Source: Alkalicoccobacillus plakortidis | GTDB lineage: Bacteria > Bacillota > Bacilli > Bacillales > Bacillaceae_D | Assembly (NCBI RefSeq): GCF_023703085.1 | Contig: NZ_JAMQJY010000002.1 | Coordinates: 434,001 to 498,000, forward strand | Reading direction: 5' to 3' | DNA: 64,000 bases | Shown: piece by piece, positions 1 to 64,000 of the stretch | How positions within the stretch are numbered: the stretch's first letter is position 1 | How the letters are laid out: each line of letters begins with the position of its first letter | The notes under the pieces: model-generated | Databases searched by the model: none | Seen by the model: the letters and a program-made list of their open reading frames with translations, nothing else | Told to the model about the DNA's origin: nothing | Translations under genes and position numbers: made by a program

Positions 1-850
1 CTTCAATTGGTGATTCGATGGCTAGCTGCTTCCCTAATTGTTTTCTTGCAGTATGCACGTTAATTGTCTCAACGTTACTATCAGGACGAGCAAAGTAGAC
101 ATACTCCATGCTGCAAATGGCCGGATTGGTAGATTTATCATATTGCTCCGTGCGTAATCCGTTATCATCAATGATAACCATCTCACCAGGTTTCACATCA
201 CGCTCATAGGTAGCTCCAATAATATCGAAGGCACAGGTTTCAGACGCAACAACATACGCCTCACCAATACGTCCGATCGCTAAAGGTCTTAGACCATTTG
301 GGTCCATTGCAGCAATTAGTTGATGTTCGTTCATCACAGCAAATGCATAGGCACCTTTTAGCATCGCAAGCGCATGGCGGAATTGATCTTCAAGAGACCA
401 ATACCCGCTGCGTTTGATTAAATGAGCCAGTACTTCTGTATCAGAGGTAGATTGAAAAATACTGCCTTGATTCTCAAGCTGAAGCTTCAAATTGTTTGCA
501 TTCACGATGTTTCCATTATGGGCAATCGCAAGTCCGCCAACTTGTGAACGGAACATTAGCGGCTGTACATTGGCAAATCCGCCACCACCGGCTGTTGCGT
601 AACGCACATGACCGATTGCAGCCGATCCTTGAAGAGAATTTAGCGTTTGCTGGTCAAATACTTCATTAACTAGACCTAGTCCTTTATGAACATTTAAGGT
701 ATCTCCATCAGAGACAACAATTCCTGCTCCTTCTTGACCACGGTGTTGTAAACTATGCAAACCATAATACGTAATTTGTGCTGCATCCTTATGACCCCAA
801 ACAGCAAACACGCCACACTCTTCATTTAAGCCTTTTATTTCAGCAAACAT
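1..850 (-). CDS. purF: Amidophosphoribosyltransferase PurF, C-terminus beyond window
   Basis: PurF makes phosphoribosylamine from PRPP and glutamine, the committed step of de novo purine synthesis in the cytoplasm. The reading frame starts at the ATG at 850 and stays open to the left edge, giving about 283 of the usual 470-odd residues. The N-terminus reads [11 protein letters not shown] followed by CGVFAVWG, so a short propeptide precedes the Ntn-type catalytic cysteine at residue 12. The glutaminase domain follows, with [10 protein letters not shown] and the DPNGLRPL stretch. The start overlaps the end of purL by 16 bases, the coupling seen in Bacillus pur operons. The phosphoribosyltransferase half lies outside the window. 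No frameshift was noticed in the visible part. Confidence 0.95.
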
Positions 851-3046
851 GGAATGGCTCCTTTCCAAGCCGTAACAATTTCTTCTTGAGATGCTTCTAG
901 AACAGCTTTTCCGTTCTCGTCACATACAACCAGTTGATTTTCATTTGTTACTTCTCCAACACAGTCAGCATCAACAATTGCTTCAAATGCACTGCGATTT
1001 TCTGGAGAAACAGTCACTACAAAACGAGATTGACTCTCTGCAAATAGGTTCACGACATCTCCTTCATGCTGAACACGAACACCTACAGTTCCTGATGTCA
1101 TGCCTTCCGCTAAGGCAACAGCAAGTCCACCTTCGGATACATCATGAGCAGACGCAACAAGTCCTGACTGAATCGCTTTTAAAAGTTGAGCCTGACGATT
1201 TTTCTCAAGTGATAAATCAAGTTCAGGTGCTTTACCAAAGATACGTCCTTCATGCAGCTTTTGTAGCTCACTTCCACTGAATTCAGGTTTTGTTTCCCCA
1301 AGCAAATACACTAGATCGCCTACTGATTTATAATCTTGGGTTGTAATATGGTCAATGTCTTCAATTAATCCAACCATACCGATTACAGGTGTTGGATAAA
1401 TCGCTCCACCGGATGTTTCATTATAAAGCGAGACGTTCCCGCCAATAACAGGTGTTTCAAGCGTACGGCATGCCTCACTCATTCCATCAGTAGATGTCTC
1501 AAGTTGCCAGAAGATTTCTGGTTTATCAGGACTTCCGTAGTTCAAACAATCCGTCACGCCTAGAGGTACCCCACCAGAAGCAACAATATTACGAGCTGCC
1601 TCAGCTACGGCAATCTTACCGCCAACTTCAGGATCTAGATAAAGATAGCGCGAGTTACAATCCGTAGTCATTGCAAGTGCTTTTCGTGTATCACGGATAC
1701 GAACAACAGCCGCATCAGAACCTGGAGAAACCACTGTATTGGTTTGTACCATGTAGTCATACTGGTCATAGACCCACTCTTTGCTTGCAATTGTTGGCTG
1801 AGCCAATAATTGAAGCAGTGTTTCTTTAGAGTTATCTATAGTAGGTACATATGCAGCCTGCTCTTGGAACTCTTTATAATAAGCCGGAACTGCTGATGGT
1901 TTGTGATATACAGGAGCTTCTTCAGCTAACGCATCCACCGGTACATCTGCTGCTAACCCACCGTTATGCATTAAACGAAGACGTTTGTCATCCGTTACAT
2001 AACCAACCTCAGCAGAAAGAAGTCCCCAACGGTCAACAATTTCTTTGATCTCTGCTTCTCTTCCTTTTTGTACAACAATCAGCATACGCTCTTGTGATTC
2101 GGACAACATCATTTCATAAGCTGTCATGCCTTTTTCACGTTGAGGTACCAAGTCTAGATTCATGACAATACCAGATCCGGCCTTACTTGCCATCTCTGCA
2201 GAAGACGAAGTTAAACCAGCAGCACCCATATCTTGGATCCCAACAAGCGCGTCACTTTGGATCAGTTCAAGGCACGCTTCAAGCAAAAGTTTCTCCATAA
2301 ATGGATCTCCAACTTGAACTGCCGGGCGTTTCTCTTCAGAGCTTTCACTTAGCTCTTCAGATGCAAAAGTTGCCCCATGAATTCCGTCGCGACCAGTGCT
2401 TGCGCCAACATACATCACCGTGTTGCCTACACCTTTTGCTTGTCCTTTTTGAATATCCTTATGATCAATTAAACCGACACACATCGCATTAACAAGCGGG
2501 TTGCCTTCATAACATGGGTCAAATTGCACTTCTCCACCCACAGTTGGAACACCAATACAGTTTCCGTATCCGGCAATTCAGCTACAACCTCTTCAAATAA
2601 ATAACGAACTTTTGGAGATGTTAATTCCCCAAAACGAAGTGAATTTAAGATGGAGATTGGTCGTGCTCCCATCGAGAACACATCACGCAAAATTCCGCCA
2701 ACTCCAGTTGCAGCACCTTGATAAGGCTCAATTGCTGATGGGTGGTTGTGACTTTCTATCTTAAATACAACAGCCTGGTCATCACCGATATCAATAATTC
2801 AGCACCTTCACCAGGACCTTGAAGAACCTTTTCACCAGTTACAGGGAACTTCTTCAAAAGCACTTTGGAATTCTTATAACTACAGTGTTCTGACCACATA
2901 ACTGAAAATAATCCTGTTTCTGTATAGTTAGGCGTACGCCCTAAAATCTCTTCAACAAGCTGGAATTCATCATCAGTTAAACCCATGGCCTGATACAGCT
3001 TTTCTTTTTTTACCTGTTCAGATGATGGTTCAACGAGTAGTGACAT
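835..3046 (-). CDS. purL: Phosphoribosylformylglycinamidine synthase II PurL (two frameshifts in this sequence)
   Basis: PurL is the synthetase subunit of the PurSQL complex, converting FGAR to FGAM with ATP and ammonia from PurQ. Three consecutive frames (from 3046, from about 2690, and down to 835) join into one protein of about 740 residues, the normal length of the small-type Bacillus PurL. Joins are near 2800, where the context should read GAGIIDIG, and near 2579, where VVAGIAGYGN is expected. In both places GCTGG appears as GCTG, one G short. Everything else is well conserved, including GTATAIHP-free typical blocks such as [19 protein letters not shown] and [10 protein letters not shown]. 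The start overlaps purQ by 17 bases. Because purL is needed for purine prototrophy and its neighbours are intact, I read the breaks as sequence errors rather than decay. Confidence 0.93.
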
Positions 3047-3713
3047 GAGAGTTCCTCCAGTTTTTTAGAATGGATTGAAATAATGCTAGTCCGTCTGCGC
3101 TGCCAAGAAGCTCTTCTACCGCACGCTCTGGGTGAGGCATCATACCAAGTACATTACCAGCTTCATTAACGATACCGGCAATTTGATTACGCGAGCCATT
3201 TACGTTCGAGCTATAACGGAACACGATTTGATTGTTCGCTTCAAGCTTTTGATACGTCTCATCATCACATTCATAGTTCCCTTCGCCATGAGCCACGGGA
3301 ACTGTGATTTCTGACCCTTCAACATATCCAGTTGTAAACATCGTTTCTGCATTTGCAACGGTTAACTGAACTGGACGGCAAATGAATTTTAAGCCTTCAT
3401 TACGCTTCATAGCCCCTGGTAGCAAGCCTGCTTCAAGTAGCACCTGGAATCCATTACAAACTCCAAGGACTGGTACACCAGCTTTAGCTGCTTCAATTAC
3501 TGCATTCATAATTGGTGCAAAACGAGCGATTGCACCTGAACGAAGATAATCTCCGTGAGAGAATCCTCCTGGAAGCAATATGCCGTCATACCCTTCAAGA
3601 GACGTGTCATTGTGCCACACGTAGTCTACCTCTTCGCCAAGCTGGTCGCGGATGGCATGGTACATATCCGCGTCACAGTTGGATCCTGGAAATACGATGA
3701 CCGCAAACTTCAT
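3030..3713 (-). CDS. purQ: Phosphoribosylformylglycinamidine synthase glutaminase subunit PurQ
   Basis: PurQ is the class I glutamine amidotransferase that feeds ammonia to PurL. The 227-residue protein has the typical length. It begins [17 protein letters not shown], carries the nucleophile cysteine in [11 protein letters not shown] (around residue 86), and ends with the catalytic His-Glu of [11 protein letters not shown]. The start overlaps the purS stop by 4 bases and its own stop overlaps the purL start, so purS-purQ-purL are translationally coupled, as expected for subunits of one complex. The gene contains intact CCAGC sites (for example 3157-3161), which matters for the frameshift pattern described in the findings. 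Confidence 0.97.
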
Positions 3714-3961
3714 GAAGAGACAACCTCCTCGATCTCATAGCTATAATCTTCAATGACCGTATTAGCAAGAAGTTTTTCGCACATTTCTTTCACTCGAGCA
3801 TCGACATTGCTTGTATCAGCTAATGTTAGCTCCATGTATTTTCCGATGCGAACATCCTGTACTTCCTTATATTCCATTGTATGAAGAGCATTTTGAACAG
3901 CCACTCCCTGTGGATCAAGAACACTTTCTCTTAGCGTTACGTAGACTTTAACTTTATACAT
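3710..3961 (-). CDS. purS: FGAM synthase small subunit PurS
   Basis: PurS is the small structural subunit that holds PurQ on PurL in Gram-positive bacteria. The product has 83 residues, the family's usual length, and begins [19 protein letters not shown] with the typical VQNALHTM and VRIGKYMEL segments. The ATG at 3961 shares one base with the purC stop codon (TAATG arrangement), and the stop overlaps the purQ start. Presence of PurS confirms the three-subunit form of FGAM synthase and fits the short PurL next door. Confidence 0.97.
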
Positions 3962-4671
3962 TATTGGCCTCCCAAGCGTGTTAGTATTTCCTGATATCCA
4001 TCCTGCAAACTTCCTAGATTACGGCGAAATAGATCCTTATCAAACTTCTGGTTTGTCTCTATATCCCAAAGTCGACATGTATCTGGTGAGATTTCGTCAG
4101 CTAGAAGTAGTTCTCCATCATGTGTCCGACCAAATTCTAGTTTGAAATCAACTAATCTCACACCAATACCTGCAAACAACTCAACTAATAATTGATTAAC
4201 CTTTTTGGCTTGAATCTTAAGAGATTCGACTTCTTCAGATGTTGCGGCTTCCAGAAGATATACATGATCTTCCGTTATGAGCGGATCTCCTAATGCATCG
4301 TCTTTGTAATAAAATTCAACGATTGGTTCAACCAATGGTGTACCCTCGGCAATACCTAATCTCTTAGCCATACTACCAGCCACAACATTACGAACGACTA
4401 CTTCAAGTGGTACAATCTCAACCTTACGAACGAGCTGTTCTGTGTCAGATAATCTCCGAATGAAGTGACTCTCAAGCCCTTTTTCATTCAAATGATTAAA
4501 GATTAACGTTGAAATCTCATTGTTAAGCCTTGCTTTGCCTTCGAGTGTATCTTTTTTCTCTCCATTAAATGCTGTGGCGTCATCCTTATAAGTCACCCAC
4601 AATACATTCTGTTCAGAGGTTTGATAGATTCGTTTAGCTTTACCTTCGTAAAGTAGCTCCTGCTTCTCCAT
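3961..4671 (-). CDS. purC: SAICAR synthetase PurC
   Basis: PurC joins CAIR and aspartate with ATP to make SAICAR, the eighth step of purine synthesis. The 236-residue product is full length for the bacterial single-domain enzyme. Recognisable elements are ELLYEGKAKRIY at the N-terminus, the KDDATAFNGEKK phosphate-binding segment, VPLEVVVRNVVAGSMAKR, and DFKLEFGR followed by LADEISPDTCRLWD. A GGAGGGTTTCA-type ribosome binding site precedes the ATG at 4671. It lies 24 bases after purB and abuts purS. Confidence 0.97.
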   Translation of the reverse strand: MEKQELLYEGKAKRIYQTSEQNVLWVTYKDDATAFNGEKKDTLEGKARLNNEISTLIFNHLNEKGLESHFIRRLSDTEQLVRKVEIVPLEVVVRNVVAGSMAKRLGIAEGTPLVEPIVEFYYKDDALGDPLITEDHVYLLEAATSEEVESLKIQAKKVNQLLVELFAGIGVRLVDFKLEFGRTHDGELLLADEISPDTCRLWDIETNQKFDKDLFRRNLGSLQDGYQEILTRLGGQ

Positions 4672-4695
4672 TGATTGAAACCCTCCTAGATAGAA

Positions 4696-5991
4696 TCAGT
4701 TTAAGCCAAGACGTGTGAAGATCGTGTCCACGTGTGTTAAGTGATGCTCATAGTTAAAGCACTCATCCAACTCTTCTTTAGAAAGAACGGACGTGATGCG
4801 TTCTTCTGCATCAACCAACTCACGGAATTGAACGCCTTCCTCCCAAGCTTGCGTCGCCTTAGGTTGAACAAGGTCATAGGCTTCTTCACGAACCATTCCT
4901 TTATCAATTAATGAAAGCAGTACGCGTTGCGAATAGATAAGACCATACGTACGAGTCATGTTGCGCTTCATATTCTCAGGGAAAACCGTCAAATTCTTCA
5001 CAATGTTAGAGAAGCGATTCAACATGTAATTCAGACCAATGGTTGCATCCGGTAAAATAACACGCTCAGCAGATGAGTGAGAGATATCACGCTCGTGCCA
5101 TAACGGTACGTTTTCGTAAGCTGTCAGCATGTATCCTCGAATTAAACGCGCAAGTCCCGTCATATTCTCAGAGCCAATTGGATTACGCTTATGCGGCATA
5201 GCTGAAGATCCTTTTTGACCTTTTGCAAAAAACTCTTCTACCTCACGAGTCTCACTCTTTTGAAGACCGCGAATCTCAACTGCAAACTTTTCAACAGATG
5301 TTGCAATAAGAGCAAGTGTCGCCATGTACTCTGCATGACGGTCACGCTGTAATGTTTGAGTAGAGATTGGCGCTGCATTTAAGCCAAGCTTCTCACACAC
5401 TAGCTGCTCAATTTGTGGATCAATGTTTGCATAGGTTCCGACTGCTCCAGACAGCTTGCCAAAACGTACTCCTTCAGCCGCGTGCTTAAAGCGTTCAATG
5501 TTACGTTTCATTTCCTCATACCATAAGCCTAGCTTTAAACCAAAGGTTGTTGGCTCAGCATGAACGCCATGTGTACGTCCCATCATCACGGTAAATTTAT
5601 GTTCAATAGCTTTGTTCTTTAGAATCTCTAGAAAACGATCGAGATCAGCTGCTAAAATATCATTTGCTTGCTTTAATAGATAAGAAAGGGCTGTATCTAC
5701 AACATCAGTTGACGTTAAGCCGTAATGAACCCACTTGCGCTCTTCCCCTAATGTTTCTGAAACCGCACGAGTAAAAGCAACCACATCATGTCTTGTTTCC
5801 TCTTCTATTTCAAGAATACGACTGATATCAAAGCTCGCGTTCTCACGGATTTTCTTCACATCTTCTTTTGGAATTTGTCCAAGCTCTGACCAAGCTTCAC
5901 AGGCAACAATTTCTACCTCTAGCCAAGCTTTATAACGGTTTTCATCGGTCCAAATGGCACCCATTTCAGGGCGAGTATAACGTTCAATCAT
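4696..5991 (-). CDS. purB: Adenylosuccinate lyase PurB
   Basis: PurB removes fumarate from SAICAR and from adenylosuccinate, so it serves both the common pathway and AMP formation. The 431-residue product matches Bacillus PurB. The fumarase/aspartase signature is present as [16 protein letters not shown] around residues 262-276, containing the mobile catalytic serine. The general acid histidine lies in [12 protein letters not shown], and [13 protein letters not shown] is also typical. It sits between purK and purC in the usual Bacillus order, with a GGAGGCTTACC ribosome binding site upstream of the ATG at 5991. Confidence 0.97.
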
Positions 5992-6021
5992 GTAGGTAAG
6001 CCTCCAAATATAGTCTTTAGA

Positions 6022-7155
6022 TTATTTAGTATTGTGTTGCTGGAATTCATTAAGTTGATGAAGCGCATCTTCTACCGTTTCACTGAGAACTGTGAGATGC
6101 CCCATCTTACGTTTTTCTTTTGCATCTGCTTTTCCATATAGATGAAGCGAGATATCTGATAAGTGTTCCAAATTATCCATTAACGGCTCTATATGTTCCC
6201 CTAACAGATTCTCCATCACAACCGGCTTCAGTAATTCCGTGCTACCAAGAGGCAGTCCACATACCGCTCGAATTTGCTGCTCAAATTGTGACGTCTTACA
6301 TGCCTCAATTGTATAGTGACCAGAATTGTGTGGCCTTGGAGCGATTTCATTCACAAGAATTTGTCCGTCCTCGTGAACAAACATTTCAACAGCTAATGTG
6401 CCTACTACCTCTAAGCCTTCAGCTAGCTTCAACGCGATTTCCCGAGCTTGAGTTGATATGGCATCCGTTATTCGTGCCGGGACAATCGATTGATGTAAAA
6501 TGTTGTTTTTATGGATATTTTCAGCTACCGGAAATGTTTTTGTTTCTCCATTCCGTGAGCGAGTCACAATCACAGACACTTCACATTGAAATGGAATCCA
6601 GCCCTCAAGCACTAATTCACCAGCAGGCAATAGTTCACGTACTGCTGTTTCAAGTTCCTGTTCACTGCGCACAACAGCTTGTCCCTTGCCATCATATCCA
6701 CCTCTGCAGGTCTTCAGCACCGCTGGCAGACCGACTCGATCTAATGCAGTATGAACATCTTCTAAGGAAGATACCTCTGCATAGGGTGCCACTGGGACAC
6801 CTAACGATTCAATCGTTCGTTTTTCAGTTAGTCGATGCTGACTGACTCGCAGAACATCAAAGCCCTGTGGAAAATCTCCATGCTCTGTCAGCCATTTTGC
6901 TGTTGATTCATCTATATTTTCAAACTCATATGTTATAACATCACTTAACTCAGAGAGCTTAGCAGCCCCCTCAAGGTCATCATAGCCTGCCTCAATTACG
7001 TAATCAGCCACCTGTGCACACGGCGAATCTGCGCCTGGCTCAAGAACAGCAATTCGATACCCCATCTGTTTGGCAGAAAGAGCCATCATACGTCCAAGCT
7101 GCCCGCCACCAATAATGCCAATCGTTGAGCCTGGTTTTACAATTACTTTACTCAT
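6022..7155 (-). CDS. purK: N5-carboxyaminoimidazole ribonucleotide synthase PurK
   Basis: PurK is the ATP-grasp enzyme that carboxylates AIR with bicarbonate to N5-CAIR, which PurE then isomerises. The 377-residue protein has the N-terminal [21 protein letters not shown] nucleotide-fold segment, the central ATP-grasp run with [13 protein letters not shown], and the C-terminal [18 protein letters not shown] motif. The ATG at 7155 overlaps the purE stop by 4 bases. A 241-codon open frame on the opposite strand (6120-6845) is only its antisense shadow. Confidence 0.97.
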
Positions 7156-7645
7156 AATGTATCACTGCTCGCGAGTACGGCTTCTTCTGTTTTTTTACGT
7201 CGATTGAAAACCGCTTCTTGCACCACTTGATCGGTTGTTCCAATGATTTGTGCAGCAAGTAAACCTGCATTTGTTGCTCCAGCTTTGCCAATTGCAACAG
7301 TTGCCACTGGCACTCCACCAGGCATTTGCACAATAGATAATAAGGAATCTAATCCATTAAGTGCCTTAGACTGAACGGGTACGCCAATAACCGGAAGAGG
7401 TGTTTTTGCCGCAACCATTCCTGGCAAATGTGCTGCCCCACCTGCTCCAGGATAATGACCTTTAGTCCTTTTTCAACAGCTTCATCCGCATATTGAAACA
7501 TAAGGTCTGGTGTGCGATGTGCAGACACTACTTTTTTTTCATACGGTACCTCTAGCTCGTCCAAAATGTCACATGCGTGTTTCATTGTTTCCCAATCAGA
7601 TGTACTTCCCATGATTACGCCAACTACTGGCTCCATAACCATCAT
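7152..7645 (-). CDS. purE: N5-CAIR mutase PurE (one frameshift in this sequence)
   Basis: PurE moves the carboxylate of N5-CAIR to give CAIR. Two overlapping frames, 7645 to about 7450 and about 7450 to 7152, together give the full protein of about 164 residues. The first holds [16 protein letters not shown] and VVSAHRTPD, the substrate-binding part. The second continues with the GMVAAKT and [22 protein letters not shown] region. The expected join is [13 protein letters not shown]. At 7447-7450 the plus strand reads CCAGGATAAT where CCAGCGATAAT restores the frame, so one C is missing from a CCAGC. It is the first gene of the pur operon, with an AGGGAG ribosome binding site just upstream. ATG codons at 7645, 7642 and 7636 could all serve as start. 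Confidence 0.93.
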
Positions 7646-7673
7646 TCACTCCCTCGTATGACTGCTGAACTCA

Positions 7674-7706
7674 AACAAAAAACGCAGAATCAGATACTTT
7701 ATCTGC
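7674..7706 (-). terminator. Intrinsic terminator in the pur leader (riboswitch expression platform)
   Basis: In minus-strand reading, GCAGA pairs with TCTGC around an AT-rich loop, followed directly by a run of six T. It lies between the purine aptamer and purE, about 30 bases before the purE start. This is where the premature terminator of a guanine OFF switch is expected. Confidence 0.7.
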
Positions 7707-7790
7707 ACAATGAGAGAAAGATAGCTAATTCCGCGCTTTGACACACCTATTCCTATTAAAATACACGTAGGATTATAGCTGTGATACTTT

Positions 7791-7864
7791 CCCCCATAGT
7801 CTGACAATTTACGGTTATCAGGTAGAGACGTATGGGCCATATTCCCAAAATTATATGAGGTGTT
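7791..7864 (-). promoter_or_regulatory. Guanine riboswitch (purine aptamer) in the pur operon leader
   Basis: The minus strand carries the conserved purine aptamer elements in order: CTCATATAAT, then a P2 stem closing the AATATGG loop, then TCTCTACC, the P3 stem CTGATAA/TTGTCAG closing CCGTAAAT, and finally GACTATGGGG. P1 forms from CCTCATA with TATGGGG. The specificity base in GACTATG is C (position 74 in xpt numbering), which pairs with guanine or hypoxanthine; adenine aptamers have T there. The same arrangement controls the B. subtilis pur operon. Guanine binding should favour the downstream terminator at 7674-7706. Confidence 0.95.
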
Positions 7865-7893
7865 ATTTCGTTTTTTATCGACAATCCACATTA

Positions 7894-7922
7894 ATCTTAC
7901 AAGGTTATCTAAAGGGTGTCAA
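7894..7922 (-). promoter_or_regulatory. SigA-type promoter of the pur operon, with possible PurR boxes upstream
   Basis: On the minus strand TTGACA (7922-7917) is followed after 17 bases by TAAGAT (7899-7894), placing the transcript start just before the purine aptamer. Upstream, CGAAC near 7960 and an inverted GTTCG near 7932 resemble the two inverted PurBox cores bound by PurR in Bacillus. Their spacing was not matched to a model, so the PurR part is tentative. Confidence 0.65.
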
Positions 7923-7955
7923 CTAAAAGTCGAACGGTTTGATGCTTTTTGATAT

Positions 7956-8159
7956 TCATTGTTCGTCTTCCTCTAAAACTCCTTCAAAAATGACCTGCTG
8001 ATGACTAATTATTGGTGTTTTTGACCCATTTTCCTTAAAAACAGGCTTCTCCATTCGTCGAACTGGTCTGTATCCTTCTTTCTTCATTCGTTCTAGACAT
8101 TCGGCCAAACTCTCATCAGACGCAACTGTAAATTGTTGCTTGCGTTTTTTTGCCAACAT
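7956..8159 (-). CDS. yebG: NETI-motif family small protein YebG
   Basis: This 67-residue protein of unknown function resembles the Bacillus protein encoded immediately upstream of purE. It is basic at the N-terminus (MLAKKRKQQF) and has the typical SLAECLERMKKEGYRPVRRMEKPVFKE run and the C-terminal VIFEGVLEE. A start at the ATG at 8159 leaves only 4 bases after AGGAGG, while the TTG at 8156 has better spacing (7 bases), so the exact start is uncertain. The conserved position next to the pur operon supports the call, but nothing in the sequence indicates what it does. Confidence 0.85.
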   Translation of the reverse strand: MLAKKRKQQFTVASDESLAECLERMKKEGYRPVRRMEKPVFKENGSKTPIISHQQVIFEGVLEEDEQ

Positions 8160-8312
8160 GATTCCTCCTGTTTCATAAAACAACTCACGTATATTGTAGC
8201 ATGCGGTACCTTTTGATTCGACATATTCTACATAAAATTGAGATTGATTAGAACGATTACTTGGATTAAGATGGACATATCTTCCTTTTCAAAAAGAATG
8301 GAGTGATTAGCT

Positions 8313-9008
8313 CTGAAACGAACAAAACTCTTAGTTTTCGTGGGAATTTTAGGTCTATTAACCATCACACTTTTCTATGTATTATCCCCTTCAAATTCTG
8401 GGCCAGAACAGCAGCTTAATCGATACCTCAACTTATTGAATCAAAAAGACTTCCAAATGAACTCAGATAAAGCATTAAGCTATATAGATACCTCTCACAC
8501 AAACGATACATACACAGAGCAATTCCAAACTCAGTTTGAAGAAAAGATTTTCTTTAATGAATATACAATTGGAGAGCCAATCGTTAAAAATGAACAAGAA
8601 ACAAGCATCCCTGTTACTATTGTGTGGGATGAATACTGGAAACATGAGTTCATCTTTAACATGGAGCAAAAGAATCAAAAGTGGGTCATCGTTCCTGATG
8701 TCGAGTTACTATTACAAGTCGAAAATAATAGCACACCACCAGAACAATTTGTTCGATTCAATTTAAACTATGTTAATATGTTTGAGAACGAGACAGATAC
8801 TAAGATTGAATTAGAAACGTTACCCCACTTTGCACTTCATCTAATCGGCATGCCTTCAGAAGTTCAATATGATGCTAGTAATCAAGCTTTTACATTACCC
8901 ATAATGATAGATAGAACTAGATATTCAACAGTTCCACGAGGCTCTGCTACCTTTCCAGATGGAACGGAGACACATTTTGAGAGCCGTTTTACATTTCCTC
9001 CTAATTAG
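8313..9008 (+). CDS. Membrane-anchored extracytoplasmic protein of unknown function
   Basis: I do not recognise a family with confidence. The frame gives a short basic start (KRTKLL), one hydrophobic segment (VFVGILGLLTITLFYVL) and about 200 polar extracytoplasmic residues beginning PSNSGPEQQLNRYLNLLNQKDF. The opening resembles the NTF2-like fold that begins many Bacillus lipoproteins and PBPs, but that is inference. The best ribosome binding site (GGAGTGATT) points to a CTG codon at 8313; the next in-frame start, GTG at 8340, would cut off the basic residues before the membrane segment. The gene is convergent with bpsB and shares its terminator. Confidence 0.7.
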   Translation: MKRTKLLVFVGILGLLTITLFYVLSPSNSGPEQQLNRYLNLLNQKDFQMNSDKALSYIDTSHTNDTYTEQFQTQFEEKIFFNEYTIGEPIVKNEQETSIPVTIVWDEYWKHEFIFNMEQKNQKWVIVPDVELLLQVENNSTPPEQFVRFNLNYVNMFENETDTKIELETLPHFALHLIGMPSEVQYDASNQAFTLPIMIDRTRYSTVPRGSATFPDGTETHFESRFTFPPN

Positions 9009-9025
9009 TCTTGTAGTTATCCAAG

Positions 9026-9064
9026 AAAAAAATGAGCAAAGGCATATGCCCTGCTCATTTTTTT
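9026..9064. terminator. Bidirectional intrinsic terminator
   Basis: AATGAGCA pairs with TGCTCATT around an inner GGCATATGCC, flanked by A and T runs on both sides. It can end both the unknown gene on the plus strand and bpsAB on the minus strand; it overlaps the last codons of bpsB. Confidence 0.85.
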
Positions 9065-9633
9065 CGGATACTCACAAAACGACTAACTTGCTCAAACTTT
9101 TCACTATACTTCCCATTTCGATCAAGCGCCTCTTCTTCTGCCTTTATTCTCACGAGAAGCATCGCGGCATTTAATAAGCTAAAAACGATTGCTGTCACAT
9201 AAGCCTGAAAAATGAGTGGTAGAAAAAGAATCTCAATGATCACGACCACATAATTCGGATGGCGAATCCAACGATAAGGGCCACTTTTTACGGGTTCAGC
9301 TCCAGGCAAGACGATTATTTTGGTATTCCAGAACCTACCCAGAGTGAGCAATGCCCATACACGAATCACTTGCGCTACAAGGAATACAGCCAGTGGTAGT
9401 AGGCTCCACATCGTCCAAGAGGAATCCTTCAAAGTCACCTCTAGTAAAAGCGCTACAAAAAAACAACTGTGCAGAGCGACCATCACTGGATAATGTGATT
9501 CTCCTGCCTCAAACGCCCCACGTTGTTTCATCCATCGTTCATTTGACTTAGCAACACCAACCTCAGCTATTCGTTGCACAATGACGAGAACTATAAACAA
9601 GTAGACAAAACTCAATGGATAGCCCCCTGCCAT
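9055..9633 (-). CDS. bpsB: Alkylpyrone O-methyltransferase BpsB (YpbQ), isoprenylcysteine methyltransferase fold
   Basis: BpsB methylates the alkylpyrones made by BpsA in B. subtilis, giving alkylpyrone methyl ethers. The 192-residue membrane protein has about five hydrophobic segments. It carries the ICMT signature near the C-terminus, GPYRWIRHPNYVVVIIE around residues 120-136, followed by an acidic/basic tail (KAEEEALDRNGKYSEKFEQV). Its start overlaps the bpsA stop by 22 bases, so the two are translationally coupled. Gene pairing is the main reason to prefer BpsB over a generic isoprenylcysteine methyltransferase. Confidence 0.85.
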   Translation of the reverse strand: MAGGYPLSFVYLFIVLVIVQRIAEVGVAKSNERWMKQRGAFEAGESHYPVMVALHSCFFVALLLEVTLKDSSWTMWSLLPLAVFLVAQVIRVWALLTLGRFWNTKIIVLPGAEPVKSGPYRWIRHPNYVVVIIEILFLPLIFQAYVTAIVFSLLNAAMLLVRIKAEEEALDRNGKYSEKFEQVSRFVSIRKK

Positions 9634-10712
9634 TCAAGGTGAACGAGTTCAGAGCAGAAGCCGGGACCAAGGGCCGCCATCAATCCCCGATACCCTAAAG
9701 CTTGATCTTCTTCCATAAATTCTTTTAATACATAAAGCACAGTTGGTGAAGACATATTGCCGAACTTTCGGAGTACTTCTCTTGAAACATGTGTTTTTTC
9801 AGAAGAAAAACCTAGTGCTTTCTCATAAGACTCTAATACTTTTTTGCCTCCCGGATGTGCAATAAACGCATCAATTTCAGAAAGCCCTACTCCCTCAGAT
9901 TGAAGAAATTCCTCTACATTTGGCTTTAACCATTTTTCAACAATACCTGGGATACTCCTTGAAAACACTACATGCAATCCAGAATCACGCACGTCCCAAC
10001 CCATGATATCCTCTGATTGCGGCATTAATGTCGATTGACTACCATGATAAGCAGGCGAGGTGTCTTTCACTAAATCATATCGCAACTGACTCAAATCTCC
10101 TCCAATTAATGCGCAAGCAACTCCATCAGCAAACAGTGAAGTTCCGATAAGATTACTTTTAGAGTGATCATTATGCTGAAACGTAAGACTACAAAGCTCC
10201 ACACATACAAGCAGTACATTCTCTTTAGGATGAGCCAGACAATAATCAAATGCTCGACTTAATCCTGCGGCTCCACCCGCACAGCCTAGACCCCAAATCG
10301 GAATCCGTTTGGTGTGCTCATCAAACGAAAGATGGTTCATCATTCGTGCCTCAAGTCCAGGTGTAGCCATACCTGAGCTTGTTACACAAATAATCGCATC
10401 AACTTCATCTACTCCTACACGTCTCTTTAAAAATTGAGTGTTCTGCAGGCAGCCTCGAATGCATTCCACTCCATACTTTACAGCTAACTCAATAAACAAA
10501 TCATTTCTTTCTTTCAGCGTATGTGGCTGATGAAACCATTCCATTGGCGCAGCAAAATAACGCTCATCGATTTGTCCATTGCCAAACACCGTCAACAGTC
10601 TTTCGATATCTTCATAACTCTCACTAAATAACTCCCTTGCAAACTCCATTGTGTCATCCTGATGAAGCTTATGGGGAGGCGCATATGTACTAATCGAGAA
10701 TATGGAAGGCAT
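9612..10712 (-). CDS. bpsA: Type III polyketide synthase BpsA (chalcone synthase family)
   Basis: BpsA extends long-chain acyl-CoA with malonyl-CoA units to triketide and tetraketide alkylpyrones. The 366-residue protein has the expected length and the complete triad: the nucleophile cysteine in WGLGCAGGAAGLSRAF, the histidine in DAFIAHPGGKKVLE and the asparagine in LRKFGNMSSPT. An N-terminal thiolase half and a C-terminal half are both intact. It forms a two-gene operon with bpsB. The start at 10712 (MPSIFSIS) lies after an AGGTGG-type ribosome binding site. Confidence 0.92.
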   Translation of the reverse strand: MPSIFSISTYAPPHKLHQDDTMEFARELFSESYEDIERLLTVFGNGQIDERYFAAPMEWFHQPHTLKERNDLFIELAVKYGVECIRGCLQNTQFLKRRVGVDEVDAIICVTSSGMATPGLEARMMNHLSFDEHTKRIPIWGLGCAGGAAGLSRAFDYCLAHPKENVLLVCVELCSLTFQHNDHSKSNLIGTSLFADGVACALIGGDLSQLRYDLVKDTSPAYHGSQSTLMPQSEDIMGWDVRDSGLHVVFSRSIPGIVEKWLKPNVEEFLQSEGVGLSEIDAFIAHPGGKKVLESYEKALGFSSEKTHVSREVLRKFGNMSSPTVLYVLKEFMEEDQALGYRGLMAALGPGFCSELVHLEWQGAIH

Positions 10713-10839
10713 GACCTAATACCACCTCACAAAGTTAATACCTATAGATTGCTTCACAAAAGGAAAATTATTCATTTAGTTATTGGCAGAATACTCTCAC
10801 TCAAGTAAACTAAAATGTAACTTAGATGAGGTGAAGAAA

Positions 10840-11400
10840 ATGAAGCCAATATTAATTGATTTTCCAGACAGCTTTGAAACAGAACACTTGCTTATCCGTG
10901 CCCCAAAACCAGGTGACGGAGCACAAATGTATGAGGCCGTATGTGACTCAATCAACGAATTAAAACCCTGGTTACCCTTCGCACAATTTGAACAATCAAT
11001 AGAAAACTCAGAAGCAAATATTCGCGAAGCACACGTAAACTTTCTCACCAGAAAAGACCTCCGCTTACTTGTGTTCCTAAAAGAAACTGGCGAGCTTATC
11101 GCTTCATCCGGCTTGCATCGAATTGATTGGGAAGTCCCAAAGGTTGAAATTGGGTATTGGATTCGCACAAATTATAGTGGTAAGGGATATATGACAGAAG
11201 CTGTAAAAGGCATCACCAATTTTGCAGTTAACGAATTAAAGGCGCGCAGAATAGAAATTCGTTGCGACGCTAAAAACCTCAAAAGTCGTGCCGTAGCAGA
11301 ACGTCTCGGTTTTGAGTTAGAAGCCATTTTAAAGCAGGAGAGTAAAGCAATTGATAGTGATGAATTGAGAGATACGTGTGTGTTTGCGAAGGTTAGGTGA
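10840..11400 (+). CDS. GNAT N-acetyltransferase, RimJ/RimL type
   Basis: The 186-residue protein resembles the RimJ/RimL branch that acetylates N-terminal residues of ribosomal or other proteins, or small amines; the substrate cannot be read from the sequence. It has the opening FETEHLLIRAPKPGDG, the acetyl-CoA loop region EIGYWIRTNYSGKGYMTEAV (Q/RxxGxG-like) and NLKSRAVAERLGFELEA near the C-terminus. A longer frame reaches back to 10783, but GATGAGGTGAAGAAA directly precedes the ATG at 10840, so I use that start. It is a single gene with its own terminator. Confidence 0.88.
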   Translation: MKPILIDFPDSFETEHLLIRAPKPGDGAQMYEAVCDSINELKPWLPFAQFEQSIENSEANIREAHVNFLTRKDLRLLVFLKETGELIASSGLHRIDWEVPKVEIGYWIRTNYSGKGYMTEAVKGITNFAVNELKARRIEIRCDAKNLKSRAVAERLGFELEAILKQESKAIDSDELRDTCVFAKVR

Positions 11401-11404
11401 TTAT

Positions 11405-11442
11405 GCAAAAAAGACAGCGCCGAATTAATATCGGCGCTGTTT
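11405..11442. terminator. Bidirectional intrinsic terminator
   Basis: ACAGCGCCGA pairs with TCGGCGCTGT around a short AT loop, with an A run before and TTTT after. It lies between the convergent GNAT gene and tctA and can serve both. Confidence 0.85.
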
Positions 11443-11445
11443 TCC

Positions 11446-12954
11446 TTATAGTGAAAGAGTATTATCCCTCTTCTTCCGTCTTCGATTTTGAAAAGCCGGG
11501 AAGACTAGGGCAAGCAGGGCCAACGCTAACATGCTGACAGTCAGTGGACTTTGGAGAAAAATCATCCAATCACCATTTGAAATAGTGAGCGATTGCCTTA
11601 GGCTTTGTTCCATCATTCCACCAAGTATGAAGGCGAGAATAAATGGTGCTGCAGGGAATGCAAATATTCTCATTAAGTATCCTATCACACCAAATATTAC
11701 GAGCATGTAAAGATCAAATGTACTAAAACTTACTGCATAGACACCAATTAAACTAAAGATAATCACCAATGAAATCAAAAGTGGTTTGGGAACTAAAAGA
11801 ATTTTCGCGAAATATGGGATAAGCGGCAAGTTTAAAATTAATAAAAAGATGTTACCAATGTACATGCTAGCAATGACTCCCCAGAATACGTCTGGTACTT
11901 CTGTCATTAACATTGGACCAGGTTGAACCCCTAATACTAGGAACGCACCTAACATGACTGCCGTTGTACCAGACCCTGGAATACCGAGACTCAAAAGTGG
12001 TACAAAAGCTCCACTAGTTGCTGCGTTATTTGCTGTTTCTGGTGCTGCAAGACCTTTAATCGATCCTTTCCCGAATTCTTCAGGTTTTTTAGCGATTTTT
12101 TTCTCTGTAATATAGGCAATAAAAGAAGAGATAGTAGCTCCAGCACCCGGAAGTACTCCTAGAATAAAACCTAAAAATGATTGTCTAGTAATCGGTCCAC
12201 TCATTTCTTTCCAATCACTTTTAGATAGCTTAAGACTACCTATTTTTTTCATATCATTCATTGTATTCTCTTTTCGGCTTAATATTAAGAAACAGACTTC
12301 CGCAATAGCAAACAAGCCTAATGCAATGACAAGGAAATCGATTCCGTCAAGTAAATTAACACTACCAAATGTGAAGCGGTTAGTACCTGTTTGACCATCA
12401 ATTCCAATCATAATAACCATGAACCCTAAAACGGCAGATATAAGTGCTTTTATCGTTGAACCGTCAGTTAAACTTGAAATTGCAGTTAGACCTAGAAGCA
12501 TAAGCGCAAAGTATTGAGGTGGACCAAAACTAATCGCGACACTCGCTAACATAGGAGCGAACAGCATTAACAAAATAACACTAACCGTTCCTCCAATGAA
12601 GGAACAAAAAGCAGAAATAGCTAATGCTTTCCCAGCTTTTCCTTGCTTAGCCATTGGATACCCATCAAAAGCAGCAGCAACCGTACCGGCAACCCCAGGT
12701 GCGTTTAACAGAATCGAGGACGTGGAACCCCCATACATTGATCCGTAATACACACCTGACATCATAACTAATGCAATTGCTGGATCCATTCCGTACGTAA
12801 TTGGAATCATAATAGCAATTGCACTAATTGGTCCAAGTCCCGGAATCATTCCAATGATAGTTCCGAGTAAAACCCCAATAAAAACAAAGAACAAACCTTC
12901 TATACTAAATGCCACTTGAAATCCTTGCATGATTCCATCGAAAGCCCCCAACAC
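11446..12954 (-). CDS. tctA: Tripartite tricarboxylate transporter large permease TctA
   Basis: TctA is the large membrane subunit of the binding-protein dependent, ion-coupled tricarboxylate (citrate-type) uptake system. The 502-residue protein has about eleven or twelve hydrophobic segments. The hallmark glycine-rich motifs are present: GTIIGMIPGLGPISAIA near residue 30, SSILLNAPGVAGTVAAAFDGYPMAK near 80-105, and GFILGVLPGAGATISSFIAY near 260. A GTG start at 12954 follows GGAGG. It is the last gene of the tctC-tctB-tctA operon. The transported acid could be citrate or another carboxylate. Confidence 0.93.
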   Translation of the reverse strand: MLGAFDGIMQGFQVAFSIEGLFFVFIGVLLGTIIGMIPGLGPISAIAIMIPITYGMDPAIALVMMSGVYYGSMYGGSTSSILLNAPGVAGTVAAAFDGYPMAKQGKAGKALAISAFCSFIGGTVSVILLMLFAPMLASVAISFGPPQYFALMLLGLTAISSLTDGSTIKALISAVLGFMVIMIGIDGQTGTNRFTFGSVNLLDGIDFLVIALGLFAIAEVCFLILSRKENTMNDMKKIGSLKLSKSDWKEMSGPITRQSFLGFILGVLPGAGATISSFIAYITEKKIAKKPEEFGKGSIKGLAAPETANNAATSGAFVPLLSLGIPGSGTTAVMLGAFLVLGVQPGPMLMTEVPDVFWGVIASMYIGNIFLLILNLPLIPYFAKILLVPKPLLISLVIIFSLIGVYAVSFSTFDLYMLVIFGVIGYLMRIFAFPAAPFILAFILGGMMEQSLRQSLTISNGDWMIFLQSPLTVSMLALALLALVFPAFQNRRRKKRDNTLSL

Positions 12955-12986
12955 CCCAACCTCCTGTCTAAATGACTTTTATTGAA

Positions 12987-13448
12987 TTAAAATGGCACAA
13001 TTCCACTTGGTAAACGAATAGAGAGCAATTCATTAAACAAATAATAGACCCCGCCTGAGAACGTTATAGATGTTAAAATGTTTACTAACCAATTTTTAAA
13101 TCCAAGTAGCCTTGAGCATGAAATGATAAACGCAATTGTCATAGGAATGAAGCCTACGATTTCTAACAGCGTTATATAGATAAGGATCAATACAAGAACT
13201 ATAAGTAACATATAAGCTTCTTGCTTAGGGATTGTTCGTTTGGCTTTTTGTTCATCGGTGTCTGTATCCTTACTGAAGTAAAAGATAATAGATAACACAA
13301 GAAGAGTTATACCTAATAACTTAGGCATCATATCTGAATCAACCGGTACAAATGCATACTCAGGTAATTGAAAGCTAAGGTAAATCATAGTGACTGCTAA
13401 TCCAGCAAATATAAGTGCAAGCCTTTGGTTTACAGTCTTTAGCATCAT
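12987..13448 (-). CDS. tctB: Tripartite tricarboxylate transporter small subunit TctB
   Basis: TctB is the poorly conserved small membrane subunit of the TTT family. The 153-residue product has four hydrophobic segments, at about residues 8-26, 43-59, 78-98 and 105-150, with a short cytoplasmic KDTDTDEQKAKRT loop. The identification rests on length, topology and its position between tctC and tctA. AGGAGGGG precedes the tandem ATG codons at 13448. Confidence 0.88.
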   Translation of the reverse strand: MMLKTVNQRLALIFAGLAVTMIYLSFQLPEYAFVPVDSDMMPKLLGITLLVLSIIFYFSKDTDTDEQKAKRTIPKQEAYMLLIVLVLILIYITLLEIVGFIPMTIAFIISCSRLLGFKNWLVNILTSITFSGGVYYLFNELLSIRLPSGIVPF

Positions 13449-13456
13449 AACCCCTC

Positions 13457-14461
13457 CTATTGACCAAGTCCTAAATCGTTTATTAACTCTTCTATTTCTA
13501 GATTTTGTTCATCTAAAAAGCTTTTAAATTCCTCATGTCCCATAAACTCTTCATCCCAACCCATGGATACACGAATCTCATCAAATGCCTCTGACTCACT
13601 GGCTTCTCTAAACAAATCTTCATAATATGAGATTTCCGATTCACTCATGTCTCCAGGACCAAAAATCCCTCTCCATATCACAAATTGAGCATCTATACCT
13701 TGCTCCATGCCAGTAGGTATATTTTCGAGGAAATCTCCTTCTAATCGTTCAGGGGCTGTTGTTGCAAGAATCTTTAACTTTCCGGCTCGAGCCTGTTCTG
13801 CTGCTTCAGACATATCACTTGAAAGGACCTCTACACTTCCATTTAGAACTGCAGTCAAAGCTCCACCTTCTTGATCGGATACATATTTGATCTTCGTAAT
13901 ATCTACACCAGCTGCATCTGCAAATGTCACAAATTGCATATGATCCATACTTCCAGGGGCAGAAGCTCCAATAATTGAGACACTTGCAGGGTCGTCCCTC
14001 ATGTCTTCAAATAACTCATCTAAGGTATCCCACTTCGCATCCTCTCGCACAGCAAATGCCCCATAATCAGCGATTAAATTGGCAAGGGGTGTAAAGTCTT
14101 CGTAACCATATTCGGACTGCCCATTTAAAGGAATGAATAATAATGGTGGTGAGGCAACAAATATATTATGTGGGTCGTTACGATTATTGATATATGCCCA
14201 TCCCACAGCTCCTCCACCACCTGGCTTATTCACCACTCCAAAACTTTGATCTGCCAATCCTTCTTCTTCAATTACCTTGGAAAGCATTCTGGCTGTAGTA
14301 TCCCATCCACCACCTGCTCCTGCTGGTGCAACAAACTCTATTGAACGATCAGGCTTCCAGTCTTCAGAGTCACCTTGCGCACTACTTCCTGTGTCACTGT
14401 TTGAGCATGCAGAAAGAACAATCATGAAAGCTCCGGCTGCTGACCACTTTACTAATTTCAT
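13457..14461 (-). CDS. tctC: Tripartite tricarboxylate transporter substrate-binding lipoprotein TctC
   Basis: TctC binds the carboxylate outside the membrane and delivers it to TctAB. The mature part fits the Bug/TctC family: FVAPAGAGGGWDTTARMLSKVIEE with the ligand-binding glycine loop, then KPGGGGAVGWAY and SIIGASAPGSMDHMQF. The signal peptide ends in a lipobox, VLSAC, so the protein should be lipid-anchored. A longer frame begins at 14500, but GGGGG seven bases before the ATG at 14461 and the MKLVKW start favour the shorter form (334 residues). Its promoter region carries a cre-like palindrome. Confidence 0.93.
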   Translation of the reverse strand: MKLVKWSAAGAFMIVLSACSNSDTGSSAQGDSEDWKPDRSIEFVAPAGAGGGWDTTARMLSKVIEEEGLADQSFGVVNKPGGGGAVGWAYINNRNDPHNIFVASPPLLFIPLNGQSEYGYEDFTPLANLIADYGAFAVREDAKWDTLDELFEDMRDDPASVSIIGASAPGSMDHMQFVTFADAAGVDITKIKYVSDQEGGALTAVLNGSVEVLSSDMSEAAEQARAGKLKILATTAPERLEGDFLENIPTGMEQGIDAQFVIWRGIFGPGDMSESEISYYEDLFREASESEAFDEIRVSMGWDEEFMGHEEFKSFLDEQNLEIEELINDLGLGQ

Positions 14462-14517
14462 TATGAGTCCCCCTTTTTTTGATGAACTTTGGTTTATCAT
14501 AATGAGATTCGGTCACT

Positions 14518-14535
14518 TTGTAACCGTTTACAAAA
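14518..14535. promoter_or_regulatory. Candidate CcpA cre site upstream of tctC
   Basis: The minus strand reads TTGTAAACGGTTACAAA, matching the consensus WTGNAANCGNWNNCA at every defined base. It lies about 57 bases upstream of the tctC start. Repression of tricarboxylate uptake by CcpA is known for citrate transporters of Bacillus; here it is inferred. Confidence 0.7.
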
Positions 14536-14606
14536 TTAATTCTATTAAGAATCTAAGCTGTATTTTGTTCATTTTGTTCACGCAAAAAAAAGACAAGCTT
14601 AGGAAG

Positions 14607-15293
14607 TTAGTGCATCGTCTTCCTAGCTCGTTTATGATAAAGTCTTTCTGGCCTACCTACCAGACCATACTCAAGCTCTGCTCGTGCCTCTTTAATCGTT
14701 ATTAAATACTCAAGATATCTTCTTGAAGTAGTTCGTGACGCTCCTAAACTCTCACTCATTGCATCTGCTGTGATTCCTCCATCAATATTCTTTAATAGAG
14801 CTTTCACCTTATCTAGTGTAATTGGATCAATTCCTTTAGGCAGGCTACTTTCTCTACCATCTGCCTCAGTGTAAGCAAAGAATCGATCTGCATCCTCTTG
14901 GCTAATCTGTTCTTCTGCTTGTAGAAACATATGCCTGCTTCTTGCCTTACTTATTGCGTGCTCAAACCGCTCAAATGTAATGGGTTTAATTAAAAAATCT
15001 GTCACGCCATATTGATATGCCTTTCGAAATACAGCTCTTTCTGTAGTAGCTGTGATTACAATTATCGTTATGTTCGGTTGCACTTTTCTAATAACTGCTA
15101 GAAGCTCTGTTCCCTGTTGATCAGGCATATAGATATCCAAAAGAAGTATATCTGGGGTCTTTTCTTTTAGAAAAGATATGGTCTCTGCAGCCGTTGTTGC
15201 TTTTTCGATTACTTCCACTCCCGCAATCTGACGAATAAACTCTTGATGAATACCCGCTACACGAAAATCATCCTCTGCAATCAGTACCTTCAA
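14607..15293 (-). CDS. Response regulator of the CitB/DctR type for carboxylate uptake
   Basis: The 228-residue regulator has an N-terminal receiver domain (VLIAEDDFRVAGIHQEF; the phosphoacceptor aspartate in DILLLDIYMPDQQG around residue 54; the lysine in DFLIKPITFERFE). Its C-terminal helix-turn-helix (GGITADAMSESLGASRTTSRRYLEYL) is typical of the CitT/DctR/MalR group. Its ATG overlaps the histidine kinase stop by 4 bases. With tctCBA directly downstream, it most likely activates that operon in response to the external acid. The precise ligand is not evident. Confidence 0.9.
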   Translation of the reverse strand: MKVLIAEDDFRVAGIHQEFIRQIAGVEVIEKATTAAETISFLKEKTPDILLLDIYMPDQQGTELLAVIRKVQPNITIIVITATTERAVFRKAYQYGVTDFLIKPITFERFEHAISKARSRHMFLQAEEQISQEDADRFFAYTEADGRESSLPKGIDPITLDKVKALLKNIDGGITADAMSESLGASRTTSRRYLEYLITIKEARAELEYGLVGRPERLYHKRARKTMH

Positions 15294-16885
15294 AGTGAAT
15301 CATCCCCTTTTGGAATATATACAGTAAATACAGCTCCTCCCTGTTTTTGATTATCAAATTCGATGGATCCATTTAGCTCTTTAACGGCTTCTTGAACAAG
15401 GGCCAAACCAATTCCTCTGTTCTTACCATTTTTAGTTGTATAACCTCTCTCAAATAACAAGTTAGCAGAAACTTCAGGTAGTCCTGGGCCGTTATCTGAT
15501 ATTTCTAGAACAACATCTTGACCTATATCCGTAAAAAAGATGTCTATCTTTCTATCAGACTGCCTACTAACAGCATCAAATGAATTCTCAATAAGATTTC
15601 CTATAATCGTAATTAAACTATTCATGTATGATTTTGGCAAAGGATGTTCCAATGAGCTTTCTTTGTTTAAAATGAATGAGATCTTTTTCTCTGAAGCTCG
15701 ATTAATCTTTCCTAATAATATTGCTTGAATAGAAGGATCCTTACATTGCTCATACAAAATTTTTGATTGAAGCTTCTGTGTGTCTGTTTCCTTATGAATG
15801 AACCTAAGTGCTTCGTCTATTTGTCCAATTTGCAACAATCCGGAAACAGTATAAATTCGATTCGTATATTCATGAGCTTGAGCACGTAAATCCTGAGAAT
15901 ACTGCTGTACCTCAGAAAGAGTATTCACCAAATCCTGTACCTGTGAACGGTCTCGAAAACTTGCGACCAAACCGACTGTTTCACCCCTATTTTGTATGGC
16001 TGTGTAGTTAACAATGACTAAACGAGTGCCTAGTAATATCTCTTGGTTATATTCTGAGCTCTGCTCCCTCATGACTTTCTCTAGTGTTTCAATTGGCAGT
16101 AAGCCTTTAATCGATTTCCCAATAATTCTATCATCAAGCTGGAGCCAGTCTTTCGCAGCTTTATTTATAAGAGTAATGGCCTGATTACGATCAATTGCAA
16201 TAATACCTTCCTGTACAGACTCAAGTATGGCGCTTCTTTGCTCATACATTGTAGCAATCTGGACAGGCTCTAGACCCAATGTGTCGCGACGTATACTATT
16301 AGCTAAAATGACACTTGCAACAGCTCCGAATAAAAATACCGTCATTGACCAAAATGCATAGGTTTTAAAATCATGATGAAAAATTGATTGAATTTCCTCT
16401 GTCATATATCCAACTGAGACAACACCAATTATCTGTCCATCATCATCTCTGATTGGAGTTTTCCCACGAAGGGACGGACCAAGTGATCCATCTGCCTTTG
16501 AAATGTAGCTTTCTCCATCTCTTAAGGCTAAATCATTATCTCCTCCTTGCATCTCTTCACCAATCCTATTTGGATCAATATGAGAATACCGAATATTTTT
16601 ACTATTTCCAACAACAATAAATTCAGCCCCAACCTCTTCACGAATTCTTTCTACTATAGGTTGGATCGTCGCTGAAGGATCAGGGTGTTGAAAAGCATCT
16701 CTCACATCTGGTAATATTGCTACGGATTTTGCGATACTTAACGCCAATTCTCCTATTTGTTTTTCAGTCTGTTCCTTCTCAAGTTGATAAGATACAACAG
16801 TAAGAACAAAAATGATTGCGCTTACAATTGTAAGTACATAAGTTAATATTTTTGTCTGCAACTTCAGATTTTGTATAAGTCTCAC
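15290..16885 (-). CDS. Citrate/C4-dicarboxylate-type sensor histidine kinase (CitA/DctS family)
   Basis: This 531-residue membrane kinase has a first transmembrane helix (about 14-34), an extracellular single-Cache/CitA-like sensor domain to about residue 170, a second helix (176-197), a PAS domain (about 215-320) and a kinase core. The phosphoacceptor histidine lies in LRAQAHEYTNRIYTVSGLL, the short HisKA variant of the CitA group. N, G1 and G2 boxes follow: NLIENSFDAV, DNGPGLP and NRGIGLALVQ. The sensor region contains SLRGKTPIRDDDG, typical of carboxylate sensors. A GTG start at 16885 is used; spacing to AAAGGG is short, so the start could be a little off. Confidence 0.9.
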   Translation of the reverse strand: MRLIQNLKLQTKILTYVLTIVSAIIFVLTVVSYQLEKEQTEKQIGELALSIAKSVAILPDVRDAFQHPDPSATIQPIVERIREEVGAEFIVVGNSKNIRYSHIDPNRIGEEMQGGDNDLALRDGESYISKADGSLGPSLRGKTPIRDDDGQIIGVVSVGYMTEEIQSIFHHDFKTYAFWSMTVFLFGAVASVILANSIRRDTLGLEPVQIATMYEQRSAILESVQEGIIAIDRNQAITLINKAAKDWLQLDDRIIGKSIKGLLPIETLEKVMREQSSEYNQEILLGTRLVIVNYTAIQNRGETVGLVASFRDRSQVQDLVNTLSEVQQYSQDLRAQAHEYTNRIYTVSGLLQIGQIDEALRFIHKETDTQKLQSKILYEQCKDPSIQAILLGKINRASEKKISFILNKESSLEHPLPKSYMNSLITIIGNLIENSFDAVSRQSDRKIDIFFTDIGQDVVLEISDNGPGLPEVSANLLFERGYTTKNGKNRGIGLALVQEAVKELNGSIEFDNQKQGGAVFTVYIPKGDDSL

Positions 16886-16969
16886 ATCCCTTTTATTAGG
16901 AATAGTATAAATCTAGAATAACACGCTTCTAATAAAGCGAGTACTCGAAGTAAATTTATTGTTAAAAAA

Positions 16970-17002
16970 AGTCGCCCCCAATGTGGAAGCGACTTTTTTA
17001 TA
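16970..17002 (-). terminator. Intrinsic terminator after pbuG
   Basis: GTCGC and GCGAC form the stem, with A and T runs on the two sides, between pbuG and the sensor kinase gene. It ends pbuG transcription. Confidence 0.75.
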
Positions 17003-17010
17003 GATATGTT

Positions 17011-18312
17011 TTAATGACTCAAAAACGCAAAGTATAGAACAAACACAACAAACAAGAAATACATAATAGGGTGGATCTTCTTTGCATTTCCACTTACAAG
17101 CATTGTGATTGGATATAAGATAAATCCAAGCGCGATTCCGTTTGCGATGCTGTATGTTAATGGCATAGCAACAAATGTTACAAATGCAGGAATGGCAATC
17201 TCCATACGAGTCCAGTCAATAAATCGTAGAGATGAGGCCATCATTACGCCTACAATAATCAGAGCAGCTGCTGTTACGTGACCAGTTACAACAACTAAAA
17301 GAGGTGAAAAGAAAAGAGCAACTAGGAATAACAGTGCAGTTACAACTGCTGTTAGACCCGTACGTCCTCCAACTGCAACACCAGATGTAGATTCAACATA
17401 AGCTGTTGTCGTAGATGTACCAAGTAGGGCTCCAATTGTTCCGCCACTAGCATCTGAGAATAATGCTCTACCTGCTCGAGGTAGTTTATTATCTTTTACA
17501 AATCCAGCTTGGTTTGCCACCGCAAACAGTGTACCAGCAGTATCAAAAAATGTTACAAATAAAAACGTAAGAATAGCAATGGCCATTTGAGCACTAAAAA
17601 TTTCAGAGCTAGAAATATCAAATGCTGCAAAAAGTGTTGGAGACAAACTAGGAACAGCTGCAACCACTCCATCAGGTCGTCCAACTAAACCAAAGATAAT
17701 CCCAACTATTGCGGTTATTGCTAGTCCGTAAAAGACTCCTGCTTTTAATCCCATAACAACAAAAATAGCTGTTAGCACAACCCCAAATACAGCTAATAAT
17801 ACAGGTCCATTCGTTAAATCACCTAAAGCTACAAATGTTGCTGGATCAGCCACAATAATTTCGGCATTCTTTAAACCTATAAATGCAATAAACAGTCCAA
17901 TACCAGCACCTGCCGCATGCTTCAGCTCAGCTGGTATCGCATTAATAATAATTTCTCTAATTTTAAATGCAGTAATAAGAAGGAAAATAATGCTTGAAAT
18001 AAATACAGCAAATAAGGCTGCCTGCCAGCTTAAACCCATTCCTAGTACAACAGTGTAAGCAAAAAACGCATTTAAACCCATACCAGGTGCTACAGCGATT
18101 GGATAATTAGCAACAAGCCCCATAATTAAAGAGCCAATCATAGCTGAGAGTGCCGTTGCCACAAAAACTGCGCTAACGTCCATACCGGCATCGCCTAGTA
18201 TTAGTGGATTAACTCCTAGAATATAAGCCATTGCCAGAAACGTAGTAAGACCAGCAATTGCCTCTCTCTTTATCGTAGTACCTTTTTCCGTCAATCCAAA
18301 AAATCGATCCAT
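17011..18312 (-). CDS. pbuG: Hypoxanthine/guanine permease PbuG (NCS2/AzgA family)
   Basis: PbuG imports hypoxanthine and guanine for salvage. The 433-residue protein has about a dozen membrane segments. The AzgA-subfamily features are clear: MDRFFGLTEKGTTIKREAIAGLTTFLAMAYIL at the start, then APGMGLNAFFAYTVV, FLFVTFFDTAGTLFAVANQAG near 250, and GTSTTTAYVESTSGVAVGGRTGLTAVV near 300. An AGGAGGAGCAGC site precedes the ATG at 18312. The position two genes from guaA matches B. subtilis, where pbuG follows guaA. A guanine riboswitch and terminator lie in its leader. Confidence 0.93.
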   Translation of the reverse strand: MDRFFGLTEKGTTIKREAIAGLTTFLAMAYILGVNPLILGDAGMDVSAVFVATALSAMIGSLIMGLVANYPIAVAPGMGLNAFFAYTVVLGMGLSWQAALFAVFISSIIFLLITAFKIREIIINAIPAELKHAAGAGIGLFIAFIGLKNAEIIVADPATFVALGDLTNGPVLLAVFGVVLTAIFVVMGLKAGVFYGLAITAIVGIIFGLVGRPDGVVAAVPSLSPTLFAAFDISSSEIFSAQMAIAILTFLFVTFFDTAGTLFAVANQAGFVKDNKLPRAGRALFSDASGGTIGALLGTSTTTAYVESTSGVAVGGRTGLTAVVTALLFLVALFFSPLLVVVTGHVTAAALIIVGVMMASSLRFIDWTRMEIAIPAFVTFVAMPLTYSIANGIALGFILYPITMLVSGNAKKIHPIMYFLFVVFVLYFAFLSH

Positions 18313-18340
18313 GCTGCTCCTCCTTGGGGTCTTTCCCCAT

Positions 18341-18372
18341 AAAAATAAACTCCGAGCATTCTGCTCCGAGCG
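18341..18372 (-). terminator. Intrinsic terminator in the pbuG leader
   Basis: On the minus strand CTCGGAGCA and TGCTCGGAG face each other around GAA with one G-G mismatch, followed by GTTTATTTTT. It lies between the purine aptamer and pbuG and is the likely OFF structure of the switch. Confidence 0.75.
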
Positions 18373-18410
18373 ACATACACATTACCATCAAGAATTGTTC
18401 CTTGTGACAG

Positions 18411-18478
18411 TATCGTAGTAAGCTCTTTAAGGCAGCTTGTAGAGACTCGCAGACCATATCTCCGCGAATATACGAAAT
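18411..18478 (-). promoter_or_regulatory. Guanine riboswitch in the pbuG leader
   Basis: In minus-strand order: P1 TCGTA/TACGA; P2 CGCGGA/TCTGCG closing the GATATGG loop; the AGTCTCTAC junction; P3 AAGCT/AGCTT closing GCCTTAAAG; and the ACTACG junction. The L2/L3 kissing-loop sequences and the CUAC core fit the purine aptamer, and the C before TACG indicates guanine or hypoxanthine. Two junction bases differ from the commonest consensus (TCTCTACA for TTTCTACC, and T instead of G before ACTACG), so affinity might differ from that of the purE copy. Confidence 0.9.
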
Positions 18479-18651
18479 CATATGTGGTTGGTTTACGAGA
18501 TTGATTTTAGCAATCATTATCCACTTTGTCAATAAAAACCGAACGATAATCTAATTAAAAGCGCCATCATTCGGAAAAAAAGAATAGATACGTGTATGTG
18601 GATTTACGGATATTAGATGATTTTGAGAGTTAAGTAAGAGGTAGAGAGATT

Positions 18652-19020
18652 TTATCAAGAGATGAGGGGTTTTTCAAGAACGATGTCGCTCTTTTCAAGA
18701 ATGCTGGCTTTTCTTCAAGACCGATCACTCCCTATCCAAGATGGCGAGCTCTTCTTCAAGATCAATCACTCTCCTTCCAAGAAGTCAGGTTCTTCTTCAA
18801 GTTAATTCACTCCCCTTCCAAGAAGTCGGGCTCTTCTTCAAGATTAATCAATCCCTTTCCAAGAAGCCGGGCTCTGCTTCAAGATCAATCACTCTCCTTC
18901 CAAGAAACTGGTCACTAAACCAAGAAAGGTCAACTTACATAAGGAATAAAAGTGAGCATTTTTATTAACTGTATTTGAACTTGGCCCCACCAAGAGCGCG
19001 TAGTGAATACCAAGTTCCTA
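18652..19020. repeat. Degenerate tandem array with a strict 20/21 bp period, plus a 47 bp core module
   Basis: The pentamer CAAGA (once CAAGT) recurs at 18656, 18675, 18696, 18716, 18737, 18757, 18778, 18798, 18819, 18839, 18860, 18880, 18901 and 18921. The intervals are 19, then 21 and 20 alternating. Units headed TTCAAG and TCCAAG alternate, so the true repeat is a 41 bp dimer. A module at 18937-18983 begins ACATAAGGAAT and ends GAACTTG; two more phased units follow at 18991 and 19011. The period is not a multiple of three and no gene is evident. The module recurs in the array at 58707-59035. Confidence 0.85.
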
Positions 19021-19051
19021 CTCTCCTCTCTCAACACCAGCAGTTCTTAAA

Positions 19052-19086
19052 AAAAACCCCACTCAATTGATGATCGGTGGGGTTGA
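19052..19086 (-). terminator. Intrinsic terminator after the 5'-nucleotidase gene
   Basis: AACCCCACTCAAT-type stem: AACCCCAC and GTGGGGTT (one internal offset) flank an AT loop, with a T run on the minus strand. It follows the gene ending at 19092. Confidence 0.75.
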
Positions 19087-19091
19087 TTCTG

Positions 19092-20801
19092 TTATTTATG
19101 CTCAGGCAATTGAATCATATCTCCAGCATAAATTAGATCTTCATTTTCAATTGAAGAATTCATTTCAACTAGAGTAGTCCACTGAACATTTGACCGAAGT
19201 CCAATTTCAAAGAGTGTATCACCTTTTTGAATGGTATAGTTTGCGCTAACAGGATCCTCAGATTTCGGTTTTGTTGAGTCAACCTCGTCTGCCTCTCCAA
19301 CTTGAATTCGATTCTCCGTTTCAGGTGAAATTTCTCCTGCTTCTTTAAGGTATGAAATCAAAAGCTCGTCTAGCGCACTGAATTCATTAGCTACTGGCAA
19401 GACAGCTAGGCTTTCGTATTCATCTCCGCCACTTGCAATAAAATCATTGGTCGCTAGAAGATAGGTCTCTGTTTCGTTTAATGGTTCCCCATTTATAACT
19501 ACTGAGTGCACCCGATTTCCAGCTTCTTTGTGTTCGTCAAATTGGAATGAGAAGCCGCTGATTTGTGGGAAGCCCCCGCTTGGTTCGGGATAAGCTTTGA
19601 CACCGTTTTCCAAAATCTCAAGTAGCTGTTCTCCTGTCACTTCTTTTGTGACTCCAAAATTTCCAAATGGAGATACTTCTACGATATCGCCTGTAGTAAT
19701 TTCTCCTGCTGCGATTGATGCGCGAATGCCCCCACCATTTGTTAAGGCGATGTCTGCATCAGTGGATTCGCGCAGGACATCCGCAATTAAATTTCCAAGA
19801 TTGGTTTCTTCCACTCGTACTTGTTCTCGATCTCCGATTAATTCAACAGCTGTTTGTCCTACTGGTTCTGCTAAAATCTCTTGCTGGGATTCTTCTAATT
19901 CTGTCAGAAGCTGCTCGACTTCTTCATTTGGTTCTGTCTCTTCTGTTTCATCTCGATTAATTAAACGCGCACTTCGTTCTGTTAGTGTACCGTCTTCAAC
20001 TACGAGTTCTACAATCCCTAAGTTTTGTACGTATTCACCTGTGCTTGCAATCAATGTGCCGTTCTCAGCTTCGAGACCATTCTCCAATTCAGAGTGGCTA
20101 TGACCGTCAATAATGACATCAATTCCTTCGACGTCTGCCGCTACTTTTTCACTAGTTTCCACACTTGATTCATCAATTCCAAGATGAGCAAGAGCTATGA
20201 TGATGTCCACATCTTCCTCTTCTAGCTTGTCCACCATACGTTGGGCTGTAATTGATGGATCCTCAAATGTTACATCACGAACATTATTAGGGTGGGTTTT
20301 GTAGGAGGTTTCCGGTGTGGCCAAACCAAAGATGCCAATCGATGTTCCATTGATTTCTTCTATCATATAAGATTCGAAAAATGGCTCACCGGCGTCGTCA
20401 AGTACGTTCGCTCCAAGTACAGGAAAGTCAGCAGAGTCCTCTAGCTCCTGTAGTCGTTCCAACCCATAATTAAAATCATGATTCCCTGGAACTAAAGCAT
20501 CGTACTTGAGTAGATTTAATGCTCGCACAATGGTTTCTCCTTGCTCAAGGGATGCAAAGGTTGTTCCGTGAAAGGTGTCCCCGGCATCAAGTAGTAATGA
20601 ATGCTCCCCACGATTTTCTTCGATTAGAGTTGCTAGCTTTGCAAAACCCATGCCGTCGTATTCTCCTTCAAATGCTCGACCGTGCGAATCATTAGTATGC
20701 AAAATTCGAATGACATTCTCTTCGGCTTTTGCCTCCACTGCCCATGCTACAAGAAGAATTCCGGTCATGCTCATACAGCTAATCCATTGTTTTCTGTTCA
20801 T
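19092..20801 (-). CDS. Secreted 5'-nucleotidase/2',3'-cyclic phosphodiesterase with C-terminal LysM
   Basis: The 569-residue protein should hydrolyse extracellular nucleotides to nucleosides for uptake. A signal peptide covers about residues 1-27 (ending VEAKAEE). The calcineurin-type metallophosphatase domain has ILHTNDSHG, LLDAGDTFHGT, VPGNHDFNYG and IDGHSHSE. The 5'-nucleotidase C-terminal domain has TNGGGIRASI and a late ATNDFIASGGDEY. A single LysM (YTIQKGDTLFEIG to DMIQLPEHK, about 520-566) follows a short linker and should hold it to peptidoglycan. AGGAGG seven bases before the ATG supports the start. Position between pbuG and guaA fits a purine salvage role. Confidence 0.92.
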   Translation of the reverse strand: MNRKQWISCMSMTGILLVAWAVEAKAEENVIRILHTNDSHGRAFEGEYDGMGFAKLATLIEENRGEHSLLLDAGDTFHGTTFASLEQGETIVRALNLLKYDALVPGNHDFNYGLERLQELEDSADFPVLGANVLDDAGEPFFESYMIEEINGTSIGIFGLATPETSYKTHPNNVRDVTFEDPSITAQRMVDKLEEEDVDIIIALAHLGIDESSVETSEKVAADVEGIDVIIDGHSHSELENGLEAENGTLIASTGEYVQNLGIVELVVEDGTLTERSARLINRDETEETEPNEEVEQLLTELEESQQEILAEPVGQTAVELIGDREQVRVEETNLGNLIADVLRESTDADIALTNGGGIRASIAAGEITTGDIVEVSPFGNFGVTKEVTGEQLLEILENGVKAYPEPSGGFPQISGFSFQFDEHKEAGNRVHSVVINGEPLNETETYLLATNDFIASGGDEYESLAVLPVANEFSALDELLISYLKEAGEISPETENRIQVGEADEVDSTKPKSEDPVSANYTIQKGDTLFEIGLRSNVQWTTLVEMNSSIENEDLIYAGDMIQLPEHK

Positions 20802-20884
20802 GTGCCTGCCTCCTCATTGTATCTATGCTTCTAGTGTAGACTAGCAACATTAACGTCATGTATCAATTGGGATAACATTAGATG

Positions 20885-20925
20885 AAAAAAACCATCTTTT
20901 CTCCTACTCAGAGAAAAGATGGTTT
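20885..20925. terminator. Intrinsic terminator after guaA
   Basis: CCATCTTTTCTC and GAGAAAAGATGG form a 12 bp stem with a 7-base loop; the minus strand continues with seven T. It ends guaA. Confidence 0.88.
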
Positions 20926-20933
20926 GTTGATCC

Positions 20934-22474
20934 TTATTCCCACTCAATTGTGCTTGGTGGCTTACTCGTCACATCATACACTACGCGGTTTACGTGATTT
21001 ACTTCATTAACAATTCGAGTTGAGATGAGCTCTAACACATCCCAAGGGATACGTGCCCAATCACTTGTCATACCGTCAATTGATGTAACAGCACGAATTC
21101 CAACTGTATAATCGTACGTTCTTGCATCTCCCATTACTCCTACACTTCTCATGTTTGGTAGGGCAGTGAAGTATTGCCAGATTTCGCGGTCGAGTCCTGC
21201 TTTTTTGATTTCTTCACGAAGAATATAATCAGATTCACGTACAATTTCAAGCTTCTCGTCTGTGATTTCGCCTAGTACACGAATTCCAAGGCCTGGTCCA
21301 GGGAATGGCTGTCTCCAAACAATTTCATCTGGAATACCAAGTTCTGTTCCAACTTTACGAACCTCGTCTTTGAATAACGCTTTTAGTGGTTCAATCAATT
21401 CAAAACGCATGTCTTCTGGAAGTCCGCCAACATTGTGGTGAGACTTAATGGTTTGAGCAGTATCTGTCCCACTTTCAATGATATCTGTATACAACGTACC
21501 TTGAGCTAGGAAATCCATGTCTTTGAGTTCAGTTGTTTCTTCATCAAACACATAGATAAATTCGTTCCCGATAATCTTACGCTTTTGTTCTGGGTCAGAA
21601 ACTCCTTGTAGCTTAGTTAAGAAACGTTCAGCAGCATCAATCTTAATGACGTTCATGTTAAAGCCTTCACTGAAGGTTTCCATTACACTCTCTGCTTCGC
21701 CTTTACGTAGAAGGCCGTGATCAATAAACATACACGTTAGTTGATCTCCAATTGCTTGATGCAGAAGGACAGCAACAACAGATGAATCTACTCCGCCACT
21801 AAGCGCACAAAGAACATGTTTGTCGCCAACTTGCGCACGGATTTTTTCCGTTTCTACTTCAATGAAGTTCTCCATCGACCATTCGCCTTTAGCTTTACAC
21901 ACTTCAAAGGTGAAGTTCTTTAGTAGCTCATCGCCAAAGTCTGAGTGGCGCACTTCAGGGTGGAATTGTACTCCGTATAATTTTTGAGATTCGTTACTCA
22001 TCGCAGCAACTGGACATGATGGATTAGATGCATCCACAACAAAACCTTCAGGTGGGGCAACAATTTTATCACCATGGCTCATCCATACAATTGTTCAATA
22101 GGAAGTCCTTTAAATACCTCAGATTGATTTTGAACGTTAATTAATGCTTTACCATATTCACGGTGTGAAGCAGCTTCAACAGATCCACCAAAGTGCTGGG
22201 TCATTAGCTGCATGCCATAACAAATCCCTAAAATTGGAACATCAAGATCATAAATCGCTGGATCACAATGAGGAGATCCCTCTTTGTATGCACTATTTGG
22301 TCCACCAGAGAAGATGATACCCACTGGATTCAGTTTCTTTATTTCTTCAGCTGTAATTTTGTGTGAATGAAGCTCACTGTACACACCAAAATCACGGATA
22401 CGTCTTGTAATCAGCTGATTATATTGTCCTCCAAAGTCGAGAACAACAATCATTTCTTGATCAAATTCAGTCAT
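20934..22474 (-). CDS. guaA: GMP synthase GuaA (one frameshift in this sequence)
   Basis: GuaA aminates XMP to GMP using glutamine. The frame from the ATG at 22474 carries the amidotransferase domain with the cysteine in [12 protein letters not shown]. It runs into a stop just after LPIEQL; a second frame continues at [13 protein letters not shown] with [11 protein letters not shown], the ATP-pyrophosphatase loop LSGGVDSS and the usual C-terminal KPPSTIEWE. Joined they give about 513 residues, full length. The break lies near 22087, where one G is missing after CAATTG, so LVWMSHGD is expected. This is the only frameshift in the window not on a CCAGC/GCTGG pentamer. AAAGGATGG precedes the start. 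Confidence 0.94.
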
Positions 22475-22532
22475 GATATTCCATCCTTTTCCTATTAAAT
22501 TGTACAATTCTACCATGAAGCAGTACGTAAAG

Positions 22533-22583
22533 AAAAAAGCTGATACTCTGCCTTTTGCAATTCATCGGCAGAATACAGCAGCT
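22533..22583 (-). terminator. Intrinsic terminator in the guaA upstream region, possible attenuator
   Basis: On the minus strand AGCTGCTGTATTCTGCC and GGCAGAGTATCAGCT pair with one bulge, followed by six T. It lies 60 bases before the guaA start and about 105 bases after the yebA stop. It may simply end yebA transcripts. An upstream GCAGAA (about 22634) could instead pair with the TTCTGC of the stem and act as antiterminator. I could not match the leader to a known riboswitch. Confidence 0.6.
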
Positions 22584-22687
22584 TCATACCAGAAAGCACG
22601 TTGCATTGGCTTTTAGAAGATTAATCATCTGATATTAATAGCTTCTGCTATACACGGAACTATTTTAACAAGGTAAACCTTAAGTGG

Positions 22688-24879
22688 TCAAGGTTTGATT
22701 TTCCTTACAATTCGCTCCCAGTTGTGCTTTTGTTCGTTCCATACGATAGATGATGGGTTTTCACTATATAATGTGCGCTCGTAAGCATGTGTTAATACCC
22801 TCATATCGTCAGAATTCAATTCTCGGTCAATGCGGTTCGCATACTCACGTAATGTTTCAGTCGTGTCTCTTTTGTATCCATTTATCTTTAATATCCATAA
22901 CAGCCTTTTAAAAGCCTGTTCAAAGACTTGATCATCTTCTTTTGATAGATAGTATTTTAACACGAGTAGCGTTAAAATCGATTTTCGATAAAAGAACAGA
23001 ATCCCAGCGAATAGTAACAACACAATGGCAGTTACCCAGTAACCTACGTATGATGAATTGTCCGTCTGATTGTCTAAAGCTGAAGGTTGATCGATCTCAT
23101 CCTCTTCTGGCTCAACTTCAACTTCTTCATCCTCTTCTGATTCATCTTCTGAGTCTGTTTCCGTATCAGGGGCTTCAAATGGATCAGCTTCATTATCAAT
23201 TTCCTGCTCAAATTCATACGTATTAGAAAAGCCTTTTGTTGGTTCAAAGGCCACCCATCCCTCACCTGGGAAATAGACTTCAACCCATGAATGTGCATTT
23301 GAATTTGATACCGTGTATACATTTACGTCTTCATTTGAATCAACTAGTGTACCAGGTGTAAAACCTTTTACCCATCTAGCCGGAATGTCCAAAGTTCGAA
23401 GGAGAACAATCATAGAGGTTGAGAAGTTGTCACAATACCCTCTTTGCGTTTCAAATAAAAACTGATCGACGTAATCTTCTCCTTGCTGAGGAACAGGCAC
23501 ATCTTCTGTTTCATACGTAAATTCTGGGCCAAGCAAAATGATCTTCAATTGCCTTAGCCTGATCATAGCGATTCCCTGCATCTTCAGTCAATTCAGCCGC
23601 AAGCTCAAACACCCTTTCCGGAACTGTATCCGGGAGTTGTGTATAGTATTCAACGACTTCATCAGGATCATTCCCACTCACATTCTTTAGTCCATCAATG
23701 TTGTAGCTTGTATCAACGAATTCAAAGCTATACTGCTCAAGGGAGAGAGGGTCATCACCAGACCGTATTTCTGCTCTTGCTGTATATTCGTCTAAAACAA
23801 TAGGATCGCTATTGTTCTCATTAATCATCGATGAATATAGCTCTCCAGGGTAAAATAAATGGGGAAATCGGATTTGATTATACATTTGTACACCGGCTTC
23901 ACGAACCTCTCGTTCAGCGGCATTAGTGGAGTCTACTGGTTCGTCCATTAACGTATTTTCATTAAAGCTTTCTGGTGTGGTATTCTGCAAGCCAACTCCA
24001 CTATAAAAATCCTTTGTCTCACCTCTCCAGTACATTCCACGCTCAATTGAACCCAAAAATACTGGCGTATCATCGTCGAGGAAGCCTCCACCAAGCTGCT
24101 CGTCGTTATCTCCATACCCGATTCGCTGAGTACCTGATTGATTGGAGAGATCACCTGTTACTGCTGATTGCAAAAAAGGAACAGGGTCTTCCCATTGCGG
24201 ACCCGGCTTCGGCGCAAGAGTTCCTACTATTCCTGTCAGCAACAACGCTCCAGTAATAACGATACTCATTCGTATGGGAAGATATCGTGGAACCTTGGAA
24301 AAGTGATGAGCTTCAAGAGTTCGATACATGGTAATCAAGCCAAGTAATAAAAATCCGATTCCAAAAATTCGAATAATCGCAAACGTGGCATCATATAGCG
24401 TAAATGTATCAATGACTGCGACATAGACAACAGTAAAAAACAGAAAGAAGAATATTCTTCTTAAATGAACAGTCCAATAAAATAATAGAAAACTCATGAT
24501 TGATAATAAAACTAAAAAGAGAAAACTTCGAAAAACATCTGATAATTCATACCAATTTCCAGTTAGAATTCGCCAACCATTTGAAGTAAGATCTGAGAGA
24601 AATAATGTCATCCATTCAAATGGGGAAACGCCTCCAAGCTTGGAATAAAAAATAGAGACCACCAAGAATAATGACAACTCTAGTTAAGAAGCTAATTAAT
24701 AGTGGAATTTGCAAAAATGACACCAAAAAGAAGAGTACTGTGGCTACCAAAAATCCACTTATATATCCTGTATCTGTCATCATAGGCAGGGGTAATAACC
24801 ACTCTAATAACAAGAAAAAGCTTAGACCATACAGCAGTCCATCCCTACTATAATGCAGACTTTTTTTCTTCCACTTCAA
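22688..24879 (-). CDS. yebA: Transglutaminase-like membrane protein YebA (two frameshifts in this sequence)
   Basis: Three frames join into one protein of about 730 residues: several N-terminal membrane helices (about residues 10-230), an extracellular transglutaminase-like domain, an acidic linker (EDESEEDEEVEVEPEEDE), a last helix and a cytoplasmic C-terminal domain. The cysteine-protease-like core is GYCDNFSTSMIVLLRTLDIPARWVKGF, with the histidine in NAHSWVEVYFPGEGWVAFEPT. Joins are near 24636 (FQAGGVSPFEW) and 23531 (HFAGPEFTYETED). At both the sequence shows GCTTGG where GCTGG restores the frame. A TTG start at 24879 follows GGGGGGAG. Together with yeaC and yeaD it forms a conserved trio of unproven function. 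The same order ends at guaA in B. subtilis. Confidence 0.88.
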
Positions 24880-24899
24880 TTAACGCTCCCCCCTAACAC

Positions 24900-26057
24900 T
24901 CATGATGTCATGTATATTGGTTCTATGCCTTTATGACGTAGACGTTCTGCCAAGCTCACTTGATCTGGTTCCATTTCTAATAGACATACTTTTAAATCTG
25001 CCTTTTCCAAAGCCAGTTTCTCAAGTGTTTTTATCACCGCTTCATCTAATTGCGCACAGATGTAAAAAACCGTTCGATTAGCCCACTGCCTGTATATGCG
25101 ATGTGCTTCTGGTGCCGTTTGAGAATGTGCTTGAACAGTTGCAAGTAGTCGTAACCCTTTTTCCCACGTATGAACCTGTAAATCTTCAACGATCCATTCG
25201 TTTTCATGAGTATAAACGGCAAGTTGGCTTTCTATTTTTGACTCAAGAAAAGTAGAGGCAACTGAGGCTACCTGCTCTACAACAAGCTCAAATGCTTCAT
25301 ATGTTAGTTGAGGAGCATATGGGTCAAACGCAATAATGGTTGCATTTCCTTCATATGTCTCAAATTCTTTTGTCATTAACTCTTCTCTTTTTGCAGACTG
25401 CTTCCAATTAATACTAGTCAATCTATCTCCAGGCACGTAATTTCTCACTCCTGAAAGCGAGCGATCTTCATCCTTATAAGAAGGTTTTGCCGTTATACCC
25501 TTAGTTTGCTGGCGAGTTTGGAAAGAACTGATGTCTCCTAATTGACTATATCTCGGGAACACAGTCATTTCTGTCGCTTCTTTTACTCGCTGTTTTCTCT
25601 CAAACCATCCAAAGAAATCACTTGTTGTGATTTGCATCTCTTCAAACTCAAAATGACCGCGCTTAAGCTCCGTAATATGATAGCTAAATGATAGCTTTTT
25701 AGAAAAAGAGAAAAAGAACATGGCCTGTGCCCCTATTGCTTGTCCTAGATTAGCTGGTACGATATCTTGAATTCGCAGATAGATAAAAGGTTGAAACATC
25801 CTTTTACTAATTTCAATCTCAATTTCAACATCTTCCCCTGCATAATAGGATTTTTTTTGAAGGATTCGCTTGGTAGAAATTCGTGAAGTGAAGAGTACGG
25901 ATAAGACAATCATTGTTCCAATGATTAAAACACTATAAAACAAAAACCAGCTAACAAAACCTCCCTGAAACATCGCATATGCAAAACAGCCTGCTAACAA
26001 TAGCAAGCCACAAACCCCTTTCAGAATCGGATAGATAGGATCTAGCTTGCTCCTCAC
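24900..26057 (-). CDS. yeaD: DUF58 domain membrane protein YeaD
   Basis: The 385-residue protein has two N-terminal membrane helices (about 10-55) and a large domain with the DUF58 hallmark GVRNYVPGDRLTSINWKQSAKREELMTKEFE near residues 195-228, followed by a von Willebrand A-like fold (IIAFDPYA). DUF58 proteins usually partner with MoxR ATPases and transglutaminase-like proteins, exactly the arrangement here. Its ATG overlaps the moxR stop by 4 bases and yebA starts 20 bases downstream. The biochemical role is not established. Confidence 0.88.
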   Translation of the reverse strand: MRSKLDPIYPILKGVCGLLLLAGCFAYAMFQGGFVSWFLFYSVLIIGTMIVLSVLFTSRISTKRILQKKSYYAGEDVEIEIEISKRMFQPFIYLRIQDIVPANLGQAIGAQAMFFFSFSKKLSFSYHITELKRGHFEFEEMQITTSDFFGWFERKQRVKEATEMTVFPRYSQLGDISSFQTRQQTKGITAKPSYKDEDRSLSGVRNYVPGDRLTSINWKQSAKREELMTKEFETYEGNATIIAFDPYAPQLTYEAFELVVEQVASVASTFLESKIESQLAVYTHENEWIVEDLQVHTWEKGLRLLATVQAHSQTAPEAHRIYRQWANRTVFYICAQLDEAVIKTLEKLALEKADLKVCLLEMEPDQVSLAERLRHKGIEPIYMTS

Positions 26058-27010
26058 GAAGAAGTAAGCCTCCTTCTCGAAACAGGGATTTCCACACTGT
26101 TCAAAATTTGCTGTATCACTTCATCAGCGGATACATTTGACATTCTCGCTTGAGTTGACAGTGTTAGACGGTGTGCTAAAACTGGTCCTGCTAAACGTTT
26201 TATATCATCTGGCAACACATATTCTCTTCCAGCTACTAAAGCTAATGCTTTTGCTGCTTTCATTAGGGCTATTGAACCACGAGGGCTGACCCCTAAATCA
26301 ATAAGCTCACTTTTTCTCGTTTCATGTACAATTTGAATTAGATAATTCTTTATATTCTGATCTGCAAAAATAGCCGCTGCTTGATCTCGTAATGTCAGTA
26401 GTTCTGATGTATCTAGGACGGCTTTAATTTGTTCTATCGGATGCTTATTCTCTAGACGATTAAGTATTTCAAGCTCGTCATCCAGATCTGGGTACCCTAA
26501 TTTTATTTTTAATAAAAAGCGATCTAATTGAGCCTCAGGAAGTGGAAACGTACCAGCATATTCAATTGGGTTTTGGGTAGCCATCACAAAAAAAGGCTGT
26601 TCCAGTCGGTGAGTTTCACCATCAATGGTTACATTACCTTCCTCAAGTGCTTCTAGTAATGAAGACTGCGTTTTTGGCGACGTTCGATTGATCTCATCTG
26701 CCAATACAATATTCGCCATGATTGGTCCCTGTTTAAATTCAAATTCCTGAGTCTTTTGATTATATATTGAAACACCTGTTACATCAGAAGGTAGTAGATC
26801 AGGTGTAAATTGAATTCGTTTAAAATTGGCACCAAATGATTTGGCGATTGCCTTTACCATCATTGTTTTACCTACTCCAGGAACATCTTCTAGTAGGACG
26901 TGTCCTCCAGCAAGTAGAGCAACGAGACTAAGTTCAATTTCATTCCGTTTACCAACGACCACTCGTTCAATGTTAGCTATGACCTTTTCTACATGTTCAG
27001 TTGAATGCAT
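26054..27010 (-). CDS. yeaC: MoxR-family AAA+ ATPase YeaC
   Basis: MoxR ATPases act as chaperone-like partners of VWA/DUF58 proteins. The 318-residue protein shows the Walker A loop [20 protein letters not shown], Walker B with [26 protein letters not shown]-like sequence, sensor 1 in [25 protein letters not shown], and the C-terminal lid with GASPRGS-like [15 protein letters not shown]. The frame extends to 27037, but GGGAGG seven bases before the ATG at 27010 (MHSTEHVEK) supports the shorter start. First gene of the yeaC-yeaD-yebA set. Confidence 0.9.
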   Translation of the reverse strand: [318 protein letters not shown]

Positions 27011-27088
27011 CAAGCTGCCTCCCTTCGAATTAAACAAAATTGATTAAATCTTATATCCATACCCTCATTAAGGTTTCTAACACTTATT

Positions 27089-27130
27089 TTTTAAAAAAAG
27101 CGGTCTAATCCAAAAAAGGATTAGACCCAC
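27089..27130. terminator. Intrinsic terminator between the thioredoxin-like gene and yeaC
   Basis: GGTCTAATCC and GGATTAGACC flank a run of six A/T; the minus strand ends in a long T run. It follows the gene ending at 27173. Confidence 0.85.
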
Positions 27131-27172
27131 TTGAATTAAATCGTTTTTTGAAGAGTCTTGAGAATATCATTT

Positions 27173-27700
27173 TTAATCCAATCCCAAGCTCGTTTGGTCC
27201 TGCGTATACGTTTCACCCATTTCATTAGCAAACTGTTTAAAAGCTGCCTCGAAATCTAGTGATTCTTTTTCTGGTAGCTTTGCTTTTCGCTCTGCTACTA
27301 GTTCTTCAAGTTCAGGTGCTCTTGGACCCCATTTCATTACTTCATTGCCATCTTGATCAATGACTACAATAATCGGAATCGAGCGAGCTGTTCCATTTGT
27401 TAAGTATTGATCCATCAATTCTAGATGATCATCTCGTATGAAATAGCGTGTTTCAATTAATGCTTCATCTGCAATTCGCATAAAAATAGGCAGGTTCACC
27501 ATTGCATCTCCACACCAATCAGCTGTAATGATTAGCGCTCTATACTTTTTAGGCTGAAGTGATTGCAGTGATTCTTTCTCAAAAGGATCTAAATGAAAAG
27601 AATTATATATCTTTAATAAATTCTCTTGTTTCACTTGCATTGAATGGATATATGCATAACGACTTAAGCCTTTTTCAAACCATTGATTTAAATCTTCCAA
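27173..27700 (-). CDS. Thioredoxin-like family protein with a single-cysteine WCGD active site
   Basis: The 175-residue cytoplasmic protein has a thioredoxin-fold core: YRALIITADWCGDAMVNLPIFMRIADE around residues 60-86, the cis-proline in ARSIPIIVVIDQDGNEVMKWGPRAPELEEL, and a charged C-terminal tail. The motif is WCGD, with one cysteine rather than CxxC, as in the Thioredoxin_9 family common in Bacilli, so it probably is not a simple disulfide reductase. The N-terminal 55 residues (MEDLNQWFEKGLSRY) are helical and typical of the family. Partner unknown. Confidence 0.8.
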   Translation of the reverse strand: MEDLNQWFEKGLSRYAYIHSMQVKQENLLKIYNSFHLDPFEKESLQSLQPKKYRALIITADWCGDAMVNLPIFMRIADEALIETRYFIRDDHLELMDQYLTNGTARSIPIIVVIDQDGNEVMKWGPRAPELEELVAERKAKLPEKESLDFEAAFKQFANEMGETYTQDQTSLGLD

Positions 27701-27787
27701 GGTCCTTCCTCCTGTCCTATTCTATGGTCTATCGTACCATGTGCACCACTATCAGGCAAAAAGAAACAAGCACCGTAATGAAAATGA

Positions 27788-27823
27788 TACAAAAAAAGAA
27801 ACACAGTCGAAACCGTGTCTCTT
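27788..27823 (-). terminator. Intrinsic terminator after the betaine-binding protein gene
   Basis: GAGACACGGT and ACTGTGTTTC form a stem on the minus strand followed by seven T, immediately downstream of the stop at 27832. Confidence 0.75.
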
Positions 27824-27831
27824 CAATTACA

Positions 27832-28704
27832 TTATTCCGTTTCTCCAAGCCACTCATCAACCTTGTCACGATTCTTTTCAATCCAATTCGCAGCCGCTTC
27901 CTCTGGTGCTACGTCGTCCTGAGAGATTTCAAGCATAATTTCATTCATATCTTCTGGCTCCCAGTAAAATCGATCAAGAATTTGGTATGCTTCCGGCATG
28001 TCGTCCTCTAATCCTTCACGCACCATTGTGCGAATCTCACCCTCTGACTCATAGATTCCTTTTGGATCTTCAAGAAACTTCAAGTCATACGTATTAAACA
28101 TCCAGTGTGGCTGCCAAGCAGTTACAACAATGGGCTCTTGATTCTCGTAGCTATCTCCAAGTGCTGCTGTCATGATGGCATCTGAACTTGCTATTAATTC
28201 AACATCAAGTCCATATTCAGAAATTACTTGCTCAGTTGCAGTCATGACACCAGCCCCTCCATCAATTCCGGTAATGGAGTCAATGTGATCTGATGTGATA
28301 TCTTCAATACTATTTACATCTTCCATATACGTCGGAACGGCAAGTCCAGTGATCGCTCCTTCTAGATTGGCCCCCAATTCAACCATTTGATCCCCGTACT
28401 CTTCATATGAAGAAGCCATATCATTCGGTAACCATGCCGCAACAAATCCATCGGCATCACCAGTTGCCACACTACTCCACATTGGTCCCTGCTCAACTTG
28501 TGTCATAACGACTTCATAACCCGCTTCATCAAGAACCTGACTAATCACATTTGTTGAAGCAATTTCTGAATCCCATGCTACATAAACAAGTTCAATTTCT
28601 TCTCCTGCACCTTGATCATTTCCACAAGCTGCCATAGCCAGTAGTGATAATGAAGCTACCCCTGTACATACTAATTTCTTTTTGTTAACGCATACTCTAA
28701 AGAT
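27832..28704 (-). CDS. Glycine betaine-type ABC transporter substrate-binding lipoprotein (OpuAC/ProX-like), orphan
   Basis: The protein belongs to the periplasmic binding family for quaternary amines (OpuAC domain): ELVYVAWDSEIASTNVISQVLDEAGYEV, GDADGFVAAWLPNDM, TAWQPHWMFNTYDLKFLEDPKG. The aromatic-rich segments are typical ligand-cage positions. A lipobox MAACGND ends a hydrophobic stretch (KKKLVCTGVASLSLLAMAAC), so it should be a lipoprotein. No permease or ATPase gene is adjacent. It is divergent from gbsR and shares an operator-like palindrome with gbsA, so it probably supplies choline or betaine to that pathway. No in-frame ATG, GTG or TTG precedes the signal peptide. An ATC at 28704 sits nine bases after GGAGG; alternatively an extra T near 28687 hides an ATG CGT AAC start. 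Confidence 0.85.
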   Translation of the reverse strand: MFRVCVNKKKLVCTGVASLSLLAMAACGNDQGAGEEIELVYVAWDSEIASTNVISQVLDEAGYEVVMTQVEQGPMWSSVATGDADGFVAAWLPNDMASSYEEYGDQMVELGANLEGAITGLAVPTYMEDVNSIEDITSDHIDSITGIDGGAGVMTATEQVISEYGLDVELIASSDAIMTAALGDSYENQEPIVVTAWQPHWMFNTYDLKFLEDPKGIYESEGEIRTMVREGLEDDMPEAYQILDRFYWEPEDMNEIMLEISQDDVAPEEAAANWIEKNRDKVDEWLGETE

Positions 28705-28741
28705 GTTACATCGCCTCCACTTATATACTGTGTTAGATAAG

Positions 28742-28757
28742 TTTAATATAAATTAAA
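28742..28757. promoter_or_regulatory. Candidate GbsR operator upstream of the binding-protein gene
   Basis: TTTAATATAAATTAAA followed by CGAAC. It is the exact reverse complement of the 16-mer in front of gbsA (29759-29774), and both are followed by CGAA on the plus strand. It sits upstream of the divergent lipoprotein gene. Confidence 0.65.
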
Positions 28758-28821
28758 CGAACTAGCTCGACTATAACATACCCTTTTGAACTGTCAAATA
28801 AACAACAATTTGATGATCTCA

Positions 28822-28881
28822 TTGATTTCTGCTCTAAAATCGGTCTATACTATGTCTACTGAAAATTTTAAATGTATTAAA
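28822..28881 (+). promoter_or_regulatory. gbsR promoter with a third operator-like site
   Basis: TTGATT (28822-28827) and TATACT (28846-28851) are 18 bases apart. TTTAAATGTATTAAA at 28867-28881 lies just after the expected transcript start and resembles the two gbs-region palindromes. This suggests autoregulation of gbsR. Confidence 0.55.
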
Positions 28882-28906
28882 TCACTTAAATTGATGAGGT
28901 GAAAAA

Positions 28907-29473
28907 ATGGCGGATGAATTCAATAAAAGAAAATCAGATGAATTGCTGTTAATAGATGAAATTGTTAAAGAGGGCCTCGCAGATACGATGGACATGTATG
29001 GTGGTAGTCGTTCTGTTGGCCAGATATATGCCATTCTCTATATGAATGGTGGTCCAATGACTCTGGATGAATTACGAGATGAAACTGGCATGAGCAAAGG
29101 AAGCATGAGTCTTGGCGTACGCAAATTATTAGATGATAAAATCATTCATCGTGTTTTTAAACGTGGTGAGCGCAAAGATCTTTACCAAGCAGAAGGTGAT
29201 TTCTTTCAGTTCTTCTCATCCTTCTTCACAAAGCGCTGGCAGCGAGAGGTAAGTGTAAATGTTCACGCAGTCAAACAAGCTCAACCTAAGTACCAAGCGA
29301 TTATTGATAACCCAGACAGCTCAGAGGAAGATCGCCTGGAAGCCAGTAGAATGCTAAACAAGATCACAGATTCATTGAAGTACTATGATTTTTTAGATGT
29401 AATGGTGGATGAGTTTCAATCAGGTGACTTTGTTCAGTATTTAAATGAAAAATATAATCTTGAAAATAGATAA
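28907..29473 (+). CDS. gbsR: GbsR-type MarR-family repressor of choline/betaine genes
   Basis: GbsR represses choline uptake and oxidation genes in B. subtilis and is relieved by choline. The 188-residue protein has the GbsR/MarR winged helix: GGSRSVGQIYAILYMNGGPMTLDELRDETGMSKGSMSLGVRKLLDDKIIHRVFKRGERKDLY-like sequence spanning about residues 28-90, followed by a helical C-terminal half with FFTKRWQREVSVNV. GATGAGGTGAAAAA precedes the ATG. It is followed by its own terminator and then gbsA-gbsB, the standard neighbourhood. Confidence 0.92.
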   Translation: MADEFNKRKSDELLLIDEIVKEGLADTMDMYGGSRSVGQIYAILYMNGGPMTLDELRDETGMSKGSMSLGVRKLLDDKIIHRVFKRGERKDLYQAEGDFFQFFSSFFTKRWQREVSVNVHAVKQAQPKYQAIIDNPDSSEEDRLEASRMLNKITDSLKYYDFLDVMVDEFQSGDFVQYLNEKYNLENR

Positions 29474-29479
29474 TGTAAA

Positions 29480-29518
29480 AGCGGTGTGCATCGACGGATG
29501 TGCACTGCTTTTTTTATT
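29480..29518 (+). terminator. Intrinsic terminator after gbsR
   Basis: AGCGGTGTGCAT and ATGTGCACTGCT pair around CGACGG, followed by seven T. It separates gbsR from the repeat array and gbsA. Confidence 0.88.
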
Positions 29519-29529
29519 GCAGGCGCTAT

Positions 29530-29690
29530 ATATGCTCAAAAAATCCTATGAAGTGCTCAAAAACAACACCTACCAGAGCAAAAAATCCGTAAATGCTCAA
29601 AAAACTACGTACAAGGAGCAAAAAGGTTGATGGCACGCTCAAAATTATGCAAAATGCGCGAAATCTAAGACTTGTTGCTCAAAAACAATC
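29530..29690. repeat. Degenerate array with a 19-21 bp period headed GCTCAAAAA
   Basis: CAAAA-type heads, mostly within TGCTCAAAAA or GAGCAAAAA, occur at 29537, 29558, 29579, 29598, 29619, 29640, about 29660 (degenerate) and 29680. The spacing is 21, 21, 19, 21, 21, 20 and 20. Text between heads is not conserved. It fills the gap between the gbsR terminator and the gbsA promoter. The period equals that of the arrays at 18652 and 58707 although the head sequence differs. Confidence 0.75.
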
Positions 29691-29713
29691 TTACTCTATC
29701 TGCATCACTTTCT

Positions 29714-29774
29714 TTGACAGATAAAATATGTCGTGTTACATTTTATTTGTTCAATACATTTAATTTATATTAAA
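29714..29774 (+). promoter_or_regulatory. gbsA promoter with downstream GbsR-type operator
   Basis: TTGACA (29714-29719) and TACATT (29737-29742) are 17 bases apart, giving a start near 29749. The palindromic 16-mer TTTAATTTATATTAAA at 29759-29774 lies just downstream of that start and before the ribosome binding site. A repressor bound there would block elongation rather than polymerase binding. Confidence 0.7.
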
Positions 29775-29799
29775 CGAAATAATCATAAGGAGTGTTCAT

Positions 29800-31269
29800 A
29801 TGCGTTTAAATATGTTTATAAACGGTGAATGGGTTTCTGCGATCAGTAACAAAACGCGAGAGATCATCAATCCTTTTAATCAAGAGGTCATCGCAACTGT
29901 TGCTGAGGGTAATCGCGAAGATGCTACGTTAGCCATTGCCGCAGCGAGAAAAACATTTGATGAAGGGACATGGGCCGCAACTCCAGCAAGTGAACGCGGA
30001 GAAATTGTTCGTAAAATTGGCGAATTAATCTTACAGGAAAAAGAAGAATTAGCACGCTTAGAGACACTAGATACGGGAAAAACAATCGAAGAAAGCCGTG
30101 CAGATATGGATGACATCTCCAATGTTTTCTTTTACTTTGCAGGTCTAGCTGATAAGGATGGTGGCGAACTCATAGAAAGCCCGATTCCAAACTCAACGAG
30201 CAAAATTGTACGTGAACCGATCGGAGTTTGCGGACAGATAACACCTTGGAATTACCCGCTACTTCAAGCAGCTTGGAAACTCGCTCCGGCACTTGCATCA
30301 GGAAATACATTGGTGCTGAAGCCTAGTGAAATCACACCACTTACCTCTGTTAAAGTATTTGAATTATTTGAGCAAGCTGGTGTTCCAAAAGGAGTAGCCA
30401 ATCTTGTTCTTGGTGCAGGTGCTGAGGTAGGAGCTGAACTTGCAGAGAATACAGATGTTGACTTGATCTCCTTTACTGGAGGCATTGAAACAGGAAAAAC
30501 GATCATGCAAGCTGCAAGCACAAATGTAAAAAAAGTAGCACTTGAGCTCGGTGGAAAGAATCCGAATATCGTGTTTGCTGACGCTGACTTTGATGTCGCG
30601 GTTGATCAAGCATTAAACGCGGTCTTTTTCCATGCTGGTCAAGTGTGTTCTGCAGGCTCAAGATTACTAGTTGAAGAATCAATTCATGATGAATTTGTTG
30701 ATGCCTTAGTTAAACGCACAAAACAGATTAAACTGGGTAACGGCTTTGATGATTCTACACAATCTGGTCCTCTCATTAGTGCTGAGCATCGTGCAAAGGT
30801 TGAGGGCTACGTAGAAGTTGGTCTTCAAGAAGGCGCACAGCTTGTTGTTGGTGGAAGTCGTCCTGATAAAGCTGAGCTTCAAGACGGATTCTTTTACCTG
30901 CCTACAATTTTTACAAATTGCACATCTGAGATGAGAATTGTCCAAGAGGAAGTATTCGGTCCCGTTCTTACCGTAGAAACCTTCACATCAAAAGATGAAG
31001 TAATCAAAAAAGCCAATGATACCATCTACGGCCTCGCTGGAGCTGTATTCACTAGTGATATTGATAAAGCAGAAGATGTGGCTCGTCAATTACGTATGGG
31101 AACGGTTTGGATTAATGATTTCCATCCTTATTTTGCTCAGGCACCTTGGGGCGGATACAAACAATCAGGCTTCGGACGGGAGCTAGGCAAGGTTGGCTTT
31201 GAAGAATACACAGAAGTGAAGCATGTTTATCGCAACACAAAACCAGAAGCAGTTCATTGGTTTAAATAA
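29800..31269 (+). CDS. gbsA: Betaine aldehyde dehydrogenase GbsA
   Basis: GbsA oxidises glycine betaine aldehyde to glycine betaine with NAD. The 489-residue aldehyde dehydrogenase has the catalytic cysteine in FFHAGQVCSAGSRLLVEES (around residue 288), the general base glutamate in KKVALELGGKNPNIVF, and the oxyanion asparagine in TPWNYPLLQAAWK. The start MRLNMFINGEWV follows AAGGAGTG. It lies 33 bases before gbsB, together forming the choline-to-betaine operon for osmoprotection. Confidence 0.96.
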   Translation: MRLNMFINGEWVSAISNKTREIINPFNQEVIATVAEGNREDATLAIAAARKTFDEGTWAATPASERGEIVRKIGELILQEKEELARLETLDTGKTIEESRADMDDISNVFFYFAGLADKDGGELIESPIPNSTSKIVREPIGVCGQITPWNYPLLQAAWKLAPALASGNTLVLKPSEITPLTSVKVFELFEQAGVPKGVANLVLGAGAEVGAELAENTDVDLISFTGGIETGKTIMQAASTNVKKVALELGGKNPNIVFADADFDVAVDQALNAVFFHAGQVCSAGSRLLVEESIHDEFVDALVKRTKQIKLGNGFDDSTQSGPLISAEHRAKVEGYVEVGLQEGAQLVVGGSRPDKAELQDGFFYLPTIFTNCTSEMRIVQEEVFGPVLTVETFTSKDEVIKKANDTIYGLAGAVFTSDIDKAEDVARQLRMGTVWINDFHPYFAQAPWGGYKQSGFGRELGKVGFEEYTEVKHVYRNTKPEAVHWFK

Positions 31270-31302
31270 TAGATACCTCACAAAAAAAGGAGACGATGAC
31301 AA

Positions 31303-32514
31303 ATGAGTATGCATATGAAAGTTGAATCAATGTTAGGCTATCATACGTTTGAATTACCAACAGCAATCAAACACGGAATTGGGTCAATCAAATATTTAGG
31401 TGATGAAGTCAAAAACCTAGGTGTCACTAGAGCATTACTTGTTACAGACCCTGGTATCTACAATGCTGGAGTTACAAAACCAGTTGAAGAAAGCTTAAAA
31501 AAAGCGGGGGTTGAAGTGGTTGTTTTTAATAAAGTTGAACCGAATCCTCCTACTAGACTGATTGCAGATGGCTCTGCATTCTATCGTGATAATGATTGCA
31601 ATGGTCTTGTTGCGGTTGGTGGCGGGAGCTCTATGGATACAGCTAAAGCCATTGGTGTTGAAATCACTCATGATGGACCCGTTCTTGACTACGAAGCAGC
31701 GGAAGGAAAAAAACCACTTGAAAACCGCATCCCTCCTCTAGCTACTATTCCAACAACAGCTGGAACTGGCTCTGAGGTGACTCAATGGGCAGTTATTACA
31801 GATGAAGAGCGTGAATATAAATTTAACACAGGTGGACCTCTCATTGCGGCGCACTTAACAATCATTGATCCAGAACTTCACACGTCAATGCCTCCACATG
31901 TAACAGCAATGACAGGTATTGATGCGATTGCACATGCGGTTGAATGTTACACAATGAAATATGCACAACCGGTTACTGATGCCGTTGCCTTACTTGCAAT
32001 TGAGTATGCTGCAACATACATCCGCCGCGCTTATTCAGATGGCGATGATTTGGAAGCACGTTATGGTATGGCACAAGCTGCAATGCTTGCGGGACTTTCA
32101 TATGGAAGCGAATCGGCTGGTGCTGCGCATGCCATGAGTCAATCACTTGGAGGCATGGTACCCGTTGCACATGGACAATGTGTAGCCGCTATGATGGGAC
32201 CCGTAATGGAATTCAACTGGAAAGGAGCTCCAGGAAGATTCGCTCGCATTGCTCAAGCATTCGGCATCAACACAACAGACATGACGACTGACGACGCAGC
32301 AAAAGCAGCCGTTGAATATATGTATAAACTAGTCGAAGAGCTTGATGTACCAACTCTTGAAGAACAAGGCGTAGATCCAGAGCAAACCGAACGTTGGGCA
32401 AAAGAAGCACTAAAAGACCCACAAACAGTTGGGAACCCACGCGACCTAACACTTTCTGATTACGAATGGTTATACAAACGTTGCTTTAACCTAGTACCAA
32501 GTTCAATTATATAA
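31303..32514 (+). CDS. gbsB: Choline dehydrogenase GbsB (type III iron-dependent alcohol dehydrogenase)
   Basis: GbsB oxidises choline to betaine aldehyde, which GbsA finishes. The 403-residue protein belongs to the iron-containing alcohol dehydrogenases: GGGSSMDTAKAIG for NAD binding near residues 105-117, TTAGTGSEVTQWAVI, and metal-ligand histidines in MTGIDAIAHAVECY and SAGAAHAMSQSLGGMVPVAHGQCVAAM. AAGGAGACGATGACAA precedes the ATG. The gene is followed by a strong terminator. Confidence 0.95.
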   Translation: MSMHMKVESMLGYHTFELPTAIKHGIGSIKYLGDEVKNLGVTRALLVTDPGIYNAGVTKPVEESLKKAGVEVVVFNKVEPNPPTRLIADGSAFYRDNDCNGLVAVGGGSSMDTAKAIGVEITHDGPVLDYEAAEGKKPLENRIPPLATIPTTAGTGSEVTQWAVITDEEREYKFNTGGPLIAAHLTIIDPELHTSMPPHVTAMTGIDAIAHAVECYTMKYAQPVTDAVALLAIEYAATYIRRAYSDGDDLEARYGMAQAAMLAGLSYGSESAGAAHAMSQSLGGMVPVAHGQCVAAMMGPVMEFNWKGAPGRFARIAQAFGINTTDMTTDDAAKAAVEYMYKLVEELDVPTLEEQGVDPEQTERWAKEALKDPQTVGNPRDLTLSDYEWLYKRCFNLVPSSII

Positions 32515-32519
32515 TCATT

Positions 32520-32557
32520 TAGAGCGAGATCACGTTGCTGATCTTGCTCTTTTTTAT
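32520..32557 (+). terminator. Intrinsic terminator after gbsB
   Basis: GAGCGAGATC and GATCTTGCTC pair (one mismatch), followed by six T, directly after the gbsB stop. Confidence 0.85.
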
Positions 32558-32643
32558 GTCCATTCTCAACTTTTCCCACCTCCTGTTATACATAACCAGA
32601 AAACATCCTGCTCATCCTAGAAATATAAATGGAGGTGATTCGT

Positions 32644-33624
32644 TTGAAGAATATTCATTTTTTCTCTAGTCGTTTAGGTTTGATTCTTTTTATTTCTGTA
32701 TTTGTGTTGGTCTGCCAGTCTTCTGTTGACCATGTGGAAGCAAGCTCAACACCTGATACGATTGTCTGGATGACAGATACACAATATTATTCTAAAGAAT
32801 ATCCAAGTATTTTTATGAAGATGACAAATTGGATCAAAGAAAATCAAGTCTCTCATCAAATCAAATACGCTGTTCACACTGGTGATATTGTCGATCAATA
32901 TAAGGAGAAAGATCAATGGAAGGTAGCAAACAAAGCCTTAAAAAAACTTGACCATTCCCCCATCCCATACGGTGTTTTAGCTGGTAATCATGATGTTGGA
33001 CATAGTCGTGTAGATTATAAAGAGTTTAGCCATCACTTTGGAGAAAAACGATTTAAACACCAAAAGGAGTATGGCGAATCCTATCAAAACAATCGAAACC
33101 ATTATGATCTTATCTCGGCTGGTGGCAGAGATTTTCTTATGCTTTATCTTGGTTGGGGTGTCACGGACAAAGACCTTAAATGGGCCAAATCTGTACTTAC
33201 AGATTATCCAGATAAGCTTGTTTTTTTAAATGTACATGATTATTTAAAGGCTGATGGTTCCCGTTCCACTCAAGGAGAGCATTTATTTAAAGAGCTTGTT
33301 ACAAAGTATCCATCTATACATGCAGTTCTATGTGGACATTACCACGGAGCCGCTAAAAAAGTTGATGCAATTGATGATGATAATGATGGCAAACCAGATC
33401 GAACGGTTTATCAAATGCTTGCTGATTATCAAAGTGGACCTTCAGGAGGACAAGGTTATATGAGGTTACTTTCAATTCATTCGAACAGTACGGATGTCAT
33501 TGTAAGTACCTACTCACCTTATCTTGATCAATATAATTACTATAAAAATGAAACGGATCCCGGCAAAGATCATTTCACAATCCAACTTCCACTCCAAAAT
33601 AAACAAGAGCGACCTCATCCATAA
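32644..33624 (+). CDS. Secreted calcineurin-like metallophosphoesterase
   Basis: About 326 residues with a signal peptide or N-terminal anchor (KNIHFFSSRLGLILFISVFVLVCQ) ending near VEASS. The phosphoesterase motifs are in order: VWMTDTQYY, AVHTGDIVD, VLAGNHDVGH, LNVHDYL and LCGHYHGAAKK, giving the full two-metal set. The substrate is unknown; the family includes secreted phosphatases and nucleotidases. A frame opens at the ATG at 32629, but GGAGGTGATTCG is best placed for the TTG at 32644. The 3' end forms part of a terminator stem. Confidence 0.88.
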   Translation: MKNIHFFSSRLGLILFISVFVLVCQSSVDHVEASSTPDTIVWMTDTQYYSKEYPSIFMKMTNWIKENQVSHQIKYAVHTGDIVDQYKEKDQWKVANKALKKLDHSPIPYGVLAGNHDVGHSRVDYKEFSHHFGEKRFKHQKEYGESYQNNRNHYDLISAGGRDFLMLYLGWGVTDKDLKWAKSVLTDYPDKLVFLNVHDYLKADGSRSTQGEHLFKELVTKYPSIHAVLCGHYHGAAKKVDAIDDDNDGKPDRTVYQMLADYQSGPSGGQGYMRLLSIHSNSTDVIVSTYSPYLDQYNYYKNETDPGKDHFTIQLPLQNKQERPHP

Positions 33625-33655
33625 GTAATGGAGAACTGAGATCGCTCTTGTTTTT
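33604..33655. terminator. Intrinsic terminator overlapping the phosphoesterase 3' end
   Basis: AAGAGCGA and TCGCTCTT (with adjoining CTCAT/TGAGA pairing) enclose the stop codon of the plus-strand gene and are followed by GTTTTTC. The convergent ydcF-like gene may use it too. Confidence 0.7.
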
Positions 33656-33659
33656 CAAA

Positions 33660-34241
33660 TTAATTCAATTGCTTTTCGATAAATAGTTTTGTTAGGGCAG
33701 CGTATTCCCTTATATGTGACTGAATGACTGATATCTTTGGCGTATCACCTGGTACTCCTGTTACATGTAACTCTTGATCATCCGCCATGAGAACTGCACG
33801 GTATAAGTGAAACCCGTTACTAACAACAATTCCAGTGCCACTTACGTCTGAAATGAGTTCCTTTGAATACATAATATTTTCGTATGTAGAGGTTGAACGA
33901 TCTTCAAGTAAAATGCGTGATTCATCTATACCAAGCTTGATCAGCCCTCGTTGGATAGCCAACGCCTCTGAGATGTCTTCATCCGGACCTTGTCCTCCTG
34001 AAGCAATTGCAATCGTTTGTTTGTTTTCCAATAAATAAGCTGCGGCAGCATCAATTCGATATTGCAAACTGAGTGATGGCACTTCACCCTTAACTCTTGC
34101 TCCGAGTACGATTAAATAATCTGCTTCTTGAGGTGGCTCCTGATGACTATATTGATAGATTTTTGTTTGTAAGAAAACAGCATAAACTATCGCAATTCCA
34201 ATGAGTAAAAACAAACTAATTTTCACATACATGGTCTTCAC
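33660..34241 (-). CDS. YdcF/DUF218 family membrane-anchored protein
   Basis: The 193-residue protein has one N-terminal helix (ISLFLLIGIAIVYAVFL) and a DUF218 domain: ADYLIVLGARVKGEVPSLSLQYRIDAAAAYL, IAIASGGQGPDEDISEALAIQRGLIKLGI, STSTYENIMYSKELI and VVSNGFHLYRAVLMA. DUF218 proteins bind S-adenosylmethionine in E. coli YdcF and are linked to envelope metabolism in SanA/VanZ-type relatives, but no activity can be assigned. The start MKTMYVK follows AAAGGATG. Convergent with the phosphoesterase. Confidence 0.88.
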   Translation of the reverse strand: MKTMYVKISLFLLIGIAIVYAVFLQTKIYQYSHQEPPQEADYLIVLGARVKGEVPSLSLQYRIDAAAAYLLENKQTIAIASGGQGPDEDISEALAIQRGLIKLGIDESRILLEDRSTSTYENIMYSKELISDVSGTGIVVSNGFHLYRAVLMADDQELHVTGVPGDTPKISVIQSHIREYAALTKLFIEKQLN

Positions 34242-34517
34242 ATCCTTTTATTCTTCAATGTTCGATTTATTTAGCTAGATTTTTTAAAAACCGTTCTTTC
34301 GTATAACGAATCATCCATATCCTGTTAATTACTCCTAGTATAAATGATTTTTTCTAGAACGGTTAATTTCCCAATATTCAAAATTCCTTTGAATATGCTT
34401 TCCCTAAACAACAAGTCCATTGTTACATGCTTTTAACTTGACATGACACTTCACGAAATGCCTAAAAACGTAGGACTAATGACTGATACATTCTCTTTTC
34501 GTTGTTTTTCGTATTCT
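34242..34517. other. Intergenic region with no recognised gene
   Basis: This AT-rich stretch lies between two divergent genes. Short open frames on the minus strand (around 34451) overlap the amidase promoter and lack a ribosome binding site. I see no repeat, riboswitch or terminator in it. Confidence 0.5.
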
Positions 34518-34545
34518 TTGAAACTATCACATGGTTCTGTATAAT
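34518..34545 (+). promoter_or_regulatory. SigA-type promoter of the amidase gene
   Basis: TTGAAA and TATAAT are separated by 16 bases. The predicted start lies about 35 bases before the GTG start codon. Confidence 0.7.
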
Positions 34546-34586
34546 GAAGCCAAATTCTAGTGATTAGCCTCAAAGGAGCTGAATAT

Positions 34587-35423
34587 GTGAGACAGAAAAG
34601 AATGAGAATAAGTCTATTGTTTGTTTTTATTTTAATGAGTTCTTTTCTTATTTCCAGCCTTGCAAATGCTGCGGAAGGTACAGTTGATGTATCAAGCTCA
34701 TTAAATGTCCGCTCTGAACCCTCTGAATCTAGTGCCATAATAGGGTCATTGTCAGCAGGTACTCAAATATCATATGAAGAGACTGGTAATGGCTGGGCAT
34801 CAATCGATTATAATGGTCACACCGGATATGTAGCAACTGAATTTCTATCAAGTGCGACCTCAGATGGAGCTCGTGCCAATTCGGTTTCAGGTCAGACCAT
34901 TGTGATAGACCCTGGCCATGGAGGAAATGACCCAGGGGCAGTTGCCAATGGCCTGCAAGAAAAAGATGTTGTCTTGGATGTTGGACAGCGTGCCGCTGAA
35001 AAACTGAGGTCATCTGGAGCAAACGTCATTATGACTCGTTCAACTGATGAATTTATTGAACTCGAAGAACGTGCAGCAATTGCCAATCGTGCAGGAGCCG
35101 ATATTTTTGTAAGTATCCATGCAAATGCAGCCGCTGCTACATCTGCTAGTGGTACAGAATCTTATCATTTTCCAACAAGTACAAATGGACAAAGGTTAGC
35201 CTCATCGATCCAAACAGAGCTTATAAATGAACTAGGAACAAGAGATCGTGGCGTAAAAGATGCCAATTTTAGTGTTTTGCGAAATACTGCAATGCCAGCT
35301 ACGTTGCTTGAATTAGGTTTTATTACTAATGCTGCTGAAGCTGACAGAATGAAGACATCAAGTTTTCGAGAGAGTGCCGCAAATGCTGTTCATGACGGTG
35401 TTCAAAGCTATTATGGTAATTAA
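34587..35423 (+). CDS. Secreted N-acetylmuramoyl-L-alanine amidase with SH3b domain
   Basis: This cell-wall hydrolase cleaves the amide bond between muramic acid and the stem peptide. The 278-residue product has a signal peptide (to about residue 29, LANAAEG), a bacterial SH3 domain (SSLNVRSEPSESSAIIGSL to GYVATEFL, about 33-85) and an Amidase_3 domain. Zinc ligands are the histidine in VIDPGHGGNDPGA, the glutamate in LQEKDVVLD and the histidine in VSIHANA; the catalytic glutamate is in ATLLELGFITN. The ATG at 34584 is followed at once by TGA, so the GTG at 34587, eight bases after GGAG, is the start. Confidence 0.93.
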   Translation: MRQKRMRISLLFVFILMSSFLISSLANAAEGTVDVSSSLNVRSEPSESSAIIGSLSAGTQISYEETGNGWASIDYNGHTGYVATEFLSSATSDGARANSVSGQTIVIDPGHGGNDPGAVANGLQEKDVVLDVGQRAAEKLRSSGANVIMTRSTDEFIELEERAAIANRAGADIFVSIHANAAAATSASGTESYHFPTSTNGQRLASSIQTELINELGTRDRGVKDANFSVLRNTAMPATLLELGFITNAAEADRMKTSSFRESAANAVHDGVQSYYGN

Positions 35424-35510
35424 GAGATTTCACAGCCCATTTTTCTTTTAGGACACACCAAAAGTCGGACAATTCCATATGGTGTACTAAAAAGAAAGGT
35501 GGTACATCTT

Positions 35511-35693
35511 ATGGGTTACTATGGTGGGTATCCTGGAGCTTATTATAGCCCACAATGTTACGGGTACGGATATTCCTATCAACCATGTTGCAACAAGGGC
35601 TATAAAAAAGGTCCAAATACAGGATTCTTCTTCGCTTTGATTGTTCTACTTTTTATCCTATTTGTCATCATCGGTGGGTTTGGGTATTACTAG
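35511..35693 (+). CDS. YjcZ-like small sporulation/coat-type membrane protein
   Basis: A 60-residue protein with a tyrosine/glycine-rich head (MGYYGGYPGAYYSPQCYGYGY), a CC pair, and a C-terminal hydrophobic segment FFFALIVLLFILFVIIGG. The FALIVxLFILxxIIG segment is the mark of the YjcZ family found in Bacillus spores; the Gly/Tyr head is longer than usual. AAAGGTGG precedes the ATG at 35511. Expression in sporulation is inferred from the family. Confidence 0.75.
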   Translation: MGYYGGYPGAYYSPQCYGYGYSYQPCCNKGYKKGPNTGFFFALIVLLFILFVIIGGFGYY

Positions 35694-35808
35694 GAAATGC
35701 ATGAGACATAGTAATACGTACAAAATGAAAAGAAGAACGATTCAGGATTAGATTCAGTACATTGCTGCAGAAGCATCTTACGTTAATATGTATTTAAAAC
35801 AAAAACAA

Positions 35809-35852
35809 CGAACGATCCATCACATCAGGATCGTTCGTTGTTTTGTTTCATT
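35809..35852. terminator. Bidirectional intrinsic terminator
   Basis: AACGAACGATCC and GGATCGTTCGTT form a 12 bp stem with an 8-base loop, flanked by A-rich and T-rich runs. It lies between the convergent yjcZ-like gene and the Pro/Tyr-rich gene. Confidence 0.9.
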
Positions 35853-35883
35853 CATATACTGTCGTCTTAGCTTTTTTAATCAT

Positions 35884-36126
35884 TCACGGTCGGTAATAAG
35901 GATATGGTTGATATGGCGGGTACGGTTGATACGGTGAGTACGGATATGGTGGATAATAATACCCATAAGGTTGCGGCTGATTAAATGCATTGCCGGCAAA
36001 ACTCCCTAGAAAACCACCTAATAAACCTCCGCCAAATCCTCCACCGAAACCTCCAAATGGTGGTCGATATGGTGGTCGACCATAACCAGGTCGCCGTAAT
36101 TGTCTATACTGATTCGTTGGATACAT
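35884..36126 (-). CDS. Small Gly/Pro/Tyr-rich protein, possible spore coat component
   Basis: An 80-residue low-complexity protein: MYPTNQYRQLRRPGYGRPPYRPPF, a glycine block (GGFGGGFGGGLLGGFLGSF) and a C-terminal run of PYxPYQPYPP repeats. Proteins of this composition occur in Bacillus spore coats and exosporia, but no family can be named. GGAGGGAAGTTC precedes the ATG at 36126. Its nearness to a YjcZ-like gene supports a spore role only weakly. Confidence 0.65.
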   Translation of the reverse strand: MYPTNQYRQLRRPGYGRPPYRPPFGGFGGGFGGGLLGGFLGSFAGNAFNQPQPYGYYYPPYPYSPYQPYPPYQPYPYYRP

Positions 36127-36190
36127 GAACTTCCCTCCCTGTAAGGGCAATCCATATAGTCTATGCAATCAGCCTACATAAGGTGATTGC

Positions 36191-38232
36191 CTAACGGAGA
36201 TTTGATTCAAGGATTGTCGCAACTTTGTCGACAACATAACCGCTACCACCTTTATCACTCACGTCGTCAATCATCATGACAACAAGTAATTCAGGATCAT
36301 CATCCGCGTCAACAGCAACAAACCAACCATGCTCTTTTCCTTTTTCTTCTCTTGTCGCTTTTAATTCAGCAGTTCCCGTTTTTCCTGCAATTCGAACGCC
36401 ATCAACTGCAGCCGCTCTGGCTGTACCTTTGGGATCCTCAAGCACGTCAACTAAATCTTGCTTGGAGCAGGTCTGCATGTTCTTGAGACATGACCGCTTC
36501 TTTCCAAATTCCTGACTCACCATCAAGCTCAAGAACAGGCTGAATCATATTACCTTGATTCACAATTGTTGTGTAGGCTAACCCAAGGTGAAGCGGGTTC
36601 ATTAAGATTTCACCTTGACCATAGCCACTATCTGCAAGCTGAATATCATTACGCATACCTTCATCACCAGTCAGAGATGATGTATGAAAGATAGCTGGTA
36701 ATGGCAACTCTTCACCAAAGCCAAAATCTTCAGCACCACTACTAAATGCGTCTTCGCCCAAATTAAGAGCTTGCTCGGCAAAATAAATATTATCCGAATA
36801 GACCAGGGCTTTACGCAGATCTACCGGTTCCTCGTAATCATGTACACGTGTCACTTCATAGCCGCCCCAATCTGATCCCTCAGGCTGCCAGCTTTTGCCT
36901 TGTACGTCTAGTGTTTCACTTGGATCAAGTGTACCCGCTTCAAGACCAATAGCCGCTGTAAGCAACTTAAAGGTTGATCCTGGGGAATACGTTTGTACAA
37001 ATCGATTTAATAATGGATTATCTTCTGTTTCCATATCTTCACGTTGTCTGGATGTAAATCCAACCGCCGCTAGATTCGGGTCATAGGAAGGCTGACTAAC
37101 TAAAGCCAAAACTTGTCCATTCGTTGGATGAATAGCCGTAGCTGTACCAGCATCGTCTCCAATCTCGTCAAAAATCTCTTGTTGCAAATCCATATTAATC
37201 GTAAGTGTTATGTCTTCACCATCTTCAGGCTCTGTCTCAAGAATGGTCTCTTCTATCTCATCATCAGCATTTTTTGTATATAAAGTTCCTCCACTTTCCC
37301 CACGAAGTCGGTCTTCATAAGCTCGTTCAAGTCCAGTCTGTCCAAGCTTGTCATTTGGGCCATAGCCTTTATCCTTATATTCTTCTAGCTTTTCTGCTGT
37401 AATATCTCGCAAATACCCGGTTAGATGTGCTGCAACTTCCCCATATGGATACTCGCGGCCATCAACCTCTTTATAACTCGCTCCTGGAATCTGCCTTAAT
37501 TCTTCCTCTGCCCAATCAATTTCTGAAGCTTGGGGCAAAATGAATCGGAACAAATACTTCATCGGTTACCCATGACTGATCTAGTCTTGATTCAATTGTT
37601 TCCCGAGAGACACCAGTAAGGTCAGAGAACTCAGTGACAAAGTCTTCTCTATCCTCAATTTCACCTGGCACACTGCCGATTTCAAGTACCTTTCCATTTA
37701 CAGCTAACCCATTCCCCTCTCGGTCAAAGATCTCACCTCTTGTAGGAGCATTGGGACTAACACGAAATCCCCCACCCTCGGGTAACGATGGGTACACTAA
37801 TGTATCTTGCCACGCGATAGCCCAGCTATCACCCTCTTCTTGCTCTTCTAGATTCAAGGAGATATCCTGCTCAAAATCTACACTGCCAAGAGGAGTTGAG
37901 ACTGCCACATTTAAAGGAACTGTAAACACATTTTCCTCCGCCTCATTATTGTCCTCTTCTCCATCTGTTGGATAAACCGCTTCAATCTGCATTTCACTTG
38001 CCTGCATCTCATCGTATAAATCAGTCATACGCTCTATATATGCTTCTTCTGATTGATTCTCTTTTGATTGTTCATCTAACATCGAATACATTTCTTGATA
38101 ATTTTGATTAGACCAGCTATCAATGAATGCATCAAGTGTTTCTTTAGGATCCGGTTCTTCGCCGAAACAGCCTGTTAAAAGCAGACTTGTTAAGAGACCG
38201 GTCAATACGATTCCCTTTTTTGTGTACTGCAT
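36191..38232 (-). CDS. Class B penicillin-binding transpeptidase lipoprotein with MecA-N domain (two frameshifts in this sequence)
   Basis: Three frames join into about 680 residues resembling B. subtilis PbpC (PBP3) and PBP2a. A lipoprotein signal (TSLLLTGCFG) precedes an NTF2-like MecA_N domain (about 25-150), then the PBP dimer domain (PTRGEIFDREGNGLAVNG) and the transpeptidase. The latter has the SxxK motif in YSPGSTFKLLTAA, SxN in VYSDNIYFAEQ and KTG in GKTGTAELKATRE. Joins are near 37530 (IHFAPASEIDW) and 36462 (LLQQDLVDVL). Both read GCTTGG on the plus strand, that is CCAAGC on the coding strand, where CCAGC restores the frame. All active-site motifs are intact, so a working enzyme is likely. 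Confidence 0.9.
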
Positions 38233-38469
38233 AAAACCCACCATCCAATTCCTAGTTATCTATGTATGACATCAAATCTCCTACCAGTTTACCATATTTA
38301 TTAAAATTCATCTGAGATTTTTAGGAAAAAGCTGGATTATTCATGTTCACGATTTTTATTTTCCTTACGAGCATTACGCAACATAAAAAAAATACACTGG
38401 CGTTATATGTCAGAGGTATTCTTCCATTACATTCGGTGTTCGTAATCAATCATACGCACCCTCAATATT

Positions 38470-38697
38470 TTATTTTTTTTGTGCTTTTTGTATCCATCGT
38501 AACTCTTCTATCTTCAGTTCCTTTAATTCCTTTAGTTCTAATAGAATCACGTAAAGCAAAGTAATGGGAGTACAAATGATGAAACTAACTGCTAATGTCA
38601 TCATTGTGTTTCCAAATAGACCGAAGAAATCAAAAACATTCGGAAGAATCCAAAACAAAAAAATGGTTATGATACCGTAAATGATATATAAAGGCAC
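38470..38697 (-). CDS. Small two-helix membrane protein, unknown
   Basis: A 75-residue frame with two hydrophobic segments (LYIIYGIITIFLFWILPNVF and MMTLAVSFIICTPITLLYVILL) and a charged tail (ELKELKELKIEELRWIQKAQKK). I do not recognise it. GGGAGAAGG is close to an in-frame ATT at about 38703 and further from the GTG at 38697, so the start is uncertain. The amphipathic composition suggests a real gene, but support is limited. Confidence 0.45.
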   Translation of the reverse strand: MPLYIIYGIITIFLFWILPNVFDFFGLFGNTMMTLAVSFIICTPITLLYVILLELKELKELKIEELRWIQKAQKK

Positions 38698-38699
38698 AA

Positions 38700-39069
38700 A
38701 AATGTTAACCTTCTCCCTTTACCAAGACAATTGTTTTTAAAGCTGATCCCCCACCAGAATACTTACCCCATAAGATACATAACTGGTTATTTATACTTCT
38801 ACGTAAGCACTTTGATTCCTTTTGTTTAAAAAAGTTGTTAATGAATAAATATCAACACGAACAATGTGGATGAGTCGCAATACTATTTTAGAAGTTCACT
38901 TTTTTCCATAGGTAACTCAATCCCACTTACAATGAGCAGAAACAAGCTCCGGACATACACGAAGACTCCCATGGAACGCGGAGTCCGGAGCGGAAGTTAG
39001 TATTACTCCATTAATTTAAAGAACAAAAAAACCGAACCACTATGTAAGTCAAACAACATAGTGGTTCGG
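38700..39069 (-). repeat. Composite repeat, copy C: covarying terminator hairpin plus CCGCTCCG block
   Basis: The hairpin at 39032-39069 (stem CCGAACCACTATGT with ACATAGTGGTTCGG) ends nitroreductase transcription; the minus strand continues TTTTTTTGTTCTTTAAA. CCGCTCCG follows at 38993-38986, then TGTATGTCC near 38955, GGGATTGAGTTA near 38925 and TTCTAAAATAGT near 38890. The same blocks occur in the same order downstream of the hairpins at 44327 and 57130, although not every block is present in every copy. The rest of the interval has no gene. Confidence 0.75.
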
Positions 39070-39081
39070 TTTCAATCGACC

Positions 39082-39645
39082 TTATTCTGAGTATTTATCA
39101 ATAATCGTTAGTTTTTCTTTAATGTCTGTGCGTTTTTTCGGTTTAGGAACGTCTTTTATATAACCTAACATCAGCGTAGCCACAATCTTCTCTCCAGGCT
39201 CTACTCCAATACTTTCACGGAATGTTGGATTGTAAATCCAGTCATTTGAACGCCAAATCATTCCAATATCTCGTGCCCATGCTGCCAGTTGAAAGTTTTG
39301 AATCATTGCACTTACTGCTGCGTGATCTTCATCCCACGTTTTTTGACGTGGGTCTTCCGGCATAACCACTACTAAATGTACAGGAATAGAGCGGAAGTGA
39401 TCTGCTTTTCTTTTAACACCATCTGATACTTCACCACCAGGAGCTGGTTGTGAGTTAATAAAAGCTTGGATAAAGGTTTCTGTTCCTTCTCCCGTATATA
39501 ATAAGAAACGCCAAGGCTCCGTCATCTTATGGTTTGGAGCCCACTTTGCCACTTCAAGTAAATCAATAATCTCCTCAGTTGGCACTGCATCTGGCTTAAA
39601 GCTTGTAATCGAACGTCTGCTTTGAATAATTTCATCAATACTCAT
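39082..39645 (-). CDS. Nitroreductase family protein (FMN-dependent)
   Basis: The 187-residue protein resembles the YdjA/YfhC-type nitroreductases: SIDEIIQSRRSITSFKPDAVP with the FMN phosphate-binding arginines, VAKWAPNHKMTEPWRFLLY, and the C-terminal IVATLMLGYIKDVPKPKKR. It should be an NAD(P)H-dependent flavoprotein reductase; the substrate is not evident. GGAGGAATACAA precedes the ATG. It is a single gene with a hairpin terminator belonging to the composite repeat family. Confidence 0.9.
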   Translation of the reverse strand: MSIDEIIQSRRSITSFKPDAVPTEEIIDLLEVAKWAPNHKMTEPWRFLLYTGEGTETFIQAFINSQPAPGGEVSDGVKRKADHFRSIPVHLVVVMPEDPRQKTWDEDHAAVSAMIQNFQLAAWARDIGMIWRSNDWIYNPTFRESIGVEPGEKIVATLMLGYIKDVPKPKKRTDIKEKLTIIDKYSE

Positions 39646-39779
39646 TTGTATTCCTCCTGCATCTCAATCAAACAATAATCATTCTCAATTAAACTTTATC
39701 GTAATAAGCTAGTCTTTGCAAGGAAAAAAACAGACTATATCGATTAGCACCCTTTTTCTTAAAAGTTGTAAAAAAACTG

Positions 39780-39808
39780 TTGCCATATGGAATAATACTG
39801 GGTAGAAT
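39780..39808 (+). promoter_or_regulatory. SigA-type promoter of the bmr leader
   Basis: TTGCCA (39780-39785) and TAGAAT (39803-39808) are 17 bases apart. The predicted start near 39815 leaves a leader of about 250 bases before bmrC. Confidence 0.7.
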
Positions 39809-39849
39809 GAAGAAGATTAAAAACATTCGTGCTATTAAAAAACGAAAGG

Positions 39850-40026
39850 AGCTGTGTGAGATGAGAAAAGTAATTGATCGCCATTCATTAATTTTATATC
39901 CACACAGCTTCTCGTGATCATTCAGTTATTTATAATTGTTGAATGAACTTTGGGATTAAGCTGTGTAAACAGCTTGCAGTGAACTCTATAAATCAGGGGT
40001 GTCGTGTATAGCGACGCCCCTTTTTT
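39850..40026 (+). promoter_or_regulatory. Attenuator with mutually exclusive hairpins and terminator ahead of bmrC
   Basis: Four segments can pair in alternatives: 1, AGCTGTGTG (39850-39858, at the leader ribosome binding site); 2, CACACAGCTT (39901-39910, last leader codons); 3, AAGCTGTGT (39958-39966); 4, ACAGCTT (39969-39975). Pairs 1:2 (9 bp), 2:3 (9 bp) and 3:4 (7 bp, GTAA loop) exclude one another. A strong terminator follows: GGGGTGTCG with CGACGCCCC (39996-40020) and six T. A ribosome on the leader stop region would cover segment 2. How segments 3 and 4 reach the terminator itself is not obvious. Confidence 0.7.
39861..39917 (+). CDS. 18-residue leader peptide upstream of bmrCD
   Basis: ATG at 39861 opens a short frame, MRKVIDRHSLILYPHSFS, ended by TGA at 39915. 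AAAGGAG lies 10 bases upstream. In B. subtilis the homologous transporter operon bmrCD is preceded by the leader peptide gene bmrB and is induced by ribosome-targeting antibiotics through translation-coupled attenuation. This peptide is shorter than BmrB, and I see no clear sequence match, so the functional equivalence is inferred from position and the surrounding RNA structures. Confidence 0.7.
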   Translation: MRKVIDRHSLILYPHSFS

Positions 40027-40064
40027 GTTTGACTTTTTTTATCTATATTAAGGATGTGTTGCCT

Positions 40065-41811
40065 ATGTTCCGTGTATTTAGTCAATTATCATGGTTTTTC
40101 AAAGAACAATGGAGACGTTATACTGTCGCTATCTTTCTACTCATTATTGTCAGCTTCATCGACTTGATGCAGCAAGGCTACTCGGTTTGATTGTAGATGA
40201 TTTTCAAATTGGATCATTAACATTAAACAAGGGTCTTGGCTATATTGGTATTTTTCTACTCATTACCGTTTCTAGTTATGGCTTAACGTATATTTGGATG
40301 TCAAAATTATTTGGCGGTGCCCTGTTAGTTGAGAGGAAACTGCGATCACGTTTTATGGGTCACCTTTTACGTATGGATGTTCCATTCTTTGAAAAAAGAA
40401 AAACTGGAGATCTAATGGCTCAAGGGACAAACGACCTAAAAGCAGTTAGTATGACAGCAGGATTTGGTGTTTTAACATTAGTTGATTCGATTGTTTTTAT
40501 GTTAATCATCCTTGGTGCGATGATTATTCTCGTAGATTGGAAGCTCACATTGGCTGCCGTGCTTCCGTTGCCTCTAATCGGCATTATGATTTCTATTTTA
40601 GGTATCAAAATACACGCTAGGTTCACAAAAGCACAAGAAGCGTTTGGTTCACTAAATGGACGTGTGCTTGAATCAGTAGCTGGCATGCGTGTGATTCGTG
40701 CATTCCGTAGAGAACGTCACGATGAAAACAAATTCTTAAACATGAGCGAAGATGTTTATAAACGAAATCTTGAAGTAGCAAAAATTGAATCTTTATTTGA
40801 GCCAGTGGTCAATATTGTGGTCGCACTCAGTTATGTGATTGGACTTGGTTATGGTTCCTATCTCGTTTTTGCTCAAACGATCACCCTAGGTCAACTGATT
40901 ACGTTTAATGTGTATCTAGGAATGATGATCTGGCCAATGTTTGCCATTGGAGAGCTGATTAACATTATGCAACGTGGATCCGCTTCCCTTCAGCGTGTTA
41001 ACCAAACATTAGCTGTTGATCAAGCAGTTCAAGATCCAAAAAATCCAGTTGCAGCAAATCACGAGGCAAATGTAACTTTTAATAACGTAACTTTCAGCTA
41101 TCCATCATCAGATCTAAACAGCTCCAGGATCTCTCGCTTGATATTCTTTCCGGTGAAACGATCGGTATTGTTGGAAAAACTGGTAGTGGAAAGTCAACAT
41201 TTATTAAACAGCTCCTTAAATTCTATCCATCAGGCAAAGGTAGTTTAGATGTTGGAGGTCATTCGGTTGATGAGCAAAGCAAATTACACGTTCGCTCTAA
41301 AATTGGTTATGTACCTCAGGACCATATTCTTTTTTCAAAAACAGTCCGAGAAAATATCCTCTTTGGTAAACCAAATGCTACTGAGCACGAATTAAATGAA
41401 GCCATTCGAATCTCTGCCTTTGACCAGGATTTAGCGTTTTTACCTGATGGTCTTAATACATTGGTCGGGGAAAACGGCGTATCCTTGTCAGGTGGTCAGA
41501 AGCAACGAATTTCGATTGCCCGTGCCCTTATCGCAGCGCCACCGATTTTGATCTTGGATGATTCCCTTTCGGCTGTTGATGCCAAAACAGAGGCGAAGAT
41601 TGTTGGACATTTACGTGAGGTACGTAAAGGCTTAACAACCATCATTACGGCTCATCGAATGTCAGCCGTTGAACAAGCAGATCAGATCATTGTATTAGAA
41701 GATGGCGAAAAAGCAGAACTAGGTACTCACCAAGAGTTGATGGATCAGCGTGGTTGGTACTTTAAACAAGTAGAGCAACAAACTAGAGGAATGGAACAGG
41801 AGGTGCGCTAA
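40065..41811 (+). CDS. bmrC: ABC multidrug exporter half-transporter BmrC/YheI-like (two frameshifts in this sequence)
   Basis: The ATG at 40065 (MFRVFSQLSWFFKEQ) opens a protein of about 582 residues once two breaks are repaired. It comprises a six-helix exporter domain, then a nucleotide-binding domain with Walker A GIVGKTGSGKST, Q-loop GYVPQDHILF, signature SLSGGQKQR, Walker B ILILDDSLSAVD (an Asp where many exporters have Glu) and the H-loop histidine in TAHRMSAVE. Breaks are near 40170 (true IDLMPARLLG) and 41119 (true DLNQLQDLSLDIL). In both, CAGC stands where CCAGC restores the frame. The stop overlaps bmrD by one base. The Walker B Asp replacing the catalytic glutamate is typical of the degenerate half of heterodimeric exporters. 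Confidence 0.9.
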
Positions 41812-43817
41812 TGAGTACAGAAAAAAGACTATATCAGTACGCATTAACAAGTAAAAAAACCATTATTATAGCACTCATTTTACTTAGTGTATCTGTTGCT
41901 GCAGCCTTAACTGGACCATTTATAGCTAAAACCATTATTGATGAGCACATTTCAAGTATTGATGAGGCATGGTATCAAACAGAGTCTGGCTCTCAAGCCG
42001 TTTCTTATTATGGAACGTATTATACTCGTGCTGGTAATCTTCCAGAGTCAGAACAGACAGGTGAACCCATTTACGTCCAACAAAATGGACTAGATTTCTA
42101 CGTTACATCGGATTCACTTCCTGATGGTGAAAAAAGATATCAAGATGGTACCCTTCAGGTATCTAATGCAGATGGTACGTTTGAGGCACAAGCCGATGCA
42201 CTGTCAGCCGATCAAGTAATGGCTTTTTATCAGCCAGAAATCAGACCAATTTTGATGCTTTTAGGTCTTTATTTAGCACTCATTTTGGGATCATCATTTT
42301 TCCAATATGGTCAGCGGTATTTATTACAAAAGTCTGCTAACCGGATTATTCAGCGGATACGAACAGATGCATTTAACCATTTATCAAGCTTACCCGTTCG
42401 TTTTTTTGATCACCTTCCCGCCGGAAAAATTGTCTCTCGTGTCACAAATGACACCGAAGCCATTCGTGAGCTATATATGACCGTACTGGCTAACTTCTTT
42501 TCGAGTGCGATTTATATTATTGGTGTCTATATCGCACTCTTCTTATTAGACGTACGACTTGGATTGATTACATTAGTATTGCTTCCGATCTTATTCATTT
42601 GGATGAAGCTGTACCGGAAATTCTCAGTTGGCTATAACCGCAATATCCGTTCAAAAGTTAGTGAGATTAATGCTGCTATGAACGAAAACATTCAAGGAAT
42701 GCCAATCATACAAGCGTTTAATCGCGAAAAGCAGTTGAATGGTGAGTTTGAAAAGCTAAACAAAGAACATTATGGTTTTCAGACAAAAATGTTACGCCTG
42801 AACTCACTTACATCACATAACTTAACTGGTGTGCTTCGTAATCTTGTATTCGTCGCTTTAATAGTTGTAGTTATGGGCAGTGTCGGCGGAGGTTGGGCTA
42901 GCTTTTTAACACTTGGAATCATCTATGCGTTTGTTGACTATGTAAATCGTTTATTTGAACCAGTTAACCAAATCGTGAATCAGCTTGCTAACCTAGAACA
43001 AGCTCGTGTTTCTGGAGATCGTGTCTTTGAGCTAATGGACAAAGAAGGTACATCAGTGGATGATTCCACCATGGAGCGTCCAAAGGGTGAAGTCCTATTT
43101 GATAACGTTTCGTTTGCTTACAAAGAAGATGAATATGTGTTAAATCATTTATCGTTCAAAGCAAACCCTGGTGAAACAGTGGCACTCGTCGGCCACACAG
43201 GATCAGGCAAAAGCTCCATTATGAATTTACTGTTTCGATTCTACGATTGTCAAAAAGGTGATATTCTCATAGATGGGGTCAGTACAAAAGACTTATCACC
43301 GCAAGCAATTCGCGAACATATGGGGATCGTGCTTCAAGAGCCTTACTTGTTTACAGGTACCATTGCTTCAAATATTGCAATGGAAAACCCGAAAGTATCA
43401 AGAGAAGAGATTGAAAAAGCCGTCGACCTTGTTGGCGGAACTGAACTCTTTAGCTACCTACCAAATGGTCTTGATGAAGAAGTACAAGAAAAAGGAAACA
43501 CCCTTTCAAGTGGTCAACGACAGCTGATTAGTTTTGCACGTGCGTTAGTCGCTAACCCAGCTATTCTTGTGTTGGACGAAGCCACTTCTAGTATTGATAC
43601 TGAAACAGAAGGATTAATCCAAAAGGGAATGGAGTCGCTTAAATCAGGACGTACAACATTCATCATCGCTCACCGCCTTTCAACGATTCAAGACGCCGAT
43701 CAGATTCTTGTGTTAAACCGAGGAGAGATCGTTGAACAAGGAAATCACGATGAATTAATGAAACAGAATGGCTCTTATGCACAAATGTATCGCTTGCAGA
43801 AAAATGAAGCGAGCTAA
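41811..43817 (+). CDS. bmrD: ABC multidrug exporter half-transporter BmrD/YheH-like
   Basis: The 668-residue partner of BmrC. The long extracytoplasmic insertion between the first two helices (about residues 45-145, rich in Tyr/Asp) is characteristic of BmrD/YheH and explains the length. The nucleotide-binding domain has GHTGSGKSS, GIVLQEPYLF, TLSSGQRQL, ILVLDEATSSID with the catalytic glutamate, and IIAHRLSTI. It carries the consensus ATPase site of the heterodimer. Translation is coupled to bmrC through TAATG. The pair probably exports drugs or lipophilic compounds. Confidence 0.93.
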   Translation: MSTEKRLYQYALTSKKTIIIALILLSVSVAAALTGPFIAKTIIDEHISSIDEAWYQTESGSQAVSYYGTYYTRAGNLPESEQTGEPIYVQQNGLDFYVTSDSLPDGEKRYQDGTLQVSNADGTFEAQADALSADQVMAFYQPEIRPILMLLGLYLALILGSSFFQYGQRYLLQKSANRIIQRIRTDAFNHLSSLPVRFFDHLPAGKIVSRVTNDTEAIRELYMTVLANFFSSAIYIIGVYIALFLLDVRLGLITLVLLPILFIWMKLYRKFSVGYNRNIRSKVSEINAAMNENIQGMPIIQAFNREKQLNGEFEKLNKEHYGFQTKMLRLNSLTSHNLTGVLRNLVFVALIVVVMGSVGGGWASFLTLGIIYAFVDYVNRLFEPVNQIVNQLANLEQARVSGDRVFELMDKEGTSVDDSTMERPKGEVLFDNVSFAYKEDEYVLNHLSFKANPGETVALVGHTGSGKSSIMNLLFRFYDCQKGDILIDGVSTKDLSPQAIREHMGIVLQEPYLFTGTIASNIAMENPKVSREEIEKAVDLVGGTELFSYLPNGLDEEVQEKGNTLSSGQRQLISFARALVANPAILVLDEATSSIDTETEGLIQKGMESLKSGRTTFIIAHRLSTIQDADQILVLNRGEIVEQGNHDELMKQNGSYAQMYRLQKNEAS

Positions 43818-43841
43818 TAGGTTTAAAGGGAGGAATTTTTC

Positions 43842-44274
43842 TTGAGGATAAGACCCTTAATGAAACAAGATCCACCAAAGATGCAAAACCTTATGGAGCA
43901 GCTTGGTTATCCAAGCTACAGAAGGTGAATTAATCAGTAGATTTAACTCACTAGATAAGCATGCTGATTACCATACACTCATTGTCGAACTGGATGATCA
44001 ATTAGTTGGGTTCGCCGGTCTTCATCGAGGACTTTTTTATGAAAACAATGGTTCCTATATTCGAATTGTGGCGTTTGTCATTGATGAACAGCAACGTAGA
44101 AAAGGCATAGGAAAAAAACTCATCGAAGCAATTGAAGAGTGGGCACGCAGCCAACAAATTACCACTCTTGTGTTAAACAGTGGTAACCGCAAAGAACGAG
44201 TTGCCGCACACGCTTTTTATGAACAGATGGGGTTTACAGCAAAGAGTACAGGATTTAGCAAACGATTAAGTTAA
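43842..44274 (+). CDS. GNAT N-acetyltransferase (one frameshift in this sequence)
   Basis: GGGAGG, eight bases upstream, marks a TTG start at 43842, giving MRIRPLMKQDPPKMQNLMEQLGYP. The frame then breaks near 43913, where CCAAGC stands for CCAGC; with repair it continues ATEGELISRFNSL to the end, about 143 residues. Acetyl-CoA binding elements are VAFVIDEQQRRKGIGKKLIEAIEEWAR and the C-terminal HAFYEQMGFTAKSTGFSK. The arrangement matches the common small GNAT type. The substrate is unknown. It follows bmrD by 24 bases and may belong to that operon. Confidence 0.87.
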
Positions 44275-44326
44275 ATGCTGAAACCAAAAATGAAGTTAAG
44301 ACAGAAATGTATAGTAAACATAAAAA

Positions 44327-44480
44327 CCGGACCAATATGTGAGTTAAGCAACATATTGGCCCGGTTTTTTGTTCTCCAAATATAAGAGAGAATGACTACC
44401 GCTCCGAACATACACTCCGCTAGTTTGTGATACTTCTTAAACAGAATTGTGTTACTTAGAGTCCAATGATTCTAAAATAG
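44327..44480 (+). repeat. Composite repeat, copy A: covarying terminator hairpin plus CCGCTCCG block
   Basis: The hairpin 44327-44364 (CCGGACCAATATGT with ACATATTGGCCCGG) is followed by TTTTTTGTTCT, then CCGCTCCG at 44399-44406 and TTCTAAAATAGT near 44470. It ends the GNAT gene. The loop GAGTTAAGC is the reverse complement orientation of the loop in the other two copies relative to their flanks. No gene lies between this block and the esterase gene at 44577. Confidence 0.75.
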
Positions 44481-44576
44481 TCGAGGGATAATTAAAATTG
44501 TTCACCTTTTCTATCATTCGTTTGGATATTTACTAATCTCTTTTTTATAATTAGGAACCCTAATAAAGCATGAAAA

Positions 44577-45571
44577 TCACTTGTCCAAAGCTTCTTTTAA
44601 CCAATCGACAAACAGACGACCATTAATCGTGTGTCCTCCCTGGAAAATATCTGACTTAAAGTGATCCATCGCACCCTGCTTCTGATACTCTGCCTCCAGC
44701 TGGCTAACGGCTTCCTCTACACCCTCTATCGGAAACACACGATCTTCGTTTCCAGCTTCAATAAACAGTTTTCTCGGAGCAATTAATCGAAGAATATCAG
44801 GTTGTTCTCCAATAGAGAGGATATCTGGGATATAATTGTCCACACAATGATTTCGATCTAATATACTATGTTTAAAAGTATTGGCAAATCCGGTAAGTAC
44901 GGTTGCCTGGACACGTGAATCTAGTGCTGCAACAAGTCCTGCAATAAGACCACCACCAGAAAATCCAACTAGCCCAACCTTCTCTTGTCTTACATCTGAA
45001 AATGTAGACATGATATCAACTAATCGTCTTGCCTCATACACTCTCATTCCTGCTATGGTCGATCCCGACATAAGGAAAGCCGCAGCTAACGAAAAGCATG
45101 AGCTTGAATTGTCTTCTTGTTTATCTTTAGAAAGTCTTCTATCACCAAAACCAAGAATTTCAGGAACAAATACCTTTAAACCCTTTTTGACCAATTGAAC
45201 AGCAAGCTGTTGATGAATACCCGGCTCTCCTTCGTCCCCCTCCGTACCATCCTTATTCAGTCCTACAAGCTCCCGACTTCCATATCCATGTCCATGTAGC
45301 GCGAGGACGCTAGAGAAGCTATGTACAGTCGTATGAGGAGTCAGTACATAAAATGGTACACTCAGGCCTTCACTTGCCTGAAAGATAAAACGTTCGCGTG
45401 TGTACCCTATACATTCTTTTGTTTCCGTCTTATGTAAATCAGGATCTATACTTGGTGCTGAAGGTGCCCGAGTTTTTCCTCTAGCAGAATTCTTGCATCA
45501 TTTGGACTACGCAATGTTTGTTGTTTGCTTTGTTCATATAGCTTTTCTAGAAAAAGATCAGGCTCTATCAT
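44577..45571 (-). CDS. Alpha/beta hydrolase, acetyl-xylan-esterase-like (one frameshift in this sequence)
   Basis: ATG at 45571 after AAAGGAGC opens MIEPDLFLEKLYEQSKQQ. The frame breaks near 45460, where GCTGA on the plus strand stands for GCTGGA (a CCAGC that lost one C), and resumes as PSIDPDLHKTETKECIGYT. The product is about 331 residues. An oxyanion region ALHGHGYGSREL, the nucleophile elbow GLVGFSGGGLIAG and a late DRVFPIEGVEEAV plus QGGHTINGR supply Ser, Asp and His. The fold suggests the Abhydrolase_7/AXE1-like group. It starts 14 bases after the GH10 xylanase gene, so a role in deacetylating xylan fragments is likely but inferred. Confidence 0.82.
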
Positions 45572-45585
45572 ATAAACGGCTCCTT

Positions 45586-46650
45586 TTATTTACGAATATC
45601 TTCTTTAAATATAGCTTTAATCGCCTTATATGCCGGCTTCCGTTTCAATTTATCATCAAAAAGAAGTGGGTAGGCAACACTCGCTCCTGGCTCCTCTGTA
45701 AACCCAATCCAACTATATGGATCAGCCGCACCCCAAACCGTGAAGGAGTCGCATGTTGCTTGCTGTAAACAGACCTTCATTATTTCTGCATATCGTTCTG
45801 CCTGTAGCTGTTGTTTCGTCTCCAGATCCTCCCCACTATGTTGGAGCTTTATGTCTAGTTCTGTAATATGTACTAAAAATCCTTCCTGCTCCATTTGATT
45901 CATTACATTTTGTACCTGATCAACATGAAAATCATTTGCAATATCTAAATGCATTTGCATGCCGATGCCATCTATTGGTACTCCCTTTTGGCGCAGCTCT
46001 GACAACCATTTTATCGTTGCTTCAGTTTTAGCAGAGGGTACTTCGTTCTCATAATCGTTATAAAACAGTAAAGCATCTGGATCTGCTTCTTTTGCCCATC
46101 GAAAAGCAAGTTCAATGTAATCTGAACCGATATGCTGCAGCCAGAAGTTCTCTTTCAGATTTCCTTTGTTATCAAACGCTTCATTTACTACATCCCAGGC
46201 ATAGATTCGACCTTGGTATTGCTTTACCGTTGTTTGGACATACTCTTTTAATAGGTTGGTTATTTCATCTCTGGTAAAATTGCCCTGATCGAGCCACCAA
46301 GGGATACGTTCCCATACGAGAGTGTGGCCTCTTACTTGAAGTCCATTTTCATCAGCAAATTGCACCATCTCATCTGCTTGACTGAAATCATACTTGCCTC
46401 GTTCAGGCATAACTAGTTCCATTTTCATTTCATTTTCAATGGTCACTGCATTAAACTCATTTTTAATCAACTCTCGATAGCCCGAATCATCTGAAAATGG
46501 CTGATAGCGCATAGCTGTGCCAAACAACATCTGTTCATCTTCAGCCATTGATCGTATTGTATGTTGATCCTGTATCTTCATCCAACCATACACCCCAGCA
46601 GAAATGATAAGTATACTACCTAAAACCTTGAACAATTTTCTATTCAACAT
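45586..46650 (-). CDS. GH10 endo-1,4-beta-xylanase, membrane-anchored
   Basis: The glycoside hydrolase family 10 domain has the acid/base glutamate in IYAWDVVNEAFDN and the nucleophile glutamate in LVHITELDIKL, with the typical NAVTIENEMKMELVMPERG and VRGHTLVWE substrate-binding segments and VWGAADPYSWI. An N-terminal hydrophobic segment (KLFKVLGSILIISAGVYGW) without an obvious cleavage site suggests a membrane anchor, so it may act on imported or cell-bound oligosaccharides. AGGAGG is 4 bases before the ATG at 46650 and 7 before the following TTG; either may be used. It forms an operon with the downstream esterase. Confidence 0.92.
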   Translation of the reverse strand: MLNRKLFKVLGSILIISAGVYGWMKIQDQHTIRSMAEDEQMLFGTAMRYQPFSDDSGYRELIKNEFNAVTIENEMKMELVMPERGKYDFSQADEMVQFADENGLQVRGHTLVWERIPWWLDQGNFTRDEITNLLKEYVQTTVKQYQGRIYAWDVVNEAFDNKGNLKENFWLQHIGSDYIELAFRWAKEADPDALLFYNDYENEVPSAKTEATIKWLSELRQKGVPIDGIGMQMHLDIANDFHVDQVQNVMNQMEQEGFLVHITELDIKLQHSGEDLETKQQLQAERYAEIMKVCLQQATCDSFTVWGAADPYSWIGFTEEPGASVAYPLLFDDKLKRKPAYKAIKAIFKEDIRK

Positions 46651-46840
46651 ATGCCTCCTGATAATCATTATGTAAGGACAACCACATTCTCTCTTGTTTA
46701 CACCATAATTTTAGTTTTTTTAACAAGGGTCAATGTAGGTTTCATTTTATAAAAACGGGTATTATGTTAGTGCTTACCACTAATAAGTTTACGGCCAAAT
46801 GATCTTTAAACTAAACATTAAAAATGTAGGAGGCCTACAC

Positions 46841-47797
46841 ATGGATAAACCATTATTATCAGTTATTGTTCCATCATACAACGAAGAAGAAAACATTGAT
46901 GCATTTTACCGTGCAATGAGAGATGAAGTGGCATCTACTCACTATCGATTAGAGGTTATTTTTGTAGACGACGGAAGTTCTGATCGAACATTAATAGAAT
47001 TGCAGCGTCTTTCGAAGTGGCATTCGAACGTCAAATACGTATCCTTTACTCGAAATTTCGGAAAAGAGTCGGCAATATTAGCTGGATTCCAACATGCTAA
47101 GGGAGACTGTCTAATTGTAATAGATGCAGATCTTCAACACCCTGTTGAGCTTGTACATGAGTTATTACTTGGTTTTGAAGAAGGCTATGATCAAGTCATT
47201 GCCCAACGCGACCGCAAAGGAGAGAGTTTTCTACGCAGTACACTCTCAACTTTATACTATAAATTGATGAACAAGGTTGTCGATGTAAAACTTGAAAATG
47301 GAGTCGGTGACTTCCGCCTTCTGAGCCGTCGTGCTGTTGATGCATTACTTGTATTGAGTGAAGGAAACCGCTTTTCAAAAGGGTTATTCTCATGGATCGG
47401 TTTTGACCAAAAGGTTGTGCATTACGAAAACGTAATCCGGAAAAATGGTCAATCAAAGTGGTCCATGCAAAAGTTGATTAACTACGGGATTGATGGAATT
47501 GTTTCATTTAACATGAAGCCATTACGTCTTTGCCTATATGCAGGATCTGGGATTTTGCTCTTTTCTTTAGCGTATATTCTCTATACCTTCTATCAAATCA
47601 CTCAAACAGGTGTTGATGTTCCAGGGTATTTCACTTTAATCTCTGCGATTCTGTTCTTAGGTGGTATTCAGCTCGTTAGCTTGGGAATCATCGGAGAATA
47701 TATTGGTCGGATTTATAATGAAACCAAGAGACGTCCTCACTATCTAGTGAAGGAAACTAATTTGGATCGAGGCATTAGGTATGAAAAAGCTAAATAA
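46841..47797 (+). CDS. csbB: GT2 polyprenyl-phosphate glycosyltransferase CsbB-like
   Basis: The 318-residue protein transfers a sugar from a nucleotide donor to undecaprenyl phosphate on the cytoplasmic face. The GT2 domain has SVIVPSYNEEENIDAFY, FVDDGSSDRTLIEL, SFTRNFGKESAILAGFQHAKGD and the DxD in VIDADLQHPVEL, with QRDRKGESF and GDFRLLSRRAVDAL. Two C-terminal membrane helices follow, as in CsbB and GtrB. AGGAGG precedes the ATG at 46841. The gtcA-like and yfhO genes overlap in series downstream, giving a complete three-component glycosylation system like that shown to decorate lipoteichoic acid with GlcNAc in B. subtilis. Confidence 0.9.
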   Translation: MDKPLLSVIVPSYNEEENIDAFYRAMRDEVASTHYRLEVIFVDDGSSDRTLIELQRLSKWHSNVKYVSFTRNFGKESAILAGFQHAKGDCLIVIDADLQHPVELVHELLLGFEEGYDQVIAQRDRKGESFLRSTLSTLYYKLMNKVVDVKLENGVGDFRLLSRRAVDALLVLSEGNRFSKGLFSWIGFDQKVVHYENVIRKNGQSKWSMQKLINYGIDGIVSFNMKPLRLCLYAGSGILLFSLAYILYTFYQITQTGVDVPGYFTLISAILFLGGIQLVSLGIIGEYIGRIYNETKRRPHYLVKETNLDRGIRYEKAK

Positions 47798-48176
47798 TGA
47801 ATTCTTCCGATTTGCCATTGTTGGAGGAGTAAACACACTCAATTACTATTTGATTTTTTTACTCCTTAACAATGTCTTTAACTTTTATTATATGGTTGCG
47901 CATATTACAGGTATTTTTATAAGTATGATCATCTCATATTTTCTCAATTGTTATTTCACATACGGTGTTAAACCAACTTGGCGGAAATTCTTTCAGTTCC
48001 CTCTTACCCAACTTGTAAACGTAACTGTTTCCTCAAGTCTGGTATTTGTGTTTGTTGAACTGTTTTCTCTATCGAGTAATATTGCACCAATCGCCGCAAT
48101 GTTTATCACAGTTCCTGTCACATTTCTTGTTACAGGGAAAATCTTAAAACAAAATGGAGCCCAACATGAAACGTAA
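47781..48176 (+). CDS. GtrA/GtcA-family flippase-like membrane protein
   Basis: A 131-residue protein with four hydrophobic helices and the GtrA-family opening FFRFAIVGGVNTLNYYLIFLLL, then FISMIISYFLNCYFTYG and a basic tail. GtrA/GtcA proteins are thought to flip the undecaprenyl-linked sugar made by the GT2 partner. The ATG overlaps the csbB end by 17 bases and its own stop overlaps yfhO. In B. subtilis the gtcA gene is elsewhere, so finding it inside the csbB-yfhO unit strengthens the functional link. Confidence 0.88.
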   Translation: MKKLNNEFFRFAIVGGVNTLNYYLIFLLLNNVFNFYYMVAHITGIFISMIISYFLNCYFTYGVKPTWRKFFQFPLTQLVNVTVSSSLVFVFVELFSLSSNIAPIAAMFITVPVTFLVTGKILKQNGAQHET

Positions 48177-50779
48177 AAGCAAATTCTGGTTACTTTTATT
48201 TATAAGTCTTGCCTTTGCCTTTCTTGCGCACTTTTTCTTCTTAAAGGAGTTAACGAATGGCCGCTATATGGTTGGACCTAATGATGGTCTTTCTCAAATG
48301 CTGCCATTCAAACATTTTCTTTACCAGCAATATACAAGTGGACAGTGGTTCTATTCACATGATTTTGGACTTGGCAGTGGCACGTTTGCCCAGCTAGCTT
48401 ATTACTTCTCCACAAACATGGTGTTTCTTGTAACCGTGTTTTTTGTTTGGTTGATGGAGACACTTTCAATCATAGGCTCACCTGATTTATTATTCTGGGC
48501 TCAAGCCGGCGTATTTGTCAGTGTATTCCGCATGACTGTGATTGTTATGATTACAACCGCTGTTTTTCGTTATTTTAAGCTCGGATTTTTCCCATCATTT
48601 GCTTGGAGCCGTCCTTTATGCTAGCAGTGTCATGTATTTCCGCCACGCAGCCTTTTGGGAGTTCTTTGCAGATGCCTATCTATGGATTCCTCTGCTTGTA
48701 CTTGGAATTGAAAAAATCATTCGAGAAAAGCAACCACTTTGGCTCATTATTGCACTAAGTCTATCTATGTTTAATAACTTTTATTTTGCCTATATGAGCT
48801 GCTTGTTTGTTGCCATTTATGTATTGCTTAGATGGTGTATTCGTTTTAAAGAAGACAAAGCATCCATCTTGGAACAAATTAAATTATACATACCTGCTAT
48901 CATTCTAAGTTTTGCTATTGGAGCGATTTCCTTTATCCCTGCTGTGTATGGATTTCTGAATAACTATCGCCCTCCATTTGAGGATCCAATTGACTTCTTA
49001 GACCTTAGAGACAATATCTTATTCACAAGTCGGACACTCATTTTACCAGCACTTTTTATTTCATTTCTGTTTGTTAAAAGCTTGTATAAAAATAAGGTTT
49101 TTCGTTTTTTTGCAGTTCTGTCGCTGCTCTATATCATATTGCACTTTATCCCACTTGCAGCGAGTGTATTTAACGGCTTTTCTGCACCGCAGAACCGGTT
49201 TGAATATATGGGGTCCTTTGCGATTGGCGGAGCAACCGCCGTTGCACTAACAAAGCTTTCCGAGATATCAAGGAAACAAATGCTGATTTCAGCTGCACTT
49301 ACAGCTATTCTGTTTCTTATTGTGTATTTAACTGATCGTTCACTTGAATTAAGTAACCTAGGAATAACAGAGCTCTTAATTGTTCTCCCAATTATGCTTC
49401 TGGCTTTTCTATGGGTTGGTCTGCGGCGTCCTGACTATGGGATGGGGTTGCTTACTATATCAGTGGTAGCTACACAGCTACTGGTCTCCTATAACTATCA
49501 AGACCAACAGTTATCACAAGATGGGAACCTTACCAATTCAAATGAACAGTATATTATTGAAAACTATCAACCGCCTGAACAGACAGAATTAATTCATTCT
49601 GTTCTTGAACAAGATGAGGACCCCTTAGCCAGATTAGAGTGGGTGATCGGTGGCAGAAGCGGACGCAATAATACGGGAATGGTTCAAGACTTCCCTAGTA
49701 TTAGTAGTTATTCAAGTGTGCTTAATCAACATCTTCTATTCTTTTATTACGAAGATCTGCAGATTGATATGAAGCGAGAAAGCGTCAGTCGTTATTCTGG
49801 TTTTGGTGATCGAACGAATTTGTATAGTTTACTAGGTGGCAAGTACATTCTTTTCCCGAAAGATGAAAAGATACATGCTCCTTATGGGTTTGAACCTTTT
49901 GAAGAAAATGAGAGTTATATCATCTATCGTAACGAAAATATGCTACCATTTGCGCGCACTACTTCAACTGTATACAGTGAAGAGCAATTAGAAGAGCTTC
50001 CTCCATTAACAAGAGAACATGCTATGCTTGATGGAGTCATACTAGATGATGCTGATCCTACTATGCAATCTGAGGTACCAGATCCAGCAGAGAACTTTAT
50101 CAATGATGTTGATATTGAAGCAGTAGGAGGCAACTATGAAAATGGGATTCTCACCATTACTGATGATCGAGGCGGTCTCGACTTACAGATCCCTTCAGAT
50201 GAAGCAGATGGAAACGGTGATCTTTATGTAGCCTTTCATCTTCTTAATCAATCAGAAAGTGCTAAACTCTTTAGACTTGATGTTAATGATTTTACGACAG
50301 ATCGTAAATCACTCGAATCGATTTACCGAACGGGCATTAATGATTTAACCATCCGTGTGCCTAAGGAAGAAACGATTTCGATTCGCATGAGAAAGGGAAG
50401 CTATCAAATTGATGACTTTTCTATATACAGTGAGAACTATGACACATTAAATCAAGCAATTGAAACATCCAACACAGAAGACGTACCTGTAAGCATCGAC
50501 GGGAGAAAAATGTCCTTTTCGGTGGAAGATGCAACTGATATTGAATACCTTAGTATTCCAGTTCCTTATGAAAAAGGCTGGACAGTAAAAGTGAATGGCG
50601 AGACAAAACCTATCGAAAAAGCGAATTACTCTTTTATGGCTGTAGCATTGGAAAATGGAGAGAATCAAATCGAATTCTCGTACCTACCTCCGTTTTTCAA
50701 AGAATCCGCAGCAGCTACAATTGCTGGTCTGCTGCTAACAGGGATATGGCTTACTTTAAGAAAAAGACGTTCTCGATAA
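48166..50779 (+). CDS. yfhO: YfhO-family GT-C membrane glycosyltransferase (one frameshift in this sequence)
   Basis: About 870 residues: twelve or more helices, then an extracytoplasmic beta-rich C-terminal part and one last helix (AAATIAGLLLTGIWLTL) with a basic tail. Family features include GPNDGLSQMLPFKHFLYQQY near the start and the late VPYEKGWTVKVNGE and FSYLPPFF segments. YfhO is the GT-C enzyme that transfers the flipped sugar to the polymer outside the membrane. The break near 48603 reads GCTTGG where GCTGG gives FAGAVLYASS. ATG at 48166 (MKRKSKFW) overlaps the gtcA-like stop. A strong terminator follows. Confidence 0.9.
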
Positions 50780-50783
50780 TAAG

Positions 50784-50829
50784 AAAGTGAGATGAGCGAT
50801 CACAAGCTCGTCTCACTTTTTTTTCATGA
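50784..50829 (+). terminator. Intrinsic terminator after yfhO
   Basis: AAGTGAGATGAGC and GCTCGTCTCACTT pair with a single offset, followed by eight T. It ends the csbB-gtcA-yfhO operon. Confidence 0.9.
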
Positions 50830-50970
50830 GGCTGGGATAGGAGATACTTAATAACTAGAGAGTGAGACTACTGCTTCAGGCCTGGTATAAGAACCAACGC
50901 CCTCCCGCGGAAAGCGTGCCGCCCATCCCGGTAGCGGAATGACTTCAGATTCCCAATGACGTACGTTAGT
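50830..50970. repeat. Probable dispersed GC-rich intergenic repeat
   Basis: A stretch starting GAGGCTGGGATA and containing CCCGCGGAAAGCG and GGTAGCGGAATGA stands out from the AT-rich surroundings. Similar GC-rich blocks, rich in CCGC and GCGGA, are common as dispersed intergenic repeats in Bacillaceae. Only one clear copy is in this window, so repeat status is an inference. Confidence 0.35.
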
Positions 50971-51011
50971 TCATGGTATGTAAAAAAAAGCTAACACTTT
51001 ATATCCACTTT

Positions 51012-51043
51012 GTGTTAACCTACATAAATAACAGGTTAACAAT
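51012..51043. promoter_or_regulatory. BirA operator upstream of bioY
   Basis: GTGTTAACC and GGTTAACAA form an inverted repeat separated by 13-14 bases, the standard Bacillus BirA biotin operator. It lies 15 bases before the bioY start and should repress uptake when biotin is plentiful. Confidence 0.88.
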
Positions 51044-51057
51044 AGGAGTGAAGAAAA

Positions 51058-51698
51058 TGAATGCACAGTCAACCAAGCTTAGAGATCTTATTCATTGTGG
51101 AATTTTTGCCGCCATTACAGCTGTGTTAGCACAAATTGAAATCCCTCTGCCTCTTGTCCCAATAAGTGGGCAAACCCTTGCAGTTGGCTTAGCTGCTACC
51201 ATCTTAGGAAGTCGTAAAGGAGCACTGGCTATGCTTTGTTATGTCTTACTTGGCACTGTTGGGTTACCAGTATTTGCAGGGGCCACTGGTGGAATACCTA
51301 TCTTGTTTGGACCAACCGGAGGATATATATTTGCCTTTATCTTCACTGCATTTATTACAGGTTATTACTTAGAAAAAACATCCTTTACTCTAGTACAAGC
51401 AATGATTGCTAATACGATTGCAATGGTCATTGCATTATTCATCGGAACGGTTTGGCTGAAATATGCTCTTGACTTATCATGGCCTGCTGCGATGGTTGCT
51501 GGTGTGACTCCATTTATCATTCCAGGACTTATTAAGGCATTCCTTGCTAGTTGGATTGGCATTAATGTACGAAAACGATTATTAACAGCTAATATTATCC
51601 AAGATCATTCCACTAAACAAAAAGTACCAAGCATAAAAAAAAGCGAGGAACCGTTTAATGGAGTCCTTCGCTTTTTTTGTTATACATCCTTAAAATGA
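51058..51698 (+). CDS. bioY: Biotin transporter substrate-specificity component BioY
   Basis: BioY is the S-component that binds biotin, alone or with an ECF module. The 213-residue protein has six hydrophobic segments and the family signatures LAQIEIPLPLVPISGQTLAVGLA near residues 20-43 and GTVGLPVFAGATGGIPILFGPTGGYIFAF near 70-98. AGGAGTGAAGAAA precedes the ATG at 51058. The last 30 residues (KQKVPSIKKSEEPFNG and on) are unlike BioY and overlap a bidirectional terminator and the end of the convergent GNAT gene, so the C-terminus has probably run on beyond the usual stop. Confidence 0.92.
51635..51679. terminator. Bidirectional terminator inside the 3' end of bioY
   Basis: AAGCGAGGA and TCCTTCGCTT form a stem with one bulge, flanked by eight A and seven T. 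It lies within the last codons of bioY and directly after the stop of the convergent GNAT gene. Confidence 0.8.
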
Positions 51699-52525
51699 AA
51701 CAGCTTTGAATCTAACAGATGCTTAAACCCAATTTCCTGATAGATATGATTGGAGGTGGGGTTAGACAAATCAGTATAAAGTGATAATGTTTGATAACCT
51801 TCTTCTAACATCTTCGCACTAACTGCGGCCACACAAGCAGAAGCATACCCTTTTTTTCGGTGCTCTCTAGGAGTAAACACAAAGGAAATATTCATATTCG
51901 TTTTGCTTGGCCTTGTCGCTGCGGCCATGGAAACAAGCTCTCCTTGATGCTCCCAGACGTAGATTTGACGCTCCCTCAGAAATCTAGTAACACGTTCATG
52001 AGCTTCGTCCTCAGTCAACGAAACATGTGCATCTTCGGCAAATTGAAGTGCCCACTTTATGAGCAACTTTTCCTGGTCTGGTTGACCGAGTCTTAATCTA
52101 CCTGGTACTGATTCAGGAAACTGAACATGCTCTAGCTGGTAGATTCTTTGAGCCACGCTAAGATGACTATTCTTCTCTACTAATTGACTATATTGAACAG
52201 AAAACCACTCTGCATATGGAAGTTCACCCATAATTCCTGGAAGCTCTTTGACCTCTTTAGCGAGTATCGTGACACACTCCTGAAGCTCTAAATCTGTGAT
52301 CTCCGCCAAAACTACTAATAAAGCCTGCTCATCGATGCTTTGCAACAAAAGCATTACCGGTTCATCTTCTCTTGAGAAAACAACGGCCAAATGAGGATCT
52401 CTTTCTGGGTTATCTTGATTCGCGTTTATAATTCCAATAGTAAGATTGTGAGCCACTTCTTTTTTTTGCAACAACTCTACATATGGATGAAGCTCTTTCC
52501 AGTTTTTCAGAAATTCTGCTTGCAC
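51680..52525 (-). CDS. Two-part GNAT N-acetyltransferase
   Basis: A protein of about 281 residues. The N-terminal 130 residues are a GNAT-like domain without clear motifs. The C-terminal half has VSMAAATRPSKTNMNISFVFTPREHRKKGYASACVAAVSAKMLEEG (acetyl-CoA loop RKKGYA) and a final YQEIGFKHLLDSKLFHF. Such two-domain GNATs are common in Bacilli without known substrates. The frame starts at GTG 52534, but AAGGGG is six bases before the GTG at 52525, which I prefer. It sits 13 bases after yfhP and may share its transcript. Confidence 0.85.
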   Translation of the reverse strand: MQAEFLKNWKELHPYVELLQKKEVAHNLTIGIINANQDNPERDPHLAVVFSREDEPVMLLLQSIDEQALLVVLAEITDLELQECVTILAKEVKELPGIMGELPYAEWFSVQYSQLVEKNSHLSVAQRIYQLEHVQFPESVPGRLRLGQPDQEKLLIKWALQFAEDAHVSLTEDEAHERVTRFLRERQIYVWEHQGELVSMAAATRPSKTNMNISFVFTPREHRKKGYASACVAAVSAKMLEEGYQTLSLYTDLSNPTSNHIYQEIGFKHLLDSKLFHFKDV

Positions 52526-52537
52526 ACGTTTCACCCC

Positions 52538-53413
52538 TTATTCCGTAAGATCAATGTACTCAAACAGCATAGGTCCTCCACCTCTATTAAACCGAGGATC
52601 ATAGATCCCAAGTTTGTCATCCTCTGTAGTCACAACGACAAATGGAGACCAGGTCATTAGCACCTCTGCACGTGGGTTCCCCTCAAAAAGTGGTGTTAAA
52701 TCTTCCTCTTCACTAGAATCAATTATTACAGGTTCACTCTGCTTAGACCATAATGATTGATCATAAATGAAGATCTCATTATCTTCTTTTGCAAGGACTG
52801 TAAAATGTCCAGGTAGAAAGCTTGCTGTTAGTGTTGTTTGTTCATACGTAGTTCGAGCTTCCTGATGAACAATTTGTCCTTGAATAGCTTGTGCCCCAAT
52901 ATGAATGAATACCAAAATCCAGGCTACACGCCAAATTTTATAAACTGGTAGGCTTTTACGTACCTTCTTTAAAATATATGCACAAAGGAAGATTCCCCAT
53001 ATAACAAGATCAACTATCGGAATGACGCCAATAGTTACTCTCATCGATGATATGGGTTCAAAAAATCCCGTGCCCCAAGCGTTTAAGGAATCGGATCCAA
53101 TATGAATCAATACATTAACAAAAGCCAAAAAAAAGATCATCTTATCTTTTTTTCGCCAGATCAAAAACACAATAAGATAAATAAGAAGTGCCCAAATTGG
53201 AGCAACGAAGACTGAATGAGTCAGCCCACGATGCCACATTTGGTCCATTATCCGTCCTGTCTCTGTTACTCTAGCAATAATATCAAGGTCAGGAGCTTGA
53301 CTGCTGGCTAGAGCCGTAAACAATAGAGCTCTCTTTGTTTGTTTATCTTTTTCTTTTTTGTTGATGGCTCCATAGGTAGTCAAACCAAATAAAGTATGCG
53401 TAATCGTATCCAT
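52538..53413 (-). CDS. yfhP: YfhP-like membrane-bound metal-dependent hydrolase family protein (DUF457)
   Basis: The 291-residue protein has the DUF457/YdjM hallmark MDTITHTLFGLTTYGAI with histidine near the start, SSQAPDLDIIARV and WHRGLTHSVFVAPIWALLIYL, within four or five membrane helices, followed by an extracytoplasmic beta-rich tail (FLPGHFTVLAKEDNEIFIYD). The family name is historical; no reaction is established, and in B. subtilis YfhP affects expression of neighbouring genes. In B. subtilis yfhP follows yfhO; here bioY and a GNAT gene lie between. The ATG at 53413 overlaps the M20 peptidase stop region. Confidence 0.85.
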   Translation of the reverse strand: MDTITHTLFGLTTYGAINKKEKDKQTKRALLFTALASSQAPDLDIIARVTETGRIMDQMWHRGLTHSVFVAPIWALLIYLIVFLIWRKKDKMIFFLAFVNVLIHIGSDSLNAWGTGFFEPISSMRVTIGVIPIVDLVIWGIFLCAYILKKVRKSLPVYKIWRVAWILVFIHIGAQAIQGQIVHQEARTTYEQTTLTASFLPGHFTVLAKEDNEIFIYDQSLWSKQSEPVIIDSSEEEDLTPLFEGNPRAEVLMTWSPFVVVTTEDDKLGIYDPRFNRGGGPMLFEYIDLTE

Positions 53414-53414
53414 A

Positions 53415-54677
53415 TTATTTCTTCGGTAATAATGGCAAAGTCGTTCGAGCAATACCACTTAAGCCTAGAATGGTCAAAAATACTCTCTGCGGTCCAAGAT
53501 GTGCGTCCGTTGGATCAAACCACTCATCAAGAGAATGAGCTCCGCCTGCTTGTCCCCCTGCTCCAAGTGTAATTGCAGGCACACCAATGCTGATTGGATA
53601 ATTTGCATCCGTACTAATCGCTTCTTCTAATGTTGGCAAAAGTCCAAGCTGTGTAGTAGCTGCCCATGCTGTTTGAACAATTTCTGCATCATCAGCTTGT
53701 GTTCCAACAGGACGATCTCCCAATTTTTTTATGTCTACACGTATTCCATTTTCACCGAATTGTCCCCAAGCGCTGATTCTCATCTTCTGCAGCCTGCTGA
53801 AAGATAACTTGAACTCGACTATCAATCTCATCCAAGCTCTTTTTTACCATTTGAGCGTATATCTAGGTATAATTTTGCTTGTTCAGCGATGGCGGTGGGA
53901 ATCGTTCCTCCCTCCACAACTCCTACATTAAACGTTGTTTTAGGATTAGTTGTCGTTTCAAGGTCTGCAATGAGTGAAATTGCACGCCCAAGCCGCATGA
54001 ACAGCACTCGGTGTGCCAAACGCTCCAAAGCTGTGACCTCCTGATCCTGTATATGTAATTTCATAACGGTAGCTACCTGTGCCTTTATAGACAATGGCAC
54101 TTGGAGACACTGCATCAATTGAGATAAAGCCATCTACTTCTTGATTCTCTTTAAAAAACGCCTTGACGCCTCTTAAATCACCAGGACCCTCTTCTCCTAC
54201 TGTGCCTCCAAAGATGATATCTGCCTCTGGTTTGATTCCAGTATGCTTAAACGCCCGAACAATGGACAATAGCGCAGCTAAACCTCTTGCATCATCTGTA
54301 ATACCCGCCCCAAAATAAATGCCGTCCTTTTCAGTCACTGTTACATCCGTATCAATTGAAAACACGCTATCAATGTGCGCACTCACAAACAATGCTGGAC
54401 TAGAACGCTCTCCTTTTAGAATGCCATATACATTTCCTTCTGCATCTTGTTTTACCTCTTCTAAACCAAGCTCTTCTAACTTCTTCTTATAAGCTAGTGC
54501 CCGGTTTGTTTCTGCAAATGGTGGTGCACTAATCTCAGCAAGCTCAATTTGTTCCTTTAAGGTTTGAGCTTGATCCGCTTCCAAAAATTCTAAGCCTTTT
54601 TTCACATCTTGATGATCATGTAGATGAGAGAATACCGTCTCGATCTCTTTGTCTAATTTGTATGATGCTTCTGACAT
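53415..54677 (-). CDS. M20-family aminopeptidase (PepT/YqjE-like), three frameshifts in this sequence
   Basis: Four frame pieces join into one protein of about 420 residues. The co-catalytic metal site is complete: FVSAHIDSVF, FGAGITDDARGLAALLSI, GGTVGEEGPGDLRGVKAFF (catalytic Glu and metal Glu), SIDAVSP, and GGAHSLDEWFD for the last histidine. The dimerisation domain begins YRYEITYTGSGGHSFGAF. Breaks are near 53990 (HAAGRAISLIADL), 53834 (KKELDEIDSRV) and 53768 (ENQRWGQFGENG); each shows CCAAGC on the plus strand where CCAGC restores frame. GGAGG eight bases before the ATG at 54677 (MSEASYKLDKE) fixes the start; the longer frame to 54758 is not used. Confidence 0.88.
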
Positions 54678-54805
54678 AGATAACGCCTCCAATATATTTG
54701 TAAAACAATTCTGATCCTTTTCTCTATAAGTATATCGCACTCTTACTCTATGAGACAAAATAAAGACCTATTCGAAGCGCGCATAGATCATAGCTTAAAA
54801 AGCAT

Positions 54806-54845
54806 TCAAAAAGCCTCTCGAACGAAATCATTCGGAGGCCTCTAG
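54806..54845 (-). terminator. Intrinsic terminator after the carbonic-anhydrase-like gene
   Basis: GCCTC..GAATG and CGTTC..GAGGC pair on the minus strand with one mismatch and end in TTTTTG. It follows the stop at 54852. Confidence 0.8.
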
Positions 54846-54851
54846 CAGTTC

Positions 54852-55685
54852 TTATGGAATTACTTTAAAAATATCACGGTTATTTAATTCCTGAATTGGA
54901 CGATTGTTTTCTGAGGATACTTTTTGTACAGCGTTAATTTGTTCCTCTGATAAACTAATCGGTTCATCTGATACTAACCATGTTACGTTCTCTGTACAAG
55001 GAGGCGTTGTCAGTGATCCTTCATACGTATAAAGACTGTCTAGTTCAGGTATTAGTTCAGTTGCATCAAAATCAACAGCTCGATTAGCTACACCATCAGC
55101 TTTCGGAAGGGCCATCCATACTTTTTTAAGGACTGTGTCTTCTTTGCCTTCGTCAGCCAAAACGCTAATAATTAGCTGTTCTTCATCGTCATTCTCATGA
55201 ACAAGTTGAATCTCTAATGGGTATTCTTCTCCATCAATTGTGTGTTCACTAGGAGTATGTAGAGCAACTTGATGAAGTCTATAGTCTTCTTCATTAAGAG
55301 TAAGTGTATTATTATCTAGATCAAACGAATTAGCTTGAAATATTTCATCATTATCCTCTACCGAGTAAATGGTTTCATTATAATCAAATTCTAACTCTTG
55401 TTCTAATTCTTTCACAGAAGACTTCGGTTCAGTTTCAATATCAATCGGTGACTGATTTGTCCCTTTACCACATGCTTTATACTCTGAACTTAAGGATTCC
55501 CAATAATTCGGACCTTCTTTTCCTTCATATGACCACTCAGCTTTTATCGGTGTTAAGAGAGTTTGTTCCTTGTAAAAGAACGTCTCACCTTCAGAACCTG
55601 CAGCCTGTGCGGGGTAACTAAAACCTACACTTGCTATCAGAAACGTTACAATAAGCAAAACAAAAGCTCGTTTTGTATGTTTCAA
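54852..55685 (-). CDS. Secreted alpha-carbonic-anhydrase-like protein lacking two zinc ligands
   Basis: About 277 residues: signal peptide (to AQAAG), then an alpha carbonic anhydrase fold with WSYEGKEGPNYWESL, NQSPIDIETEP, HTPSEHTIDGEEYPLEIQLVH and SLTTPPCTENVTWLV. In active enzymes zinc is held by two histidines in FHFH and one in ExHLVH. Here these read VALH and EIQLVH: His94 is Ala and His119 is Gln (human CA II numbering), leaving only His96. Loss of hydratase activity is therefore predicted. The gating Thr in SLTTPPCTE is kept. AAAGGATG is best placed for the TTG at 55685. It may act as a binding or structural protein. Confidence 0.9.
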   Translation of the reverse strand: MKHTKRAFVLLIVTFLIASVGFSYPAQAAGSEGETFFYKEQTLLTPIKAEWSYEGKEGPNYWESLSSEYKACGKGTNQSPIDIETEPKSSVKELEQELEFDYNETIYSVEDNDEIFQANSFDLDNNTLTLNEEDYRLHQVALHTPSEHTIDGEEYPLEIQLVHENDDEEQLIISVLADEGKEDTVLKKVWMALPKADGVANRAVDFDATELIPELDSLYTYEGSLTTPPCTENVTWLVSDEPISLSEEQINAVQKVSSENNRPIQELNNRDIFKVIP

Positions 55686-55798
55686 TCTATTCATCCTTTC
55701 TATTTGCAGAAAGCACTAGCGTATTCTTATGACATCATACATGAAAATAATAAAAAAAAAACCCAAAAACATAATTCGTAATCAAACTGCAAACTATA

Positions 55799-55851
55799 TT
55801 GACATAAATATACTGAAAACATATAATATATATGAGCATATGATCATATAT
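55799..55851 (+). promoter_or_regulatory. czrA promoter and candidate CzrA operator
   Basis: TTGACA (55799-55804) and TATAAT (55822-55827) are 17 bases apart, a perfect SigA promoter. TATATGAGCATATGATCATATA at about 55830-55851 is a near-palindrome over the expected transcript start, the place and type of site used by ArsR/SmtB metal sensors. Autoregulation by zinc is the likely logic. Confidence 0.75.
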
Positions 55852-55866
55852 AAGGATGTGTATCTA

Positions 55867-56190
55867 ATGAATGATAAAAATTCATCTTCACCGAATTCAA
55901 AGCAACTAGACGAAGAAACACTCTTTGTCGTTTCCCAAACTTTTAAAGCTTTAGCTGACCCAACTCGCATTCGAATCCTGCATGTCCTTTCAACAGAAGA
56001 ATGTTCTGTTTCTGAACTAGTAGAACGATTACATCTTCTACAATCAACCATTTCACATCAGCTTCGATTTTTAAAGAATTTACGCCTAGTAAAGTCTAGA
56101 CGTGAAGGAAAGATGATGTATTACACAGCAAGTGATGAACACGTTACAAATGTATTAAAACAAATGATTCAACACGCACTACACGAATAG
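55867..56190 (+). CDS. czrA: ArsR/SmtB-family metal-sensing repressor CzrA-like
   Basis: A 107-residue winged-helix repressor: [25 protein letters not shown], then [62 protein letters not shown]. The C-terminal helix carries Asp-x-His and two further histidines (DEHV and QHALHE), the alpha-5 zinc site typical of CzrA/SmtB. The frame opens earlier (55729), but AAGGATGTG before the ATG at 55867 and the promoter position decide the start. The zinc exporter czcD follows 11 bases downstream. Confidence 0.9.
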
Positions 56191-56201
56191 GAGGGTCTAT
56201 C

Positions 56202-57107
56202 ATGGATAATCATTCACATCACGACCATAGCCATTCACATACCTCTAACAAAAAAGCATTGTTCATTAGTTTTATCCTTATTACTACGTTTATGATTGTT
56301 GAGGTAATTGGTGGATTTTGGACAAATAGCTTAGCTCTTCTATCTGATGCCGGACATATGTTAAGTGATGCGGCAGCACTTGGATTAAGCTTACTGGCAT
56401 TTAAAATTGGAGAGTCCTCTGCAAATTCAAATAAAACCTTTGGATATAGACGTTTTGAGATCTTAGCTGCTTTTTTAAACGGTGTAACTCTTATCGCCAT
56501 CTCCCTTTATATATTTTGGGAAGCTGCAAACCGTTTTGTCGAGCCACCTGAAGTCGCAAGTGGTGGCATGCTAGTCATTGCCACGTTAGGATTATTCATT
56601 AATATTCTTGTTGCTTGGATACTGATGCGAGGCGGGGACACAAAGAATAATTTGAATATGAGAAGTGCCTTTTTACATGTATTAGGTGACTTATTAGGTT
56701 CAGTAGGAGCCATTGCGGCCGGTCTTCTTATTCTTTTCTTTAATTGGTACCTAGCTGATCCGATCGCTAGTGTATTAGTAGCTATCTTAGTCTTAATAAG
56801 TGGATGGCGTGTCACAAAAGACGCCTTCCATGTTCTAATGGAAGGTAAACCAGCATCTGTTGATATTGTTAAAGTTAAACACGAGTTATTGTCACTAGAA
56901 GGCGTTAAAGATGTACACGACTTACATGTTTGGTCTATTACATCAGACTTCTTATCATTTAGCTGTCATCTTGTTGTGAGTGACCCAATTAATCGAGATC
57001 AACTGCTTCAAGAAGCTTCCTACATCTTGGAGTCCAATCACGGATTAAAACACGTGACGATTCAGATTGAAGGGGATGGATACGTGGAGTGTCATCCTTG
57101 TTATTAG
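56202..57107 (+). CDS. czcD: Cation diffusion facilitator CzcD, zinc exporter
   Basis: CzcD exports zinc (and related divalent cations) in exchange for protons or potassium. The 301-residue protein has a histidine-rich N-terminus (MDNHSHHDHSHSHTSN), six membrane helices, and the zinc site pairs in LLSDAGHMLSDAAAL (helix 2) and FLHVLGDLLGSVGAI (helix 5). The cytoplasmic C-terminal domain has GVKDVHDLHVWSITSDFLSFSCHLVV. AGGAGGGTCTATC precedes the ATG. Operon with czrA. Confidence 0.95.
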   Translation: MDNHSHHDHSHSHTSNKKALFISFILITTFMIVEVIGGFWTNSLALLSDAGHMLSDAAALGLSLLAFKIGESSANSNKTFGYRRFEILAAFLNGVTLIAISLYIFWEAANRFVEPPEVASGGMLVIATLGLFINILVAWILMRGGDTKNNLNMRSAFLHVLGDLLGSVGAIAAGLLILFFNWYLADPIASVLVAILVLISGWRVTKDAFHVLMEGKPASVDIVKVKHELLSLEGVKDVHDLHVWSITSDFLSFSCHLVVSDPINRDQLLQEASYILESNHGLKHVTIQIEGDGYVECHPCY

Positions 57108-57129
57108 ATAACCGATAGTATCACCAATG

Positions 57130-57300
57130 CCGAACCCTTATGTTGTTTGACTCACATAAGGGTTCGGTTTTTTGTCCTTTAAAAGGGGGGAAGGTTACCG
57201 CTCCGTGTATGTCCTACGCTATTTTTCGCCTCACTTTCAAAGGGGATTGAGTTAATGTGGTATTAGCGACATTCTGTTGTAGCTGTGCTATTTATCTAAA
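57130..57300 (+). repeat. Composite repeat, copy B: covarying terminator hairpin plus CCGCTCCG block
   Basis: The hairpin 57130-57167 (CCGAACCCTTATGT with ACATAAGGGTTCGG) ends czcD and is followed by TTTTTTGTCCTTTAAA, CCGCTCCG at 57198-57205, TGTATGTCC directly after, and GGGATTGAGTTA near 57243. The order and approximate spacing match the copies at 38700-39069 (minus strand) and 44327. No gene lies between it and the sigma factor promoter. Confidence 0.75.
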
Positions 57301-57363
57301 TAATTCGTTTTTCATATCATCTGTATAGTTATGTCAAAGACTTTTAAACTTTTTCCGATTAAT

Positions 57364-57390
57364 TGAAACGTTTTCTACCTACTTGTCGTC
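57364..57390 (+). promoter_or_regulatory. ECF-type promoter upstream of the sigma factor gene
   Basis: TGAAAC (57364-57369) and CGTC (57387-57390) are 17 bases apart, matching promoters read by Bacillus ECF sigma factors such as SigW, SigV and SigX. It suggests autoregulation of the downstream gene. Confidence 0.7.
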
Positions 57391-57422
57391 TAACTATATG
57401 AAACCTGGGAGGGAGGGACAAA

Positions 57423-57959
57423 ATGCCAAAAAATAAGCGATCAAAAAAACTAGACGCTCATACATTTCAAACACTTGTTTCCAAAGAAAAGGATCAGTTA
57501 TATCGAATGGCATTTATGTATACACGAAATGAGCAAGACGCTCTTGAGCTTTTTCAAGAGACTCTTTACAAAGCCTATAAAAACTTTCACACACTCAATC
57601 AGAAAGAATACTTTTCAACTTGGATTATAAAAATTCAAATGAACTTATTTTATGATCAACTAAAAAAACAAAAAAATCATATGTTTATCCCATTAGATTC
57701 ATTCCATGAAAGTCAGCTCCCTTTTATTAAAGAAGACATTTCTATTGATGAAAAAATTGATTTACTATCTGCCTTAAGTCAATTAACTCACCATAATAAA
57801 ACCGTTCTTTTTCTCAGATTTTATAAAGATTTAACAGTAAGAGAGATTGCAGATATTCTTGACTATCCAGAAGGAACCATTAAAACCCAAATTCATCGTG
57901 CACTAAAGCAACTAAAACAAGTCATTGGCGAGGGGGATTCTAATGAAGCTATCAAATAA
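57423..57959 (+). CDS. ECF RNA polymerase sigma factor
   Basis: The 178-residue sigma-70 family protein has region 2 (LVSKEKDQLYRMAFMYTRNEQDALELFQETLYKAYKNFHTL, with the -10 recognition helix ending STWIIKIQMNLFYDQLKKQ) and region 4 (LSQLTHHNKTVLFLRFYKDLTVREIADILDYPEGTIKTQIHRALKQLKQ). It is close in layout to the SigV/SigM/SigX group, but I cannot choose among them. GGGAGGGAGGG precedes the ATG. The next gene overlaps its end by 17 bases and looks like its anti-sigma factor. Confidence 0.92.
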   Translation: MPKNKRSKKLDAHTFQTLVSKEKDQLYRMAFMYTRNEQDALELFQETLYKAYKNFHTLNQKEYFSTWIIKIQMNLFYDQLKKQKNHMFIPLDSFHESQLPFIKEDISIDEKIDLLSALSQLTHHNKTVLFLRFYKDLTVREIADILDYPEGTIKTQIHRALKQLKQVIGEGDSNEAIK

Positions 57960-58635
57960 ATTCAAACGGGATTTTGATAAAGTTCCTATTCCGCATGCTA
58001 AAATGAATGAAATCATTCAGGAGTTTAATCCAACTTCAAAGCCTAGGAAACGTTCACCATTGATTTTAGCCGCATCTATTCTGGTCATTGTGCTAAGCAT
58101 TTCTTTTATCACACATACTTTACAACAAAATCGTTTGGCAAGTGATCAAGAAATAACAGTGTTCTCAAGTGCAGGTGATTACGCCACATTTAGCCGTATA
58201 GATGAATTAATAAAAATGAGTGATTTGATTGTAAGAGGAACTGTATCTGCTGCGGAAACGAAAACGATTGATATATCTACTAACTCAGAAGAAATTGCAA
58301 TGATGCCCTACGTAGTCTCTACAATAACAATTACTGACCAATATAAAAGTAATGACAGACCCATTAACCAAGAAGAGATCTTAGTTAAACAGACCATTAA
58401 TGACGTAGCGAGTGGTATCCACATGAGTACAGCTGACGAAAGTGCCTTGGAGATAGGAAATGAATATATTCTATTTCTATCTACGTTTGATGATGACACA
58501 CCAGCATCTTTAATTAATCCTTCACAAGGACTGTACATCGTTCAAAATGAAGAGCTAACAGGACTTGGCATGTATCACATCGATACTACAATTGAGGAAA
58601 TTCAAGAAATGATAAACGAACAGAAAACCCGCTAG
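57943..58635 (+). CDS. Probable membrane-bound anti-sigma factor
   Basis: The 230-residue protein has a cytoplasmic N-terminus of about 40 residues (MKLSNKFKRDFDKVPIPHAKMNEIIQEF), one membrane helix (SPLILAASILVIVLSISFITHTL) and an extracytoplasmic domain of about 165 residues (DELIKMSDLIVRGTVSAAETKT and on). The topology and tight coupling to an ECF sigma gene are those of anti-sigma factors. It lacks a recognisable zinc-binding ZAS motif in the N-terminus. GAGGGGG precedes the ATG at 57943. A terminator follows directly. Confidence 0.8.
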   Translation: MKLSNKFKRDFDKVPIPHAKMNEIIQEFNPTSKPRKRSPLILAASILVIVLSISFITHTLQQNRLASDQEITVFSSAGDYATFSRIDELIKMSDLIVRGTVSAAETKTIDISTNSEEIAMMPYVVSTITITDQYKSNDRPINQEEILVKQTINDVASGIHMSTADESALEIGNEYILFLSTFDDDTPASLINPSQGLYIVQNEELTGLGMYHIDTTIEEIQEMINEQKTR

Positions 58636-58655
58636 AAGTAGCGGGTTTAATTCGT
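58621..58655 (+). terminator. Intrinsic terminator after the anti-sigma gene
   Basis: AACCCGCTA and TAGCGGGTT with a GAAG loop; the T tract is short (TTTAATT). It overlaps the stop codon. Confidence 0.75.
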
Positions 58656-58706
58656 TCCGTAAAATTAAGAAAGAAGATATTTATAGCAAAACAAACTTGA
58701 ATTTGG

Positions 58707-59035
58707 CAAGCAAGATGGTAGTTCAAGTGACATAAGGAATTAAAAATGAACATTTTTATTAAATGCATTGGAACTTGTGCGATGACCAAGAAGCATCCCT
58801 CTTTTGCCAAGAAGGATCGCGATCAGAGCAAGAGCTCGTGCTCCTTATCAAGAGAGATCCCCTCCGCATCAAGAGCGATGCGGGGCTTTCCAAGAGCATA
58901 CCCTCAATACAAAGAGCGATGCATCTATTACCACGATACTACCCTCGAGACCAAGAAAGTAGCTGACTCTAGCAAGAGCTTTGCTTTTTTCACCAAGAGG
59001 ATCACTCGTTTAGTAAGAGCGTTCTACAGACAAGA
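58707..59035. repeat. Second degenerate array with a 20-21 bp period and the shared 48 bp core module
   Basis: CAAGA or CAAGG/CAAGT heads fall at 58711 and 58724, then after the module at 58787, 58808, 58829, 58849, 58870, 58891, 58910, about 58932 (degenerate), 58952, 58973, 58994, 59014 and 59031. Spacing is mostly 20 or 21. The module at 58730-58777 begins ACATAAGGAAT, contains AACATTTTTATTAA and ends GAACTTG, aligning with 18937-18983 at roughly 80 percent. Here the long arm follows the module, whereas in the first array it precedes it. A 103-codon frame across this array (58746-59057) has no ribosome binding site and is not called. Confidence 0.8.
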
Positions 59036-59046
59036 TAGACGTTATA

Positions 59047-61952
59047 TTAGCTTTTAAGATTTTCTTTACGTCTCCGTTGATAGAAATACAACACAACTCC
59101 AAGGATTAATAATGTTAATCCCGTAGCTAGATAGCCAACTATTTCTGTTGCTGTTTTAGGAAGCATACCACCAAATTTTGAAGAATTAGATTTAGTGTCA
59201 TCTATCTTATTGTTTGAATGATCTAGTTTGTTGGTACCATCCGTTGAATTCTTTTTTGGTTCAGATGTATCCTTTGGTTCTTCTCCTCCTGGTTGTTCTC
59301 CTGGTGGATTGGTTGGTTCTTCTCCTCCTGGCTGTTCTCCTGGTGGATTGGTTGGTTCTTCCCCTCCTGGCTGTTCTCCTGGTGGATTGGTTGGTTCTTC
59401 CCCTCCTGGCTGTTCTCCTGGTGGATTGGTCGGCTCCTCTCCTCCTGGCTGTTCTCCTGGTGGTTCTGTCGGTCCCTCTCCTCCTGGCTGTTCTCCCGGT
59501 GGATCTGTCGGTTCCTCTCCTCCTGGCTGTTCTCCTGGTGGATTGGTTGGTTCTCCTCCTCCTGGCTGCTCTCCTGGTGGATCTGTCGGTTCCTCTCCTC
59601 CTGGTGGATTGGTTGGTTCTTCTTCAATAGGCTCAAATGCTTGGTCGGAAAAAGCTCCAAGCATTATATAACTTGTTATAATTCTCGTGATCCTTTACTG
59701 TTTGTGCATAGTATTGTAACGATAGATCTGCAAATTCCTGTTGATACGTGTCTCGATCCATTAATGTATAGGCCTGCTGCGCAAATTCAGTATTACCGAT
59801 TGAGTTGGCAGCTCTAATATGTGCATAAGCTGATGCCTTGGCGCTATAAAAGAGAAATGAATCAAAGTCTTCTCCATTTCTGAATGAAGATTGATCAAAT
59901 TCATCCTTATAAGCTGAGCGCTCTTTGACTAAAAAGGAATGTTGATCCGTTAATAAGGTGCCCCAGTGAATATCTGGATAATTATGTAGGGCAGACATAC
60001 CAGCAATTGTGCGATCAGAATGGGTCGCATAAGCTGGTGTTTTTCCTACTCCTGCTCTGTCCACTGCAGAAGGAAGTTGCGACTTCACATCTAAAATAAT
60101 ATCATCTTGTTGGCCAGATGTTGCCCCTTCAATTAGGACATAAAATCTTTCGGTTCCAAGACTGCCTAACCCTGCATCTGTTCGTCTAGCAATATCCTTC
60201 ACCTCAAAATATTCTGCTCCAACTTCATTCAGAATTTCTGCGTTAATTCCACTTACATAGGTCTGCCAACTACCTAACAATTCCTTTCTTTCTTCATCAC
60301 TCACTTCGGCTAATCGAGCGTTAGAAGGGTCAAGTCGTCTTTCTCCTTCAACCATCTGTGTCCATCTTCCAAGCTCAGAAAATGGATCAATGGATGCTAT
60401 ACCTGCGGCTGTATCTCCAACAAATCCCGATAATTGGTCAGCTGTAAATCTATACTCATCGACATTTATTTCTTGATCGATGACTTCTTTTAAAGCGTCT
60501 TTGTAATAGGTGCTGTAAGAATCTAGTGCTTCATTCATACTCTCATGATCATATTGGAGAGCTTGGTGCTACATCATTTAACAAATAAAGACTTGTACCA
60601 AACCTTAACAAGTCGTAGTAATAAGGAGCTACAGCTACTTCATCAAAATCATTAAAATCAAAAATAGCCTCTTTCTTTCCATTTCCATAAAACCCTATGT
60701 TCTCAATATGTAAATCACCGGTAATCCATGTATCTAATGAAGACGTAATTGACCACTCATTTGGAACAATTAAACCATCGCCGACATCCTCAAAAAACAA
60801 ATGCGCAGTTCCTCGATAGAAAGAAAAAGGACTTGCCTGAAGTAAGGCTAATTTGGTGTTACGTACGTCTTGATCCTGGATATAGCGGTTATTTTCAATT
60901 AATCGTTTGGTCAATGTCGCTAAACGTAACTCTCCATCTTTTACATCCAAGTCAGACAAATCTTTTGAATCATCTTTTGGAATGACAAAATCAACATCCT
61001 CAATCAGATCATAGTACGAAGATACTGGCGAGAAGTCCGTCAACCCTGGATTATCACGTAGATTCAATCGCACAGTTAAAAATTGATGATTCCTTAATGC
61101 TTCAATCGATGTAATTTGGTTATCTCTAAGGTTTAGATCATTTAATAATGGTAAATTAGCTAGAACTGAAATATCTGAGATTTGATTTCGTCTCATTGTG
61201 ATTACTTCAAGCTTTGTTAAATGAGTTAATGCACTAAGATCAGAAATTTCATTCGTATGGATATTTAATTCAGTAAGCTCTGTTAATCCTCGAATTGGTT
61301 CAAGGTCATTGACCGCGTTCTCTCTAAGGTTTAATTCTTTTAATTGAATAAAATTAGATACCACTTCAATAGAAGATAAACCATTCTCACGAACATCAAA
61401 TTTCTCTAATTGATGAAGAGTATGTAATGGGCTTAAATCCTTTACGCTATTAGTACGTAAACTAAGTTTCTTTAAATTTGTAAGCTTAGAAAGGCTTGTC
61501 ACATCTGTGATTTGATTTGCTTCTAGTTTCAAATCTTCAAGCTGAGTCAGTTCTTGTAACGGGCTTAAGTCATGTACTTGGTTATTGGTTAGATCTAATT
61601 CAACGATATTAATAGCATGTTCTAGTCCTGATAGATTGCGAATTCCTCTTTCCTTTGCACCACTTAGCTCTGTGAGACTTGCCAGCGCTTCCTTTGTTAG
61701 TTGATCAAAACCATTTGATTGTACATTTTCGAAAAGCACCTCTTCTAACTTTTCATCTGCAATTGCTAGGACTTCACTTTCTTTTAATTCTTTCTCTTGT
61801 ACCTCACTTTCTTCACTCTCATTAATCTCTTCCATCTGTTCTTGTTCAACCTCATCAATCTCTTCCACTTGTTCTGCAAATGAAGTAGGTGAATACATCA
61901 CTGAAGTGAACAAGGATCCAGCAAGCAATACATGTAGTTGTTTCTTATTCAT
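59047..61952 (-). CDS. Sortase-anchored surface protein: LRR domain plus DUF2252 domain plus Pro/Gly repeats (two frameshifts in this sequence)
   Basis: Three frames join into one protein of about 967 residues. In order: signal peptide (to TSFAEQ); an acidic segment (about 27-62); about ten internalin-type leucine-rich repeats (about 85-310, units such as LTQLEDLKLEANQITDVTSL); a DUF2252 domain (about 320-770) with ASPFSFYRGTAHLFFED, WITGDLHIENIGFY and AIFDFNDFDEVAVAPYYYDLLR; eight 13-residue Pro/Gly repeats; and LPKTA, a hydrophobic helix and QRRRKENLKS, a sortase signal. Joins are near 60563 (VAPALQYDHES) and 59659 (YNAGAFSDQ); both show an extra base in CCAGC. AGGAGGGG precedes the ATG. 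DUF2252 is usually intracellular, so this exported, wall-anchored form is unusual. Confidence 0.88.
59283..59620 (-). repeat. 39 bp coding tandem repeat (13-residue units EEPTNPPGEQPGG)
   Basis: Eight full units of 13 residues and one short unit encode the wall-spanning stalk of the surface protein. Variants are EEPTDPPGEQPGG, GEPTNPPGEQPGG and EGPTEPPGEQPGG; the four units nearest the C-terminus are identical at protein level, a sign of recent unit duplication. Open frames on both strands here are products of the repeat. Confidence 0.92.
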
Positions 61953-62048
61953 CTCATAAACCCCTCCTAATCTTGGTCACTAGTCATTATTCTAGTGGAC
62001 TAAAATATAGAAAAGGTTCAATTTACACATTCGTTACATAACTTTTAC

Positions 62049-62086
62049 AAAAAGAAAAACCCTTTGCACTATGCTACGCAAAGGGT
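62049..62086 (-). terminator. Intrinsic terminator after the Gfo/Idh/MocA gene
   Basis: CCCTTTGC and GCAAAGGG form the stem with a 10-base loop; the minus strand continues TTTTTCTTTTT. It follows the stop at 62095. Confidence 0.88.
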
Positions 62087-62094
62087 AATAATTG

Positions 62095-63173
62095 TTACTC
62101 TGGTAAAATAATTTCCACTTCTCTTCCGGCTTCTGAGGAACGAAGAATACCATCTATGATTGCTTGATTGTACAAAATTTCATGTGCTGGTATAGGAGCT
62201 GGTCTTTCTTCTTTAATTGCTAGCACAAAGTCTCTTACCTTCTCATAAAAGATATCTACATTATGTTGCGTAACCGGTATCGTTGTATCTGCATTTTTCC
62301 AGCTACATCATGATAAAGACTAATTGACCCGATGCCTCCATCCCATACCCCGCTATAAGGACCCGATCCTGCTGGAGTAAGTTTTAATCCTCCTTGCGTT
62401 CCTAAAAACACTGTTGGTCCAAGTGAGTCCATATGCATCGCCCACGAAATCTTAAAGTTTAAAACCTTATTACCCTCTAATCGAATTAAGGCTGTACCAA
62501 AATCCTCTACTTCAAAACGATCAAATTCTGGATGATACAGTTCATTGCGACCAAAATGGTTTGAAGTAAATGCTGAAACAGTTAGTGGTTTCGGGTATCC
62601 TAATGAATTAAGTGCCAGGTCTAATGAATAACAACCAATATCCGCCATAGCTCCAGCACCTGCTAGTGCCTTATTTATAAAGGTTCCGGCTGGCATGCCA
62701 CGTCTTCTTCCGCCACCAAGCTGCACATAATAAACATCTCCAAGCTGACCAGATTGAACGATTTCTTTTACTGTTTTCATGTTCGGGTCATATCTAGGTT
62801 GGAAACCTACAGTAAGCATTTTATCTGCTAATCGTGCTTCTTCAACCATCTGAACACCCTGATCAAGAGTGATAGCTAAGGGCTTCTCTACTAATACATG
62901 CTTACCTGCACGCGAAGAGTCAATGCTCGTTTGATGGTGAGCGATATTCGGGGTACAAATGCTTACACCGTCTAAATCTAGCTCAAGCAGTTTTTTATGA
63001 TCTTCAAATGCTTGCGTATGTGTTAAACCAAGCTTTTCTATAAACTCAGCTGCTTTTCCCGGAACAAGGTCCGCTACCGCAACCACCTCTACATCTTCCA
63101 TACGCTGATATGCACGTGCGTGCGCCTGCGCTATACCCCCACTACCAATTATGCCTATTCTTATCTGACTCAT
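62095..63173 (-). CDS. Gfo/Idh/MocA-family NAD(P)-dependent oxidoreductase (one frameshift in this sequence)
   Basis: About 359 residues. The N-terminal Rossmann fold has RIGIIGSGGIAQAHARAYQRM, followed by the family motif VLVEKPLAITLDQG and GFQPRYDPNMKTVKEIVQSGQLG. The expected C-terminus continues VAGKNADTTIPVTQHN to EVEIILPE in another frame; one base is missing next to GCTGG at about 62299 (a CCCAGC that lost a C would explain it). These enzymes oxidise or reduce sugars, inositols or their derivatives; the substrate is open. The ATG at 63173 (MSQIRIG) is better placed after AGGAG than the ATG at 63179. A cre-like site upstream fits carbon catabolism. Confidence 0.9.
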
Positions 63174-63220
63174 GTTCATCACTCCTAATTGTTTTCAATA
63201 ACAATGTAGACTACTTTTTA

Positions 63221-63239
63221 ATTGTAAGCGTATTCATAA
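63221..63239. promoter_or_regulatory. Candidate CcpA cre site upstream of the oxidoreductase gene
   Basis: ATTGTAAGCGTATTCATAA matches the cre consensus WTGNAANCGNWNNCA at all defined positions. It lies about 50 bases upstream of the minus-strand gene starting at 63173, consistent with catabolite repression. Confidence 0.6.
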
Positions 63240-63323
63240 AATGATTGATGTTTTCTTTTTCATTTTATATGTATTCATAGTTATCTGCAATCAATCCCCC
63301 CTAAAGGAGGTATTGAAACACAT

Positions 63324-64000
63324 TTAGTTAAATGGTGGAAACCACTGCTCCACTCTTTTTAATTGTTTTCTTTGCGTCACCATTCCTTCAATTGGTGAGA
63401 TGGTAATATAACCTTCTTTTAATTTGGCAAAATCTAATCCATCCTGATACATAACAGGTTGGCTTAATCGATCTTTCACCCAATAATAGACACAGCCATC
63501 TGGATCATTTAGTTCTACATATTTGTACCTGCTAACACTACTATCAGGAGCAACAGGAAAGATCCCTTTACAGTCCTGTTTCTGAAGGTAGGGTAAATTT
63601 ATATTATAGAAAACATGTTTAGGTAGTCTCACTGAAAACAGTGTCTCCAATAATCCATATAATAAGCTCTTAGACCATTGAAATTTCATATCTTCTGCAG
63701 ATAAACGATCGATTGATACAGACATACCTGGAACTTGATAGAGTGAAGCTTCTGCTGCTGCTGCCATTGTCCCTGAGTAATAGATATCTCTTCCAATCGT
63801 TGCCCCGACATTCATTCCCGAGATGACAACATCTGGCTTCTTGTCCATGAGTACGTCTAATCCTAGTCGGATACAATCTGCAGGTGTACCATTCACAGCC
63901 CAAGATTTCACATTTTCACCAAACACCTTCACCACTGTTGCTTTTAAAGGCTGCCGCAACGTAACAGAGTGACTAATCCCACTTCTTTTATGGTCTGGAC
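63324..64000 (-). CDS. surE: 5'/3'-nucleotidase SurE, N-terminus beyond window
   Basis: SurE is a metal-dependent nucleoside 5'-monophosphate phosphatase. The frame is open to the right edge: before LRQPLKATVV it reads PDHKRSGISHSVT, the family's APDxxxSGxSHSIT segment, so the TTG at 63959 is not the start. Visible motifs are TPADCIRLG, PDVVISGMNVGATIGRDIYYSGTMAAAAEA with the metal-binding asparagine, YNINLP, and TDIEGMVTQ-like ISPIEGMVTQRKQL near the end. The N-terminal DD metal ligands lie outside the window. It ends without an obvious terminator. Confidence 0.9.
   Translation of the reverse strand, partial: PDHKRSGISHSVTLRQPLKATVVKVFGENVKSWAVNGTPADCIRLGLDVLMDKKPDVVISGMNVGATIGRDIYYSGTMAAAAEASLYQVPGMSVSIDRLSAEDMKFQWSKSLLYGLLETLFSVRLPKHVFYNINLPYLQKQDCKGIFPVAPDSSVSRYKYVELNDPDGCVYYWVKDRLSQPVMYQDGLDFAKLKEGYITISPIEGMVTQRKQLKRVEQWFPPFN

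Follow-up and report, generated by a model that had tools for sequence, protein, structure and literature searches.

Assembly errors centred on a short modified motif are an artefact of a kind that is already known. In Listeria monocytogenes ST1081, native R9.4 nanopore reads of isolate R20-0026 gave errors that were all centred on GCTGG, and whole-genome amplification reduced its mismatches from 5670 to 16; the account of these errors leaves the writer of the mark unnamed (PMC10687267). Errors at the Dcm motif CCWGG show likewise that a short methylated motif outside the caller's training data can dominate consensus errors (PMC6591954). Already in early Escherichia coli MinION data, template reads contained GCTGG at 0.148 per 100 bp, against 0.279 for the reference (PMC5093776 Table 5). 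Two described enzyme systems are also close. LlaJI of Lactococcus combines two 5mC methyltransferases with an McrB-like and a PD-(D/E)XK subunit and has an asymmetric 5-bp target, GACGC (PMC1459862), and the type III enzyme ModD1 (M.Nme579I) of Neisseria meningitidis methylates the pentamer of concern here, as CC(m6A)GC (PMC13248616).

The Alkalicoccobacillus plakortidis assembly (G000) shares with the Listeria isolate the non-palindromic pentamer and the large number of errors, although the two organisms belong to different bacterial families and the Listeria errors are mismatches, of which indels are said not to be the source (PMC10687267), whereas indels dominate in the coding genes of G000. 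The Dcm motif, by contrast, is palindromic, and the density of CCAGG in G000 is unaltered (ratio of 0.98 to the same-genus genome G003). The early MinION data agree in that GCTGG and CCAGC are under-represented, but they concern raw reads in which several other words are equally or more affected, not a one-word consensus effect (PMC5093776). A restriction island in G000 resembles LlaJI in its tandem 5mC methyltransferases and PD-(D/E)XK gene; unlike in LlaJI (PMC1459862), a 232-aa gene and about 1.3 kb separate the methyltransferases from the restriction-like genes, and an HNH gene lies upstream. The Pfam family of ModD1, N6_N4_Mtase, has no match in the genome.

Frame changes in the window

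The window, a stretch of 64,000 nucleotides, was searched for frame changes with a frameshift-tolerant DNA-to-protein aligner against the open frames of three same-genus genomes (G001, G002 and G003). An earlier note on this DNA had listed 19 gene-breaking frameshifts, and 18 of these were confirmed. The first aligner run recovered 16 of the 19 positions (for 59659 and 60563, from G002 and G003 alone), while those at 7450 (purE) and 45460 appeared once the relatives' open frames were left unpruned. The break at 62299 was left out of the confirmed set, as the unpruned open frames in the stretches of the three relatives contained no homologue.

The note had placed every break except that in guaA on CCAGC or its complement GCTGG. 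This stood for 17 of the 18 confirmed breaks, all on a damaged copy of the motif, with the qualification that the break at 41119 is on the motif with G002 only, the alignments to G001 and G003 putting it 7-9 bases earlier; the guaA frame change is real, at 22089, and off the motif. Eleven of the 17 carry an additional A or T and six are one base short, for which the note had given eleven and seven (Table 1). The copies at 3157, 4376, 6598 and 7279, cited as intact, are so, and the window as a whole contains 92 copies of CCAGC or GCTGG and 52 of CCAAGC or GCTTGG. The scan also returned two frame changes absent from the earlier list: one at 27188 on GCTTGG, seen with all three relatives, and one at 43838 in a T5 run, seen with two of the three.

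Table 1. Frame changes in the window (window positions) and the restriction island of G000 (contig C1)
Feature	Position	Strand	Support or content
purL, GCTGG one base short	2574..2583	-	15/15 identical residues each side, three relatives
purL, second frame change, GCTGG one base short	2795..2804	-	aligner
purE, GCTGG one base short	7445..7454	-	three relatives
guaA, off motif	22085..22093	-	aligner
Transglutaminase-like protein gene, GCTTGG	23527..23536	-	aligner
Same transglutaminase-like gene, GCTTGG	24632..24641	-	aligner
Thioredoxin-like gene, near its end, GCTTGG	27183..27192	-	aligner
Penicillin-binding-protein (transpeptidase) gene, CCAAGC	36457..36466	-	aligner
Same penicillin-binding-protein gene, CCAAGC	37526..37535	-	aligner
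ABC transporter gene, CCAGC one base short	40166..40175	+	aligner
Same ABC transporter gene, on or beside CCAGC one base short	41112..41123	+	aligner
GNAT acetyltransferase gene, CCAAGC	43910..43918	+	aligner
Frame change on or beside CCAGC one base short	45453..45465	-	three relatives
YfhO-family membrane protein gene, GCTTGG	48599..48608	+	aligner
M28/M20 peptidase-like gene, GCTTGG	53763..53772	-	aligner
Same M28/M20 peptidase-like gene, GCTTGG	53832..53841	-	aligner
Same M28/M20 peptidase-like gene, GCTTGG	53987..53995	-	aligner
LRR + DUF2252 gene, GCTTGG	59655..59664	-	G002, G003
Same LRR + DUF2252 gene, CCAAGC	60559..60568	-	G002, G003
GFO/IDH/MocA oxidoreductase gene, break of the earlier note unconfirmed; intact CCAGC beside T5 run	62290..62305	-	
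LlaJI-like restriction island	G000:C1:2587875-2597107		two tandem cytosine-5 methyltransferase genes

Motif damage beyond the window

Three regions on three contigs of G000, with 460 genes and 424 kb of aligned genes, yielded 136 events, of which 110 were retained as supported frameshifts after removal of 23 stop events and of three events in which one flank was identical at fewer than 7 of its 15 residues. These frameshifts fall in 87 genes; the reverse control, a scan on G003, gave nine in 507 genes. The expanded form CCAAGC/GCTTGG was present in 76 of the 110 frameshift contexts versus 1.53 expected, and the effect, for which the earlier note had proposed a genome-wide count, was found in all three regions sampled. 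When pentamers were ranked by indels in 385 of the 460 genes (well-matched flanks only; genes below 75% identity or above 1500 residues dropped), CCAGC came first among 491, with 36 of its 357 sites affected and a median across pentamers of 0.55%. Substitutions at CCAGC in coding genes were not raised (rank 395 of 491), a measure in which natural divergence may mask them. The effect is partial, as had been claimed, with 76 sites broken in the expanded form versus 507 intact in the aligned genes of the three regions. A following A protects the motif, being present after 11 of the 76 broken and 211 of the 507 intact sites. Expanded-form breaks occur in both orientations (opposite strand, n = 55; same strand, n = 21), and among the 35 frameshifts that lack the expanded form, 17 show no motif remnant.

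Essential genes are among those damaged. polC is split in G000 and whole in three relatives, and the genes for S12, S7, S19, S9, L5, L7/L12, SecY and FtsH are broken, with CCAAGC/GCTTGG at each break. Among the rRNA gene copies within G000 (16S, n = 8; 23S, n = 7; a further 23S copy on contig C8, in two pieces, was excluded), all six indel columns lie on the motif, and the 16S copies also differ by substitutions at it.

We have very little doubt that the frameshifts at CCAGC/GCTGG are assembly consensus errors and not mutations. True mutations, through a slippage-prone or phase-variable motif, as the note had alternatively suggested, or through wholesale pseudogenisation, would fit one motif in two forms, one base more or one base less, with only some copies affected; they are nevertheless highly improbable, as they would have to break the polC, S12, S7, L5, SecY and FtsH genes together and place the same indels in 16S and 23S copies, and as the reverse scan gives so few events. 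Phase variation would be expected to spare all but dispensable or switchable genes, but polC, ribosomal protein and rRNA genes are affected. Scarcely credible, too, is programmed translational recoding, in which the ribosome would restore the frame at CCAAGC/GCTTGG: conservation of the affected genes is good on either side of the break, but rRNA genes, which are untranslated, carry the same changes, these occur in both orientations and as gain and loss alike, and the expanded form stands three times inside open methyltransferase genes of the island with the frame unchanged. Since motif statistics, essential genes and rRNA copies rule out gene loss and recoding, a systematic consensus error is left, the first alternative of the note, and in the living bacterium the majority of the seemingly broken genes of the window are almost certainly whole.

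A candidate methyltransferase island

A search of the genome for a methyltransferase, as the earlier note had proposed, found a tandem cytosine-5 pair as candidate, with a target specificity taken only from the error motif. The two genes (M1 and M2) are adjacent on the same strand and match PF00145 at 236.5 and 185.5 bits; G000 has two further C5 methyltransferase matches. Near the pair lie a putative AAA gene and a PD-(D/E)XK gene. The 494-aa island protein, a candidate McrB-like AAA/GTPase subunit, reaches AAA families only below Pfam cut-offs and matches PADLOC PDC-M26A (E 5.2e-46), and the 602-aa protein, the PD-(D/E)XK nuclease subunit, matches PF09823 and PF04411 above cut-offs. Neither of these restriction-like proteins matched a solved structure by sequence. 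The 1.3 kb beside the 232-aa gene contains a broken ATPase-like remnant. CCAGC/GCTGG is absent from the stretch upstream of the methyltransferases, and LlaJI-style self-regulation is thus not suggested.

M1 is absent from 38 of 41 family genomes (E<=1e-60) and adjoins M2 in all six other genomes examined, in one of which the two form one open frame. Both are common kinds of enzyme, with at least 7457 (M1) and 5901 (M2) relatives in the protein database (E<=1e-60), and among the best 120 relatives of M1 and M2 no name gives a target. The phage collection holds two records for M2 (E<=1e-60) and the plasmid collection three for M1 (E<=1e-80); on one plasmid from Lactococcus, a tandem pair resembling this one stands beside a different nuclease.

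Cause of the errors and implications

We consider it likely that a modified CCAGC led to native long-read errors and these to the split genes. The bacterium would modify CCAGC on one strand or both, perhaps as 5-methylcytosine set by the tandem methyltransferases of the LlaJI-like island. Native DNA would then have been read on a long-read device, most likely nanopore, with a caller untrained on the mark, so that many reads would share the same extra or missing base at modified sites. The wrong call would enter the consensus at about 1/8 to 1/10 of sites depending on neighbouring bases, a dependence seen in the protection by a following A, and coding genes thereby appear split. That modification caused the errors is, in itself, probable by analogy with the published precedent for the same pentamer. 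For the candidate pair as writers of the mark, the chances are a little short of even.

The same damage could come from a basecaller or polisher bias at the CCAGC k-mer with DNA modification unneeded, which we regard as unlikely. GCTGG and CCAGC were under-represented in both template and complement reads of early E. coli MinION data (PMC5093776 Table 5), and because such reads already under-called these words, we slightly lowered our confidence in modification and in the enzyme pair. The strong hold of neighbouring bases over which sites fail also suits such a bias, as do two genomes that carry the pair (G154 and G371, 73-76% identity) with no frameshifts in 93 and 84 genes, in assemblies that may be of any platform and polishing. 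However, the published table is ordered by absolute difference, a measure that gives an advantage to words frequent in E. coli, and it also contains poly-A/T and CGCCA (PMC5093776), whereas in G000 one word stands far above the other pentamers; the Listeria errors at the same pentamer, moreover, vanished upon amplification (PMC10687267). Slightly less likely still is a variant of the modification reading, in which the mark is N6-methyladenine at CC(A)GC and its writer an enzyme of type III or type IIG, in place of 5mC from the tandem pair. ModD1 provides the precedent (PMC13248616), and the extra base in G000 is an A adjoining that adenine, but N6_N4_Mtase has no match in the genome against matches in 11 of 14 control genomes, Eco57I has two, both below cut-off, and N6_Mtase a single 39-bit match within a 363-aa frame, in searches that a gene itself split by motif errors could escape. 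A type III Mod enzyme was rejected as writer on the first of these results.

Modification by the tandem pair would make this a LlaJI-like pair that recognises CCAGC/GCTGG and has left its footprint in a public assembly, a tentative proposal. To our knowledge, this specificity would be new for the architecture.

In this species-level reference genome about one fifth of the tested genes appear broken, mostly falsely, and the assembly would mislead pseudogene counts, auxotrophy predictions (purL, purE) and marker-gene work. The error damage in turn identifies a word that is likely to be modified and directs attention to a candidate methyltransferase pair that can be tested. If the pair recognises CCAGC/GCTGG, its relatives could be the writer of the Listeria GCTGG mark, and consensus-error footprints could assign methyltransferase specificities from assemblies alone.

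Frameshifts in the window and in further regions

Three genomes of the same genus (G001, G002 and G003) served as protein references for the frameshift scan, in which the relatives' open frames (37, 41 and 37 reference genes) were aligned to the DNA with a purpose-written DNA-to-protein aligner allowing frame changes. The purL fragment of the window is 94–95% identical in these relatives and 81% identical to that of Halalkalibacter okhensis, the best match with a name among the records returned, where very close ones may be missing; the organism is therefore Bacillaceae-like. An earlier note, made from the sequence alone, had listed 19 gene-breaking frameshifts in the window and placed 18 of them on the pentamer CCAGC/GCTGG, eleven in longer and seven in shorter form. 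Sixteen breaks were recovered with the relatives' open frames and two more (7450 in purE, and 45460) with unpruned frames; position 62299 had no counterpart among the stretches of G001, G002 and G003, and its CCAGC is intact. Seventeen of the 18 confirmed breaks lie on or beside a damaged CCAGC/GCTGG, 11 longer as stated and six, not seven, shorter. The one exception named, guaA, was borne out as off motif and is possibly an ordinary consensus error. Additional frameshifts in the window occur at a GCTTGG (27188), beyond the earlier list, and at a T5 run (43838, supported by two of three relatives). The window also carries two purine riboswitch aptamers (Rfam RF00167) on the minus strand, at 7777-7878 and 18396-18495.

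The A. plakortidis genome (G000; 4.37 Mb, nine contigs, with the window at C2:434001-498000) was compared with G003 over C1:500001-900000, the whole of C5 and the window, which had 63, 29 and 18 supported frameshifts (299, 124 and 37 reference genes examined), in sum 110 frameshifts affecting 87 of 460 genes. The reverse control, in which A. plakortidis frames were scanned on G003, gave 5, 4 and 0 events per region, nine in total and spread over 9 of 507 genes. Three of them were centred on intact GCTGG/CCAGC, as expected if they mirror errors in A. plakortidis itself. The proposed motif enrichment extends to these three regions: the expanded form CCAAGC/GCTTGG was present in 76 of 110 frameshift contexts (1.53 expected) and, in a narrower context, at 75 of 110 compared with 1.2% of random positions. 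The remaining 35 frameshifts included CAGC/GCTG in 10 (random positions 10.2%), intact CCAGC/GCTGG in seven (1.9%), CCAG/CTGG in one and a homopolymer of at least five in five; these 5 of 110 (random positions 8%) are no clear overall excess. Twelve had none of these features. Shorter motif remnants are enriched among the 35, yet any single case may be chance.

In a frame-independent nucleotide comparison of 385 genes, CCAGC headed the indel ranking of 491 pentamers (36 of 357 sites; median 0.55%), followed by three pentamers overlapping it. The fifth, CCTGC/GCAGG (10 of 324 sites), does not overlap CCAGC and perhaps ranks high since such sites are often CCAGC in A. plakortidis. A. plakortidis has 25% fewer CCAGC and 29% more CCAAGC than the matching G003 stretches, while the ratios of 11 other words tried were all 0.90–1.05. 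The effect is partial, as the earlier note had held: expansion broke 76 motif sites in the aligned genes and 507 are intact. A following A protects (11 of 76 broken vs. 211 of 507 intact sites), and a preceding C favours damage (19 of 76 vs. 55 of 507).

Consensus error and its probable cause

The gene polC is split in A. plakortidis and whole in the three relatives. CCAAGC/GCTTGG stands at the break in the genes for S12, S7, S19, S9, L5, L7/L12, SecY, FtsH and a ClpC-like ATPase, the names being taken from the G003 copies, which are intact. The disA gene is broken too, at a place off the motif, and rpoB is whole. Since polC and the ribosomal protein, SecY and FtsH genes cannot all be lost, the breaks are errors. 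Among the eight 16S and seven full 23S rRNA copies of the genome, all six copy-to-copy indel columns are on GCTGG/CCAGC, as are all four variable columns in 23S and six of 12 in 16S rRNA. Four of eight 16S copies are altered at GAACGCTGGCGG (one insertion, three substitutions), and the copy on contig C8 alone has changes in GTGCCAGCAGC and the 3' GGCTGGATC string, too. We give the C8 changes less weight because this 16S copy diverges most, with more mismatches than any of the other seven, and lies on a poor-looking contig; the 23S of its operon (G000:C8:63564-68312) was recovered only in two pieces. In G003, eight 16S copies are without indels and eight 23S copies differ at one T-run column only. 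Translational recoding is excluded because the motif indels also occur in rRNA, which is not translated. The altered rRNA places are conserved positions, where repeated true mutation is not credible; with polC and ribosomal protein genes broken as well, a slippage-prone or phase-variable motif, the alternative raised in the earlier note, does not hold. The observation in that note is correct and its first reading was right: the frameshifts at the motif are consensus errors specific to one short word, a type of error already known. That rRNA operons were placed at various positions on several contigs suggests that long reads were used.

Such an error may stem from a DNA modification or from a weakness of the base caller. 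In Klebsiella pneumoniae, about 70% of consensus errors of the then-current nanopore callers were reported in Dcm motifs (PMC6591954). For a Listeria monocytogenes isolate sequenced natively on R9.4 nanopores, the errors described were all centred on GCTGG (CCAGC) and fell from 5670 to 16 mismatches after whole-genome amplification, the account of this isolate leaving the writer open (PMC10687267). Partial miscalling in A. plakortidis also resembles the description of a methylated motif of which only some occurrences are miscalled (PMC12392509). However, the Listeria errors are given as mismatches, whereas indels dominate in the coding genes here, and Table 5 of PMC5093776 counts both GCTGG and CCAGC with the 5-mers that early MinION reads of E. 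coli contain too rarely, so that a caller can be weak at this word in the absence of any known mark. Because of that table, we moderated our estimate for DNA modification from highly probable to probable, and modification is still the cause we favour.

A tandem methyltransferase pair as candidate writer

The cytosine-5 methylase family has four matches in A. plakortidis, two of them in prophage-like settings (neighbours judged by eye); N6_N4_Mtase was not found in a profile search of the genome. Two tandem methyltransferases would be required for an asymmetric word like CCAGC/GCTGG. The genome search suggested in the earlier note yielded such a candidate, the adjacent M1 and M2, as hypothetical writer of a mark at CCAGC/GCTGG. 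Catalytic PC and ENV strings are readable by eye in both translations. An HNH protein is encoded upstream of the pair, and 232-aa, AAA (PADLOC PDC-M26A) and PD-(D/E)XK proteins downstream. In the interval that separates the methyltransferases from the 232-aa gene (L181:7100-7800, in a part of C1), a broken ATPase-like remnant presumably resembles a transposon helper ATPase, as judged by eye.

Coordinates of the guaA frame change and of the candidate methyltransferase loci
Feature	Location	Description
guaA frame change	22085-22093 (window)	Real vs. three relatives; gene 96% identical; off motif
Methyltransferase M1, 388 aa	G000:C1:2594500-2595666	Adjacent to M2, same strand
Methyltransferase M2, 414 aa	G000:C1:2593245-2594489	Adjacent to M1, same strand
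Defence island	L181:2875-12107 = G000:C1:2587875-2597107	HNH, tandem C5 methyltransferases, 232-aa, AAA, DUF2357/PD-(D/E)XK
Fused methyltransferase pair, 790 aa	L207:8438-10810 (genome G231)	One open frame

The island resembles the layout of LlaJI, whose target is described as the asymmetric pentamer GACGC (PMC1459862). M1 was detected at E<=1e-60 in three of 41 family genomes including A. plakortidis (52% and 42% in the remaining two) and M2 at E<=1e-150 in seven of 397 order genomes, again including A. plakortidis. M1 adjoins M2 in all six other M2 genomes, in one as a single open frame. Of these six, one carries all five genes of the island and a second has a relative with an HNH domain; in G070, the pair is likewise followed by the 232-aa, AAA and nuclease genes. 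Both enzymes have a great many relatives, which counts against the pair as writer, and in two genomes with the pair at 73–76% identity none of 93 and 84 genes carried a frameshift, a result whose weight depends on their sequencing platform.

Consensus errors specific to a motif were known before, and this pentamer had been described in one Listeria lineage; the host, the indel form and the candidate enzyme pair are the new elements.
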